NCBI GenBank assembly: GCA_963662175.1
Contig: OY759221.1
Coordinates: 32,176,045-32,240,044, forward strand
Length of the DNA: 64,000 nucleotides
Direction of reading: 5' to 3'
Source of the DNA: Aradus depressus
Lineage: Eukaryota > Arthropoda > Insecta > Hemiptera > Aradidae
Shown: in pieces, positions 1 through 64,000 of the stretch
Layout of the letters: each line of letters begins with the position of its first letter
Position numbering within the stretch: the stretch's first letter is position 1
Translations under genes and position numbers: made by a program
Notes under the pieces: generated by a model
Seen by the model: only the letters and a program-made list of their open reading frames with translations
Told to the model about the DNA's origin: nothing
Databases searched by the model: none

Positions 1-269
1 TGTTTTGAAGAATTTCGGAAAGAATGAAGTTGGGTATACATACGTACAGTCACTGTATACAGTGTATGCATACAGTTTTTTACTTTACTTTCTCATAGCT
101 AGCGTAAAAGAGTATGAAAATATCCGAGATCGAGTTTTTAAAGGATTTTCACGATTCAATGTCGTCTGAATACATTCTGACTATTTTCACGAAAAAAAAT
201 TATGAAGACCGAAGACCACTTTACTTTGGAGCCATAGTACATTTCACAAGATACCACTTATATATAAAT

Positions 270-425
270 ATACCTATATATGTATGTATGTATATATATA
301 CACGTGTAGTAAAACGTGTAAAAACGTTTTTACTACACTTTACTACAGGTTTTACTATACTTTACTACAGGTTTTACTACACTTTACTACATATATATAT
401 ATATATATATTGTAACGCTCGTTTA
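270..425. repeat. Short tandem repeat plus TA microsatellite
   Basis: A unit of about 24 bp built from ACTTTACTACAGGTTTTACT is repeated roughly three times (about 308-392), followed by a pure TA run. A 104-codon open frame runs across it, but its sequence is just the translation of the repeat, so I do not call a gene. Confidence 0.7.
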
Positions 426-429
426 TAGC

Positions 430-2050
430 GCTACTTGAAATTCTAATTTAAATTTACGAATAATAATTATATGCAATAACGATTATTAGATGACCTGGTT
501 ATATATAATTTTTTTATAAATAAAAAAAAAACTTTAAGAATAATTTGTTACATTAATTTATATTTAAAATTCATAAAGACATGTTTTTATGGGTTAGTAA
601 CACAAAATTTTTACATACATAGAGATTTTTTTGTTTACACAACATTTAACTAAACCTGCGGGACATCTCTCTTTTCTTCTATTGTGCCTGTGGGTGAAAT
701 GATGTTTCCAACGTGGTAAGTTGAGTATGGGTTGTCGAAATTGCGGCCACGTCTTCTCCTCTCTTCTGGATTCCAAGTGTTTTAGCTAATGATCGTCGTG
801 TTCTCCATTTCTTTTGTGGTTGGAGTTCTCCGGGATACTTCCCCTCAGTACCTTTCTTCCTTCTTACCACAGCTTTTAAGAAATCACTGACATTTTCTAC
901 TATTCACTACACTCACTTTCACTGAACCATCTCTCTCTGCACAGTTCTCTCATACATCTACCACGAGGGGACAGCCCACTTCTCTCTCGTTTTGGATTCC
1001 GCTCTCTCATTGGCCACAATTTTTACAGCCTTTAAACTACTAAACATCTGGGTTTTTTTATAACACTTTCATATTCCCGTATACAATCCTAATTGCTTAC
1101 ATTTATTGTTAACTAATTATTAGCTTATCATTTAATTTTATGACATAATTGAAATAAATGAATTGATATATTTTGATACTATATCGACCCTGGTACAAAT
1201 CGATTTGATAACCCCCAGTAACCTTCCTTAGGTCTAATAAAATGATTGTATTTAAGTATCTTATTTTCCATTTCTTAAATATTACATGTAATGGACAATA
1301 TGGAACATTACAATATATATAATCTAAAGAACAAATAAAACTGAAAGCCACATTATGTAATATATAATTATATACAAACAATTTTTCATTTGTTTGCGAG
1401 ATAGTTGACAAAAATCTGTTTAAAACTATTCTGAAATCAATTTTCTTTAGACGTTTTCTTGATTTACGCGGAAATGGCTAATCATATCAAAAAATTGTCT
1501 CTCACCAAAAATGTTTCTTATTAAATTCCAATTGATAATGTGCCCTCAAATTTGAGATAAGACCAATAGAAAGTTATAACACCCCAAAAAAGGTAAAATG
1601 ATATTACCTTATAATTACTTTCAAATACTCAGTAAAGCAAATATGAAATGATTTTTAGAGAGGGGAGGGAGAGTGATCTGTAAGAAGATAAAGAAATTTT
1701 GTTGTTAGGACATTCACCCAGTCGACGCAACTTGAATTTCTTTCTGTCCCAAGGATACGATGTCAAAAGGAATGGGGCCATGTTATTTTCATTATATAAT
1801 GGTGTATTGATGAAAAGAAGGATGAAAACTGAATGATTGCAGAGGTGGGTTGTGTACCCATGTTATTCAAAGACTGAAGGCCCACTATAACAGCCAAGAA
1901 GAGGGAGTGAGAGTCAAGCCTTATGACTAGGAATGCCGTTCTTCCAGGAAGGACATGCGGGCCATTTAAATGAAGCACCCGCATTCAGGTAAGTAGTTGA
2001 TAACTACAATTAAAGAGGTTCAATTTTTGTTGGTGCCTCGATAATCATTT
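430..2050. other. Unassigned gene-poor stretch
   Basis: AT-rich sequence with stop codons in all frames. The part from about 640 to 1010 is less AT-rich and has two short overlapping minus-strand open frames (594-870) with basic residues, but no domain I recognise. No repeat boundaries were found. Confidence 0.3.
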
Positions 2051-2530
2051 GAGGGCGCCGCTAGCTCAGAAATAGATGCTAGCCTGTTGAGCTCAAGTTT
2101 GCGGGTTCGAAACCCGGCCAACGCCCTTCGGATTCTTATTTGGGAGGTAAACAAATCTCATAGCAATATATTACTTGGTGGTAGGCAGATGTAGTGAACT
2201 AACTTGTTAAAGTAATTAGATTTATCAGTCCAACATAATTTTTTATTTATACCACAACTAGTTTCGGCAATTTGCCATCTTCAGGTGGTGAATCTGAACA
2301 TACATAAACCAAAAATTAAACTAGAATTTACGAGCTTTTACAGTTCATGTCAATTATTAACCGATAAATAAATAAGTTAAAAATAAAATATAACAATTTA
2401 AAAATACGTAACAATTACCAAAATTACAATAAGTTACTATATTTGAATTAAAAAAGTACTCTCATAGCACGCCGTCCTTCGGATGGACGTTAAGCCATGG
2501 TCCCGGAGTCTACAGGATGTTACTGGGTTC
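2051..2530 (+). mobile_element. tRNA-derived SINE, split by an insertion
   Basis: The head (2051-2165) has tRNA-like pol III promoter boxes: an A box around TAGCTCAG and a B box GGGTTCGAAACCC. The SINE body resumes at 2460-2530 (CGCCGTCCTTCGGATGGACG and following). The two halves are separated by 294 bp flanked by a duplicated TCTCATAGCA, so a later element landed inside the SINE. The order matches other copies in the window: head, GGGAGGTAAA block, CCTTCGGATGG block. Confidence 0.85.
2166..2459 (-). mobile_element. Hammerhead-like small element, family 2
   Basis: A 294-bp insertion in the SINE with a perfect 10-bp target duplication TCTCATAGCA (2156-2165 and 2460-2469). On the minus strand it carries CTGAAGA, a short stem (GGC/GCC), then GAAAC at 2261-2284, followed by GTGGTATAAATAAA. 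The 3' part, with TTCACTACATCTGCC, resembles the tail of the insertion at 38524-38785. No coding capacity. The length of the target duplication suggests target-primed reverse transcription rather than a DNA transposon (inference). Confidence 0.7.
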
Positions 2531-2587
2531 ATGAGAAAGGGCACAATTCAAAATATAATAACTACCAATCTAATGAATTTATCATAT

Positions 2588-2818
2588 AAATAAAAGACGT
2601 TGTCTTCCCACTGTTTTATTTTCATCCCACCCACACAGCACAGCGGTTAAAGGACAACTGTGCACACAGCAGTGTGGGTGGGATGAACCACTGATGATGA
2701 GGCTGTTGTGTTGAAGAAAAGTAGTTCTGGTCAAAATAAAACAGAGGGAAAACAACGTCTTTAATTTATATGAGAAATCTCATCCCATAACAACATACTA
2801 TCACATATTTATTGACAA
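2588..2818 (+). mobile_element. Hammerhead-like foldback element, family 1 (degraded)
   Basis: An inverted repeat: AAAGACGTTGTCTTCCCACT near the left and its complement near 2740-2765, with a second inner palindrome (CACACAGC...). One degenerate core CTGATGATG...GAAGAAAA is at 2691-2720. It ends with the family-1 tail (GAGAAATCTCATCCC ... CTATCACATAT). No clean target duplication found. The left arm lacks the core seen in 7803-8086, probably by deletion. Confidence 0.6.
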
Positions 2819-2825
2819 AAACTTT

Positions 2826-3012
2826 GGTATGAAAATTTAGGAGCCCCTATGTAAGTCATCTGATGAATATTAGTGGAAACAGTCGACTGATTTTGGAGAG
2901 GGAGCGAAAAGGTAATTGATTAAATCGAGTTGGGAAAGTACATTTCTTGGTGATTCACTGACTTTTTTTATTGTATTTATTGCTTTCAAAGACTGGGGAA
3001 GTTGGTGAAAAA
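2826..3012 (+). repeat. Family E dispersed repeat fragment
   Basis: Contains landmarks seen many times in the window: GGAGCCCCTATG, a GTCGACTGATTTTGGAGAGG-like block, GAGCGAAAA, ATTGATTAA and GGGAAAGTACAT. Further pieces occur at about 3760-3860 (plus) and 4235-4330 (minus). Non-coding. Confidence 0.55.
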
Positions 3013-3038
3013 ATTAATTTCTTTATGAGTTATATATA

Positions 3039-3751
3039 CAGGGTGATTCCCTCGTAACTTTTTAAAAAAAGTTTGGATGAAACTAGACCAAAAATGGAGT
3101 AGAATGCTGCCAACCGCACCTTTCTATTTCAATCCGTTGCCGAGATATGATTTTTTAAAGTTTTTTTCGAGAAAACCACGTTTTTTGCCATCAAGTCCCA
3201 CATTTCTCCCCTTTAAATCAACTTTTCTCAACTTTTGACCATATTTTCAGAATTACCGTTCAATTTCCTATCAGACTAGTGTACTTTCAACTTTGAAAAT
3301 TACCAACTTAGAACCGAAATAGCAGCTAAAATGTTAAAATTTTAGAAAAATTAAAATTTTGGGAAACACTTCCACGTCAACTACTTTCCCGCTCAAGGGC
3401 CGCTTCAACCGTCCAGGGGGCTAGAAAACTTGCAAATTTATTCAGCTTTCTATTGGTATGGTCAACTGTGCGATTCCGTATCGATTTCATGGAGAAATTT
3501 AAGGTTGAATGCAAAAAAAATGTGATGTAAATCGAATCTAAAGAGGTCACAAATGCAAAATTTATTTTTATTTTTTAATCTAGAGAGAATAAGTGTGGCC
3601 AGTTCAGGTCTCGTGGTTTTCTCGAAAAAAACTTTAAAAAATCATATCTCGGCAACGGATTGAAATAGAAAGGTGCGGTTGGCAGCATTCTACTCCATTT
3701 TTGGTCTAGTTTCATCCAAATGTTTTTTAAAGTTACGAGGGAATCACCCTG
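3039..3751. mobile_element. Foldback MITE with ~145-bp terminal inverted repeats
   Basis: Starts CAGGGTGATTCCCTCGTAAC and ends with the complement. About 145 bp at each end (3039-3183 and 3608-3751) pair almost perfectly. TATA flanks both ends (3035-3038, 3752-3755), compatible with a TA or TATA target duplication. The 420-bp centre has no open frame. It is a non-autonomous DNA transposon; the superfamily is uncertain from TIR and TSD alone. Confidence 0.85.
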
Positions 3752-4379
3752 TATATTTAAAATTAAAATCTTATTAAGTCAACTATTGGTTTCTAGTCAT
3801 AATGGTTGATTGGTTTCAGAGAGAGAGCGAGATCATTGATTAATTAACTTGTTTAATACATTGGGTTCACTGACCACTTTGAAGAGCTGCATATTCCCCA
3901 TAGTAATGTATGTGATGCACCTTTCAGTATGAGATATATGAAGATATCGAGTGACTGTTGACTAAGTGTGATGACCCAGCCATGAACCTGTGTACACTAG
4001 TGACTAACTGCAGTGAGTACTACTCGGCTGACTGTTGTCATCAGGTAGTGAGGCACTGATGTTTGGTAAATTGAGACCTTCGTGATTAACACTTGACAAA
4101 CAGACGACAGATGGCAGTCCAGCTGCCCGTTCATCCTCCCGTCAGTCCTCTTCGACCTGATACCAATCAATAAGGTTCTCTAGTTTTGCAACTACGGAAG
4201 AGTGACTTCAAAAGAAAAAACTAAGAATTTTAATGTATGACTTGCAGGCGGGAGATCGACGGTGAATCACCGACTATGTGCTTCCCCAGCTCGAATTGAT
4301 CAATTAAGTATTCGCACCGTTTTGGTTAATAATGAATAATTGACTTACGGGACTTCCGAATCCTAACAAATTTTGAGTA

Positions 4380-4900
4380 CAGTAAAAATCGTTTAAAATA
4401 ACACCGGTTGTAAAAACATATCGATTATAAGAATGAAATTTCTAGTTCCCGGCCAGCTTTTATGCAAGTTAATGTAAAAAAATATCTGGTTATAAGAACA
4501 TCGTTAGTAAGAACAATCAATTATTTTCATGGAATGTTTCCGTCGTAGTTTACATTATTTTCTGACTACACATTCTCTCTCAGTTCTCTGCAGTTGTTCA
4601 AACAGGACGGTGCAATGAGTGAAAAAAAACGAAAAACCTTTACGGTGGAGGAAAAACTCGATATAATTTCTTGTTTGGAAAATGGAAAAAAAAAATGGAG
4701 CTTTGTCGAATGAACTAAAGGTGAGTCATGCAACCATTTCAAACATTTTTAAGAACCGTCAAAAATTAAAAGAAGAATTCGAAAACGATCGTACCAGCAT
4801 TAAAAAAAATTCGTACAAGTTCTCATGGTGATGTCGAAAAAGCTCTGTTGCAGTGGTTCAAGGTTCAAAGTGAGAGTGCAAACTTCCGATAAATGGATGC
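4380..4900 (+). pseudogene. pogo/Tigger-type transposon, 5' end with broken transposase N-terminus
   Basis: Starts TA|CAGTAAAAATCG, a pogo-like terminus. An ATG at 4615 opens a frame whose first residues (EKKRKTFTVEEKLDIISCLE) match the CENP-B/pogo helix-turn-helix pattern. The frame breaks in an A run near 4686. The next frame continues with LKVSHATISNIFKNRQKL, the recognition-helix region, then a WFKVQ segment typical of the second HTH. Stops follow, and no DDE domain is visible. The right terminus was not found, so the end given is only the limit of protein similarity. Family E sequence flanks the left side. Confidence 0.65.
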
Positions 4901-5897
4901 TGCCTTAGCTCTTGCATTTGCTCGGCACTAGACTTTTTAGGTTTTTTAAATTCCTTTTGATGAGCGCTTTCCTCTGATTTGCGTTTTCTATAATTCCGCG
5001 TATATTTACAATTCATATGAGACATCTTTAATTTTTTTGCAATTTTCAATTTAATACCGATTTTTACATATATTTTGGCGAATAATTTTATTGTGTTATT
5101 TTGAGTCCTAGTAGTGCTACTCAAGCTCTTTACAATGACACTCGAATCAACGTCCTATCTAAACGCGTTATCACGTTACACTAATTTCTAATTTTACACA
5201 ACGCTAATTCGCAACAATCATCCGCCGGCGCCCACACTAGCCCGATAACGCCACAGGCAAAACAAACACTGCACAACAAACACGTACAGACATGCTCTAT
5301 CCATCGTGACTTCAACCGTTGTTATCACATTATTAGTCTCGTAGTTACTATCGATTGAAATCTGACGGTATTTTGTAACACAAGAAAGTTTGACCGGCTA
5401 TCACTGTGCTTAACGAGCGAATAGACGTTTTCACGTCAAAAAAAAAAAAAAAGTGATTCACCGACGAATTTTTATATATTACTGATGATCCATAGAAATA
5501 TATACCTATATTAGAACTGCGTTAGGACCCTATACTGTGTGGTTTAGTGCCATGCACCTGATGCCGGGACCAGATACCCGCCAGCGGTGCTATTACAGGA
5601 GGACAGTTTTGAGCCGGTCCTCTGCCAACTTGCGTGAGATATGGCTATGTGAAATTAGCCTCTCACATATTTGAGTTTCTTCACTTTACCTCTATAATTT
5701 ATCCTACCTACGTAATCCGTCTACCCAACACCATCCATCTATTGATACAAAATTTTATGAAACTTGTTCACTTCATCGACTCAATAATTTCAAAATATAT
5801 AATATATGATGACATGTTTTACACCAAATATAGGTTAGGGCTGTCGTTTTGATTACATGCTCTTTAATTAAGTATGTTATACTCTCTGACTGTAAAT

Positions 5898-6180
5898 GAG
5901 GGAGCCGGTAGATCAATGGTATGCGTATCAAGATCGCAGGTTCGAAACCCAGCCGAGGCTCTTATGTTTATTATCTGAAATGTGAAAAAAAACTATGTTC
6001 CCGTTAAGCGGTGGTCCCGTGCCTGTACGATGCCATGTACTCGTTAAGAACCCTGTGAATAAACCTCGGTAGGCAAAAGTCAGGGCTCTAACAGTAACCT
6101 AACCATCAGAGTGACAAAAGAGCGTTCTGGTAGTAGGCGATATGACCTCGAAGTTAAAATGGCGGCCATGACTCACAATA
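5898..6180 (+). mobile_element. tRNA-derived SINE, near full length, diverged
   Basis: The head GAGGGAGCCGGTAGATCAAT and B box GGTTCGAAACCC are followed in order by the body blocks: GGTGGTCCCGTGCCTGTACG, ACTCGTTAAGAACCC, CAGAGTGACAAAAGAGCG, GTAGTAGGCGATATGACCTC, then ATGACTCACAATA. It is more diverged than the copies at 22787 and 41988. No target duplication recognised. Confidence 0.8.
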
Positions 6181-6397
6181 GCTAAACACAAAACTGCAAT
6201 TGGTGTTTTGATTTTTACGTCCCTATACTAGTATATGTAGATATAAACTCTCATTTAGTGCATAAACTCTAATCTGCAGTCAACCCTTGAGTACTCGGCA
6301 TAACTAAATTGTATTTTTTTTTATTAACAAGGATGATAATAATAATGTTTAGGATAAAATAAAATAAAAAAATAATATAAGAAAAAATAAATAAAAC

Positions 6398-7362
6398 TAA
6401 TAGAAATAAAAGACGTTGTCTTCCCACTGTTTTATTTATACCAGAACCGGTTTTCGACGCAACAGCGTCATCATCAGTGGTTCATCTATCATAGAATAAC
6501 ATAAATATACAAATAATAAAAAGTATAAATAATTCCTAAAGCATCAGGGTACAGAGTAAAATTATATAAATTAACTTAACCCACCAAACAGCACAGCGGT
6601 TGGAAGATAACTGGCATAGCTCTAAGGGGTGGGGGTAGCCAGGTTCACTCACTCTCTCAACATGCAAAAACCATTCATTCTAATATCTACCATTCATTCT
6701 AATAAATACAATAAGTCTGTACATAATATAAAAATTGAGATTTCTTAACAAAAAAATAGAGGTTAAGAACTCCCTTCTGCTGCCTGACCTACCTGGTTTG
6801 AGAGATTGGTCCAAAACTAAGGGAAGTAGCTATCCTGTGAGAGATGTAGTGTAAATGGGTTTTAATGATATTTATTGTGTATTTTAATTCAAGTTTGTGA
6901 TATTTTTAACATTGTATTATTTATGTTTTTATTTTATGTTTATTTTATAAAAAAAAATTTGTATATATTTTATGACAACAATTATTTCTTTGGCTATATG
7001 ATGGACAATTTTTATATTATGTACAGACTTAATGTATTTATTAGAATGAATGGTTTTTGCATGTTGAGAGAGTGAGTGAACCTGGCTACCCCCACCCCTT
7101 AGAGCTATGCCAGTTATCTTCCAACAGCTGTGCTGTTTGGTGGGTTAAGTTAATTTATATAATTTTACTCTGTACCCTGATGCTTTAGGAATTATTTATA
7201 CTTTTTATTATTTGTATATTTTTGTTATTCTATGATAGATGAACCACTGATGATGACGCTGTTGCGTCGAAAACCGGTTCTGGTATAAATAAAACAGTGG
7301 GAAGACAACGTCTTTTATTTCTATTAGAAATCTAGTCCCACAACATCTTACTATCACATATG
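6398..7362 (+). mobile_element. Hairpin-shaped hammerhead-like element, family 1 (965 bp)
   Basis: Two ~320-340-bp arms (about 6398-6742 and 7003-7326) are reverse complements, separated by a ~260-bp loop. Each arm has one core, CTGATGA-T-GACGC/GCGTC-GAAAA, at 6452-6477 (minus) and 7247-7273 (plus). The right end carries an extra tail (AGAAATCTAGTCCC ... CATATG) absent from the left. A perfect 12-bp target duplication AATAAATAAAAC lies at 6386-6397 and 7363-7374. Small open frames in the loop are low-complexity. Confidence 0.8.
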
Positions 7363-7559
7363 AATAAATAAAACATTTATAATTAATAAAAAAAGAAATA
7401 TTAGAAAATAAATAAATATAAATTATATAATAGAAGAAGAAGAAGAAGAGTTTATTATAACAGTGGCATTTACAGAGGTACAATTATACAATAAGGTTCC
7501 TTACCCGTATACACTAAATACAAGTCAAAAATAATCAGTTAAATTAAAAGCAATGTTAC

Positions 7560-7802
7560 TTAAGAGTGAATTTTGAAAACTCTTAAAGAGAAAAGAAAAA
7601 CAAAAAAATATATATATATATATAAAGTTACTAAAATTAATAGAAAATAAATGAATAAACATTCAAAACTGAAATTTATTATGTAGTCCAGTAGGAGATC
7701 AACATTTAGGTATTCATGGATTTGGAGGATGGAGGTGTCCCTCGAGTAGCTATCAACCAATCTAAGGCATTTGTATTGGCCAACTTGAAGAGTTCTCAAG
7801 TT
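7560..7802 (-). pseudogene. LINE reverse transcriptase C-terminal fragment (Jockey-like)
   Basis: The minus-strand translation includes LQVGQYKCLRLVDSYSRDTS, ILQIHEYLNVDLLLDYIIN, the region after the RT domain in Jockey/CR1-type LINEs. The fragment at 35652-36011 is a close relative (LQVSQNKCLRLVGSYSRDTT). The hairpin element at 7803 interrupts it; the LINE-derived sequence resumes at 8087. Confidence 0.7.
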
Positions 7803-8086
7803 CATATGTGATAGTAAGATGTTGTGGGACGAGATTTCTAATAGAAATAAAAGACGTTGTCTTCCCACTGTTTTATTTTATACCAGAACCGGTTTTCGAC
7901 GCAACAGCGTCATCATCAGTGGTTCATCCACCCACACAGCACAGCGGTTGGAAGATAACTGGCCCAGTTATCTTCCAACCGCTGTGCTGTGTGGGTGGAT
8001 GAACCACTGATGATGACGCTGTTGCGTCGAAAACCGGTTCTGGTATAAAATAAAACAGTGGGAAGACAACGTCTTTTATTTCTATT
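7803..8086 (-). mobile_element. Palindromic hammerhead-like element, family 1 (284 bp)
   Basis: A near-perfect 251-bp palindrome (7838-8088, centre 7963) makes up most of this insertion. It holds two facing cores at 7894-7919 (minus) and 8007-8032 (plus). The asymmetric tail CATATGTGATAGTAAGATG... at 7803-7837 is the complement of the tail at 7327-7362. A perfect 12-bp target duplication AGTTCTCAAGTT is at 7791-7802 and 8087-8098. The last two palindrome bases overlap that duplication. Open frames spanning the palindrome are by-products. Confidence 0.85.
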
Positions 8087-8440
8087 AGTTCTCAAGTTAG
8101 TATTGCATAATGAGATAATAATAATCGTGTTAAGTGAGTGTTTTTGTGATACTACACTTGAGACAGAGTATTGGACAGTTGACAACAAGATGTGGTGAGG
8201 TAGTCGGTGTTCAGATGGCTGACCCACTCGGTAGAAGACAGCTCCAGGAACGAGCGGGAAAAGAGCTTTGTACTTGTTGATGAAGTCCTCTATAGCCTCC
8301 ATGTGGAGGTTACGGTGTATCTGAGAGTTGCGGAGGAACCAGGAAGCAGCCACAGCCATCCGGAACACCTTGTTTTGGAAGGTCTGGAGACGCAGTATAT
8401 TGGAGGAATTAACTCCACCCCACCACACTACATCACGAGG
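8087..8440 (-). pseudogene. LINE reverse transcriptase C-terminal fragment
   Basis: Minus-strand translation reads SSNILRLQTFQNKVFRMAVA ... RNSQIHRNLHMEAIEDFINK, the LQ-FQNK-R and NSQIHRDL pattern common after the RT domain of Jockey-type LINEs. No RT catalytic motifs remain. It is continuous with 7560-7802 apart from the hairpin insertion. Confidence 0.7.
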
Positions 8441-8774
8441 TTAGTTAAATTATTAAATATTTTAATGTTAACAAATAAAGCAAACTCGATTTGGGTGAAG
8501 AGTTACAATCGACGGAAAAGGGGGTTGAGAAGTACAATAGACGCGGCGGGAGGTGGGACAAGCCGTGGGAGTGAGTGAACAGCTGGAGAGATCCGCTTTG
8601 TCCCATCAAGTGGCCACTTACATGTACTGAACATTTGTACAGAATCAATCACTCGTACTTGAGGAACCCTTCCATGGGAACGCAATTGTCTTGTCTCATC
8701 CATACTCACCTTCAATTGGGATCAGGATAGCGGCGACCAGAGGAGGGCATTTTGTGGGGTAGGGCAAGGAGAGG

Positions 8775-8810
8775 CGATATGTTAAAGCCCGGGCATGAGT
8801 CACAATAACT
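8775..8810 (+). repeat. SINE 3' tail fragment
   Basis: Carries GGCGATATGTTAAAGCCC followed by GGGCATGAGTCACAATAACT, the terminal block of the tRNA-derived SINE family. A similar stub occurs at 29473-29505 (plus). Confidence 0.6.
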
Positions 8811-9094
8811 AACTATTATTTACACATGCACTTACAAAACCGAGTATACGATACTGACAATGGCCAGGGCCGTCTGTCAGGAGAGAGGGTCATAAGAAGC
8901 AAAAATAAATAATGAAAGTTCATACTAAATAAAGAAACTTCCTGTACAATTGTACCAATAAAGACATGTATAAATAAAATAAAGAAAGTAAAAAAGAAAA
9001 TAATAATAATAATAATAATAAGGAAGATAAATAGAAATAGCAATAACAATTGTAATAAAATGAAACAATAAACTAAAAATTAAATATATGATTT

Positions 9095-9330
9095 AATAAT
9101 GGAATTGTTCAACAAGAAATCTGCAGTATTTGGTAACATCCTGTATGAATAGAGTGATCGCCAATCCTTGCCATTGAGGATGGTCTCCTCCAGAGGGAAG
9201 CTAGCTCAGTCTCCACTCTGCCAGGACAGGACAGACCCCAGGAAGTGGGCCGTGTCCTCCACAGCTGGACCGTGTCTTCCACAGCCCCTAGGTTACATAG
9301 GGAACAGATCTGGGCTTCAGGGTATATATA
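9095..9330 (-). pseudogene. LINE C-terminal (zinc-knuckle region) fragment
   Basis: Complement of the family seen at 61130-61530: both encode PEAQICSL, a G-x-x-EDxVxx segment and a CPG/CPV segment, with GSxWRRPSS after it. This is the post-RT HxxxC region of non-LTR elements. Several frame breaks are present. Confidence 0.55.
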
Positions 9331-9349
9331 GATATATATAGTTATTTAT

Positions 9350-9672
9350 TATGACTCATGCCCGGGCTTTAACTACGAGGTCATATCGCCTACTACCAGA
9401 GCGCTCTTTCGTCACTCTGGTGGACATGAGCCCGACTCTACTGTGGGAGTCCTAAATTTTGCTTATCCTAAAGTTTTATTCACCTAGGGCAGGGGTCTTT
9501 AACGAGCACCTGACATCGTACAGGCTCGGGACCATCGCTTAACGTCCCATCCGAAGGACGGCGTGCTTAAGTTTATTTTACCTCCTAGATACAATAAACT
9601 AAGGGCCTCGACCGGGTTTCGAACCCACGACCTTGAGCTCAGAAGGCAAGCAGGCATACCGCTGAGCTACTG
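9350..9672 (-). mobile_element. tRNA-derived SINE, near full length
   Basis: Reads on the minus strand from CAGTAGCTCAGCGGTATGCC through the B box GGGTTCGAAACCC and all body blocks to CATGAGTCATAATAAATAAC. It uses the TAATAA-type tail, not the AACCTAACC tail. No clear target duplication. Diverged pieces follow at 9730-9795 and 10040-10195. Confidence 0.8.
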
Positions 9673-9729
9673 AAAAAGTTGATCAGCTCGAGTTTATTGT
9701 GTGACCCCAGGTTTAATTAAATAAAGAGT

Positions 9730-9795
9730 ATTAAGGAGTATCGAACAGGCTCAAAACCGCTATTTAACGTCCTCACCGAAGGATAGAGTGCTCCT
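9730..9795 (-). repeat. SINE internal fragment
   Basis: Short block (GAACAGGCTCAAAACCGC, TTTAACGTCCTCACCGAAGG) matching the middle of the SINE. Confidence 0.5.
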
Positions 9796-10039
9796 TGGAG
9801 GTCTTGAAGAGCAGATGAACCGAGACAGTTCGTAGTTTTCACTTACAAAGCCCTGAAAGAACAAATAATACTAATGAACACTAATCCTTAAAAGGGATAC
9901 TGATAACAGACTAGCTTTATGATACTGTTTGCTACTTGTGAAGTGTGCCACTCGTTTCGTCTCAATCAACCGCCATTCAAAAAGGTATTTCAATTGATGA
10001 AGGGATGAAGGTAAAAATCATTACCCTTTGGTTTGACTA

Positions 10040-10195
10040 CCTAGGGTAGGGGTCTTTAACGAATACCTGACGTATAGACTCGGGGCTACCGCTTAGAGAT
10101 GGCATACTCGAGGTTTTTTTTTTTTGCTCCCAAAACGAAAATCTAAGGGCCTATCTAGGCCGGATTTCAAACCCGCGATACCCCTGAGCTAGCAT
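10040..10195 (-). mobile_element. tRNA-derived SINE, 3'-truncated and diverged
   Basis: Holds TAGGGTAGGGGTCTTTAACG, a degraded middle, a T run, and AAGGGCCTATCTAGGCCGG with a mutated B box (GGATTTCAAACCC) and CCTGAGCTAGC head. Old copy. Confidence 0.65.
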
Positions 10196-11150
10196 AGGTC
10201 TGTCTATCTATGCTTCAAGAGGTAGGAGAGTAGGTAGTTAAATACTAGCGAGGGGCTGTTATATTGACCTTCAGGATTTGGGTAACATGGTTACAAAACC
10301 CACCCCTGTCATCAATAATCCCTCATAATTCCTAAACCACTTGACCGACTTTAATAAATTGGGTATCCTTCCATTCGTCATAGTTTTAGTCTAACAAAAA
10401 TGTGAAAATTTATAGCTGATTAGTTCTTTTTTTTTTTTTTTTTTTTTACCTGAGCTTTTCTAGTGAAAGATATTTAGTGGCGATAGCAAAATTAGAAGGT
10501 ATTTTGGTTTATAATGCATATAGCAGTCTACAGAACACAAAATAAAACAGTACAAAAAATAAGTGAACACGTGAAATAAGTTTATCTGCCTCCGATTTGC
10601 TATTTTTATTTATACATATAGTTTTGAATATTATAATAATTATATCTGTCCTGTTCATACGGCGTAGTCGCAAGTCATATTAATAGTTATATAGAGCATC
10701 ATAAAAAAAATATATATACCTGCGACCCCTTGTTCTTTTTTTCATAAACAGCTATGCCAGACGTAATTATTACAATATCTGAAATAATTTGTAAAAGTAT
10801 CTGTATAAAATAAAAATATCAATCTGAGGCAGATACATTAGTATGTTTTTGTATTTGAATGTATTTTTTGTAGACTGGTTTTTGTTTTCAAAATATATTT
10901 TTTTAATACAGCAGACTACAGTTGAAGAGAGAGCTTTCCAAACAAAAATCAGACTTCTGAATATATCTGAGTTCAATTTTTCAGCTCGTTCGAATATTTC
11001 TCGGAACAAAATCGAACATAGAATATTATCTATCCAGAGTTTAAATGAAAGGCTGTAATAATTAATAAATTATTGGAGAAAATAATAAAATTAATTGAAT
11101 TACAATGAATTTCTCAGCGCGATTTAATAAAATAAGTTTTCGCTCTCCCT
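10196..11150. other. Unassigned AT-rich stretch
   Basis: No recognisable gene. It contains a T run (10429-10447) and two facing short open frames near 10770-11058 with no domain. Nothing supports transcription. Confidence 0.3.
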
Positions 11151-11320
11151 ATGAAACCAATTTACCTTTTTGGTTGAAAATTAATTTTGAAAAATTATAC
11201 TAAATTTCGTATTGATAAATTCGTTACATCGACAGTTATTCGAGCTAAGCCCCTCTCCACTGATTCCCCGTTCTTTCCTTCTACCGACTTATTTGAAAAT
11301 CAACAGGTATCGACCTTATC
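11150..11320 (-). repeat. Family E dispersed repeat
   Basis: Minus-orientation block with TTTCGTATTGATAAATTCGT and CGACAGTTATT, then a CCCCTC-rich stretch and AAAATCAACAGGTATCGACC, the recurring landmarks of family E. Confidence 0.6.
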
Positions 11321-11393
11321 CAGGGAACTGGATTCACTTACTACATCATTATTTATGGGTTGTGTAACGAGATTCCGAGATTCATATATAATA

Positions 11394-12104
11394 CAGTGGA
11401 ATCCGCTTATTAGCAATTAGCTTAATAGGAATATCAGCACATTAGCATCAAAACACGCTGGAACGGACCGGATCGGCAAAATACAGTGAGTTTTGTCTGC
11501 TTCTTAGCAATGAATGTCCGGTTTAAGGGTTCAATTATGAACGCAGAATGAGGTTTCGAGATAGGAAAATAGGATGTTTCTCGGAAGGTCGGTATTCGGG
11601 GAAAAATAACACTCGCGTAAACAGATTTAGTTCCTGACTATTCCCTGAAAAACGGAAAGGAGTAAAGCCATAATTACATAATTCTCAGAAGACTTTGATT
11701 TTTGAACCAACCCCCGCGAGTTTTAAACAGGAAGCTATTCAGTTGTTTGTTAAAAAGGTGCGATGAGTCACAAACGACGCGATCTTTCCTTGTCGAAAAA
11801 AATTGACATTTTAAAATCGTATGATGCCCTGCCTAAAATGACGCAACGAGAGGCTGCAGAACGTCTTGAAATTTCCCAGTCAGTACTGTGCAGACTACTA
11901 AAGAACCGGTACGAAACTGAACTTTCTGTTCAGGAAAATGCAAGATAGAAAGATTTCATGCCTACCTAATTTTTATATTTTTCTTTCTCTCTCTCCCCCC
12001 CCCCCCCCCCCCCTCCCTTCCCCCAATCCGTTTATTAGAATCGTCCGTTTATTAGTTTCAAAGTACGGTGGTCCCGATGTGATTCTAATAAGCGGATTCC
12101 ACTG
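11394..12104 (+). mobile_element. Tigger/pogo transposon, internally deleted
   Basis: The termini are exact inverted repeats, CAGTGGAATCCGCTTATTAG and its complement, flanked by TA on both sides (11392-11393, 12105-12106), as in Tc1/mariner-pogo elements. The 711-bp body keeps only the start of the transposase. Sub-terminal repeats of TTATTAG-type words occur at both ends. A C run near 11996-12013 disrupts the right half. Confidence 0.9.
11763..11948 (+). pseudogene. Tigger/pogo transposase N-terminal fragment
   Basis: A 61-residue frame starting at an ATG. It has LSLSKKIDILKSYDALPKMT then QREAAERLEISQSVLCRLLK, the CENP-B/pogo helix-turn-helix that in complete transposases binds the TIRs. 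It stops before the second HTH and the DDE catalytic domain, so it cannot be an active transposase. It lies centrally in the 11394-12104 element and reads left to right. Whether the short DNA-binding fragment could act as a repressor is speculation. Confidence 0.8.
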
Positions 12105-13265
12105 TATATTTATTACTTCTCTCATTAATAATTTTGATATAATTTAAACAAAAATATAAATATCTGTTCTTTATGTTAACATTAATTTTGTCAATCAGAA
12201 TCATCCTTTTATAGAACATATTCATTGAGAGATCTCTATATTCTAACACCAAGTTCTCCTGAATTACGACTGTAATTGATATTTTTTTTAAAACAAAAAA
12301 AATAAGTGGGATAGGATAATTTATGTGCAGGGTAGTTCTGTGATGATACTCCGGAAGTTACGGTTTTTGAGTATTACCCCCTTCTCTGATCAACCCCCAA
12401 CCCCTTCCTTATCTATCAAATTGATGTGTCGTAATTATGGAAATTTTGGATTTAAATATAAAATTTCGTGTATATAAACAAAAATACAATACAAAATACA
12501 TACATAAGAATACATTAATTCCTCTTCTCTTTGACCGATTGATGTCGTACTTCTTTTTTTGTTTTGGATACGCATATAACGTTTTTGTCGATATATTCAT
12601 TCTATCGCGTATACACGATTTTCTTTTTTAATTTTTTAATCTATTTATTATTATTTTTTCTAATCTCAACATCGAATAGCTGGGAAAGTAAAACCTGTAG
12701 AATATTAATAAATTAAATTATAATAATAATAAATGGTTATAAGGTTAGTTTCACTTGGTATTTAGAACAGAAAAGAAGCATCTTTAATTAGTATTAATGA
12801 GCTGTTTTTGTACTAATTATCTTTAAAACTCTACTAATCTTTAGTCATCAGGATAATTGGAAGACATACGTCAGGCGGGATCCGGTCAAGTGATTAATAA
12901 AGAGGGAAAAAAGAAGAAGGAAAAAAAAAATATATAAATGGGCGGGGGTTGGGAGATTTTGGCGGGAGTCCAGACATGAGACAGACGCTAACTAGCCGGC
13001 TGAGACCACCGTTATAGTTCCAACTGGCTAGAGACTTCTTTTGTTATGATATGGGAAGATTGAATGTCACCGCTTTCCAAGTTTAAACTGTGTTATAGAT
13101 GTGTCCTGATTCAAGATTGTGATCATCAATTGGAGGTTGCGGAAAGAGGGGGAAGCAGAAATTGGATAATTCGGTACTCATTGCAAAGGTAATATTTGGG
13201 TTGTATATTTTGGACTCAACTTGTGAGATAATATTGAAGTAAGATTAGAGAAGGGTTGTGGTAGG
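12105..13265. other. Unassigned stretch
   Basis: AT-rich with small facing open frames near 12409-12631 that lack any domain. No repeat family from this window recognised. Confidence 0.3.
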
Positions 13266-13269
13266 AAAA

Positions 13270-13765
13270 AAGTACTGTATCTACGGCTGCGCTACAGGTG
13301 CTGGCAGGAGCTCCGCACATACGACTTGGTCTTGGATGGGGCGGTCGCCTCGTACTTGTGTAGACGCAATTTACCTTTAAGAGCAGATATAGCTGACGCC
13401 TAGCCCTGGAGCGAGATGCGCGGATAGTCCAGATTGGAGCGTTGCAAGGACATTGTCCAGTTGGCCGAACAACCTATGCATATTTCCCGGACATCCGAGT
13501 ACGTATGGACTCTGCATGGGTACTGCATGACTACTCGATGTCCCAGATACTATCAGGTCACGGAGATTTCAACTCCAAGCTATTTTTCTTTAAAATGAAG
13601 AACAACCCGAACTGCAGCGGATTCGTGACTGGAGATCATGTGGTCCTCGAATGTCCGCTGTACGACGGGCCTACAGTGGAGTTGACGAAGATTTGGTGCG
13701 TAATAACGACCACACTGGGATTTTCGCTCCTTACCGCCAAAGATTTGGGAAGTAATACCGACTAG
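13270..13765 (+). pseudogene. R1-clade-like LINE C-terminal fragment
   Basis: Upstream in a shifted frame reads STAALQVLAGAP, typical of the R1/TRAS thumb region. After frame breaks the 107-residue frame from 13442 gives GRTTYAYFPDI, then ILSGHGDFNSKLFFF and HVVLECPLY. These correspond to the Q-x-L-T-GHG-x-F and HV-x-x-CP elements of the R1-type C-terminal zinc region; one expected cysteine pair is altered to NPNCSGF. No RT core is left and no 3' tail is identified. Confidence 0.7.
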
Positions 13766-14279
13766 ATACTTATTTCTATGATTACTAGTTTCAACCTTCC
13801 CCTGAATACTTTCTATGTTTCTTCGTGGATAATATTTATTTTTTGGAGGAAAAAGTTAAGTAAATATTTCAGAACATACAAATTCGTAACTGTAAAGCCA
13901 TGCTTTAGTTGAAATACCAACCTCTTATCTATCATGTATCTATAAGAAAGGTACGCACTCAGCAAGCATGTCTTAGTTTATAACAAAACCTGACGATGAT
14001 GTAATGTCGAGATCAATAGTTGTTGTATATGTTTCTTTTTTTTTTTTTTTTTTCTTCAATTATATTCACAATCGGTAAAATTTGATGACAATATTGTAAA
14101 ATAAAATAATGTAAAATAATAAATGCAATATGTACAAAGGAATGTAAATTTTTTTTTTTTTTTTTGTTTTCTTTGCAATCTATATACAATACATACATAA
14201 TGAGCAAATATGTGGACAAAAGAAAAAAAAAAAATAATAATAACGTCACTTGATGGGAGAAGCCAGCCAGCGCTGACAT
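13766..14279. other. Unassigned low-complexity stretch
   Basis: Homopolymer T and A runs (14035-14053, 14149-14165, 14224-14236). Minus-strand open frames are low complexity. Confidence 0.3.
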
Positions 14280-14815
14280 TCCCTCGAAAGTTAATTTTCA
14301 CCATTCACTATCCTCAGAGAAGATCGCGAGCCCACCTCCTGTTCAAGCGGCGGGGAGGATTGTCAGGATGGGAATGATAGGATAGGGCTTGAGCGAGAGG
14401 ATTTGAATGATAAGTAAGGTTTCTGTGAAATGTTTGGAATCGGGATTGGATTAGTTAACAGTGGGGATATTGAGATCTCTATGTAGGACTTTATTGGTAA
14501 TGTAGAAAGGAGCGTTGATAATTCGTCGCAGGAGTTTGGACTGGAATGCTTGGATTCGATTGATGTTCGACTGTTTAGCTGCACCCCAAAGTTCGAGTCC
14601 GTACGTCCAGATGGGACGTATAATGGTCTTGTAAAGTTTGTTGTTAGTTGTCAGTTTTGATTTTGGTTCAAGTAGTCGACGTAACAGTCCGTATCTTCGA
14701 TTCAGTTCTGGTCGTTTAAGTCGTGTATGTGGGTTCCACGTTAGTCTACTGTCTAGGTAAAACCCGAGGTAGCGGACTTGGTTGGAAGAGGGAATCAGGA
14801 TGTTGTTAATGGTGA
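14280..14815 (-). pseudogene. LINE RT C-terminal fragment, 'LINE B' family
   Basis: Minus-strand translation reads QVRYLGFYLDSRLTWNPHTR, LKRPELNRRYGLLRRLLEPK, then IIRPIWTYGLELWGAAKQSN and FQSKLLRRIINAPF. After a frameshift it gives HSNPLAQALSYHS and PPRRLNRRWARDLL, the carboxyl end. The same family occurs at 31102-31763, 53799-54056 and 57185-57740. The region matches the post-palm/thumb section of Jockey-type LINEs. No YADD motif is retained. Confidence 0.8.
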
Positions 14816-15512
14816 TGATTTAAAAATGTCCCATAAAATGGTGGTTGAGTAAAAATTAATAAATAATATATACACACTAAGTAAAAAAAAATATAAGGGT
14901 AATAATAATAAAAAAATGAATAAAAATTACAAAATATTAAATAAATTAATTCAGCTCGAGATCCCCCGAAACACCATCGCGATGAGGCCATCCTCATTTC
15001 AGAGGTAGTGGAGATCACGGTAGCCCGAGAGATCCCCTGCACCACCACGCTCAGTCACCATCAGTGGACCGAGAGGGATGAGAACCGGTGAAAATGAGTG
15101 GACATGAGGGGAGAAAATGGTCATTGTCAGCACTCCTAAATAGTTACATACTTGAATGTGACAGCTCTCTCGGCCAGTATATAAACATTAAATAGACAAA
15201 AATTCAAAAAATATTTTTTTTTTATCTCTTTATTACAAATTTTTTTAACATAAAAGATATATTTAGATATATTTTTATGGGAAAAAACTAGATAATTTTG
15301 TTTGTAATGCAACTAACTTTAAACTTGCACTGGGAGCAATGAAACGAGTCTCATTCATGACCTTGCAATCATTTAACATTACTCCATGCATATTCGACCT
15401 CATGCACCACTGTATTGCAATTCTTGAAAACATCAGTTTCTGGTGATGCAGGTGCTAAAGTCTGTTTTCCAGGACTGACCACTCTAACTAGTTCATAGAA
15501 GGTTCACTTTGA

Positions 15513-15525
15513 GTGGCACTGAGTT
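15513..15525. repeat. Target site duplication of the I-type LINE (left copy)
   Basis: GTGGCACTGAGTT here and at 21932-21944 bracket the LINE exactly, next to its A tail. This fixes the element limits as about 15526-21931. Confidence 0.9.
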
Positions 15526-15682
15526 TTTTTTTTTTTTTTTTCTTTTTTTTCTCTCAGTTATGGCCTTATGCTGAGGCATATCGGCCAGCTACCATGATGA
15601 TCATTTTGGAAAATTTTTTACAGGTACCTTGGTTTAAGGACAAAGCAATTAAAGAAGAACAATCATAAGAAAAAACTTAAAT

Positions 15683-16890
15683 TTATAGCAATAATTTTGT
15701 AAAGAAGCAAGATACGGACGCGCAATGCCCCTGAAGAGGAATGGGGCCACCACACAACACAGTCATGAAGGCGAGCAGGAAGCCAGAAGGCGAGCAGGAC
15801 GCCAGAAGACAACACAGCAGAGGAGCGGAGGCACCGAACCGGCCGCGACCCACCAGGGTCCCAAACCCGTCGAGCACACAACCCCGAAATACAAAACCAT
15901 CACTTTCCAACTTGGGTAACATAACTCCATTCAGGTTTTGAGGGAACTTAATCCCGCGCCAGTGACCATCACTCATACACTGATTCAAGTTTTGAGGGAA
16001 CTTAATCCCGCGCCAGTGACCATCTCTCATACACTGATTCAGGTTTTGAGGGAACTTAATCCCGCGCCAGTGACCATCACTCATACCGTTGTTACCAATA
16101 CAGTACACCGTTCTCCATGTGTGCCCGACCGACCCGAAACCCCGAGAAGCCCCAGCCGATGCCGGCACCCCAACCCACCCACCGCGCAGCCAACCGGCGC
16201 ACGGTAGAGCGAAGGGCGGCAAAAACATATAAATAGCTAGTGACATATGAATATATACGAAGTTCAGACCCTGCGGCCAGCATAATTTAAAAAAAACTAA
16301 CAGCGCCTCTCTGACAAGAGGGCTGTTGCAAGCAGATAAAATAGCCAGGTATGTTCGAGGAGCTGCAACTGTTCTCTCTAGGTTCTCCATAAGGAGATCT
16401 CTTTCTGCACTGTAATGTGGACACTGCATCACTATATGCTCCAGATCCTCGTAGCCCCCGCAGTGGCGGCAGCTAGAACTCTCACTCAGACCAATCCTAT
16501 TCAGGTAGGCACTGCACAGTCCGTGGTTGCTTCTTAAACGGCATATGGTCTTACACTCAAATTTAGATGTTGCTTTGTCTCTAAACCACGGTCTGGTTCC
16601 TACATGGGGTTGAATCGACTTAAAGAAATTGCCTTTGCGAGAGGCCTGGTACCTGTCCTGCCACATTGTCAGAACGGAGGTCAGGATACCCTCCTTCAGA
16701 TCGCTAGCCGGGATGTTGCCTATAGGCTCCCCCCTCTCCACCGCCAGTTTTGCCAATCCGTCCACCCTCTCGTTCCCTTTAATTCCCGCGTGAGCTTTCA
16801 CCCACATTAACACAACTTTTTTCTTTTGGCCAATAACCACGGCATAGTTTTCTAGTATGTCGGCTATTATGTTATCATATTGTTTGTGCA
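15683..16890 (-). CDS. LINE ORF2 C-terminal part: RNase H end, zinc region and repeat-bearing tail (frameshifted)
   Basis: Continues ORF2 in another frame. Its first residues complete RNase H1 (VKAHAGIKGNERVDGLAK has the expected H and final D). A cysteine/histidine segment, SCRHCGGYEDLEHIVMQC, follows near residues 135-155, as in the C-terminal region of I-type LINEs. Further on, an 18-residue unit (core DGHWRGIKFPQNLN) repeats about three times because the frame crosses a 54-bp tandem repeat. The natural stop is therefore unusually late, and the last ~170 residues may not be conserved protein. The frame overlaps the upstream one by 24 bases. A single base indel, or a sequencing error, could explain the break. 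Confidence 0.8.
15935..16086. repeat. 54-bp tandem repeat in LINE 3' region (~2.8 copies)
   Basis: Units start at 15935, 15989 and 16043 with GTTTTGAGGGAACTTAATCC; a few substitutions separate them. The 54-bp period keeps the reading frame open (18 codons per unit). Confidence 0.9.
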
Positions 16891-19800
16891 ACAGGAATTT
16901 AACTTAGTTAGGGCACTCAATGAATCTGTAACTAAAAGAAAGTGTTCACTATCGAGTAGGGAGACATACTTCAAAGCTGCTTCATTTATTGCTACTAATT
17001 CAGCAGTGTAACTAGAAGCAAATTTCGGAAGTTTGAAACTCCGACTGAAATTTTTGTCGTCATCAAGAAAGGCGCAACCTGTACCATTCGTCGTTTTTGA
17101 TCCGTCTGTAAATATTGGTACATATGACGACCACCATTTCCTTTTGATCCCTTGGAACACCGCATTAACCATGGAAGGAGGGACACCAGAGAGATCCGGT
17201 AAGTATGTTATATTAATGTGATGAAGAAGATTACGAAAATTAATATTGAAATTTGGTAGAATGTGAGAACTGTATACGAAAGGGGCAAACTTAGCGTATT
17301 CCGGGAAACTATCAAGCAAAAGAGGATAATAATTCTTTCTAACCCAGTAAGATGAGGTGAGGTTAAGTACAGTTAGTTGCCGAACTTTGCTATAGACAGG
17401 ACTATCGGAGGCCAGTAACTTGCAGAGGTACCTGCCAGCCAACATTCTCCTTCTAAGGTCTAGCGGCATCTCCCCCGCCTCACACAGTACCACATCTACA
17501 GGTGTGCTGTTCAGGAAGCCCAGTGCCAGACGCAGACATTTGTTGTGAAGGACATCCAGCCCATGTAGACTGGTCTTGGCCGCTTCACCATAGAACACTG
17601 AGCCGTAGTCCACAACTGCCCTAATTACGTTTCTATAAAATAGTAATGCAATATTAGGATCTGCCCCCCAATTTCTGTTTGTTATTAGTCTAAGGATATT
17701 AATATATTTTTCTACTTTCTGGATTATGGAGGAGATATGGCTGTTCCAGTTTAACTTCCGGTCTAGAACCAAGCCTAAGAATTTAACCTTGGCCACGCAA
17801 GGGAAGACCAATCCCCCTAAAGCTAAATTCTCCCCGAGTGGGAACCTATGTTGTCGCGAGAAAGGACAAACGGCAGATTTTGACTGAGAGATGCTGAGAC
17901 CATTGTCGACCAGCCACGGGAGCAGCGATGTTACGGCCTGGTTCAAGCCTGCCTTGCAAGAATCCACGGTCTTGTGTTGGGTATACAGGCAGATATCATC
18001 TGCATACTGCAATATACTTATGTTGCGAGGAATACATCGACACAAATCCAAGGAGTAGATAACGAATAGAAGGGGAGAGAGAATTCCCCCCTGCGCCAAA
18101 CCCAGATTTGTAACCCTGGAACTATGCAGTGAGCTGTTTATCCATAGATGAAGGCGTCTATTCGAGAGTAAGTTAATGATCCTGTGAGTAAAACTGGCTG
18201 GCAAGTCCAAATTTAGCATCTTGTTCGCTAGAACAGGAAGTTGAACAGAGTCATAGGCCCCTGTGAGATCCAGGAACAGTCCCAATGTCTGATGACGATT
18301 AGTAAACCCAGTGTGGATATCTAAGGTGAGGGATGCTAAACTGTCATAAGTGGACCTGCCCTTCCGAAACCCGAACTGGTAAGATGGGATCTTGTCCTGC
18401 GACTCCAGCCACCACTCAAGCCTGTTCTTCACCATTCTTTCGAAGGTCTTCAACATGCAAGATGACAGGGCTATCGGTCTGTATGAAGCTCCATCACTGT
18501 GCGATCTACCCGGTTTTAGCAATGGGATAACCAAATAATCCTTCCAATCCTCCGGGAAGACCCCAGAAAGCCAGATCTCATTAAATGCCTTCAACAGGTG
18601 GAGTTTGGTTGTGACCAGCAAATTCCTGATCATGTCATAATGGATCCCGTCCATCCCTGGAGCCGTATTCTTACTGTTGGATTTGATCGCCATGTTCAGT
18701 TCGGCCAGTTCGAACCTGTCTGTTAGGAAGTGTCTCTCTGATATCCTGTCCATTGCTCCCACCCATGCCGGAACGAAGGGAGGGGCCAAACGTTCCATGA
18801 AGTCCACACACCACTCTCCCGTCTCTAAAGGGGGCTTATTACTTTTCTTCCTGTTTGATAGTTTTTTTATTTTGTCCCAAATTTCTTTTACAGGCGTACA
18901 TCTGTTCAAACTACCACAAAATTCGCGCCAACTATTAATTTTACTTTCTTTTACCGCCTTCTTAAATTCCGCATCCGCTCGTTTATATTTCATGAGATTC
19001 CCCAAATCCGAATTCTTTTTATAATTATTGAAGTTGGCTTTCCTTTTGTTTAACAAATCGCTGAGGTTTTCATTCCACCAGGGACGATTAAATTTGGGAT
19101 TTATATATTTTCTAAATTTCGGGATTGCTTCTGCAGCTGCTTCATTTATAACGTTAATGCAATGGTCATACCCTTCATTTAGATTACTGTCTGAACTCCT
19201 GAATTTATCATTCATGGAATAACTAAATTTTTCCCAATCAGCTTTTCTAATGTTCCACCTTCGAAAGGGTGTGACGAGGATTTTGTTAATAGAAATATTA
19301 TTTAAAGTGATTACAATGGGGAGGTGGTTAGAGCCGTGAGGGTCAGACAATGTCTCCCAATCCACTTTACTGGCCAAACCTGAAGAACAAAAAGTGACAT
19401 CCACCGCCGAGTTGCATTTCTGGGCAACGTTATTAACATAAGTAGGGCTGCCATCATTAACAACTATCATATTGCTGTTTTCAACAGCCGCTAAAAGATT
19501 TTTGCCCTTCTTGTCACATCTATCGCAACCCCAAGAATAGTGGTGAGAATTGAAATCACCTCCAACCAAGGTAGGTTTTGGAATGCCTCGCAACAACCGG
19601 TCCCAGTCTGCCTCTGCCACTTGGTTGTTGGGCTCATTGTAAATAGAGATGATACTGATGGCAGAATTGGAGACTAACCTAATCTCCGCTCCTACCATCA
19701 GCACATTCCTTACCTTGTAAAAATTGGTGATCTGGGTGTAGGGGATGCTACTCCTAATGAGGAGCGCTACCCCGGACCTGGCGTCTGCCCTGTCCTCTCT

Positions 19801-19965
19801 CAGCACATTGTACCCCGGGAACCCGACATACACTCCTGGCCTGAACCACGTCTCAGACACAAGGGCCACGTCGATACCGTGCTTGTGCAACATCCACTCC
19901 AAACTGGCTTTGTTGGCTACAGCAGAACGAGCGTTCCATTGAAGGAGCTTAAGAGTTCTGTCCAT
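16867..19965 (-). CDS. LINE ORF2: endonuclease-reverse transcriptase-RNase H (N-terminal 1032 residues)
   Basis: This enzyme nicks the target and copies LINE RNA into it. An APE-type endonuclease spans about residues 5-220: LLQWNARS (8-14), LVSETW (35-40), GGDFNSHH (135-142) and SDPHGSNHLPI (207-217). The reverse transcriptase spans about 430-720: NTAPGMDGI (433-441), FLDLTGAYDSV (564-574), GLAQGGILSPLLF (622-634) and the catalytic YADD (654-657). RNase H begins at FTDGSKT (953) with E near 988 and D near 1013, then the frame is lost at residue ~1024 and resumes in the next entry. The start follows about 275 bp after ORF1. All motifs needed for nicking and polymerisation are present; only RNase H is split. 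Confidence 0.93.
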   Translation of the reverse strand: MDRTLKLLQWNARSAVANKASLEWMLHKHGIDVALVSETWFRPGVYVGFPGYNVLREDRADARSGVALLIRSSIPYTQITNFYKVRNVLMVGAEIRLVSNSAISIISIYNEPNNQVAEADWDRLLRGIPKPTLVGGDFNSHHYSWGCDRCDKKGKNLLAAVENSNMIVVNDGSPTYVNNVAQKCNSAVDVTFCSSGLASKVDWETLSDPHGSNHLPIVITLNNISINKILVTPFRRWNIRKADWEKFSYSMNDKFRSSDSNLNEGYDHCINVINEAAAEAIPKFRKYINPKFNRPWWNENLSDLLNKRKANFNNYKKNSDLGNLMKYKRADAEFKKAVKESKINSWREFCGSLNRCTPVKEIWDKIKKLSNRKKSNKPPLETGEWCVDFMERLAPPFVPAWVGAMDRISERHFLTDRFELAELNMAIKSNSKNTAPGMDGIHYDMIRNLLVTTKLHLLKAFNEIWLSGVFPEDWKDYLVIPLLKPGRSHSDGASYRPIALSSCMLKTFERMVKNRLEWWLESQDKIPSYQFGFRKGRSTYDSLASLTLDIHTGFTNRHQTLGLFLDLTGAYDSVQLPVLANKMLNLDLPASFTHRIINLLSNRRLHLWINSSLHSSRVTNLGLAQGGILSPLLFVIYSLDLCRCIPRNISILQYADDICLYTQHKTVDSCKAGLNQAVTSLLPWLVDNGLSISQSKSAVCPFSRQHRFPLGENLALGGLVFPCVAKVKFLGLVLDRKLNWNSHISSIIQKVEKYINILRLITNRNWGADPNIALLFYRNVIRAVVDYGSVFYGEAAKTSLHGLDVLHNKCLRLALGFLNSTPVDVVLCEAGEMPLDLRRRMLAGRYLCKLLASDSPVYSKVRQLTVLNLTSSYWVRKNYYPLLLDSFPEYAKFAPFVYSSHILPNFNINFRNLLHHINITYLPDLSGVPPSMVNAVFQGIKRKWWSSYVPIFTDGSKTTNGTGCAFLDDDKNFSRSFKLPKFASSYTAELVAINEAALKYVSLLDSEHFLLVTDSLSALTKLNSCCTNNMIT

Positions 19966-20240
19966 AATAAATATTTAATTTTTTATTAAATCGCCCAACT
20001 GGACTGAGAAGAGAACAGACTAAATATGGAAGTATGCAAAGAATGGGAATTCTATTAAATAGTATGTAAATGGATTTGTATGTAAGTACACCCAAAAAGG
20101 CGCACGTAAACACGAGAACCAGAGGGAATTCACAACTAAAACCATAAACGCAGGAAATTGAATTATTATTTACAAATAAGAAAAGAGGCTTCAGTGAATT
20201 GAGCATTCCTTGAAACGATTTTGGAAATGAACTCATTAAA

Positions 20241-21659
20241 TTAATTGGATACGGACCTATCATCATTTACTTTAAATTTTTCCACATTTTCTGAACCGTC
20301 GCTTACCAAATTGTGCAGGGTCATTGCCAGCAACTCAACGATCTGGTCCTTGGACAGTGAGGAGTTCTGGATCTTACTAATTAGGTTAGACAGAGATTCC
20401 ACGAACCTCTCCATGAAGGAGGCCGCCTGAGGGTTGGACTCGATCGGCTGGAGAGGTAAGGAAGGGGTCGAAAGGACAGGCCACTGCGAGCCTTTAGGTG
20501 CAGCGTAAGGGGAAAATCGTCTCACTTTAATTTTAGTTTTTTTGCTAAGCATATTAACAGTATTATTTTTGTTTTCGGGGGAACTATTTGAATTACTGTC
20601 CAAGACAGGAAATTCCGACATATTTTCTAATAGGTTAAATTTATTTTTAGTAACGGTCGAATAGAGGGTTGTGGAAATAACAGACTGTTTTTTCTTTTCG
20701 AGGTTTGCGACATAGACGGGACACTCCCGATAGGTGGCCTTATGGGGACCTTTGCAATGGACACAGACGGGGAGGGTGAAGGTACATTCGGAGGAGGCAT
20801 GCTTGTCCCCACAGATCTCGCATCGCACAGAGCCTCGGCACTGCGCCTTGACATGACCAAAGTTCAGACATGAGTAACACTGAAGAAGGGGGGGCACGTA
20901 GGGGGCCACCGGACACCTAGCTCCGTAGATATAAACGTATTCTGGCAGTCTTTGGCTGTCGAATGTTAGAACGCATGTACCTAGTTTAATGCGCTGAGAC
21001 GGATCCTCTTTCTTGCCTCTTGTCATTCGTTTAATTTCCACTATTTTTGATGGGGATTTCACAACCTGCAAAATTTCATCATCATCCAAGGAAGTGTCCA
21101 CCCCGCGAATGACACCCCTCTTATTAATTAAATGGCGCGGAATGAACGCATATGCATGTTTTTCCTTCAAAAATTCCCACGTTATAAAACTATTAGCGGC
21201 CACAGATGAACTGAAGGTTACACGGAACCTATTTTTCCCTGCCACCGCTATATTTGAGATGTCTTTCACATATTTAAAGTTATTGGAGAACATCCACTTT
21301 CCAAAACCCATCGGGTGAATGGAACCTAGAGTTCCCTGCAAACCTTCCACATAAACACAGAAAGGACCAACATCAGTGTCCTTAAACTTACCTGATTGTA
21401 ATTTAGATATTTTATTGGCAACCTGTAATTGGTCCGCTGCGCTGCTGGAAGACTCGACCACTCGCTGGCTCACGAGAACCTTGGCCGAGCCCCTGTGGAT
21501 ATCCTCTGCGGCCTGCCTCTTGCCCCCCGCCTTGGGAGCTACCGGGCCCGGGCTCAAGTCCATCCCTGCTCCTCCTGCTGCCTCCTGCTCCATTAATGGA
21601 CCATCGTCCACTTCACCACTACTCCCCGGGGGCTCCTCACCCCCGCTTGAAGCGTTCAT
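20241..21659 (-). CDS. LINE ORF1: nucleic-acid-binding protein with zinc knuckles
   Basis: A 472-residue intact frame. The N-terminus (1-60) is G/P/E-rich and looks disordered. Residues ~100-245 have the length and spacing of an RRM-like fold often found in ORF1 (inference). Three CCHC-type knuckles lie at ~261-316: CYSCLNFGHVKAQC, CEICGDKHASSEC and CVHCKGPHKATYREC. In this class ORF1 coats the LINE RNA and forms the ribonucleoprotein used for insertion. The C-terminal part (~390-472) has alternating leucines that could form a helix. Start chosen at the first ATG, MNASSGGEE. Confidence 0.9.
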   Translation of the reverse strand: MNASSGGEEPPGSSGEVDDGPLMEQEAAGGAGMDLSPGPVAPKAGGKRQAAEDIHRGSAKVLVSQRVVESSSSAADQLQVANKISKLQSGKFKDTDVGPFCVYVEGLQGTLGSIHPMGFGKWMFSNNFKYVKDISNIAVAGKNRFRVTFSSSVAANSFITWEFLKEKHAYAFIPRHLINKRGVIRGVDTSLDDDEILQVVKSPSKIVEIKRMTRGKKEDPSQRIKLGTCVLTFDSQRLPEYVYIYGARCPVAPYVPPLLQCYSCLNFGHVKAQCRGSVRCEICGDKHASSECTFTLPVCVHCKGPHKATYRECPVYVANLEKKKQSVISTTLYSTVTKNKFNLLENMSEFPVLDSNSNSSPENKNNTVNMLSKKTKIKVRRFSPYAAPKGSQWPVLSTPSLPLQPIESNPQAASFMERFVESLSNLISKIQNSSLSKDQIVELLAMTLHNLVSDGSENVEKFKVNDDRSVSN

Positions 21660-21830
21660 CCCTAACTCACTAAATAATACTTACGAAAAAGTTGAAGATT
21701 TAAAGGAAATTAATGATAAGAATAAATGATTTTAAAGGAATGAAGATATAAGAACACAAACTAACGAAAGAACCAACTGAACTCCAAATTTAAATTGAAC
21801 TAGTAAAATATTTGAAAATTATTTAGAATG

Positions 21831-21869
<39 letters not shown>
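21831..21869. repeat. 39-bp poly(A) run in LINE 5' region
   Basis: Uninterrupted A run, followed by T-rich sequence. On the coding strand of the LINE it is a T run upstream of ORF1. Confidence 0.9.
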
Positions 21870-21873
<4 letters not shown>

Positions 21874-22159
21874 TTGTTTTGTTTTTTCTAACCTTAACAC
21901 AACTGTACTCGTTGAAAGTTAGACACCATATGTGGCACTGAGTTGAGTCTCATGGCCTTGGAGTCATTTAACGTTGGTCAATGTCTCCAGTCCTCACATC
22001 TAGAATTTGTCTTTATAAGGAATAATTCATTCATACATCGATAGCCAGTGCTCTTTTAAATAAATTGGTAAAATTTAATATAATATCCCACCATATACTG
22101 AAGGATGAATAGTTTGATTCATAGAGAAATGTCATACGCAAAATTCCGGTACACAAAAA

Positions 22160-22735
22160 AAAAACAAGTTGTCGATAAATCACCAGCAATGTACTTACCC
22201 AGAACGAATTAATCAATAAATGTTTCGCGTCGAAAACCAGTCGACCGTTTGCACTAATATTCAATAGTTGACATACATAGGTTCTTTTAAATCCTCATAC
22301 TAAATATAATAAGAAATGTGTCGATAAATTCATTACATCAGCAGTTATAAGGGTTTTTGAATTGAGACTCTCCCCTGAACCACCCTTTCCCTTAGGCCGA
22401 TATCGCTGAAATTTGAAGGGTAATGTTCCTTCATTGGGTTTAACTTCAAATATGAAATTTCGTGTCGATAAATTCATTAAAATCGGCAGTTTTTGAGTTG
22501 TGTCCCCACTCTGCTTCACCCTTCCTTTCTGCCAATTGCGCTTGAAATTATGAAGAGTCGTCCTTATGAGGTTTTTGAATTCAAAAATGAAATTTTGTGT
22601 CGATGCATTCATTATTAGAGTTTTCGAGTTAAACCCCTCTTCCCTTTGGTCGATTTGGCTAAAAATCATTAGGTGTCATCATTAAAGGATTCTGGATTCA
22701 TACATAAAATTTCGTGTCGATTCATACTTAAATTA
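22160..22735 (-). repeat. Family E dispersed repeat with three internal subunits
   Basis: The block 'AAATTTCGTGTCGATAAATTC ... GGCAGTT ... CCCCT ... GAAAAT ... AGGTGT' recurs about three times (near 22312, 22450 and 22590), so the repeat is internally tandem with strongly diverged units. Smaller pieces follow at 23205-23330. Confidence 0.65.
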
Positions 22736-22786
22736 TTTAAGTACTCTTTCAAATAAAAAGTGGGACGGAGAAAATGTTTATGTTTA

Positions 22787-23115
22787 GGTTAGGATAGGTT
22801 TTATGACTCATGCCTGGGCTTTAACTACGAGGTCATATCGCCTACTACCAGAGCGCTCTTTCGTCACTCTGGTGGCATGAGCCTGACTCTACTGTGGGAG
22901 TCCTAAGTTTTGCCTACCATAAATTTTTATTCCCCTAGGGTCTTTAACGAGTACCTGACATCGGAACCATCGCTTAAAGTCCCATCCGAAGGACGGCGTG
23001 CTTAAGTTTATTTTACCTCCCAGATAAAATAAACTAAGGGCCTCGGTCGGGTTACGAACCCACGGTCTTGAGCTCAGAAGTCAAGCACGCATACCACTGA
23101 GCTACCGGCGCCCTC
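22787..23115 (-). mobile_element. tRNA-derived SINE, full length with 12-bp target duplication
   Basis: Reads on the minus strand from GAGGGCGCCGGTAGCTCAG (A box) and GGGTTCGTAACCC (B box, one mutation) to CATGAGTCATAAAACC, then a tail CTATCCTAACC. Perfect duplication TGTTTATGTTTA at 22775-22786 and 23116-23127. This copy best defines the family's limits (~329 bp). Confidence 0.92.
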
Positions 23116-23458
23116 TGTTTATGTTTATATAATTAATTTAAAACACCTAATTAATTAGCATTATAACTAAATATAATTAATGAACTATGTTTTCGCTCTC
23201 CTTCCAAAACTAATCAATTTGGTTAAAAATCTATGATCTATGATGATCTATAGATACACCCTTCCGTTCGGCCGATTTCCCTGAAAATTAAAAGGTTTGT
23301 TACATTATTTGATACAGAGGTTTCATTTTTATTTTTTTGGCAGGGTTCCTCCACAGATATAAGTTTTGTCGAATCTACATTATTTATCTTGTTATTTTTT
23401 TTTATGTCTTATCATTCTTTATTTTTTATTTATTCTACATTATTTCGCACATTGTGAC

Positions 23459-23530
23459 CTGATGAAGGGACGTAAGAACGTCCCGAAATATCATTGTGAA
23501 AATAACACTTCTGGAAGAATCATAAATTAA
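23459..23530 (+). repeat. Hammerhead-like motif, family 5
   Basis: CTGATGA then A, a perfect stem GGGACGT/ACGTCCC with a short loop, and GAAA (23459-23488), followed by AACACTTCTGGAAGAA. Relatives at 57793-57840 (plus; core degraded to CAGAAGA) and about 36036-36100 (minus; degraded). Confidence 0.6.
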
Positions 23531-24317
23531 ATTTTAAACTTTACCTGTTCACTCGTGTTATTTAGTTATAATTGTTTGTGAGTAGAAATATTATTTTAGT
23601 TCGTTTTGATATAAATATTTAAAGGTTATTTTGTTGTTTAATAACATTTAGTTTTATTGTACTATATTTACTCAATTCTAACCATTTTTATTATTATTTT
23701 TTTTTTTTGGCTTTATGTACGATGCATATTAGCCATGTCACTGTGTTATCTAGTTATTTACGACATCCATGGCCCCGAAAGTGAGTTTTATCTAAGAAAT
23801 AAAACTCATTCTAGCAATAAACTCACTAATAATTATGTAAGAGTATGTGAATACTCTACCGAATGTTTGGTAGAAATTCTACAAGTTTCTTTTTAGCAAT
23901 CTCTCAATTCTGTATTCGTTTTACTCCTTTTTCTGTTACCCCATTTATTTGTACCCCATCGATTGACAGGAGTACCTACATATTATCTTTCAACTTAGTG
24001 AGTTGAAACTCACGTTACTCGCTAATAGGGTTTCGTGTACGGTCTTCCTCCTAAGGATCCCTCAAGTCGACTTCACTTTGATAATGTAAGACTACACCTG
24101 AGTCTAAGACAAGAGATGGGTGTCCATCTTGAGAGGATCCCCCCACTTCTAGAGGCAAGAGATCCCACCAAATCGATCTTCGGACATGACGTCACAGGTT
24201 TTTTGGCGCCAACCTGACCCACTCCATCCCTACTCCCGCCGGCGGGAAGTCACCTTGTAATGGAGGTAGCGCCAAAGAGGTAATACTACCAGACTGGACT
24301 CAACCAGGCCGCTAAAA

Positions 24318-24790
24318 CATTTTTTACTTCCCCAGCTGTATAGGAGAAGTTATGTAATCGATCAAAAATTGATGCGATTTTCAACGGAATTTCATATTTT
24401 CCGATCTTTGGATTCCAAATTTTTCAGCCAAATAGATAGGGAAGGATTAGGAGCGAAGCTCAACATAAAAACTCTAATAACTGCCGATAGAAGGAATGTA
24501 TCAACACGAAATTTTATATGTGTGACCAAAACCCCATACGGACAACATTAATCGATTTTCAGTCAAATCGGCCAAAGGAGAGAGGCTTAACTCAATAACT
24601 TCTAATAATTGCCGTTGTAATGAATGTATCGATACAAAATTTCATATGTGAATTCAAAATACTATAAGGATGATAGTTAATTATTTTCAGCGCATTCGGA
24701 AGGGGGGTTAAATTAATTGATAAATTCGTTCTGGGGAAAGTACATTGCCGGTGATTCATCAATGACTTTTTTATTTTAGGTTATGAACTT
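24318..24790 (+). repeat. Family E dispersed repeat, start-containing copy
   Basis: Begins TTTTTACTTCCCCAGC, then GGAGAAGTTATGTAATCGAT, CGGAATTTCATATTTTCCG, two subunits with TAACTGCCG ... GAATGTATCGA, and ends near GGGGAAAGTACATTGCCGG then TGATTCATCAATGAC. This copy shows the order of parts best. No open frame. Confidence 0.65.
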
Positions 24791-25124
24791 TAGAGAACAA
24801 TTCTTATGATTCATGTTTTCACAATTTAAATTATAGATAAATAATACATTTTCAATACTTTCCGCAAGGGAAATAAATTTATTAATGACAAAATTCGAAG
24901 TTGCGAAGTTGCTTATTTTATTCTCCTGCTACGAATGTAATCGTCAGAAAAATCCGCAAATTCTAAACCCCATTGACACCTATTAATTGTATGCAAAATT
25001 GGCCGAAGGTACTAAACACTAACATAAGTATGAGAATTCACTTCATTTTAAAATATTTTAGGACATCAGGATCAAAATGAGTACATTTCTAGAAAATATC
25101 TCGACTTGTTTTAGTTATTGTGAT

Positions 25125-25452
25125 ATTAGAATGAATGGTTTTGCATGTAGAGAGAGTGAGTGAACCTAGCTATCCCCACGCCTTAGAGCTCTGCCAGTTG
25201 TATTTTAACCGCTGTGCTGTGTGAGTGGGTTAAGTTAATTTTATAATTTTTATCTTCTTACTCTGTACTGTGATGCTTTAAGAGTTATTTGTACTTTTCA
25301 GTATTTGTATATTTTGTTATTCTATGATAGATGAACCACTGATGATGACGCTGTTGCATCGAAAACCGGTTCTGGTCTAAAATAAAACAGTGGGAAGACA
25401 ACATCTTTTATTTCTATGAGAAATCTTGTCCCAAATTTTACTATCACATATG
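25125..25452 (+). mobile_element. Hammerhead-like element, family 1, single arm
   Basis: Matches one arm of 6398-7362: AATGAATGGTTTTGCATG, GAGTGAGTGAACCT, then the core CTGATGATGACGC...GAAAA at 25339-25364, AATAAAACAGTGGGAAGAC and the tail ending CTATCACATATG. Downstream of the core, CTGGTC fits a hammerhead NUH site (GUC). No inverted partner, so it is a truncated or monomeric copy. A piece of the family's central loop lies at 25886-26040. Confidence 0.7.
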
Positions 25453-25885
25453 AACATTATTAAAACACATAAGTTATTTTTATAAGACATTATTAAAACG
25501 CTCTAATATAACACGTCATCGTTATAAGACACTGTAATATAAGAATGGGGAAAAGGCCCAGTGTTTGGCAGCCTGCTTTAAACGAACAGCTCTTGTCAAT
25601 TAGTATCTGCTGAGTATTGCATTTCCCGTTGTTGTTTATCTCTTGCCAGGGTTTGTTACTTACCTCTATTGAAGGCTAGCTGCAAGCCTCGCTCCGCATC
25701 ATCGTCTATAAGTGGTTCCTGTCCATATGGCCTAAGACCTTGTCTCAAGGGCTCCTTCCTCTCAATGTTCCATATCTTATAAACATTCATTCACTCAATG
25801 CATGTATCCATTATCTTAGATATGTTCTAAAGCTTTTTCAAAATGTCATCCCTCATAACTTCAAAAGTTAAATTAATAAAGCACA

Positions 25886-26040
25886 AATAGAGGTTAAGAA
25901 CTCCCTTCTGCCTGACCTACCTAGTGTGAGATTAGGTTCCATACTAAGGCAAGTAGCCATCCTATGGCACATATATTGTAAATATTTACTTGGCTGGTCG
26001 TTATATAGATATTTATTATATGATTTTTTTTTTGAACTTG
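25886..26040 (+). repeat. Family 1 central-region fragment
   Basis: Shares AATAGAGGTTAAGAACTCCC and GCAAGTAGCCATCCTATG-like words with the loop of 6398-7362 (6764-6850). Confidence 0.55.
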
Positions 26041-26589
26041 TATATAATAGTACATAACTCATTTGGCTGTTTGTTGAGTATTAATACTACTGCAGAGCCA
26101 TTTATATTATTATTATTATTGTAGATATTAATTTTAATAATAATAATAAACTTTATTCCATTTGAAATAAAATACATTTCATTGGAAGGAATTCAGCCAG
26201 CCTTCTTAAATAAAATTGAAAAATATAAAAAAGAATATAAATAAAGTGTATCAGCTGCAGTGTAAAAAAAGAAATGAAAATTGACATGGTAAAGTATTGA
26301 GATGAAATAATTATATTAAAAAAATGAAATGGATAAATATGGAATTAAAAAATTGCTTCCTCTTGAATTTTGAAATAAGGCAATCAATAATAATATTAAA
26401 CACTATAATACAATTAATCCTGAGATTAGAAAAAACTAAAAAACACGTTCACAGAAAAATTGAAAAACAAAGAATGAAACTTCCAGTAAACAGTGCCCAA
26501 TATTAAACTAATTTCACCGATTTTGACAAGCAAATAAAGCCATTGACTATTGGATATTAACACTTTATCACAAGTTACAACACTGTTCT
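26041..26589. other. Unassigned AT-rich stretch
   Basis: TTA/AAT microsatellites around 26107-26150; no domain in short frames. Confidence 0.3.
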
Positions 26590-26840
26590 TCAGAAACACA
26601 GCCAGGCCCCGCTCACTCTCCCAACACTGAGTGTTTTCACCGCTTTGGTCGAGTATACTTCATATTGGTCCAGGAAAGAAGGGGGATTCCAGTTGTAGCT
26701 GTGAAGCCATGTTTTAGAGAGACAGATCAGGTCCAGATTGACCAATATTTCTTTCCGTGGGTAGAATCGCTGTTGAACAGAGTATTGAAGCCGTTTACAT
26801 TCCAGAAACCGATTTTGACCGAGGGTGACTTTGGTCCTTT
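26590..26840 (-). pseudogene. LINE endonuclease N-terminal fragment
   Basis: Minus-strand translation starts KIGFWNVNGFNTLF, the first strand of an APE-type endonuclease. After a frame change it gives LDLICLSKTWLHSYNWNPPS and YEVYSTKAVK ... GRVSGAW, matching the (S/T)ETW and GRxSGG positions of LINE endonucleases. The rest is missing. It differs from the I-type LINE at 16867. Confidence 0.7.
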
Positions 26841-27050
26841 ACTTTTGGATTTACCAGAGGGGACCGCGGCATTAAAAACCTCTCTACGTTCCCGGCTTTA
26901 ATTTTCTCTTCCGTGAGACAGATGGATCTGAGATAGACTGGTCAGTATCAATATTGTCATTGTCTGTTTCATAATCCGTGGGTACGCCAGTTGAGTCGTA
27001 CGCTCTTTCTTCTGTCCTAAATATTTATTTTAGTCATTGTCTATATTATT

Positions 27051-27350
27051 TTCGAATGAATGTTTTTTGTATGTAGATAATGTGAGTGAACTTTCCTATA
27101 CCCACCACTTTGAGCTATGCCAGTATTTCTTTAGCCTCTATACTGTACGGGTGGGATAAGCTAATTTTTTATTTTATTATTTTTATTTTGTTACTCTGCA
27201 CTGCTCCAAGATTTTGCTAGTTACCTTTCATTATTTATATTTTATATGTATTCATTCATAGATGTGCCACTGATGATGCTGTTATGTTGGAAACTGGTAC
27301 TGGTCGCAAATAAAACGTTGGGAAGACAACGTCTTTTATTTATATATATT
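27051..27350 (+). mobile_element. Hammerhead-like element, family 1, diverged single arm
   Basis: GAATGAATGTTTTTTGTATG ... GAGCTATGCCAG ... core CTGATGATG...GGAAAC at 27270-27293, then CTGGTC and AATAAAACGTTGGGAAGAC. Here the sequence after the core (GAAAC, short loop, GTC) fits a hammerhead short stem III and cleavage triplet. Confidence 0.65.
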
Positions 27351-27984
27351 TTTATTTATATGAGAAAGCATAAAAGTGAGTAATTTTGAAACCGGAAGTT
27401 TTGCTTGAAAATTGCTGGCCCAAAAGAGAATCACACTATAGTATTGCAGGATGGATAGAAATTGAGCAACGTAGTACCTGCATTAATTAATTAATATATC
27501 ACTAAAAGACAATTATATATTGGGCCCTGAAATAATGCTCTTCTCTTCATAGTATAACAATGACTTCTCATATAGTGTCCTATAACAATAACATCTCAGT
27601 GTTTTCAGTGTCTTATTGTCACGGATCCTAAGACTTCCGTGAACACGGCTCCTGTTCCCCCTCTCACTTGAGAGGACAGAGAGAGGGTATAGGCGGTCAT
27701 ATCTGGTGGGGGGTCTCATGCTGGACGGACGTTGGAAGGCGGCTCGTGCCAAACCATCTAAGTATCCATAGTAATAATTATTTCCTGGGGGCAATTGTTT
27801 ATATGTATCTTGTACTAAAATATAATTCATTATTTGTCAATCTGGTTGTTGGTTTCTTCCCTTTCTTGTTTCCTGCCCTGATTCCACTCCAAGGGCAAAA
27901 CCTTGAGAAGGGCAGGGTGACATTATAACAATTTCTCACATAGTCTCTATAACAATGGGTATTCCACATAGATTCTTCAAAGGA
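27351..27984. other. Unassigned stretch with one minus-strand frame
   Basis: A 105-residue minus-strand frame (27513-27830) with RPPTRYDRLYPLSVL and RVHGSLRIRDNKTLKTL may be decayed LINE or other coding debris, but I recognise no domain. Confidence 0.25.
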
Positions 27985-28110
27985 GGAAGCTGGTTATGAG
28001 GAGGGTTCAACACAAAAATTCTAATAACTGCCGTTGTAATGAATCTATTGACACGTAATTTTATATTTATTTTGGAAACATCATAAGAAGAGCATCTTTT
28101 AGTTTTTAGT

Positions 28111-28143
<33 letters not shown>

Positions 28144-28545
28144 GAGAGATACCCCATAAATGCCATGTAATGAATGTAGGTATCAATAAGAAATTTTACA
28201 TTTAATTTCAAAAACTCAAAAGGGCAGCATCTATTAATATTCAGCATGTATTCCGTGAAATTGGTTGAGGGAAAGAGGGGTAACAGAGGAGGGGGAAGTC
28301 GATTCAAAAACCCTAATAACTGCCGTTGTAATGAATGTATCGTCATGAAATTTTATACTTACATTCAAAACGTCTTAAGGACAGCACCTTTTAATTTTTC
28401 GTAAAATCCGCCAAAGGGAAGAAGGGGATAAGAGGTGAAGGGGGGGAGGGGTTACACAAATCCCCGATCGTTGAAACGACAGGAAACGTTATATGTGGAT
28501 CCAGAAAAACCCAAATAAAACGTCACCTGTCGATTTTGAACAGCT
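27985..28545 (+). repeat. Family E dispersed repeat, at least three subunits
   Basis: TAACTGCCGTTGTAATGAAT and relatives recur near 28025, 28150 and 28318, each followed by an AAAATTTTATA block and a GCATCTTTTAGTTTTTAGTG-like block. It includes a 27-bp G run (28118-28144). Confidence 0.65.
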
Positions 28546-29089
28546 TAAAAACCATATTCTCTGTTGATAAGTCCCTAATCCAAACACATATAGGGAGCCA
28601 TAGAAAATTTTGAATAGTCTTGAATACTTACATAAAAAAAAATGTTATCGAATGAGAAGTGGTAAAGAATGGGAAAAGAAGCAGGAGTAGTAAACTTGTT
28701 GAATGATAAAGAGAGGGGAGGATAGAGACGAAGGTGACGAAAAGAGCGGGAGCGGGAGTTGGTTGTTATGGAAACAGGCGGAAGCGGGTTATGTGTACAC
28801 TGGTCCACATTGGAAGGATTGAGATAGGTTGAGGACCGTATCCTGCTTCCTGTTTGACGATTAACAACTTCTAAGTTGATAAACGCAACTTATTTTTGAA
28901 ACATAATGAATAAATAATAAATAAAACAAACTTAATTTTGAAATATTGTTTATTCCAGAAAAAAATTGTATTACTTTCGATTTCGTCATTAGAAAATTCG
29001 AAATAATTTTGTAAATATTAAATTATTTTACAGCTGATTTATTAGTTAAAAAATTCGTTGGTGAATCATTCGCATGGTTCTTCGTCAAT

Positions 29090-29400
29090 TAATCAATTAA
29101 CTTTTCCGTGCCCCTCCAAAACCAGTCAAACCTTTGGGCCCCACCCCCCTTTGGCTGATTCCGCTGATAATTAATAGGTGTCGTCCTTATCGGGCTTTGA
29201 ATTAACATATATTTCGTGTCAATACATTCATTACAATGGCAGTTATAAGATATTTTCTGTTAAGCCCCCCCCCCCCCCCTTGCCCGATTTGGTTGAAAAT
29301 CGATAGGTGTCATCCTTAGAGGGTCCTGGATTCACATATTAAATTTCGTGTCATTACATTCATTCTATCCACACTTATAACGTTCACAGACACACAGACA
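29090..29400 (-). repeat. Family E dispersed repeat
   Basis: Minus orientation, AATTAATCAATTAAC... start, subunits with ATTTCGTGTCAATACATTC and GGCAGTTATAAG; ends with TTCACAGACACACAGACAGG. Confidence 0.6.
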
Positions 29401-29532
29401 GGCAGACATTTTTCTTTCCTTTTTTGGAAGTCAATAATTCAGAACGAATTTTCACAATACTTGCTTATTATATGCCCGGGCATGAGTCATAATAACTAAC
29501 TATACCCAAATGTCACCAAGGTGAAGTGACTC

Positions 29533-30483
29533 TTCTTCTTCTTCTTCCTGTGGCGCTACGGTCCTGAAAGAACCCGGGCCCCCGTCACAATCCTCCTCCA
29601 TTCGTCTCGATCCAAAGCCTTCTCCCTCCATCCTCTGATGCCCAACACTCGGAGGTCCGCCTCGACGTCGTCCAGCCACCGGAGTCTGGGTCTTCCTCTT
29701 CTCCTGGCACCGCCTGGCCTACCGTAGAGGGCTTGTTTAGGGAGTCTTCCTCCTTCCATTCTCTCTACGTGGCCCAACCAACGTAATCTCGCCTGCTTGA
29801 TCACGGATACCAGGTCGGGTTCCCCGTAGAGGTCTCTCAACTCTCTGTTCTTCCGGATACGCCATCTGCCGTTCTCGGAAACAGGTCCATAAATCTTTCT
29901 GAGTACTTTGCGTTCCCACAGTAGCAGAGTCTCTTCATTTTCTTTTGTCAACGCCCAAGTTTCACCAGTGTAAGTTACAATTGGACGGACAATGGTTTTA
30001 TAGACTATTAGCTTGGCCCTCCACGTTAATGTGCGGAATTTGAGTATTCTTTGGACCGCAAATAGACATCTATTCCCTGCAGCAATGCGTGCTCTTATTT
30101 CGTGGCTAACGTTATTATCTTCTGTGATCAGAGCCCCGAGATATTTGGATTCCTTGACTACTGGAAATTGGTGCTCATTGATAGAAATCACCTCAGGAGC
30201 GTCTTGCAGAGGGTTCCGTGAGGTCTTCATGTACACGGTCTTATTTACATTCAAATGAAGACCACGTTTCTCTGCTTCTCCTCCGAATTCCTGTAGAGCC
30301 CCGGCCAATGCTGCTATTGTGCGTGCTGTGACCACCATGTCATCAGCATACCCCATATGCTGCGTCAGGCGGTTATAAATAGTTCCTCCCGGATTTGTCC
30401 GGATGGCCCTAACAGCTCTTTCTTGAGTCAGGTTGAACAGAACAGGTGAGATTGGGTCTCCCTCTCTCAGTCCATTGCTCATT
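29533..30483 (-). mobile_element. 5'-truncated RTE-like LINE with (GAA)n tail
   Basis: Bounded by a perfect 13-bp target duplication GGTGAAGTGACTC (29520-29532 and 30484-30496). On the minus strand it ends in a (GAAGAA)n tail, as in RTE-type and related LINEs that lack poly(A). The 5' truncation falls inside the RT domain. A SINE tail stub (29473-29505) sits just outside. Confidence 0.88.
29556..30482 (-). CDS. Non-LTR reverse transcriptase, C-terminal 308 residues
   Basis: Begins inside RT motif 4 (SNGLREGDPISPVLFNL, residues 2-18) and contains the catalytic box MGYADDMVV (~43-51), then KYLGALITEDNNVSHEIRAR (~113-132). The carboxyl half has IVRPIVTYTGETWALTK, LRWLGHVERMEGG and RRRGRPRLRWLDDVEADLR, a pattern common in RTE-like and related insect LINE proteins. 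The frame is uninterrupted to the stop, which indicates a young copy. The endonuclease and first RT motifs are missing because of 5' truncation at insertion, so it cannot move by itself. The apparent start codon is an accident of truncation. Confidence 0.85.
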   Translation of the reverse strand: MSNGLREGDPISPVLFNLTQERAVRAIRTNPGGTIYNRLTQHMGYADDMVVTARTIAALAGALQEFGGEAEKRGLHLNVNKTVYMKTSRNPLQDAPEVISINEHQFPVVKESKYLGALITEDNNVSHEIRARIAAGNRCLFAVQRILKFRTLTWRAKLIVYKTIVRPIVTYTGETWALTKENEETLLLWERKVLRKIYGPVSENGRWRIRKNRELRDLYGEPDLVSVIKQARLRWLGHVERMEGGRLPKQALYGRPGGARRRGRPRLRWLDDVEADLRVLGIRGWREKALDRDEWRRIVTGARVLSGP

Positions 30484-30799
30484 GGTGAAGTGACTCATAT
30501 GATGTAAATACTAAAAACGGTTTCTAAAAATGACGTCTGACGGAGATTCGACGTAACCTGGTTATCAGAGAGACATCAAAACTCAACAACTTATTTAGTT
30601 AGTCGTATCTCATTATATAAGAAATAGACCGAATTAATATGAAGATGATTGATATAATGTAAAGTGTAAAGTGATTATTTACAATTTATAAGTTGTGAAA
30701 TGCGGACATATTGTGAAAACTTGTAATACAAAAAACAAACTCAGTTTTTGAAACAATGTCAATCCCACAAAGAAAAAAGTGAATAATCGGTATGTAATT

Positions 30800-32036
30800 C
30801 TTAGTGCGAATTAATCAATTAACGTTTCGCTCCCCCTCAAAAACCTGAAACCGTTTGCGCTAATATTCAATATTTGACTTACATAGGGGGTCCTAATTCT
30901 GTCATAGTAAACTTTGTGTCAATAAATTCATTACATCGGCAGTTATTAGGGTTTTTGAATTGAGCCCCCTTCCCATAGGCCGATATCGCTGAGAATCGAT
31001 AGGTGTGGTTCATATGAGGGTCAGGTCACCCATATAAAATTTCGTGTCGATACATTCATTTTAATTGGCAGTCTCGAGTTTTTTATTTAAGCTTCCCATT
31101 GCCCTCCAGTGTACCTTAACAAAAATCCCATCCCTTTAAAAAACGAAGTCCGCTATCTAGGCCTCATATTCGACAAACGACTAACTTGGAATCCTCACAC
31201 GAGACTGAAAAGACAAGAAATGAAAAGACGTTATAAACTTTGACAACAAAACGACTTATATACAACTCAATACTCAAACCTATGTGGACTTACGGACTTG
31301 AACTGTGGGGTTCTGTCAAGGCTTCCAATCTCCAGCGCATCCAATCCCTTCAATCCAAAATCCTTCGTACAATAGCCAATGCTCCTTACTACGTCTCCAA
31401 CAAAACTCTTCACACTGACCTTAACGTACCTTTCATTACTGAAGTCGCTAAATCCAAATATAAAAAATTATTTTCCCTTCTTAGTTCCCACAATAATCCT
31501 CTAGTCCGTGCCCTCCATTCTGCCATACTTCCCCAACGACGGCTTAAGCGTCAATGGCCTAGAGACCTCCTGATCAGAAGCAGGGACAGTGACTAGCTAA
31601 AAACGAGAGAAAAACAGTGACTAGGGAGTGTCACCACTGGGTGATTTCTCCCCTCATGACATTTTCACATTGCCATTACCTCTTTATTAGCACATTTGCT
31701 TGTTGTATTTATGTGTATACAGTTGTAAATAGCTATTTGTAAATAAAAAAACAAAAGAAAAAACTTCCCATTGATCCCCTCTTTTCTTTGGTCGATTTGG
31801 CTGAAAATGAATATATGTCGTCGCTAGAGGGTTTTTCGTTCACATATACAATTTCGTGTCGTTATACTTATTATAACAGGAGTTATCGTGTTTACAACAT
31901 CCAGACTTTTTTTTTCACATTTCGAATCTGGAGGTCGAAAAACATGAAATTCCATTGAAAACTCTGGATCGAATTTTTGAATGATTACACAAATTTGTAT
32001 AACTTCCCCTATACTTCTTAAAGCTGGGGAAGTAAA
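30800..32036 (-). repeat. Family E dispersed repeat, split by a LINE
   Basis: Pieces 30800-31101 and 31764-32036 belong to one minus-orientation copy. The right end shows the family terminus complement GCTGGGGAAGTAAAAA at 32020-32036. The LINE at 31102-31763 separates them and duplicated CTTCCCATTG. Confidence 0.75.
31102..31763 (+). mobile_element. 5'-truncated 'LINE B' copy with 10-bp target duplication
   Basis: Target duplication CTTCCCATTG at 31092-31101 and 31764-31773. Encodes NEVRYLGLIFDKRLTWNPHT, then after a deletion/frameshift KRLIYNSILKPMWTYGLELW, SKILRTIANAPYYVSNKTLH and RRLKRQWPRDLL (31240-31596). The 3' UTR has GACTAGGGAGTGTCACCACT and ends TGTAAATAAAAAAACAAAAG. It lies inside a family E repeat. 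Confidence 0.88.
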
Positions 32037-32055
32037 AATATACATTAACTATCGG

Positions 32056-32078
32056 TTTCGGCATTACAGCATCGTCAG
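32056..32078 (-). repeat. Hammerhead-like motif, family 6
   Basis: On the minus strand CTGACGATGCTGTAATGCCG then AAACC: the CTGANGA and GAAA boxes with a short GC-rich stem. It sits just right of the family E terminus. Confidence 0.45.
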
Positions 32079-32309
32079 GTTTAGTTATAAACGAAGGCGT
32101 TTGCTCAGTGCGAACTGTTCTTATTTATACTTATAACTATCTGGTAGGGAAGGGGTTAGGGACGTGGACCGACTGGGTATTAAGCCGTCTGCACACTGAC
32201 CGTCACTTCCTAAATAATCGAGCGCAGACGGCGCTACTGGGTACACACTGATTGGTAATGCGTCTGTAACCAGTTCCTAGTGACTCAACAGTTCAGTCAC
32301 CAAGAGACT

Positions 32310-33050
32310 CAGTTCCTCGGTTTCTTGCAACCTGTGGACATGAATGATCAACAGGCTAATATTTTATTCGTGGTGGATGTGGAAAAGCGTCCTGTTTTAT
32401 ATCATTTTAAACTTCCCGTGTATTTGAAAAAGACGAAACTGAAAGGGCATGGAAGTTGGAAGAACAGTCAATCTGACAGGTATGCAATTTTTTATTTTTC
32501 CATTTTGCAAGGATGCAATGAAAAAGGTGTATTACTGCTAATAAATATATATTGCAACCACCGTGATCAGTACCCCTACCTCCATGACAACCCCAAGAAC
32601 TCAAATATCTCAACAGAAGAGAAACATGTCTGAGTCGTCAACATCACAACCAAAGAGGATCCGTCCCTCGACCAATGACGCTGTGGACAAAGCGTTCATT
32701 GTCACTTCGAAGCCAAAAAAAAAAAAAAGTGGTAAATTCGGCCCATTTCAACCAGGATCCGGATCTGAACTGAAGCTTTGAAAATATTCCTCCTCGGCAT
32801 GCTACCTGATTTTTTGAAAATGACTGATGAAGAGGAGCGACTTACTGAAAATACTGAACTAAGGAACCGAAGCAACCGGTCCACTTTCGCTATCCACATA
32901 CCACATCTCGAGACTGCGTCTGTTGGCTATTGTACCAACAAGACTACAGACTCCGAGATAGGATTGTTCTGGTGGAAGGCAGAAAATGAACGGTTATATT
33001 TCCATCGACATTGCTCAGCATCTTGTGATCAACCCTTTGCTTCCTGAATG
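32310..33050 (+). pseudogene. MADF-BESS domain protein remnant
   Basis: The frame from 32280 holds FVVDVEKRPVLYHFKLPVYL then KKTKLKGHGSWKN. This matches the start of a MADF DNA-binding domain (VExRPxLYD...Y...W); the second half of the domain is not clear. About 150 codons on, after frame changes at an A run (32716-32728), ALKIFLLGMLPDFLKMTDEE fits a BESS motif, the partner of MADF in Adf-1-like transcription factors. Between them lies an S/T/K-rich linker with KPKKKKS. The codon pattern looks coding, but stops and frame shifts break it. It could be an old retrocopy, or the MADF/Myb-type second protein of a Harbinger transposon. I see no TIRs near it. Confidence 0.5.
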
Positions 33051-33585
33051 TGTCATCTCCCTTATTTGAGCTAGACAACACCACAGCAGAGCCAGGGATG
33101 TTCGGTGATACCTCCATTGTGCAGTTGCTGAAGGACGGAGTTAGCTCTGCAGTAGATCCGAGAGGAATGTTGGTCTGCTGCGGTGGTCTGTTCCACACAA
33201 GTGCTGCTATATATAGGTGGATCACCCCCGGTTCACCTTTACCACCTTTCCTCCTTCCTAAAACCCCAGTCTGTCTCTATAAATACCTCCCCTCACCTTC
33301 CCAGCTTCACTTGACTTCTTACTTCAGACCAGACCCCACCCTACCAACTCAACTGGAACAACAGGCCAGAGCTCAAACAGCTTCCTCTAATATCACATAT
33401 TGGCGTCTGCACAAATACTATAACAAATATTGAGCAGGAAAAGTTTCGAACGACTGCCCAACCAATGAAAGACAACAAAAGCTATAGTTATGAGCATGAC
33501 ATTGCTCTAGACTATCCTACTGACCTCGAGAGCATTCTCAGGTTCAATAAGGAGACTGGGAACTTCATGAAGGACTTGGTTTAGG
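33051..33585 (+). other. Unidentified coding-like stretch
   Basis: Less AT-rich than its surroundings. One 127-residue frame (33050-33433) and, in another frame, a segment ending NKETGNFMKDLV before a stop near 33583. Composition suggests former coding sequence, possibly continuing the MADF-BESS remnant. No domain recognised. Confidence 0.3.
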
Positions 33586-33589
33586 CAGC

Positions 33590-34060
33590 ATAAACTCGAA
33601 ATTTTATATGCGTATTTAGGACCTTATAAGGGCGACACCTATTGATTTTCAGTCAAACTGAACTAAGGGAAGGGAGGAATTAGGGATAGCACAACCTCTC
33701 TAATAACTGGCGTTGAATAATGTATTTACATGAAATTTAATAAGTAAATTCAAAGCACTATAAAGACGACACTTATTAATTTTCAGGGGAATCGAGAAAG
33801 GAAGCGTGGGATCAGAGGAGGCTCAATCAAAAACTAAAGATAAAAAAAAATTATATTTGAATTCGTCTCCGTAAGAATAGAGAAGGGGGCTCGTCTTCTT
33901 AGCCGACATAATGAATATATCGACGCAAAATTTAGTATGAGAATTCAGAAGCCACTATAAGTCAAATATTGAGTTGTAACCCAAACGGTCGATTGGCTTT
34001 AGAGGGAGAGCGAAAACATAATTGATTAATTTGTGCTGGGCAAGTACTGATTCACCGACG
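33590..34060 (+). repeat. Family E dispersed repeat, 3' half
   Basis: Shows GACACCTATTGATTTTCAGTC-like, GTCAAATATTGAGTTGTAAC, GGTCGATTGGCTTTAGAGGG and TGCTGGGCAAGTACTG blocks in the expected order. A family-1 core stub (CTGATGATGACGC at 34095) follows. Confidence 0.65.
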
Positions 34061-34431
34061 AATTTATATTTTATATTAATTCATATATGTGCCACTGATG
34101 ATGACGCAGTTTCATTTTCACAGCTACTTCTTACTTATCACTTATGAACAATGGTTGTCTTCTTGACTATGGTTCTTTCGTAAAGATTATTAGGTGAAAT
34201 TTTATGGATATAATCAAGACTCTCTTGGCTCTGTTAAGAGATTTTATGTTCCATTATTTTCAGGAACATGTTTCCTCCCTAACTGAACTTCTGTTTAATG
34301 TTTATGCTATCTTGTTATTGATTGCACTTTATCGTTGTCTATTTTTGCATACAGACTAAACATCTAGATCCGAGAGGTGACATACTTCGAAAGAGCAGCA
34401 AACATTTTTTAAGACAATAATAATAATAATA

Positions 34432-35197
34432 ATAATGGAAAAAAAACACTATTCAAATGCCAACGTTTCGATATATTTTATATCATCATCAGGGCCTACA
34501 AACATGGGGGGAAATCAAGATTAGAATCAAAAATAAACAAAAATTTTTTTTGTTGATAAACATTACTGAACGTTAAAAATACATTATAACAAGTTAAAAA
34601 TTGAAACTGACTTACTAAGAATAATTACTAAACATTAAAATTAAATATGAATACATTACCTACTAAACATAAACATTAATAATGGAAATAGACAAATAGG
34701 TGGAACATAATAAAGAGTAAACATTAAAATGACTTACTATGAATAAGCAGGGTTGGGGAGAAGACATGTACATTGGATGGAGTCTTACATTGCAATGAAA
34801 TGGTACAATAATACAGGGGTGCTGAAGGCACCAGGTACATGGAGCTCGGAAAACCCCGTCATAACTGTCACATTACAGCAGAAATGTTGAAAGTAATATA
34901 AATATGTATTATTAAGGTTGTTGGTGTCTGTATACTCTAACACATACATATAGATAATTAATAAATAATAAAAAAAAATATATAATACACAAAAAAAAAT
35001 ATATAATACACAAAAAAAAATAAATAAAAAAAAAAATAAAAAATAGATAATATAGATATTGGAGACAGAACTATGATGTCAGCTCTTGCTAAGTAAATTG
35101 GCATAACAATTACTTAGGTTATTAGTGTTTTTTTCCATCAGGAAAAAGTTTTTTTTTTTTCCATCTTTGACTGACCCTCAATATTCCTACAATTAGA
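34432..35197 (-). mobile_element. Hammerhead-like element, family 4, long copy
   Basis: Read on the minus strand: TTGTAGGAATATTGAGGGTC ... at 35197, a ~600-bp AT-rich interior, then CCCATGTTTGTAGGCC and the core CTGATGA-T-GATATA/TATATC-GAAAC at 34466-34492. The 3' side has lost its inverted-repeat arm at an (AAT)n run (34410-34436). The copy at 63452 keeps that arm. Interior is non-coding. Confidence 0.6.
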
Positions 35198-35651
35198 ATC
35201 TACAGTCGCTAATCAACATCTAAATAATAATAATAATATTTATTTGCGTTGAACCATAATGTAGTAATTGGATACGTCATCAAAATCTATACATCAAGAT
35301 ACATAAATTAGATACATAAACAGTCATTAAATCCTAGGTAAAAATAATCATACTACTAATAAATACAATAAATTCAGTTTTAAGTTGTAATTTCAATATG
35401 ATAAATTTTTTTATTTTATTTTTTTTTAAATATTTTATTTTATTTTTTTGTAGAAAATACACTTTTACAGAAAGGTTCCTTCACCTTATACAAATACAGT
35501 CAAAAATAATCAGTAAATTAAAAAAACAATGCTACTTTCTAAGAGAAAATTTTAAAAACTCTTAATGATAAAGGAGAAAAAAAAAATATATATATAAAAT
35601 AACTGAATTGAAAGTAAGTTTATAAACAGTCGAAAAACAGAGAGTATAATT

Positions 35652-36011
35652 TTAAAATCGCGATCGGATATTTTTATGCTTCCCTCCCTGAGTTGTCCCT
35701 ATTTTTTTACTTGCGTCACACTTAAGTAAAATGTTTTTACCAAGATTTATTATATAGTCGAGTAGAAGCTCGATATTTAGGTCTTCGTGGATTTGTAGGA
35801 TGGTGGTGTCCCTCGAGTAGCTTCCAACCAACCTAAGGCATTTGTTTTGGGATACTTGAAGAGTTTGTATGTTGGTGTTGCTGGCAAGACCGGCCGACAC
35901 TGGGCATGCGTATGTAATGACTGGCCTCAACAGAAGCTTGTATATGGAGGAGTCTATTGGTTTGGTTAAGGGCTGCATTTCTGTGGAGTAATGGGAATAA
36001 GGAGAACACAA
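35652..36011 (-). pseudogene. LINE RT C-terminal fragment (Jockey-like)
   Basis: 119-residue frame with SSIYKLLLRPVITYACPVSA, NIQTLQVSQNKCLRLVGSYS and ILQIHEDLNIELLLDYI, the thumb/post-RT segment of Jockey-type LINEs. Close to 7560-7802. No catalytic motif. Confidence 0.75.
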
Positions 36012-36194
36012 GTCCGTTTTATAATTCTTCTAAAAGTGTAATTTTTCTCGACGATATTTTAGGACGTTCTTACATCCCTTTCTCGGTCATGTGCGAAATA
36101 TAGAAAATAAAAAAAAATAATAATTGAAAAAAATAAATAAATATATGTATATATAATACAAATAATAATACATAAAATACAATAGAAATAAAAA

Positions 36195-36592
36195 AATTAA
36201 GAAGATTCTCCCCTAACCCCTTTGGCTGATTTGGTTGAAAAACAATGGGTGTCGTCATTAGAGTGTTGTGAATTGCCATATAAAATTTCATGTCGATACA
36301 TTCAATCCATCAGCAGTTATTATTTTTTTTTTTTTACGCCTCCCCCTAATTACCCCCTATCCTTATGGTCGATTTGGCTGAAAAACAATAGGTGTCGTTG
36401 TAAGAGAGTTGTAGATTCACACATAAAATTTCGTATCGATACTTTCATTCTATCAGGAGTTATCGTGTTTAAGACATTTTTTTTTTTTTCATTTTTGGAA
36501 TCTAGAGGTCGAAATTCCGTTGAAAACCGCATCAAATTTTTGACCGATTACATAACTTCATCTATACTTCGTATGGCTGGGGAAGAAAAAAA
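36195..36592 (-). repeat. Family E dispersed repeat with terminus
   Basis: Minus orientation; two subunits (CATAAAATTTCGTATCGATA at 36421) and the terminus CTATACTTCGTATGGCTGGG GAAG near 36566. It is a mirror of the copy starting at 24318. Confidence 0.65.
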
Positions 36593-36599
36593 ATGACAG

Positions 36600-38149
36600 G
36601 TAAAGTCAAGGTGAGAGAATCTATCATTAAGAACTCTTTACAAAGAGAGTGGGTGGACGAAAGGGGCATTGTATAGCGGAGAGAGGAGGGCGGAGCTGAG
36701 CGAAGCGGTTTGAAACCCTAGCCAAGGGGTGACACACCAGGCACAGTCTGGTGGGAGCCCAGGACAATAGGGTAAAATAACCATAATAAAAGGACTTTGG
36801 GGGAGGGGGGGATTATTGGGAGGGGAGGTGGAACCCCTAACAACCAACGTAGGATTAACTGAACATTTAACAGGAGTTCAAACCTCGGTGATCGAGAACC
36901 ACCCCTCCCATCTTTTGTAGGTCGTCTATTTACCGGAGCCCCCTATTCAGAAGTAGTCAGTTGTGACAAAAATCTACAGTGCAGCATCAGGTAAGTTCAT
37001 GAGCATTAAGTTGCAGGGATATTGAGTTGGATTGTTATTAGGACTCATGCCCGGGCTTATCGCCGGTGTTTCCCTATTTGCATATACCCAGAATGCGCAC
37101 CTACGAATTATACCCACTATGTGTACACTCTTTTAACCATTTGAGGGGCAGGGAAGATTTTTTTCAGAGCCGACATTGCAGCCAATATTCACTTTTTTAG
37201 GGCTCCAATCAGGCACCTGAGCTATAATCAGACGGAACATCCTCTTGTAAGTCACTAGCAATTTATTTGGCAAAAGTGCAAATACTATTGGAACAATGTG
37301 GGTCTCCTGATTTGTACTACCCAAATCTGCATAAATGATGTATATCTGCATGCAGGCAAGTTTTTTTTTCCGTATAAAATGGAATCGGAGTTAGGTGCAA
37401 ACAGGTAACAAAAGTTGTCGAACCCTTTCAGTTCCCCCCCAGGTAATTCCCCCCCACCCCCCCCACCCCCCCCAAGTATACGTATAGTGGGTATACGCAA
37501 TTTTGGTTTCGTAGGATATCGATTTAGAATTGTCAGACTTTAAATAGATGTGCAGGTATGCTTGGCCAAAAATAAAGAAGGACTGATGATGTCAGAAACT
37601 GGTAATTAAATGGAATTGAGAAAGTTAATAATAATAATATATATACCTAATATTTATTTATCATGAATAATAATATTTGTTTAAAAGTTAAATAAAAAAT
37701 TAAAAAAAAACCCGCACACTTTTTTTTTTTTACCGAAACCTTGGTGGGGAGGGCTTTTTTTGAGGGGGGGGGGGGGAGTCTTGAAGGGATTAAGGGGGAG
37801 GGGCTTGGCCTGATAAACATTTGAGCTCAAACCCCATGTCTCTCTCTAGCTGTAATAGAGGCCGAGATCCCTATACAGGCTCTGATGAAACCTGAAGATC
37901 TTGGAGACGGCATACCCAATTTCCAACAAACATGGCTAAGAACCATCTCGCAAATACCAGCTTTTGAAAAAAAAAACTCTTTGAAATCGGTTCAGCCGTT
38001 TTGGAGCTACGATGCCACACACACACAGAGACAAAGGCTTCAAACTTCCTCTTTTATGTTGGGGGTTAAAAAATAAAAAAAGTAATATAAAATTTCTAAT
38101 AACAAATAAATACATTAGATACTATATTTGCGTATATCTTAGTTACCTA
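36600..38149. other. Unassigned stretch, SINE stub at 37036-37066
   Basis: Contains purine/pyrimidine-rich runs (C runs near 37433-37473, G runs near 37766-37776) and a short SINE end (GACTCATGCCCGGGC at 37041). No gene recognised. Confidence 0.3.
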
Positions 38150-38890
38150 CGTATAGGCGACGTTATGTAATCGGACAGATATTCGAAATTGAGTTTACAA
38201 CGAAATTTCATTTTTCCGAACTCCTGATTCCAAAAAGGAAAACAATAATTCTGTGTGTATTTGTGCGTGTGAACTCGAAAGAATGAATAGATCGACAGGA
38301 ACACAAATATTCTAATAGCTGCCGTTGTAATGAATATATAGACACAAAATTTCATAAGTAAATTCAAAAGCACATAAGAACAAACAAAATATTTTTTTGC
38401 GGAATCGGCCAAAGGGGAGGATCATAGGAGAGAGCTCAACTAAAAAACACTAATAACTGCCGATATAATGATTGTTTCGACACAAAATTTAGTATGAGGA
38501 TTCAGAAGACCAAACGATCTACTTAATATGAAGATGGCTGATGTAGTGAGAAGTGATTATTTCACAGGATGTCAAATATAAGATAGTCTGACCTCTCACA
38601 GATTTTTATTGGTAGTAATAGCTAGCCGGCTTTCGAGGTTTCCCTCATCATCAGGCAGTCTACAAAAGAACCATCCTTAAAATAATATGTAATATAAATA
38701 GCAAAGGTAAATAATTAAATTGAAAACACAATTTTTGATTAAACATACCTGATAAAAAATTAAAAATTATATTTGACATCCTGTAAAACGATCTACTGGT
38801 TTATAGAGAGGGAGAGAGAAATCTGAATTGATTAATTCGTGCTGTGGAAGTAGGTACATTCAATTCGTGAATATCGGCACTAAGTGGACT
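38150..38890 (+). repeat. Family E dispersed repeat, split by a hammerhead-like element
   Basis: Pieces 38150-38523 and 38798-38890 join into one copy across the insertion at 38524-38785. Subunit block GCCGTTGTAATGAATATATA near 38322. Confidence 0.65.
38524..38785 (-). mobile_element. Hammerhead-like element, family 3
   Basis: 262-bp insertion in family E with a perfect 12-bp target duplication AAACGATCTACT (38512-38523 and 38786-38797). On the minus strand it starts TACAGGATGTCAAATATA, has the core CTGATGA-T-GAGG(GAAA)CCTC-GAAA at 38631-38654, repeats the start inverted (TATATTTGACATCCTGT, 17 of 17), and ends with a ~40-nt tail containing CTTCTCACTACATCAGCC. Non-coding. Confidence 0.8.
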
Positions 38891-39429
38891 TTAATTATAA
38901 ACACCCCCCTCATGGTTGACTGGACAACGAAGGAAACAAAAGGCATACTGAAATTCAAGAGTTATTGTCAAGATAGACATCAGCAATGAGAAATACGATA
39001 GCTAGCGGGGTTGAAGAATAGGACGTACGTTCTGTATCCAATTTGATACAGTGAAAGGGACCAATATCGCTCTCACATCGGACCAGAATAGGGGGTGGGA
39101 AAAAAACTACGGGCTTGAGGGGTGGGGAGACGAAGACTTAAACTAGAAAGAACAACATGGGGAGTTAACAATGTACAATAAATTGTAGTAGGGGGGCAGG
39201 GGGGAGGGGGGGGGGGGGGGCGCCAGGTGGTAGGGGAGGCCCCATTCAAAATCAGAGTCCATTGATAATGTCCAACGATAATAATTATTGTAGAGGGTAG
39301 GGCACGTGGGCTCCCACCTGGCTTCAAACGGCTCACACCTCGACCTATCCTTAATAAGTCATTAGGATCAGAGAGGCATCAGTCGCTCAGGCAAACATTT
39401 ATAACTTAATTTATCATATGTTTATTTTA

Positions 39430-39697
39430 GGTTAGGTTAGGTTTTATGACTCATGCCCGGGCTTTAACTAGGAGGTCATATCGCCTACTACCAGAGCGCT
39501 CTTTCGTCACTCTGGTGGACATGAGCCCGACTCTACTGTGGGAGTCCTAAATTTTGCCTACCCTAAATTTTAATTCACCTAGGGTAGGAGTCTTTAACGA
39601 GTACCTGACATCGTACAGGCTCGGGACCATCGCTTAACGTCCCATCCGAAGGACGGCGTGCTTAAGTTTATTTTACCTCCCAAATAAAATAAACGTG
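39430..39697 (-). mobile_element. 5'-truncated tRNA-derived SINE with 11-bp target duplication
   Basis: Lacks the tRNA head: on the minus strand it begins near GTTTATTTTATTTGGGAGG and ends CATGAGTCATAAAACCTAAC then CTAACC. Perfect TGTTTATTTTA at 39419-39429 and 39698-39708. 5' truncation with a target duplication indicates LINE-assisted insertion. Confidence 0.9.
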
Positions 39698-39744
39698 TGT
39701 TTATTTTATATATTTTCCTCACACTAGCCCCAACTAAACTAGAA

Positions 39745-40135
39745 CACTACACTCGCCACACTACTCTTCATATGGGTTGTCCTGTTTCGCTCGGCACAAG
39801 ACAGAATGACTGGTCAGGTTCCATAACAAAGTTCTCCGCGTTGCCATTAACGCGCCTTGGAAGGTACGTCTGAGATACGCAGGGATGCTGAGTGTTCCAG
39901 ACGTTCGAGACTTCATGTAGCGACGAGGTTCAGGTGTGTTTCTGAAGCCGCTACCTTTGGCATTGGGGGACCTCTGCTACACCGTCGTCTGAAGCCCCGG
40001 TTTGTTCAAGACATTATCCCTTGACTCTCTTTATTATTATTTTGTTTATATTTTTAAAATTATGATTATAATTATTTTTTTAATTGTGAATAGCGCTTTT
40101 GCGCTGAACCAATAAAAGTGTTTTCTCTCTCTCTC
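39745..40135 (+). pseudogene. LINE 3' end (RT C-terminal fragment and 3' UTR)
   Basis: Translation gives FHNKVLRVAINAPWKVRLRY and AGMLSVPDVRDFM, matching the FxxKxLRxxxNAPWxVR pattern of Jockey-type LINEs. The 3' end has GAACCAATAAAAGTGTTTTC with a poly(A) signal and a (TC)n end. Several stops. Confidence 0.65.
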
Positions 40136-40668
40136 TTATATATTTAAATATAGTTAGTATTAGACAATACAAAAGTTGAAAAAGTTCTTTGTTTTTATTT
40201 ATTTCTTATATACATATATTTTATATTTTGGAACGGTCCTGGGGTACCAGGATAATGGGAAATACATTAAAAAAATAATTAAATAATAAATTGAAAATTA
40301 TGAATATTGAATTGAGAAAGCTTCGATATGAGTGAGGGGGGGAGAAAGCCGGTCTGTCGTCGGTCCTGGAAGTATATCTTTGTAAAATTACTACAATAAT
40401 CATTTAAAATAAGTTTTTCCTCTTTCCTGTAAACCTCTCAAAATTGAGATATGCCGTGTTGCTGCTTAAGCGACGATTTATTTATTTATTTTATTAGCTT
40501 TCGATATACTTAGTAATATCGACACAAATCGTAGAAATGTATTTACACATTAAATTATTGATGCAAATCTGAATCCTCTAATTAAATTTTGTGTCGATAC
40601 ATTCATTACTTCGCCAGTTATTAGAGTTTTTGTATTAAGTCTTCCCTAATTCCTCCCTCAGTAGTCCT

Positions 40669-40829
40669 TTAGGCTCTAAGCAGTACGGGTGGAATGCACC
40701 CTTGATGATGACGCTGTTGCATCGAAAACCCTTTCTGGTCAAAAAAAAAACAGTGGGAAGACAAACGTCTTTTGTTTCTATGAAAAATCTCGTCACACAT
40801 TAAGTTAGTTAGTAAACCATCACATATGG
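40669..40829 (+). mobile_element. Hammerhead-like element, family 1, 3' part
   Basis: Core with first base changed (TTGATGATGACGC...GAAAA, 40702-40727), AACAGTGGGAAGAC, and a tail ending ATCACATATG. The tandem array starts exactly at this terminus. Confidence 0.65.
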
Positions 40830-41581
40830 ACTATAGTTTTAATGGTTTTCGCAACACGGTAGGATGTACCGCAGTCTGCCGCCATATCCGATTGTGCAAC
40901 TCTTGGCTAGATCCGGTGCTCTGGTATTGTTCCCTTATCCCCCCTATCACATATGGACTATAGTTTTAATGGTTTTCGCAACACGGTAGGATGTACCGCA
41001 GTCTGCCGCCATATCCGATTGTGCAACTCTTGGCTAGATCCGGTGCTCTGGTATTGTTCCCTTATCCCCCCTATCACATATGGACTATAGTTTTAATGGT
41101 TTTCGCAACACGGTAGGATGTACCGCAGTCTGCCGACATATCCGATTGTGCAACTCTTGGCTAGATCCGGTGCTCTGGTATTGTTCCCTTATCCCCCCTA
41201 TCACATATGGACTATAGTTTTAATGGTTTTCGCAACACGGTAGGATGTACCGCAGTCTGCCGCCATATCCGATTGTGCAACTCTTGGCTAGATCCGGTGC
41301 TCTGGTATTGTTCCCTTATCCCCCCTATCACATATGGACTATAGTTTTAATGGTTTTCGCAACACGGTAGGATGTACCGCAGTCTGCCGCCATATCCGAT
41401 TGTGCAACTCTTGGCTAGATCCGGTGCTCTGGTATTGTTCCCTTATCCCCCCTATCACATATGGACTATAGTTTTAATGGTTTTCGCAACACGGTAGGAT
41501 GTACCGCAGTCTGCCGCCATATCCGATTGTGCAACTCTTGGCTAGATCCGGTGCTCTGGTATTGTTCCCTTATCCCCCCTA
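40820..41581. repeat. Six tandem 127-bp repeats
   Basis: Units start at 40820, 40947, 41074, 41201, 41328 and 41455, period 127. They look almost identical; one clear difference is CCGACATATCC for CCGCCATATCC in the third. Each unit begins with TCACATATGGACTATAG and ends TTATCCCCCCTA. Homogeneity implies recent expansion. No coding. Confidence 0.95.
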
Positions 41582-41859
41582 CCCCCAGGTCTGTCTGATC
41601 GGTACAGGGTCTCCTTTGTCAGCCCCACGTGCCTCTCCACATCTGTTCCTTTCCTAGATCTCCGGATCCAACCATCACCGGCTATACCCCATAATAATTG
41701 CGCATTGTTCAGATGGTGAAATGTGGTTGCATTGTACCTTAAAGGGATTGCACCAAACTGTTAAATACGCTATTTTAAAATATGCTAATCTGATAAATTT
41801 GTTATAGCCAACCAAACGAATACAAATATTTTTGTGGCCTTTTAATGATGAGTACAAAC

Positions 41860-41953
41860 TATTTTAAAAAGGGTGCATTTTTTCATGGTTGAATAATTTT
41901 TTAAAGGTAGATGTCAGTGGCCTATACTTGAAAGATATATAAATCCGGCACTG
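41860..41953 (+). mobile_element. hAT-like element, right-end fragment (copy 1)
   Basis: CAGTGGCCTATACTTGAAAG and TATATAAATCCGGCACTG are the same as the right end of the element at 42924-43649, with weaker similarity further left. It is followed by the same truncated SINE junction. Confidence 0.7.
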
Positions 41954-42480
41954 GTGGAATGAGCCCGACTCTACTCTGGGAGTCCTAGGTTAGGTTAGGT
42001 TTTATGACTCATGCCCGGGCTTTAACTACGAGGTCATATCGCCTACTACCAGACCGCTCTTTCGTCACTCTGGTGGACATGAGCCCGATTCTACTGTGGG
42101 AGTCCTAAATTTTGCCTACCCTAAATTTTTATTCACCTAGGATAGCAGTCTTTAACGAGTACCTGACATCGTACAGGCTCGGGACCATCGCTTAACGTCC
42201 CATCCGAAGGACGGCGTGCTTAAATGTTTTTTACCTCCCAGATAAAATAAACTAAGGGCCTTGGTCGGGTTTTGAACCCACGATCTTGAGCTCAGAAGAC
42301 AAGCACGCATACCACTGAGCTACCGGCGCCCTCTCTGGGAGTCCTAAATTTAGTCTACTCTAATTTTTTATTTACCTAGGGTAGGGGTCTTTAACGAGTA
42401 CCTAACATCACCAACGCTTAACAAAGGACCTCGGCCGGGTTTCGAAGCCGCCATCTTGAGCTCAGAAGAAATATGTATGA
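41954..42480 (-). mobile_element. Old SINE interrupted by a younger SINE
   Basis: Pieces 41954-41987 and 42333-42480 form one diverged SINE with an internal deletion (CAACGCTTAACAAAGGACCT joins distant blocks). The younger SINE between them duplicated 14 bp of it. Confidence 0.8.
41988..42332 (-). mobile_element. tRNA-derived SINE, full length, nested in an older SINE
   Basis: Minus strand: GAGGGCGCCGGTAGCTCAG head, B box GGGTTCAAAACCC, complete body, tail ATGAGTCATAAAACCTAACC TAACC. Perfect 14-bp duplication CTCTGGGAGTCCTA at 41974-41987 and 42333-42346. Confidence 0.92.
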
Positions 42481-43086
42481 GTGAAAGAAGTAACCTCGAT
42501 TTAAGGTATAGTTTCTCAGGTTATTCATGCGCGAACCAGTCTTTTGTCAGAGGAGTGTCTGGTGGGGAAGTGAAGCGAATTTATGTATTATCCGAGATAA
42601 GGAAGTTACGATGGAGTAGACAGAGAGTCTAGAGACTCCCCGGGGAGAAGACGAAATTAGATTTATTTAGAGGCGACAAAATAGGTTTACCTTCACAATT
42701 AGGAACTCACTCCTTCTCATGTACTACCTGCCTCTTTCACCCAACAAACACTCGGATTGATATTGATACGTTAAACTAGTATCGAGATTCATTGAAATTC
42801 AGAGAAGGGGAAGCCTGGGACCGAAAACAATAAAGGAAATTAGTTATTATGACTCATGCCCGGGCTTTAACTACGAGGTCATATCGCCAATTACCAGAGC
42901 GCTCTTTCGTCGCTCCGGTGCACCAGTGCCGGATTTAGCAATAGGCCCAGTAGGGCAGCAAATTTGAAAGATTATATTTTTCAAATTTTCATAAAATAAT
43001 TGTAAAAATCAATTTTTAACATTTAAATTGTATGTTTATCAAATCAATAGACAGTTGATATTGATACTTTATAATATAAAGACGAT

Positions 43087-43189
43087 ATATTTCACGACCA
43101 TCAATAACACTATTGATCTTTAATATATTATATATTATATTAATATATTATATTAAAGATCAATAGTGTTATTGATGGTCGTGAAATAT
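43087..43189. repeat. Inverted duplication inside the hAT remnant
   Basis: ATATTTCACGACCATCAATA and the following ~25 bp reappear inverted at 43145-43189, with an AT-rich centre near 43135. The right arm overlaps the start of the transposase fragment. Confidence 0.85.
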
Positions 43190-43363
43190 GGATATTTTAA
43201 TATCGGTGAAAGAAGCTTTTCTTGTCTAAAAAGAGTGAAAAATAATCTAAGAACATCACTATGCAAAGAAAAATTTAATTCTTTCGATCTTTTATGTATC
43301 GACTCTGAAATTATGAGTTATGATATTATCGATGATTTTGCTAATAAGAAATCACACAGATAG
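43166..43363 (+). pseudogene. hAT transposase C-terminal dimerisation fragment
   Basis: 65-residue frame with ERSFSCLKRVKNNLRTSLCK, LLCIDSEI and YDIIDDFANKK. It fits the hAT C-terminal dimerisation domain of ZMYM1-like transposases (ERSFSxLKxIKxxLRSxM ... LxxLxLLxIExxI). The catalytic RNase H-like part is missing. The ATG falls in the inverted duplication and is not the native start. Confidence 0.85.
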
Positions 43364-43829
43364 CTATTGTGAATTGACCTATATAAGATTTTAAGTATAT
43401 AAGTCAATATAAACAGTCCTTATGGTAAACTACAGAAAAATTTATTTTTTAATTGTTTAATTGAGAAGAAAAGTTTTATATTCTGTTCAAAATTCATTGT
43501 TATTATTTATGACTTATTAATAATAGTCTTATAAATAGCTGTATTATATTCAATAAAAAGTATCGGAGTTGCAATGTTTGAATATTTTATACAAGTAGGT
43601 ACAATACAATCAGTGGCCTATACTTGAAAGATATATAAATCCGGCACTGGTGGAATGAGCCCGACTCTACTATGGGAGTCCTAAATGTTGCCTACTCTAA
43701 ATATTTATTCACCTAGGGTAGGGGTTTTTAACGGGTAACTAACATCGTACAGGCGCGGGAGCAACGCTTAACAAAGGATCTCGGCCTGGTTTCGAACACG
43801 TCATCTTGAGCTCAGAAAAAATAGGTTTG

Positions 43830-44929
43830 AAATGTTTTATTATATAAATCAAAAATATAACATTAAGTTAATTGACAATATAAGTCTTTGTAAAAGTGAA
43901 AAATCATTATTTAAATAGGAATAGGACATCGAAAAAAATAATAGAGATTAGCATAGGGTAAAACGAATGAAAGCGGCTAGCTGGGAGCTAGGAAGTAGAG
44001 TTTGTGGGGGGTATTGAAGATTGACCTTAAAATCTAGGCTAACTCCATAGTTGTTAAAAAACTGTCTGTATCGGGGATGTAGCCGCAGTGGGGTACTTGA
44101 AACGTCTTGTGCGTGCTGCAGAGAGTGTACGGGCACTAGGGTACAGCAATGACGTAACCAAATACACAACGTGTCGAACGTAGAGCCGCCATAGCCGAGC
44201 AACTGGCAAATTTCTGCAACAAATTACACACTTGTAAGCCTTATAACTCCTGAAGAGCACCGGTTCTACCTACTACAGCAGAGTGAGATCTCTCAAACGC
44301 GACCGCTCCCGCTCGGATCGACAAAAGCACTGCTGAGCTAGCCCTCTGCCGTGCGTGAGGCTTTTAGCTCCGATTGCGTCATGCGTGGCGCGACAACGGG
44401 GCCACTTGCGAACGCGACACATGCGTGATCGAGTAATGGCTTATTTCCTCTACACAACTATACCAAAGTAAGGTGCGCAGGTAGTACGGTTGAAATATAA
44501 TAATATAAGCGATATTAGTGTTACATATTTTCGTTACATGCGGTTTTAGCAAGCGACCCCTAACTGACGAAATGAAAGACGTTTCACGTCAAAATTATGA
44601 TAAATGTTATTGGTATATATATATATATATTGTTATTGATTATTTGAATTCAATTTTAAAATTCTATTTCCAAAATTCCAATCAATGTCAGTAAAATTCA
44701 TACAATAATAGAGGTATAGGAAAGAGGACTCAAAGAATATGTGGACATGTCAAAATCGGAGCCAATCTCTTTGATGTTTAGAAGGCGGATAGCGTCCAAT
44801 GCGAATGGTCTTGGACCAATGTTTGCAGTCGGCATGTTCAACCTTCGGACAATCTCTCAGCTAGACTTCACAACATTACTTTACAAAATGTTTGAATTGC
44901 CTCAAGACTCCTAGGAGTCTTCTTTTTAC
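43830..44929. other. Unassigned; CpG-rich patch at 44270-44420
   Basis: 44270-44420 has many CG dinucleotides (ACGCGACC, GCGTGGCGCGAC, GAACGCGACACATGCG) against an AT-rich background. It could be an old promoter or transposon end. No frame with a domain. Confidence 0.35.
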
Positions 44930-45080
44930 ATGAAGTATAGGGGAAGTTATGTATTTGGGCAGAAATTCAATGTTACATTTTTACCGGATTTTCATGTTTT
45001 CGACTCTTTGACAATAACTACCGAAAGAATGAAAGTATCGACTTGAAATTTTATATACTCCCTACTGACCAAAATGGAAC
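44930..45080 (+). repeat. Family E dispersed repeat, 5' part
   Basis: GAAGTATAGGGGAAGTTATG, GCAGAAATTCAATG and GAAAGAATGAAAGTATCGAC blocks in order. Confidence 0.55.
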
Positions 45081-45489
45081 ATTTTTCACGTTAAAAAAAA
45101 AAAAAAAAGAACTTTTTCCGGTTCCTTGACATTATCAACATTATTATTTGTTGAGAGGGGGTAGAAAGGTGTTTGGTATGTGGTTAGTAGTTCTATTATA
45201 GTTTATTATCACAAAACAACCTGTATTGTAGAGACTCTCAACCTTAGTAGTTGTGGACTAATTTTAAGGTTCCGGTGAGAGAAGGAGGCGGCTGGTGTTA
45301 ACAAATTAGCTGGAGTTGATGAGAGGTTGAGGCAGCTCCTGGGGAGATTGATGATGAGGTACCCTGCTCGAAAGAGTCTGAATGGATCAGTGCCTTCCTG
45401 CTTAAGACAAGGGATCAGCTAAAGTACATTCAACACCTTTCCAAAGATGTGCCACATAGACAAATTTGACCGAGATGATTCCAGACTAA

Positions 45490-45960
45490 CAGTAGCTATA
45501 CGAAGTATAGGAGTAGTTATGTAATCAGTCAGAAATTCGATGTTGAGTTTTCAACAGAATTTTATGTTTTCGGACTTTCTGAATGAATTTCCCAATAGAA
45601 TGAATGTATAGACATGAACTTTTATATGTGTAGAACTCTCTAAAGACGACACATATTGATTTTTAGCTAATTCGGATAAAGGGATGGAGGGATTAGGAGG
45701 GAGGCTTAACACAAAATCTCTAATAAGTGTAGTTGTTTCAGAGGAATCAGCCGATGGAGATCAGAGGAGCTCAATTCAAAAATCCCAATAACTCCCGATG
45801 TAATGAATGTATCGACATGAAATTTAGTATGAGAAGTCATCACATTATATTGAGTTTTAGCCCAAACTGCCGATTGGCTTTCGAGATTAAGCCAAAACAT
45901 AATCGATTAATTCATACTGGAGATGTACACAGCCAGTGATTTACAAATGACTTTTTTTTT
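45490..45960 (+). repeat. Family E dispersed repeat
   Basis: ACGAAGTATAGGAGTAGTTA, CAGTCAGAAATTCGATGTTG, two subunits (TAACTCCCGATGTAATGAAT at 45790), and CATACTGGAGATGTACACAG end. A related end piece is at 47120-47165 (minus). Confidence 0.65.
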
Positions 45961-48900
45961 TTTTCAATTTTGGAATCAAGAAAATGGAAAACGAGAAATT
46001 CCGGAATTTTTGAAGCACTATATATATATATTGAGAGAACCAGCTATGGGTACTTATTCAAATATTCTGGACTAACCAAAATACTTACGGCAACTCACTA
46101 TTGACTCTATTCTCAGGGTTCTAATTTTTATTTAAATTGTGGGTTCTTGTAAGAAGAGGGTAAACATACTAGATACAGATCCCTTCTTACCTGTTTTCTT
46201 TGGTGACACAGACATATTAAAAGATATAAAAATTTCAAAAAGGGCGATTCATAAAATAAACGTATTCCAGAAATTTAACGTCAATGTATTTCAATATCTT
46301 TTCATGACAATATAATAAAAGTTCTTTTTTATAATCTTTTCGAAAGAAACTATGAAAAATACAACAAGCCGCACATCATAAAAATTCTTAATAATTTACC
46401 AATAATGAGATAGGACACATCAATAACTATTTATTTGATTTTTTATGAAATTTAAAAGTTTAATCAGAAATTAGATTTTAGGCATTTTTTTAAATTAAAT
46501 TATTTATAGTTGACATTTTTTTAGTGGATAAAAAGATACTACTTATCCAGTTGCTGGTTTCCTGGTGAAATGATTCCTCATCCAGTCAAAATCGTCTAGT
46601 TAGCCTCTCTCCACCATGTGCTTTTCAGTCATCATCCGATAAGTTCATCTGAAGATATCAATTGCATCCTACGTTTCCAGTCCGATCCTATGGTCACTAG
46701 GGGTCCATAATCGGTGCTGTTCCAGGAGGAAAATTAACTTGGGTCGAGTCGGAAACTCAACACTCAATCTCTGTTCGGCTAAGACTGCCCGTTCCTTTTC
46801 TTCACATGTTCCTCCGCTCTCCAATCTCACACACCGTGGATAAATTTATCATACTATTTTTTTTTATGCCTTTCCTTTTACCAATATTTAATTATTATTT
46901 AATTTTATTTTATAAATTTTTCTAGACTATAATTTAATTATTTATTTAAACAATCGTAATATTCCTAAAAAACACGTATAGTATATTCTCTCCTTCCCGC
47001 CTAAATGTTCAAATTTGAAATTTTTCAAATTATACATTTAATTATAATGATTTCTGTTATCTATCTTTAATTTACCCTTTTTCCTGGGTTTCCAGCATGT
47101 GACAAGTCGTTCGAACCGTCACAATATATATAACTTCCCTAATACTTTACAGGGGAAGTAAAAAACGGTAAAAAAATCTATCTATACAGTATCAAAATAA
47201 AAAATAACGATATAATTCATATAAGACATCCCTTGTCCCAGTGTTAAATTAATGAGGATGATGTATCGTTGACGATCCGTGCAGACTAACTTGGAACACT
47301 TCTCAGGTGGTAAAGGGCTGGTCCTTTGGTCCCTTTCCAAATCCCTGTATGATAGTCAGTTAATCTTCAGGTGGAAGACCCATAAATTTGGACAGGTTGG
47401 TAAACCGAGGATAAATTCAGGAACACAGGTGGAGTTCACAGGATTAGCAGAGCTTTGGGGCCAACCCTCCTCTCAGTCCAATCTACATCGACGCTATAGT
47501 GTACTAAAATGTATTTCTTGATTGGGAAGCAGATGTCGACTTACATGTTAAATGAGTATAATAATAATTTTTATTATTTTTTTTTAGTATAATATTATTT
47601 AAACCCTAATTTAAAAAAAAAACTGGAAAGTAAAATCTACAATTTTTATTTCAACAGTACTCCCATGAGCCTTTCATGTAGTGCCTTTTAAACGCAACAC
47701 TGTTCGGTATGTAATGTATGTATGTAAATACCAACTCCCTAGGAACATTTTTTTTAAACAAACATTTTTTTTATCCTTTCAAAATAAATATAATAAATGT
47801 TTGGTTGCTTTAGACCATTTATTTACATATCTGTCAACAAAGCAAGTAAAAATTAAAAAAACATCCGAATGCCCATGATTCGACCCAAAAGGATTTAAAA
47901 AAATATATATGTATAGTACATTTTTATAAATCAAAAAGTGATACATTTTTAAACAAACATGACACAAAATTAGTGTATTTTTGTTTTAAAAAAAGTTTTG
48001 TTACGTAAAAAAACAGAAGAACAAAATAAAAAGATTGAATGAAAGATTGAAAAATTGGCGCATGTAGCTTGAGTATTAATATTATCAGAAAATAAAAATA
48101 TTTTCCCTCTCAACAATACTAGACACGATTACGATACCAGGAAGAAAGAAGACTTAAGTATAACTAAACATTGTTCTTCTCTTTTTGAAAAAAAGTATAA
48201 CTAATAAAGGAATTAATTTTTTCAATGCCCTTCACCACTTCTTGAAGTCAATAGATACAATAAAAAAATTTAAACTTCAACTATTTGCGCTTTTGTTTTG
48301 TACTTTATATTGGTTCACAAAATTAAACAAATCATACAAAAAATTTAACAAAATTAAAAAATCAAACAAAAAATAAATTCTTAAGTACCTATTTAAGTAA
48401 ACATTTTATGTTTTATGTAAAAATAAAAAATCATTGTTCTATGCATGTGCTCTAGCTTCTTTCGCATCATTCCTATCGCCAAACGGACTTCACCATTCGA
48501 TTCAGCACAAAAAAATGCACAAGAGTATGACCCAAATTGAAATTTTTATAAAGGAATAACTGGGTGAAAAAGCCATATCCAGTGAATCGCCTGTTTCGGC
48601 CTCCCCAAATGTTATATTCATGTTGGGGAAGTACTTTGCCGTTGAATCACTACTTTTCTTACAGTTCCTCCACCTGAGCCGCTGGTTCCCGGACCCATGA
48701 TTAACAAGAGTATACAGGATGAAGGTGGTGCCCAGAGGACCCCTGAGGGGGAGCCATTAAGGACTTGGAGCTGTGCCCCTTCCAGCTCCCAACCACTCAA
48801 GTCCGCACAACATCCACCACTCTGAGGCCTCATCCCTCTGGCTAACTCTTATTTCTACCCTTTTATTGATTGCCTCCCTGACTACTTTTACTTCAGGTTT

Positions 48901-49160
48901 ATGTAACCCCCATCTCACACCCCCGTCCCTCCAGGCTATACCATCCCCTCTCTTCGTCTTTAAAAACCGAATTAGTTTCAAGTGAAAAGATTTTAAAAAA
49001 TAAAATCTCTCTAACTGTTAAAAAATACAAGAAAAAGCTTTTTTCTACCTTTCTATTTTTTTATTTATTTTATATATTTATTATTTTTTTCTTTCTTTAA
49101 TTTGCATCAAGTAAAATTTCATCTTAGCTGCTGCATAGACGCTTCATTCACACTACATCT
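45961..49160. other. Unassigned AT-rich stretch
   Basis: No gene recognised. An 80-residue plus frame (47279-47521) and a less AT-rich patch (48640-48960) have no domain. A short family E piece is at 48590-48655. Confidence 0.3.
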
Positions 49161-49169
49161 CATACAAAT

Positions 49170-49500
49170 CGAAAAACGATGAAACAAATGGAAAACTACA
49201 CTTCGGCGAGAAACATGCCCCGCCGTATTTATCTATGATAAACCCCTCCCTCAAACGAAAACTGTACGATACGTAGGACTGAGAATATATCGAAGATTGA
49301 CATGGAACCCTCAAACACGTCTCACCCGAAACACGCTGAACCGTCGACTCAAAATACTCTAAGGACTTATAAAAATTATTTACTGAAACCGTTATGAAAA
49401 TACGGTTCACAGATATACGGTTCAGCATAAACATAACGATCTCATGATACACACAGTACACGAAACAATACAACCTACTTACATAATATGGTTATTAACC
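49170..49500 (+). pseudogene. Decayed LINE RT fragment
   Basis: In one plus frame: VRYVGLRIYRRLTWNPQTRL then TRNTLNRRLKIL, matching the RYLGLxLDRRLTWNPHTRLK ... LNRRxxxL block of 'LINE B'. Frame breaks follow. Low but recognisable similarity. Confidence 0.5.
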
Positions 49501-49656
49501 ATATTATGGTTTTTTTAGAAAACTTTCACAAATACAAACCTAAAGATACGTACATTATCTTCACAACAATTACCATATAACCCCCCACGAAGGTTAAAAA
49601 GGAGTCGCGGAGACGCGACTTATCGCCACCTTCAATAATCTACGTTATTAATATAT

Positions 49657-50377
49657 TGTAACATGTAGAAATAAGGGGGGGTATTTTAATAAATAAAGAA
49701 ATATAATAAAGCCATTAACGGGATGTCAGTACTGAGGACTTAAGAAGGGTGGGGGAAGAGAGAGAGAACAGTGGAAGGAGGGGGAAACGAGTGTGTCGGT
49801 GGTTGGAGATAGAGAGTGAAGGAGGAAGGTTGTGGTTGGAGATAGAGAGTGAAGGAGGAAGGTTGTGGTTGGAGATAGAGAGTGAAGGAGGAAGGTTGTG
49901 GTTGGAGATAGAGAGAGTGGAAGTGGACGGTTCGTTTTTTTTGAGAGAGTTCGCTGGAGTAGTGAAGAGTTTTTGTTTGGAGTTAGAAGTCTGGAGGAAG
50001 TCAGGAAAAAAGGCAGATTGATGGAAAAATAAAGGAAGGATCGGAGAGCCGTATGATGAACTAAGAAGAGCAGTGGAGAAGGATTGAAGGACAGGTGGTG
50101 ACCAAGTGAGTGAAAAAAAAAATAATTATAAAAAAATAAAACAAATAAATGTTATATGATCATGTCTCCAATTTATGTAAAGATTTAAAAAAACAAAACA
50201 AAAAAAAAAAAAACTCTATTTAATAAATTTTTTTTATTAAAAGAATTCATTTCCCATAACTAGTTTTTTCAACAAAATAATAAGAAATAAAGAGGAACTA
50301 GTAACTGTTTCATTGGCGCCCAACGTGGGGCAATTTTAAAAAGGAATAAATTTAATGAGAACATAGTAACTGTTTCA
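49657..50377 (+). repeat. 5' LTR of non-autonomous LTR retrotransposon (721 bp)
   Basis: Begins TGTAACATGTAGAAATAAGG and ends AACTGTTTCA (TG...CA). Matches 53021-53774 throughout. It has three full 33-bp units (GTTGGAGATAGAGAGTGAAG) where the 3' LTR has four, exactly explaining the 33-bp length difference. A primer-binding-site copy (50313-50331) lies inside it, as also in the 3' LTR. Tandem AATAAA signals are near 49690. The open frame at 49749-50021 is a product of the 33-bp repeat. Confidence 0.88.
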
Positions 50378-50527
50378 TTGGCGCCCAACGTGGGGCATTT
50401 GCTAAAAAAATGAACAGATAATCAATTCATAGAATCAAAAATTGTTTCATTGGCGCCCAACGTGGGGCAATTTTAAAAAGGAATAAATTTAATGAGAACT
50501 TAGTAACTGTTTCATTGGCGCCCAACG
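50313..50527 (+). promoter_or_regulatory. Four primer-binding-site copies
   Basis: TTGGCGCCCAACGTGGGGC occurs at 50313-50331, 50378-50396 and 50450-50468. A fourth copy at 50515 keeps only TTGGCGCCCAACG. Each is preceded by TGTTTCA. The one at 50378 follows the LTR end defined by comparison with the 3' LTR. The spacer AATTTTAAAAAGGAATAAAT is repeated too, so the region arose by tandem duplication. Confidence 0.88.
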
Positions 50528-50667
50528 TTTTGGCAATAAAAATGATGGAATAGAGAAAAAAAAAAAAAAAAAAAAAAATTTTGAGTTGTCCAAGTTTATA
50601 GTTTAGAAATTGCTATGATATATTTTATGTATTATATTTATTATAGAGGATAGATTTGTGAAGCAAG

Positions 50668-51486
50668 ATGGCGGACGAGGACACAGGTGAGTCGACCCAT
50701 AGCATGGCGGGAGAGCAAGGTCCGGAGTTTGTTTACGATGGGGAGGCGGGAGAATTAGCTGCAGGAATGGACGGAATCGGGAGTGGCCTCGGCGGATTAG
50801 GACTCCGGAACGTAGATAGCGATGTTCGGGAATCTGGATTTGTAGAAGGAACGGGGGAAAATTCGATGATAGTCACGAGTCCGCTTATAGGAAGGTCGAA
50901 TTCGGGGGATGAGGATGCAAACAAAAATAAAGACGATAATCCGAGTCAATTTGAGCAAATGATGGATCGTATCATGCAAAAAACATTCGAAAAGATGGAT
51001 CATCAATTTGAACAGTTAAGTTGTAAGTTAGAAACAATAAATGAAACAATAAATAAAAATATAGAGCAACTAAGGGGGGAACAACAAAATAATAACACGA
51101 ATGAAATAATAGTGGAGACAAAAACAGATCTTATTGAAGTTGAAAATAAATGTGAAAATAAATTAATAACAGATGAGAAAAAGAAATTAAATGAAATAGG
51201 TAATGCTCAGAAAAATGAATTAGAAATGAGTAAAAGCAAATCAAATAGGAACAAAAATAGAAAGGAAAATAGAAAAATAAAATTGAACAGAGAAATAAAT
51301 AAAGATTATATTCTGTTTAATACATTATGTCGGCTAGGTTTCATTAGAAAAAGTTATACATTTTCAAAAATATCCAAAGATAAAATAAAAAACAAAAATA
51401 TCGTTATCTTGAAAGTAAATTTAACAGAAATAAATTATAAGAATATTTGTAAGGGAAATTTGGGCCATATTTGCCAAGTAAGCTGA
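50668..51486 (+). CDS. Gag-like protein of the LTR element
   Basis: 272 residues starting MADEDTGESTHSMAGEQG. Residues 1-90 are acidic and G-rich. Residues ~92-142 (QFEQMMDRIMQKTFEKMDHQ and the following repeats of Q/E/N heptads) look like a coiled coil, as in the N-terminal part of some gypsy-type Gag proteins. Then comes an N/K/E-rich stretch and a basic segment (KSKSNRNKNRKENRKIKLNR). No CCHC knuckle and no major-homology region is evident, so it may be a shortened Gag. It starts about 140 bp after the last primer-site copy and is the only sizeable frame in the element's interior. Function is inferred from position and composition. Confidence 0.6.
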   Translation: MADEDTGESTHSMAGEQGPEFVYDGEAGELAAGMDGIGSGLGGLGLRNVDSDVRESGFVEGTGENSMIVTSPLIGRSNSGDEDANKNKDDNPSQFEQMMDRIMQKTFEKMDHQFEQLSCKLETINETINKNIEQLRGEQQNNNTNEIIVETKTDLIEVENKCENKLITDEKKKLNEIGNAQKNELEMSKSKSNRNKNRKENRKIKLNREINKDYILFNTLCRLGFIRKSYTFSKISKDKIKNKNIVILKVNLTEINYKNICKGNLGHICQVS

Positions 51487-51532
51487 TAAGAAAAAATTAA
51501 AGAAAACTAATCATAAAAGAAAAGCTAAAGTA

Positions 51533-51754
51533 ATGTTGCAACCAAAGTCGAGGAGAATTAGATATCGGAAAATAAATTGGTACAGATGTGGAAATAGACA
51601 AAAACAAAGTAAGCACTTTAAAATACCACAACTAATAAAGTTAAGTAAAAAGATCCCTAAATTAAAGAAAATTAAAAATCATAAGAAATTTAAAAAAAAA
51701 ATGTCTGTAAATAAAAAAACAAATGGATTATTCTATGATAAGGAACTTGTGTAA
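51533..51754 (+). CDS. Small basic open frame in the LTR element
   Basis: 73 residues, rich in K and R (RIRYRKINWYRCGNRQKQSK, KLKKIKNHKKFKKKM). It could be a remnant of Gag or Pol joined by deletion, or chance coding in A-rich DNA. No domain recognised. Confidence 0.25.
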   Translation: MLQPKSRRIRYRKINWYRCGNRQKQSKHFKIPQLIKLSKKIPKLKKIKNHKKFKKKMSVNKKTNGLFYDKELV

Positions 51755-52483
51755 TTGGATTTTTGTAATGGATTCATGGCTATGGTTTGTGTTTTTTAAA
51801 TATATTTTTCTTAAATCATAATAATTAAAAATAAAATAAAATTATAAATTAAAAGTAATCAGCTAATGAATAAATTGTTTTTATTACGAAGTATCAAATA
51901 ATAGCTTTGTTGTGTGTTTCTCACCTTGGAAATAAAGATTTTAAAAAAAAATCTTAAATTGAGAAGTCGAAACTATTGAAATATGAAAATCAAAATATAA
52001 TAAAATCTGAATTGGTAGTACGGTCACTTATAAAACTGATATCACTAAACCAATATGTTGATGGAAGATAGATTCTGGTGGAGAGACGGACTGCAACTAA
52101 CGGGATTCTGTGGGACAGAGAGGTAGTTCACACTTCAAATAGGATTATGATAGTTTGACCCATATAAACAATGCATGTAGGTCTGACCTAATGACCGATA
52201 TCTAGCTAAAAAAATTGTAATATAATTCGATTCTTGATATTTTGTGAATTTGTGATGTAGAGAGAATTTATTGAAGTCTTGTGTCATGATGTTGTAAAAT
52301 TAATAATAATAACATAATAATTATCATTATGTGACTTGTCGGTCTTTGCTATTGCAATTTTGTTTTGATCAAGTATGACCTCTTATATGTTCAAATCATG
52401 AGAAACCTTGCTCCATGTGTGTGTGGATCGGCTTGTCTGGGTCATATAAGCCTCGCTTGATCATATGTTTTTTTTCTTAGTTT

Positions 52484-52609
52484 ATGAAATTGAATTTGTT
52501 TTTTTTTTTGGTTATGTATGTTCTTACATTTTATGGTTATATAGAAATTGTAGAAAAAAAAAAAAAAATTTTTATTAGCTATGGATTATTTATTAGGAAA
52601 TATGTGATA

Positions 52610-52650
<41 letters not shown>

Positions 52651-52670
52651 TTTACTAAGTACCTGTACTA

Positions 52671-52705
<35 letters not shown>

Positions 52706-52860
52706 ATGTTTGCTAAGTACCTGTACCATTGTTAAAAAAAAAAATGTTTGCTAAGTACCTGTACTATTGTTTACCTGTACTGTACCTGTATTATATAAAA
52801 AAAGAAAAGAAACTGTTTTCTAGTTACCTGATTATTATAAAAAAAAAAAAAAAAAAGATG
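52484..52860. repeat. Poly(A)-rich minisatellite in the LTR element interior
   Basis: GCTAAGTACCTGTACTATTG plus long A runs repeats three times (52648-52770). A 'KKKK' open frame here is a by-product. Confidence 0.8.
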
Positions 52861-53020
52861 TTTACATGAAATTTTATGTTATATTGTTTAAAATATTGGT
52901 TAGATGGTTTATTGAATGTAGTATTTAAAAAAGATATTATGGTGTTTGTGATGGGGTATTTATAAAAAAAAAAATATTTATTTTCTTCGTTTCATTTTTT
53001 TTTCATTAAGGGAAAGGATA

Positions 53021-53774
53021 TGTAACATGTAGAAATAAGGGGGGGTATTTTAATAAATAAAGAAATATAATAAAGCCATTAACGGGATGTCAGTACTGAG
53101 GACTTAAGAAGGGTGGGGGAAGAGAGAGAGAACAGTGGAAGGAGGGGGAAACGAGTGTGTCGGTGGTTGGAGATAGAGAGTGAAGGAGGAAGGTTGTGGT
53201 TGGAGATAGAGAGTGAAGGAGGAAGGTTGTGGTTGGAGATAGAGAGTGAAGGAGGAAGGTTGTGGTTGGAGATAGAGAGTGAAGGAGGAAGGTTGTGGTT
53301 GAAGAGAGAGAGAGTGGAAGTGGACGGTTCGTTTTTTTTGAGAGAGTTCGCTGGAGTAGTGAAGAGTTTTTGTTTGGAGTTAGAAGTCTGGAGGAAGTCA
53401 GGAAAAAAGGCAGATTGATGGAAAAATAAAGGAAGGATCGGAGAGCCGTATGATGAACTAAGAAGAGCAGTGGAGAAGGATTGAAGGACAGATGGTGACC
53501 AAGTGAGTGAAAAAAAAAATAATTATAAAAAAATAAAACAAATAAATGTTATATGATCATGTCTCCAATTTATGTAAAGATTTAAAAAAACAAAACAAAA
53601 AAAAAAAAAACTCTATTTATCAAATTTTTTTTATTAAAAGAATTCATTTCCCATAACTAGTTTTTTCAACAAAATAATAAGAAATAAAGAGGAACTAGTA
53701 ACTGTTTCATTGGCGCCCAACGTGGGGCAATTTTAAAAAGGAATAAATTTAATGAGAACATAGTAACTGTTTCA
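53021..53774 (+). repeat. 3' LTR (754 bp)
   Basis: Matches the 5' LTR, with four full 33-bp units and a variant partial fifth. It ends AACTGTTTCA after an internal primer-site copy at 53710-53728. Preceded by the polypurine tract. Confidence 0.88.
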
Positions 53775-53798
53775 ATATATATATATTTTTTTTTTTAC

Positions 53799-54056
53799 GT
53801 GCCCTCCATTCTGCCGTACTTCCCCAACAACGGCTTAAGCGTCAATGGCCTAGAGATCTCCTGATCAGAAGCAGTGACAGTGACAGTGATTAGCTAAAAA
53901 CAAGAGAAAAACAGTGACTAGGGAGTGTCACCACTGGGTGGTTTCTCCCCTCATGACATTTTGACATTGCCATTATCTCTGTATTAGCATATTTGCTTGT
54001 TGTATATATTTTTGTACAGTTGTAAATATCTCTTTGTAAATAAAAAAAAAAAAAAA
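53799..54056 (+). mobile_element. 'LINE B' 3' end
   Basis: Begins in GTGCCCTCCATTCTGCCGTA and shares CCAACAACGGCTTAAGCGTC, GACTAGGGAGTGTCACCACT and TGTAAATAAAA with 31102-31763. Heavily 5'-truncated, poly(A) ended. Confidence 0.85.
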
Positions 54057-54392
54057 AATATATTAATATTTTTAAACATTATTTTCCTTTACCTTTATTA
54101 TCTCTCTTACTACCTCATACATCCATCAAAATTGTCTTTCAATTTATTTTTATTTATTTTATTATTGTTTTATTTTATTTATTGTATTTATTTAATATGA
54201 CATTTTTTTCTTGCTATGCTCCCACATTTTTTTTCTCTCTTTCTAGGCATGTGATTTCTCTCACACGCCATTCACACCACGGAATCTATATGTACATCAT
54301 AGATGCTGGTTGTTGAACCCAGAAACGGTTTGTAAATAAAAGACAAAATAAATAAAAAATAAAATAAATATATAACAGTAAACTAGAAGATA

Positions 54393-54446
54393 GAGGGCGC
54401 CGGTAGCTCAGTGGTATGTGTGCATGCTTACTGAGCTCACTGAATG
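54393..54446 (+). repeat. tRNA-derived SINE head fragment
   Basis: GAGGGCGCCGGTAGCTCAGT with the A box intact; truncated before the B box. Confidence 0.7.
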
Positions 54447-54499
54447 CATAGAATACTTTTTCACTTTTTTATACTTACATACCTATATAAGTAGTATAA

Positions 54500-54752
54500 A
54501 GCCGCGTTTACACTATGTAGCAAAACAGCTATATAATGTAGCTGAGCTATACAACAAAAAACGCGCTTCCAGGCCGGCTATATAGCTCAGCTGCATAGTT
54601 CCCTTTGATCTTACCGACGGGAAACTCATTTCCAGCTATATAGCTCTTGAATTGAACTATATAGCTGTTTTCGGGTGGCGTTTTCAAAAACTTGTAGCAC
54701 AGCTACATAGCTCGGCTATATAGCGGTTTGACTACATAGTGTAAACGCGGCT
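54500..54752. mobile_element. Harbinger-type MITE (253 bp)
   Basis: Inverted termini AGCCGCGTTTACACTATG and complement (21 of 21 bp), TAA on both flanks (54497-54499, 54753-54755), the 3-bp duplication of PIF/Harbinger elements. Inside, AGCTATATAGCT-type words occur about eight times. No coding. Confidence 0.85.
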
Positions 54753-54769
54753 TAAGAGGAAGTTTTGAA

Positions 54770-55290
54770 ATTGTACGAAAATCGAAGAACGAATTATCGA
54801 CGGAATTACGTTTCAAGGTCCCCTAAATTTGTTTATAACCTATTTTCGCAAAGATGTGTATGAGATTGGAACTTTGTGAAACTATTAATTTCCCGCGAAA
54901 TCTGTCGAAGTGAAGGGGGGAATCATAGGAGGGGGGGCACTCAACTCAAAAAAAAAAACCCAACAACTACCGATGTAATGAATGCATATATATTCATATT
55001 TAACTTGAAAACTCCATAAGAACTGCTGAGGTAATATATATAGGTATCAGCACAAAATTTAATATGAGGATTCAGAAGCCCCTGTATAAATTAGGGGTTC
55101 ATGTTAAGTCCAAACGGTCGAATGATTTTGGAGAAAGAGCTAAAACTTAATTAATTCGTGCAGGGGAAGTACCTTGACAGTGAATAAACTATGACGTTTT
55201 TGTATTTTCATTTTTGGAATTAGTGGTTCAGCAAACAAGAATTTCCTGTGAAATTTAACATCGAATTTCTGACTTACATACCTTCCCCAT
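54770..55290 (+). repeat. Family E dispersed repeat
   Basis: CGAAAATCGAAG...CGACGGAATTACG, subunits with CTACCGATGTAATGAATGCA, then GTCCAAACGGTCGAATGATT and GTGCAGGGGAAGTACCTTGA. Confidence 0.65.
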
Positions 55291-55354
55291 TACTTTGAAT
55301 AACTGCCAAAGTAACTGTAACTAGTCCAGAGATTCTAAATATGTATTATTCTAA

Positions 55355-55971
55355 AGCAGGCCCTAAACTATCAATCCGCTTGATCAAAACAGCGCGTCAA
55401 GCGATGGTGTCAAGCGTGATTCATAATCTAGGAACCCATTTGACGCTTGAGTCAAGCCTTGACGGTGATTGATGGAAAGTTTGAATGACTCAAGCGGCTG
55501 GGCGGAGCGCTTGATAGTCAAGAGCAATTTCGATCAAGCATTGCGTCAGTCACCTGCTTGACACCAACGATGGAGGGTCGTCCGCTCGCTTCCGAAGGTT
55601 CAGACGTCGTAGATAATAATGCCGGCTCAGTTTTACGCAGAACTGACAGTAAATTTTCGTGAGTGAAGCGGTTCCTCAATTTATACCACTTCTTCGACCA
55701 ACGTCGTTTCCTCTGGATTTTTTTTTCCGCTTGAGAGCAACAAGTGTCAAGATGAGAAACCCCCAAACCCTGATTCGAAACCATGGTATCTACACAAGAC
55801 CGATTCACTGCAGTCCAGGAGGAGCAGTTCACTAGTCGAAAACTCCGCTACAAATGAGTGTTGATGAAAAGATTGATGGGATGCTTGATGCGCCCCAAGA
55901 CTGCTTGAAGCGCGTGTCAATCAGCTGGACGCGCTGTTTTGAACAAGCGGATTTATAGTGTAGGGCCTGCT
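55355..55971. mobile_element. Harbinger-type transposon, internally deleted (617 bp)
   Basis: About 45-bp terminal inverted repeats starting AGCAGGCCCTA, with roughly three mismatches, flanked by TAA (55352-55354, 55972-55974). Sub-terminal copies of a CAAGCG / CGCTTG word are frequent, likely transposase-binding sites. Contains a transposase fragment on the minus strand. Confidence 0.9.
55518..55832 (-). pseudogene. Harbinger transposase N-terminal fragment
   Basis: 104-residue frame with KRRWSKKWYKLRNRFTHENL then LSVLRKTEP. This resembles the segment before the DDE domain in PIF/Harbinger (HARBI1-like) transposases (RRxWxxPWxxxRxxxGxxxxLxxEL). Catalytic residues are absent. The first ~35 residues are not recognisable and the true start is uncertain. 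Confidence 0.65.
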
Positions 55972-56407
55972 TAAAATACTGGACCTGACTATAATTCCAA
56001 TGAACAACGGATATTAAAAATAGTTGTCTACAGAGAAAATATATATGTATATATATATAGTATCATTAATTCGAAATTAAAAATAAAATAATACCATAAA
56101 AAAAATGTTTGAATTCATTAAAATGACTATATGATATGCTATCAGAAGGCTAGTGCCGCGTTATCACTTACAGAATACAAAGTTAATTAGACAAGATAAT
56201 GTTTTCGGCGGTAAATAGATCAGACGGCGGGAAAAAGTACATTCAACCTGAGCACAACATCGGCTGTTGAACCGGACGGTAAAATGTTTATCATCGATTT
56301 ATTTATAAACTAAATAAAAAATAATGTACTATAGAGCGGAGCCAAGGAGGAGGATTCTTATGGCGAACCATGACAGGAAAAGAGAGTTTATTTCATTCAA
56401 ATCACCA

Positions 56408-56712
56408 TTATGCCCGGGCTTTAACTACCGAGGTAATATCGCCTACTTCCAGAGCGCTCTTTCGTCGCTCTGCTGGACATGAGCACGACTCTACTATGGG
56501 AGTCCTAAATTTTTCCTACCTAGGTTGATTTACATAGGTACTTTTAACGAGTGCCTGACATTGTACAGGCTCCGGACCATCGTTTAACTTCCTATTCGGA
56601 GGACGGAGTGCTTACATTATTTTACCTCCCATAAAAAATAAACTAAGGGCCTCGGCCGGGTTTCGAACCAGCTATCTTGAGTTTAGTAAGCAAGCACGCA
56701 TACCGCCCTCTA
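56408..56712 (-). mobile_element. tRNA-derived SINE, near full length
   Basis: Minus strand: GAGGGCGG head (A box partly deleted), B box GGTTCGAAACCC, body blocks to CCCGGGCATAA. No target duplication seen. Confidence 0.8.
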
Positions 56713-57184
56713 TGATCATACTAAGTACCTATTGGTTTAACTTTATTATTTTTTTTATTGTAATGTTGTCTTATCGGCGATAAGCAAATAATTATAAAAA
56801 ACTGAGTGTTGCCTAGGTACATTACAGCAAAGCATTTCACAAATTATACAGTGATCATTAGAAATTTATTAACTGAATTTGTAAAAGATAAGAGATGAAA
56901 TTCCAAAATGAAAGCATTTACCTACAGCAATAACGTTCGATCGATTAACAAGATAAAGTCATTAAATTAATAGAGTGTAAAATCTCATTGCATTTGTTAA
57001 AACAGAATCAGTTATCTGAGGATAAACAGGTACCAAAACGAGTTTTGTTTCGATGTGTTTGGTCTGGGATGTCAGTGGGGTGGGAAATGATAAAAAGATG
57101 TGCACTTCATAAAACTGTAGTTTAATGCACTTTTTTGTAAATAACCATTTTTTAAATTTTTATTTATATTTTACAAATATATAT
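56713..57184. other. Unassigned AT-rich stretch
   Basis: No repeat or frame recognised. Confidence 0.3.
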
Positions 57185-57740
57185 TTACAACTGTTAAAAA
57201 AATAAATACTAGTCATTTGTAACTAATCACTGTCAATGCTGCTGCTAAGAAGGTCTCTAGGACATTGACGCTTAAGCCGTCGTTGGGGAAGTGTGGCAGA
57301 ATGGAGGGCACGAAGTAGAAGATTGTTGTGGGAACTAAGAGAGGAAAATAGTTTTTTATACTTGAATTTAGCAACTTCGGTGACAAAGGTACGTTAAGGT
57401 CACTGAGAAGAGTTTTGTTGGAGACGTAGTAAGGAGCATTGGCTATTGTACGGAGGATTTTGGATTGAAAGATTTGATGCGCTGGAGATTGGAAGCCCAG
57501 AGTTCAAGTCCGTAAGTCCACATAGGTTTGAGTATTGCGTTGTATATAAGTCGTTTTGTTTTCAAAGTTAATTTGGATCTTTTGTCTAGTAGTCTTAGTA
57601 AAAGTTTATAACGTCTGTTCATTTCTTGTCTTTTCAGTCTCATGTGATTTCAAGTTAGTCGTTTGTTGAGTATGAGGCTTAGAAAACGGACTTCGTTTTT
57701 TAAAGGGATGGGATTTTTGTTAAGGTACACAGGAGGGCAG
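57185..57740 (-). pseudogene. 'LINE B' 3' part
   Basis: Minus strand encodes RLKRQEMNRRYKLLLRLLDK, KRLIYNAILKPMWTYGLELW and, after frame changes, the NAPYYV and LLSS...NLL blocks. The RRLKRQ..RDLL end is near 57240-57280. Upstream CCTGCCCTCCTGTGTACC matches the start of 31102-31763. Confidence 0.8.
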
Positions 57741-57792
57741 GTATATTTTTGACGCAGGGTGAAGACGATGTGACGACGTCGTTCATAGTGAC

Positions 57793-57840
57793 CAGAAGAA
57801 GGGACGTAAAAGTGTCCCGAAATATTGTCAAAAAAGAAGA
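57793..57840 (+). repeat. Hammerhead-like motif, family 5 (degraded)
   Basis: CAGAAGA, stem GGGAC/GTCCC, GAAA; then AAGACACCTCTGGAAGAA as in the copy at 23459. Confidence 0.5.
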
Positions 57841-57849
57841 CACCTCTGG

Positions 57850-59200
57850 AAGAAATGCCTTTTTAAACAGCCTATGCTACTTCAAGGAAACAAATTATTT
57901 AGGTTCAGTGAAACTTTAAAACGCATTGAAAAATGTATTTGTAAAATAGATTCAGTGATGAAGATATTACATTTTTTCATTATTGCAGTGGTGCAGCTAT
58001 CTTTTATAGTAGTTCGTCCTAAATTTAAATTGTTTGTTTATTGATTAAACTAGTTGATCCGTAGATCAGTGGCCTCGCTCCCTTCTGTAACCAAGGTGAT
58101 CTCAGGGGGATACAAATTATAATAATAATAATATGGAAATAGAATATGTCATTACAAAATGTATACAAGAAACTTCATGAATTAGATATATAACCAGTTA
58201 TTAAATCTTTTATTCAGACAAAAATGTGATTAGTAATAACAATAATAGTAGTAAATGAATAAATAAATAATATAAAATAAATGTATCTAAAAATAATTAT
58301 ATACAATTTTCATTTATAATTTGAATTATGATAAAATATTTATTATAATTTTTCCAAAAGTATATTTTTTCACAACCTTATTTCAGGGTGTTCTGGAGTC
58401 ACTTTTTCTCAGGTTACAATGTGCGGGAAATAAAAGAGAAATAAATAAAAAATAAAAATATACGTAAAAAGTAAATATATAAACCAATTGAAATAAAATA
58501 AATGAGTGAATAACTAATAAAAAATAATTATAATATAGTAATGAAATTATTAAACAAAAAGTAATTCCGACAGACCTTGTAGGAGGGATATCTATGGAGG
58601 AAATCTGCAAATAAAATTAAAATGAAAGCTAAGTATGAAATAATGTTTTTGTACATTAAACATAATTTTTATGTTATTGTTTTTTTATTATTTTTGTACG
58701 ATGAGAGAAAAAAAAAAACGTTTCCGAAGGGTTTTTTCTGTCATAAACATTTTTAGTTGGTTTCAATATATTTAATTGCTTTCAAGAAGTAGAAAAAGGC
58801 ATTAAAAAAATTAATTCTTTTATATTTTTTTTTCATAAAAAGAGAGGAGCAATGTTTAGTTATTCAAAAAATTTCTTTCTTCCTGGTATCGTAATCATGA
58901 CTAGTACTGTATTGAATGTATCGAGAGAAGGGCAATATAAAATACTTATGTTATGAGTTATACTTTTTTCGAAGGTCTTTTAACGGTTTCCATGTCCTTT
59001 TTTACCTCCAATATGGCTGAAAATTGATAGCTGTCGCCATATGAGTTTTTGAATTTACGTATTTCGCTTGGCGATCTTTTTCAAAACGGTTGGCTATATA
59101 TCACTTTCGGGTATTGTAAAAGTTATTCAATTTATTTTTTGGTACCTATCTATATTATTTATTCTCACATTTATTTGTTTGGTTTTTACAACTTAGCAGT

Positions 59201-59204
<4 letters not shown>
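57850..59204. other. Unassigned AT-rich stretch
   Basis: Long AT-rich region with an ATA/AAT-rich part (58120-58560). No domain in short frames. Confidence 0.3.
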
Positions 59205-59260
<56 letters not shown>

Positions 59261-59268
59261 ATGAATAC

Positions 59269-59300
<32 letters not shown>
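59205..59300. repeat. TA microsatellite
   Basis: Two TA runs (59208-59252, 59274-59300) with a short interruption. Confidence 0.9.
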
Positions 59301-59304
<4 letters not shown>

Positions 59305-59306
59305 CC

Positions 59307-59735
59307 TTGAGCACTACGTCCTTCGGATGGGACGTTAAGCGATGGTCCCGAATCTGTACGACGTCAGGTACTCGTTAAAGACCCCTGCCCTAGGTGTTTG
59401 TATTTTAATTGAGATTTCAAATATATATCGTCAAATGTAACTTACACATCTTATGAGTCGACATATTTGATAATCACATAGTCTAGACTGATTTTTCTTG
59501 TAAGCGGGACATCTTTGCGTGTAGGTTTCACAAATACTTTATCAATTTAAAAAAAAAAATTATTTATCCATTTTCCGCTTACAAGAAAAATCAGTCTAGA
59601 CTATGTGATTATCAATTATGCCGACTCATAAGATGTGTATGTGACATTTGACGGTATATATTTGAAATCTCAATTAAAATGCAAACACCTAAGGAGAGGT
59701 ATTTAACGTCCCATCCGAAGGATGTAGTGCTCAAG
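59307..59735. repeat. Large inverted repeat carrying SINE sequence in both arms
   Basis: The left arm (59307-59515) and right arm (59574-59735) pair: CTTGAGCACTACGTCCTTCG with its complement, GTGTTTGTATTTTAATTGAG, and AAAAATCAGTCTAGACTATG. The left arm has ~65 bp extra SINE body (GCGATGGTCCCGAATCTGTA). Confidence 0.88.
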
Positions 59736-59852
59736 GTTTTTTGTAACCTCTCAGGTAAAAAAAACTAGGGGCCTCAGCCGGGTTTCGAACCAGTGATCTT
59801 GAACTCAGTAAGCAAGCACGCTACCACTGAGCTACCGGCGCCCTCCCGAAAA
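59690..59852 (-). mobile_element. tRNA-derived SINE, 5' part
   Basis: Minus strand GAGGGCGCCGGTAGCTCAG, B box GGTTCGAAACCC and CCTTCGGATGGGACG. The 3' side merges into the foldback at 59307-59735. Confidence 0.85.
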
Positions 59853-60409
59853 ATATATTATTGTGAGTTGGCAATATTTACAAATAAACTTATTTCTGTT
59901 GATGAGATATAAGTAGTAATGAAACAACTTTTTGTTAAAGTTAAGCCCCTGAAGCTCCTTACAAATTATAATAAATTTGTTTTCTTTTCCTAAGTAATTA
60001 AGTTATTACATAGTTAATTATTTCTCTTAACTAACAAATGTAGTAAGTCAAAGAAATTAAAGAAAATTAAGTGGAAAATTAAAATTTTAACAAGGACTGA
60101 ATAGGGAGAGCGAGTCAGATGGTTTAAATGTGATTTTTTTTTTTGGGGGGGGTCTGAAAATTAATCAGCTTAAGTGGACAGTTTAAGAAAGGGGACTTGG
60201 AACTGTCTCGCTTGCCTAATCAGCTATACAAAGGGTGATAATTCTGTTTAGCCGGTAATACGATGAAAGTAACAAGTTTTAAAGAGTTTGCCAGCGACCG
60301 TAAGTCGGCAGTGCTTTATTTAATAACTGTGAGAAAAGTAAAACTTCCAGAATAAAAAAAATTATATATATAAAATTACTTTCTTACATGTTTATTATAA
60401 AGAAGTATT

Positions 60410-61110
60410 GTTATCATGCGAAAATCCGAGATCGAGGAATTTCATGTTCCAATTCGTTCGCGAGGCTCTTTCTGTGTGTATGTGATTGAAACTTTATGAG
60501 CGCTCTAACTCTGAAATGATTGATGCTATGGTTGTCCTTATGAAGTTCTGCATGTAAAATTTTGTGATGATATATTCGTTATATCATCGTATATGTGCTC
60601 AAAGACAGAAAATTTTCTAAATAAATGATTATCAGCCAAAACAGGCCATAAGAAAGGGGGATGAGGAGGAGTGGGGCGGCGCTAACACAAAAACTCAATG
60701 CCGATGTAATAATTGTATCGACATGAAATTTTATTTACATTTCAAATCCTGATAAAGGACAGCACTTATTAATTTTCAGCGAAATCGGTCGAAGGGAAGG
60801 GGGAAAATAGAGGAACGTGGCTCAACAAAACCTAAATAACTGGATGTCTATGGACTCAGGATTTAGTATGAAGATTCAGAAGTCCCTATGGTGTCAACTA
60901 CATTATGGAGTTTTTTATTTTGTCGTTTTTAGTCTAAACGATTGGATTTTGAGGGAGAGCGAAAACTTTATTGATTAATTCGTGCTAAAGAAGTACATTG
61001 CCGGTGACATATGATTTTTTTTGGAATCAAAAATCGGAAAAAAATTAGATGAGGAAACTCAATATCTAATTTCTAACTGATTACATAACTTCCTCTATAC
61101 TTCTTATAGC
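60410..61110 (+). repeat. Family E dispersed repeat, long copy
   Basis: GCGAAAATCCGAGATCGAGG, several subunits (CCGATGTAATAATTGTATCG at 60701), GCACTTATTAATTTTCAGCG, GAGGGAGAGCGAAAAC, CATTGCCGG and a terminus near CTATACTTCTTATAGCTGGA. Confidence 0.65.
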
Positions 61111-61129
61111 TGGAGAAGAAAAAAAAGCA

Positions 61130-61530
61130 TGCATGGCAACCAGTTTAGAAAGGACAGCCTGGAGAACTGGAAGATGAAAAGTGTCCAAACTATCCTACCT
61201 TCTACGGCAGTTTGAGCAGAGACGTGGACTACATCAGGACAGTGCTGCTAATGCAGACTGTTCAGAGCTAGTGGAGAGATGATAGGGCTGAACATAAGGC
61301 CCGGAAGAGTGGACCCTGAGGCCCAGATCTGTTCCCTATATAGCCTTGGGGTTCTGGAGGACATGGTCCACTTCCTGGGGGTCTGTCCTGTCCTGGCAGA
61401 GTGGAAGCAAGGCCAGCCTCTCTCTGGAGGAGACCATCCAGATACTCAATGGCAAGGATTGCCACTCACTATATCAGTTCGTACGGGATGCTACCAAAAA
61501 TAGAAAATTTCATGAATAACAATTTAATTA
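61130..61530 (+). pseudogene. LINE C-terminal fragment
   Basis: Plus frames give ASWRTGRWKVSKLSYLLRQF and, from 61279, MIGLNIRPGRVDPEAQICSL then LEDMVHFLGVCPVLAEWKQG, with the C...H...CP zinc motif (ICSL, VHFLGVCP) of non-LTR C-termini. Same family as 9095-9330. A frame change follows, ending in FVRDATKNRKFHE in another frame. Confidence 0.65.
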
Positions 61531-63055
61531 CTAGGTGTGCAATGCATTCTGCTGTTTGCAAAAACTGAGCTGAGTCAGTCTAAATTTATTGAATCATACT
61601 GTTAATGTGGTCGGTTAACATACAAGCAGTGCATTTGAAATGGGGCATATGAACCGCTTTGTGATCACTGGATGGAACCGTATTGCACAAAATTCTTTTT
61701 ACTATGTGTTCTTTGTATAGAAGAATATTTTTATCGAAAAAAAGTTGAAGTTTGTACGTTAGAACACTGAAAAAAACTGCTCAAAAAAAGTGGTGTTCGA
61801 TGGTAAATCGAAAAGGGCTTAGCCCGGATTTTTACATTTGAAATAGAAAAATTCTATTTTGCGCGATAATTTTGTCTCTCAATTGATTTCAATGGGGATT
61901 TCGTTTTTCGGTGATTATTCCTCCGTGGTATGTTCGATTTCAGATTTTTTTAGTCGTCACCGTGTCCACTACCATCGTGGCAAATTTCAATGTGATCGGT
62001 AAAGGGGTATAGGAGGAGTACGAGTACAACGAAATACATGAGTCGCCTAAGAAAGAGCTTCGTAAACTCAGCTCAATTAAATAATATCTTTTAAAAAGCC
62101 CTTTACAGTTACATCAATGTTGTTCTTAGGTTTTCTTCTCTTTCTCCTGCATGCGAAAGATGTTTTCACATATATTTTTTTTTCTTGTTTATTACTTCAT
62201 TTTATTACAATTGTTATTGCTATTTATATTTGCTCCTTATCTGTCTTATTTTATTTTATTTATTATATATCTTTTTCATACAATTGTGCATGAATTTAAT
62301 ATTATTATTTATATTTTAAAATTTAAAGAATTTTCCGAAGACACTCTCTTCTCAAAGACGTGGCCATTGTCAGTACATTTGTATACTAGATACTAGAATA
62401 TGTTAAGTCCATGTGTAAACAAAGTATTCATTCATTACATAAGTACAGAGGCAGAACTTTGAACTTACCAGTTCTATATCTATTGGTAAGATATTTTCTC
62501 TCTATAGATATAAGCTAAGAGTACCTTTATAAAAATATCTATGGAGGTCTACCTTTTTGACAGGATTTAGGGTAGGCGGGATCTGTCGACCTCAATATCC
62601 TCTCGCCAACATCTCGCTTCTCTGGCGACCTCAACCACATCGAACAACAAGAACAAAATTATATACATGCTTGTAGTTATTTTTTGTTTTTATAATTTAC
62701 TTACAATTTATTGAATTCATTTTTAAATTTTAACTAGGCTAAAAGTGTTGACTTTTCGTAATCAGGTCAACCAAATATACATACTTTATTTTACTTATTT
62801 ATTATAGGTTAAGCAAGCCAAGTTTTTTTTTTTGTCTTGCAAGACTTATTCTTAGCCAGCGTCATACTATATTAATTTGATTTATTTTCGCTCTACGCCC
62901 AAAAGGAACCGTTGCATATAGCTGGGAAAATTCTGGGAAGTTCAGTGTCAATCGGTTACTAAAAATTTAACTTTTTTTTTTGCAGAAAAAAACATTTAAT
63001 AAAAAATAAAGAAAAACGAACTCTCTAAAAAAAATATTGTCTATTTCACAAAATA
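61531..63055. other. Unassigned stretch
   Basis: No gene or known repeat recognised; AT-rich with several T runs. Confidence 0.3.
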
Positions 63056-63057
63056 TC

Positions 63058-63084
63058 TTTAGCCTATTTCTACACCATCTTCAG
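63058..63084 (-). repeat. Hammerhead-like motif (degraded)
   Basis: Minus strand CTGAAGATGGTGTAGAAATA then GGCTAAAG; the final box has lost its G. It lies just outside the foldback at 63089-63714. Confidence 0.35.
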
Positions 63085-63088
63085 CCAC

Positions 63089-63714
63089 GACATTACAAAT
63101 ATTAAGTAGAAATTCAACATGTTTACATTCCGAACTGTCCCTTTATCAGCCTTACTATTGGGTTTTTTTCTCCTGTCCCTTTTTTCTGTAAGGTCTTAAA
63201 AACGTTAAAAATAAAATTTCGCCTCAAATTGAAAGCTTAATGATAAAGGAAAATTTGAAATTGTATCAGTACTGATTAAAATACAAGTATATATGTTTAT
63301 ATAAAATAAATCAAAGATAATTTTTTTTGCAGATTATCATCTTTGATTTATTTCATATAACATATACATTTGTATTTTAATCAGTACTGATACTATTTCA
63401 AATTTTCCTTTATTATTAAGTTATAAATTTGAGACGAAATTTTATTTTTAATCTAGATCCCCCCCCCCCCCCCCCCCCCCCCCCCCCATGTTTGTAGGCC
63501 CTGATGATATAAAATATATCGAAACGTTGGCGTTTGAATAGCGTTGCCTGTTCTCTTCCATCTTTGACTGACCCTCAATATTCCTACAATTTATTTTTAA
63601 TGTTTTGGAGACTTTACAGGAGAAAGGAACAGGGAAGAAAAGAACCCAATAGTAAGGCTGATAAAGGGACAATTCGGAATGTAAACATGTTGAACTTCTA
63701 CTTAATATTTGTCA
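63089..63714. repeat. Large foldback (arms ~235 bp) interrupted by a hammerhead-like element
   Basis: The left arm 63089-63325 is complementary to 63333-63451 plus 63601-63714. Shared words include ATCAGTACTGATTAAAATAC, AAGGAAAATTTGAAAT and TTTACATTCCGAACTGTCCC. The right arm is split by the 138-bp insertion at 63452. Confidence 0.88.
63452..63589 (+). mobile_element. Hammerhead-like element, family 4, short copy
   Basis: 138-bp insertion with a perfect 11-bp duplication TTTATTTTTAA (63441-63451, 63590-63600). It has a C run, CATGTTTGTAGGCC, the core CTGATGA-T-GATATA/TATATC-GAAAC at 63501-63524, then TTCCATCTTTGACTGACCCT ... CTACAA, the complement of the 5' end of the long copy at 34432-35197. 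Confidence 0.8.
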
Positions 63715-63749
63715 TGTTCAATCAAATTAATATAGTTAAAAGACAAATA

Positions 63750-63845
63750 TAGGTATATAAATCAAAGACGATTTTTTTAAATATAAAAAATAAATCAAAG
63801 ATGATTTTTTTTTTTGCAGATTATCATCTTTGATTTATTTCATAT
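63750..63845. repeat. Short inverted repeat related to the foldback centre
   Basis: ATAAATCAAAGATGAT and ATCATCTTTGATTTAT flank a T run; the same words form the centre of the foldback at 63310-63350. Confidence 0.75.
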
Positions 63846-63846
63846 A

Positions 63847-64000
63847 CAGTAAACTCCCGATTATCCGCGGGATTGACTGGCGTGGATACCGCGGATAATC
63901 GAATTTCGCGGATAAGCCGCAAAATTGCCGATTCACAACACACAGGCGATTCACTCGCACGCTAAGTAAGCAAACATCTGCAGTGCCGCTAGTCGCGTCC
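63847..64000 (+). mobile_element. pogo/Tigger-type transposon, left end (continues past the window)
   Basis: TA|CAGTAAACTCCCGATTATCC with internal repetition of GCGGATAATCG / GCGGATAAGCCGC, a classic Tigger-like terminus. Composition changes sharply to CpG-rich at the boundary. No coding within the visible part. Confidence 0.85.

Follow-up and report, generated by a model that had tools for sequence, protein, structure and literature searches.

Inserts of four families in the window

The 64-kb window (the whole stretch of Aradus depressus DNA analyzed here) carries small inserts of sequence-unrelated families, and it raises the question of how inserts with an inverted repeat, a hammerhead-like core, and target site duplications (TSDs) come about. 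Two family A inserts lie close together. Insert A1 (6397 to 7362) has long, unspliced arms arranged head-to-head, with no tail at its left end and a 35-nt tail at its right, and is bounded by the 12-bp TSD AATAAATAAAAC (6386 to 6397 and 7363 to 7374). Insert A2 (7803 to 8088) consists of head-to-head spliced leader arms, tailed on the left (7803 to 7837) and tailless on the right, with the 12-bp TSD AGTTCTCAAGTT (7791 to 7802 and 8087 to 8098). A further, older family A insert, A0 (2581 to 2809), was absent from the original prediction; it has a no-tail left end and a tailed right end, and its flanks match over 6 bp only. Diverged family A sequences are also present on the plus strand: an unspliced leader with an altered tail (25139 to 25463), a leader end whose tail is likewise altered (40693 to 40829), and a leader end with no tail (27258 to 27348).

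The family C insert (2166 to 2459, minus strand) is a single arm with a tail, within the 10-bp TSD TCTCATAGCA (2156 to 2165 and 2460 to 2469). The family D insert (38524 to 38785, minus strand) has a long unspliced arm and a tail on the left and an inverted no-tail arm of approximately 18 nt on the right; its 12-bp TSD, AAACGATCTACT (38512 to 38523 and 38786 to 38797), was identified by eye. Two inserts belong to family B. In B1 (34434 to 35193) the left end has no tail and the right end has one (by eye), and a comparison of its flanks found no TSD. B2 (63453 to 63589, plus strand) has a tail and a 29-nt poly-C run and is flanked by TTTATTTTTAAT (63441 to 63452 and 63590 to 63601). All five perfect TSDs of the original prediction were recovered, with that of B2 being 12 bp rather than 11 bp. 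An inverted repeat around the core had been proposed for three families; it is clear in A, clear but only about 18 nt long in D, and weak and A-rich in B1. No inverted ends were found for family C in the window, and a head-to-head family C copy is located elsewhere in the genome (at L094).

Hammerhead-like cores

The pattern CTGANGA-N(5-30)-GAAAC has eight matches in the window against 0.72 expected, and eight or more were reached in none of 100 shuffles. A stricter descriptor was composed of stem I, CTGANGA, an optional nucleotide, stem II, GAAA with a self-complementary stem III, a non-G, and the stem I partner. It gave six strict and seven lax matches in the window and none in 200 dinucleotide shuffles, and chance origin of the cores was ruled out on these two counts. 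The matches are spread over families A, B, C, and D, as the claim of such cores in at least four families had anticipated. They lie in the left and right arms of A1 (6440 to 6481, minus strand; 7243 to 7284, plus strand), the left and right arms of A2 (7882 to 7923, minus strand; 8003 to 8044, plus strand), family C (2251 to 2289, minus strand), family B (34459 to 34495, minus strand), and, with the lax descriptor only and a 2-bp stem I, family D (38621 to 38656, minus strand). All seven have one extra nucleotide before stem II, while the B2 core at 63501 fails the stricter descriptor. Judged on sequence, the cores fit minimal hammerheads with a self-complementary stem III.

The covariance-model search proposed as a check did not bear this out: the Rfam models returned no hammerhead in the window at an E value of ≤5, nor in the A2 region (7960 to 8130) at an E value of ≤10. 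At the A2 center, Rfam gave weak hits to mir-497 that scored under the gathering cutoff. Single-strand folding of five core regions gave z scores of −1.59 to 0.36. In dimer folds the expected stem III duplex appeared only in D, with A, B, and C folding differently; the dimer idea thus rests on sequence and not on energy.

Penelope-like partners and copy numbers

An autonomous partner had been suggested, and one encoding a reverse transcriptase (RT) and a GIY-YIG domain and sharing the same tail was found. At L034, an 824-residue frame (RT and GIY-YIG) lies between two family A leaders, accompanied by an inverted leader and a TSD. A second Penelope-like element (PLE) is flanked by the family D leader and tail, and a family C leader is joined to a GIY-YIG fragment. 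Families A, C, and D are PLE leaders whose ORF-bearing partners reside in this genome. The PLE protein P0001 matched RVT_1 (E value, 3.2e-10) and, at 14.9 bits against a Pfam cutoff of 22.6, GIY-YIG (E value, 0.033); three relatives scanned were above both cutoffs. At an E value of ≤1e-20, P0001 has at least 25 homologues, insects among them; a search of solved structures gave a single chance-like match (E value, 0.94). The features of an endonuclease-containing PLE that were found are a single ORF in which GIY-YIG comes after RT (below the cutoff in P0001, above it in the relatives), direct and inverted pLTRs with an optional tail (L034 and 44 family A pairs), and short TSDs at AT-rich targets (37 of 44 family A pairs, 10 to 16 bp, 74% A+T).

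Genome copies are numerous. The family A tail junction has 712 exact matches, a whole pattern count, with none for the reversed control. Family C has at least 41 matches from the best 40 of 1,666 candidates, 40 of the 41 at 98 to 100% identity. DNA and protein searches of the genome scored the best candidates only, so that their counts are lower bounds, whereas pattern counts are whole.

The design had been thought undescribed as a class, a view that two published systems do not support. PMC3846280 describes Adineta vaga Penelope families whose pLTRs occur in both direct and inverted orientation, one of the inverted pLTRs being able to carry a 31-bp tail, together with TSDs of 8 to 10 bp, palindromes at the inverted joint, and tail codons at the ORF start, and it mentions solo pLTRs. 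Inverted pLTRs, an optional one-sided tail, TSDs, and joint palindromes are thus common to those families and the present inserts. According to PMC11167929, reverse transcription in PAc (Poseidon) of Anolis carolinensis starts at two internal sites that delimit the tail, a hammerhead adjoins the ORF start, and the PAc protein cuts and extends both strands of AT-rich targets; later integration steps are described there as yet to be validated. Two start sites bounding the tail, a hammerhead or hammerhead-like core by the ORF start, and AT-rich targets are shared with the elements studied here. What is new is how the inserts form, not a new class of element.

One tail per insert and shared source variants

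The sample comprised 44 family A pairs and 20 family D loci. Among 51 family A regions fetched, a scripted pair was found in 41 and none in 10. Of these 10, two are single arms (L019 and L023, with TSDs of 14 and 8 bp), in three an inverted arm escaped the script (L052, L056, and L058), one has a short no-tail arm (L024), and in four neither a second arm nor a convincing TSD was seen (L042, L043, L047, and L066).

Every one of the 44 paired A inserts has a tail of 35 to 40 nt at one end and none at the other. One tailed and one no-tail end were likewise present at 17 of 18 resolved D loci (L073 and L075 were left out); the exception, L078, shows no tail and has one arm shortened. The short 3' tail predicted for some copies was therefore confirmed. 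At one variant site the arms of 25 of 25 A pairs were concordant (0 of 20,000 permutations), and in D, source variants were common to both arms (0 of 20,000 permutations); neighboring positions in L018 were counted as the same variant. In L051 the arms show 24 differing and 10 shared sites, and those of L074 differ at 16; these are perhaps old copies.

TSDs of at least 10 bp flank 37 of the 44 A pairs, against none of 1,892 mismatched flank pairs, so chance does not account for them. A TSD of at least 10 bp was also found in 13 of 13 D pairs, and TSDs in the sampled inserts are mostly 12 to 13 bp. Most sampled A and D inserts are two head-to-head leader copies between TSDs, the arms sharing source variants, with one ending at the distal (tail) site and the other at the proximal site. 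Few inserts have the same center of the inverted repeat, so the inversion most likely arises during insertion. The original prediction of nonautonomous retroinsertions with a hammerhead-like core was supported, whereas a hairpin moving as such was not. Another reading of the inverted ends and TSDs is a MITE-like DNA transposon bounded by terminal inverted repeats. However, the ends are unequal with a tail on one side, arm lengths and centers vary, and the sequence is that of a retroelement leader with an RT partner; this origin is exceedingly improbable. Copies sharing both ends and a center were not what was found, which contradicts the MITE reading.

Splicing and 5' ends of the leader copies

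The short family A arms lack a 93-bp stretch, GTAAGT...GATAG. Two exon-end alleles occur among them, GGTGG (36) and GGTGGG (21), with 10 and 1 unspliced counterparts, respectively. The predicted spliced joint of D has 1,552 genome occurrences (788 plus 764), and its reversed control has none. In all 34 informative A pairs the arms were both spliced or both unspliced. The 17 D loci were picked for a spliced joint in both arms, and D is thus silent on splicing concordance. One discordant A site was seen in L064. Many of the short inserts end at CCAGTT, which we take to resemble an initiator motif; 5' ends there were found in 39 of 88 A arms (d = 122 to 126) and 12 of 26 D arms (d = 222 to 229). 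Penelope of Drosophila virilis reportedly also has an intron. The short A and D inserts are missing precisely a GT-AG intron, and many terminate at CCAGTT, so spliced mRNA of sense orientation was the most likely template. In sequence, these inserts correspond to the leader at the 5' end of a PLE transcript, which includes the hammerhead-like core and lies directly upstream of the PLE ORF; many extend from CCAGTT to either of two fixed 3' ends close to where the ORF begins.

Passages of PMC7229834 describe metazoan retrozymes as nonautonomous elements with type I hammerheads for which PLEs are suggested as helpers. They resemble the present inserts in carrying hammerheads in nonautonomous elements and differ in forming tandem repeats that give small circular RNAs, in contrast to a linear mRNA leader copied head-to-head. 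The hammerhead geometry would suit retrozyme-like units derived from circular RNA through hammerhead cleavage, as would the arms of L065, one of which begins at the predicted site of cleavage and the other a single base ahead of it (d = 48 and 49). The remaining A pairs start elsewhere, however, mostly at d = 122 to 126, many arms read across the site, and none of the 44 paired A inserts, all head-to-head, consists of tandem monomers bounded by cleavage sites; such an origin is very unlikely. A pattern designed to catch 5' ends at that site matched an unrelated repeat at 36,759 places.

The spliced arms also bear on self-priming fold-back, in which one cDNA made from an antisense template copies itself into the second arm. 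Put forward in the Discussion of PMC3846280 for Adineta vaga, where the portions available leave template strand and self-priming open, it would account for palindromes at the inverted joint and for arms with identical source variants. A template of antisense orientation, though, would not undergo GT-AG splicing, in each of the 44 A inserts the copied arm would need to end precisely at the proximal start site, and direct TSDs surround 37 of these inserts. The leader copies argue against antisense self-priming for these inserts, and we regard it as unlikely.

A somewhat less remote alternative, though still improbable, is self-propagating SINE-like families whose masters fixed an intron deletion and which borrow the PLE protein for mobility. 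The short forms are in high copy number, several D inserts have haplotypes in common, and five A inserts (L002, L005, L013, L041, and L048) have identical spliced arms and center, apart from one base in L048. Against this, the exon end has two alleles, both of which also occur in unspliced form, and a GT-AG stretch was lost exactly in each of two unrelated leaders. The D inserts match two different ORF-bearing haplotypes, and centers mostly differ. Short inserts also end at the RT start site and so are without the downstream stretch that PAc needs, according to PMC11167929.

A model for the formation of the inserts

The reading that we favor, and consider probable, is that the elements are by-products of endonuclease-containing PLEs, with two nicks and the same mRNA leader copied from two known PLE start sites. 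While bound to the mRNA that encodes it, the PLE protein would cut both target strands approximately 12 bp apart. Each target 3' end would prime reverse transcription on the same mRNA, one per start site, and both cDNAs would extend towards the RNA 5' end, their 3' ends being joined via short homology or filler. Leader-only inserts would be dead on arrival, without the ORF and, by analogy with PAc, without the protein-binding stretch; ORF-bearing copies would require a tandem transcript in which the ORF is followed by another leader.

More tentatively, and with somewhat less than even confidence, one spliced mRNA molecule may be read twice per insertion, with enzyme subunits, one per target strand, having to use different start sites, which would give exactly one tail. 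On this view, the hairpin-like elements seen in genomes rich in PLEs would be products of abortive cycles that copied the leader of the enzyme's own mRNA. Against the model, PAc in vitro did not differ between the strands in its start site (PMC11167929), and the one-tail rule therefore needs a further cause.

The portions seen of that study concern the enzyme in vitro and mention neither joined head-to-head products nor splicing nor a one-tail rule. Adineta vaga Penelope, as far as the passages of PMC3846280 go, has few copies, in contrast to the hundreds of spliced leader-only head-to-head copies here, among which each sampled A pair has a single tail. In a literature search limited to open-license PMC papers, no paper on spliced PLE leader palindromes was recognized.

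Implications

The structure of the leader copies bears on the copying route of a poorly understood class, the PLEs. Many near-identical natural products discriminate between models, pointing to a sense spliced template, priming of both strands, one start per site, and the same source RNA. In genome annotation, such copies could otherwise pass for MITEs, fold-back elements, or microRNA hairpins, the weak mir-497 hits at the A2 center being a case in point. They also suggest a reason for PLE tandem arrays, as the ORF would be copied only with a downstream leader, and suggest how introns persist, as that downstream leader need not be spliced.

Hammerhead-like cores in the window

The genome comprises 697,738,979 bases in 74 contigs, with the window at G000:C7:32176045-32240044. 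The four families (A to D) of hammerhead-like cores described in the original prediction, which belong to small inserts (leaders of Penelope-like elements, PLEs, in families A, C, and D), are real and exceed chance, as judged by window pattern counts against shuffles; a match to the lax core descriptor was found in 0 of 200 shuffled sequences. All seven lax hits share a common plan: stem I, CTGANGA, one extra nucleotide, stem II, GAAA, stem III, a base other than G, and the stem I partner. Stem III is self-complementary, reading AACCGGTT in family A, ACGT in family B, ACTAGT in family C, and AGCCGGCT in family D. In sequence, this plan fits a minimal hammerhead that could pair with another copy of itself, and the cores are putative ribozymes. 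In the covariance-model check that had been proposed, the cores were not recognized by Rfam models, and among families A to D, dimer folding supported hammerhead pairing for D only. The five target duplications reported earlier all stand, with the last one corrected from 11 to 12 bp (12, 12, 10, 12, and 12 bp).

A further core, CTGACGATG...GCCGAAACCG, lies at 32055-32078 of the window and occurs on both strands of the fetched region L070, adjoining a family D leader; it is possibly a fifth family. At 40693-41581, a diverged family A end passes directly into a six-copy 127-bp tandem array, and the family B copy at 63453-63589 has a 29-nt C run near its left end that the other B copy lacks. Near-identical direct repeats (49657-50098 and 53021-53495) look like an LTR element, with copies of TTGGCGCCCAACGTGGGGC beginning near 50295, just past the first repeat. 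The word TTTATTTTACCTCCCAGATAAAATAAA and its variants, probably an abundant short repeat, make up most of a 36,759-place genome pattern (first listed at G000:C1:888944-888970). Long minus-strand frames of 406, 1,035, and 479 residues at 15683-21680, with endonuclease/RT-like and zinc-knuckle-like motifs, have the appearance of a non-LTR retrotransposon.

PLE partners of the inserts

A partner carrying RT and GIY-YIG and sharing the tail (the extra 35 to 40 nt at one insert end), of the kind the original prediction proposed to look for, is present at locus L034. There, an 824-residue frame with both motifs sits between two family A leaders, the tail extends up to an ATG within the frame, a third, inverted family A leader is present, and the whole is flanked by the 12-bp duplication AAGTACACCGCC. 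An inverted RT fragment adjoins some family A copies. Searching the genome at the protein level yielded at least 56 matches; among the best 55 of 7,274 candidates scored, family A has at least six open frames covering query residues 1 to 821 or more at 98 to 100% identity, along with many shorter ones, and a second PLE family shares 41 to 44% identity with the query. The family D core was found in the flanks of three second-family members, and the D tail lies beside the ORF start in L068; of three 3' ends, those of L069 and L071 carry it and that of L072 does not. For family C, a GIY-YIG fragment is joined head-to-head to a leader in L095, and a palindrome in L094, read by eye, has a 12-bp duplication, with a tail on just one of its ends. 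Relatives outside this genome include proteins of the insects Phthorimaea, Diabrotica, and Culex.

Family A PLE frames also form a head-to-head tandem array at G000:C1:87026226-87041132, with minus-strand copies spaced 2,969 bp per unit. At L031 (7485-9998), a tandem repeat adjoining a family A insert has a unit reading GRKISTRIGEH, resembling part of the PLE GIY-YIG domain.

Probable splicing of the leaders and the template strand

The short family A insert equals the long leader without a 93-bp stretch that starts GTAAGT and ends GATAG. Short A arms (an arm being one leader copy) carry two exon-end alleles, seen 36 and 21 times, and one further variant seen once. Because both alleles have unspliced counterparts (10 and 1), one genomic deletion alone is insufficient to account for the short arms; a SINE-like lineage of spliced copies is possible. 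The family D candidate intron is 75 bp (CAG|GTATGT...TTTTGTAG|ACTGCC), and the joint predicted from it, TATCAGACTGCCTGATGATGAGG, was then found 788 + 764 times in a whole-genome pattern count, with 0 for the reversed control. Haplotypes of short D inserts include some like L069/L072 and others like L070/L071.

With d denoting where an arm stops on the 5' leader side (larger values lying further), 28 of 88 A arms stop at d = 126 and 39 of 88 at d = 122 to 126, while 12 of 26 D arms stop at d = 222 to 229; spliced A arms extend beyond the usual stop in one insert only (L007/L008, 132 and 134). The sequence at the usual stop is CCAGTT in both families, which resembles an insect initiator. Since short arms lack the candidate intron and often stop at a fixed CCAGTT, the simplest template would be a spliced mRNA of sense orientation that was copied as far as its 5' end.

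One tail per insert and a shared source

Every one of the 44 head-to-head family A inserts (41 on contig C1 and 3 in the window) has a tail at one end and none at the other. Of the C1 inserts, 21 came from a query blind to the tail; the remaining 20 are biased against none/none, since they were chosen as carrying the tail search word, and not against tail/tail. A script paired 13 of the 20 D loci, and all 13 have one tail, with two no-tail ends that match 8 and 11 letters past the proximal (no-tail) site scored as lacking it. By eye, L081, L083, L088 (whose tail is interrupted by a gap), and L090 fit the same rule, as do the window family D insert and one family B insert (B1); L078 has a shortened arm and no tail seen, and L073 and L075 were assigned to neither class. 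In PMC11167929, the tail of PAc, the Poseidon PLE of Anolis carolinensis, is the stretch between its two RT start sites, and the start site does not differ between strands in vitro. Because the PAc tail lies between such sites, the two insert ends here look like one RT start at each site, proximal and distal. A fold-back always halting at the tail border is formally possible as another route to one tail.

The two arms of an insert share variants. At the diagnostic exon-end site they were concordant in 25 of 25 spliced A pairs (8 with and 17 without; 0 of 20,000 permutations), a neighboring placement in L018 being scored as the same variant, and at a second site in 24 of 25 (P = 0.0086). Differing sites within D inserts totaled 22 over 13 inserts, 16 of these in L074, against a between-insert mean of 7.2, and 0 of 20,000 permutations matched this agreement. 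Unspliced A arms mostly agree, but those of L051 share 10 sites and differ at 24. No A insert mixes a spliced and an unspliced arm (25 both spliced, 9 both unspliced, and 10 uninformative); this was judged on A alone, because D pairs had been selected as spliced in both arms.

Centers of A inserts vary, with overlaps of up to 6 nt or filler of 1 to tens of nucleotides; the no-tail arm is the longer in 19 inserts and the tail arm in 17, with arms of equal length in 8. A 126/126 center is common to five A inserts, one with a base changed. Target duplications of 10 to 16 bp flank 37 of 44 A inserts, compared with 0 of 1,892 mismatched flank pairs, and duplications of 12 to 15 bp flank all 13 D pairs. 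In the A insert L065, both arms begin at the predicted hammerhead cut (d = 48 and 49), as if the template were cleaved RNA.

Antisense self-priming has been proposed in PMC3846280, which concerns Adineta vaga Penelope families; the natural inserts here speak against it for these copies. As described in PMC11167929, PAc protein in vitro cuts and extends both strands, starting inside its RNA. The natural inserts fit a PAc-like enzyme that would act on the leader of its own mRNA, giving the head-to-head inserts, with the arms read from one RNA molecule or from two of one source.
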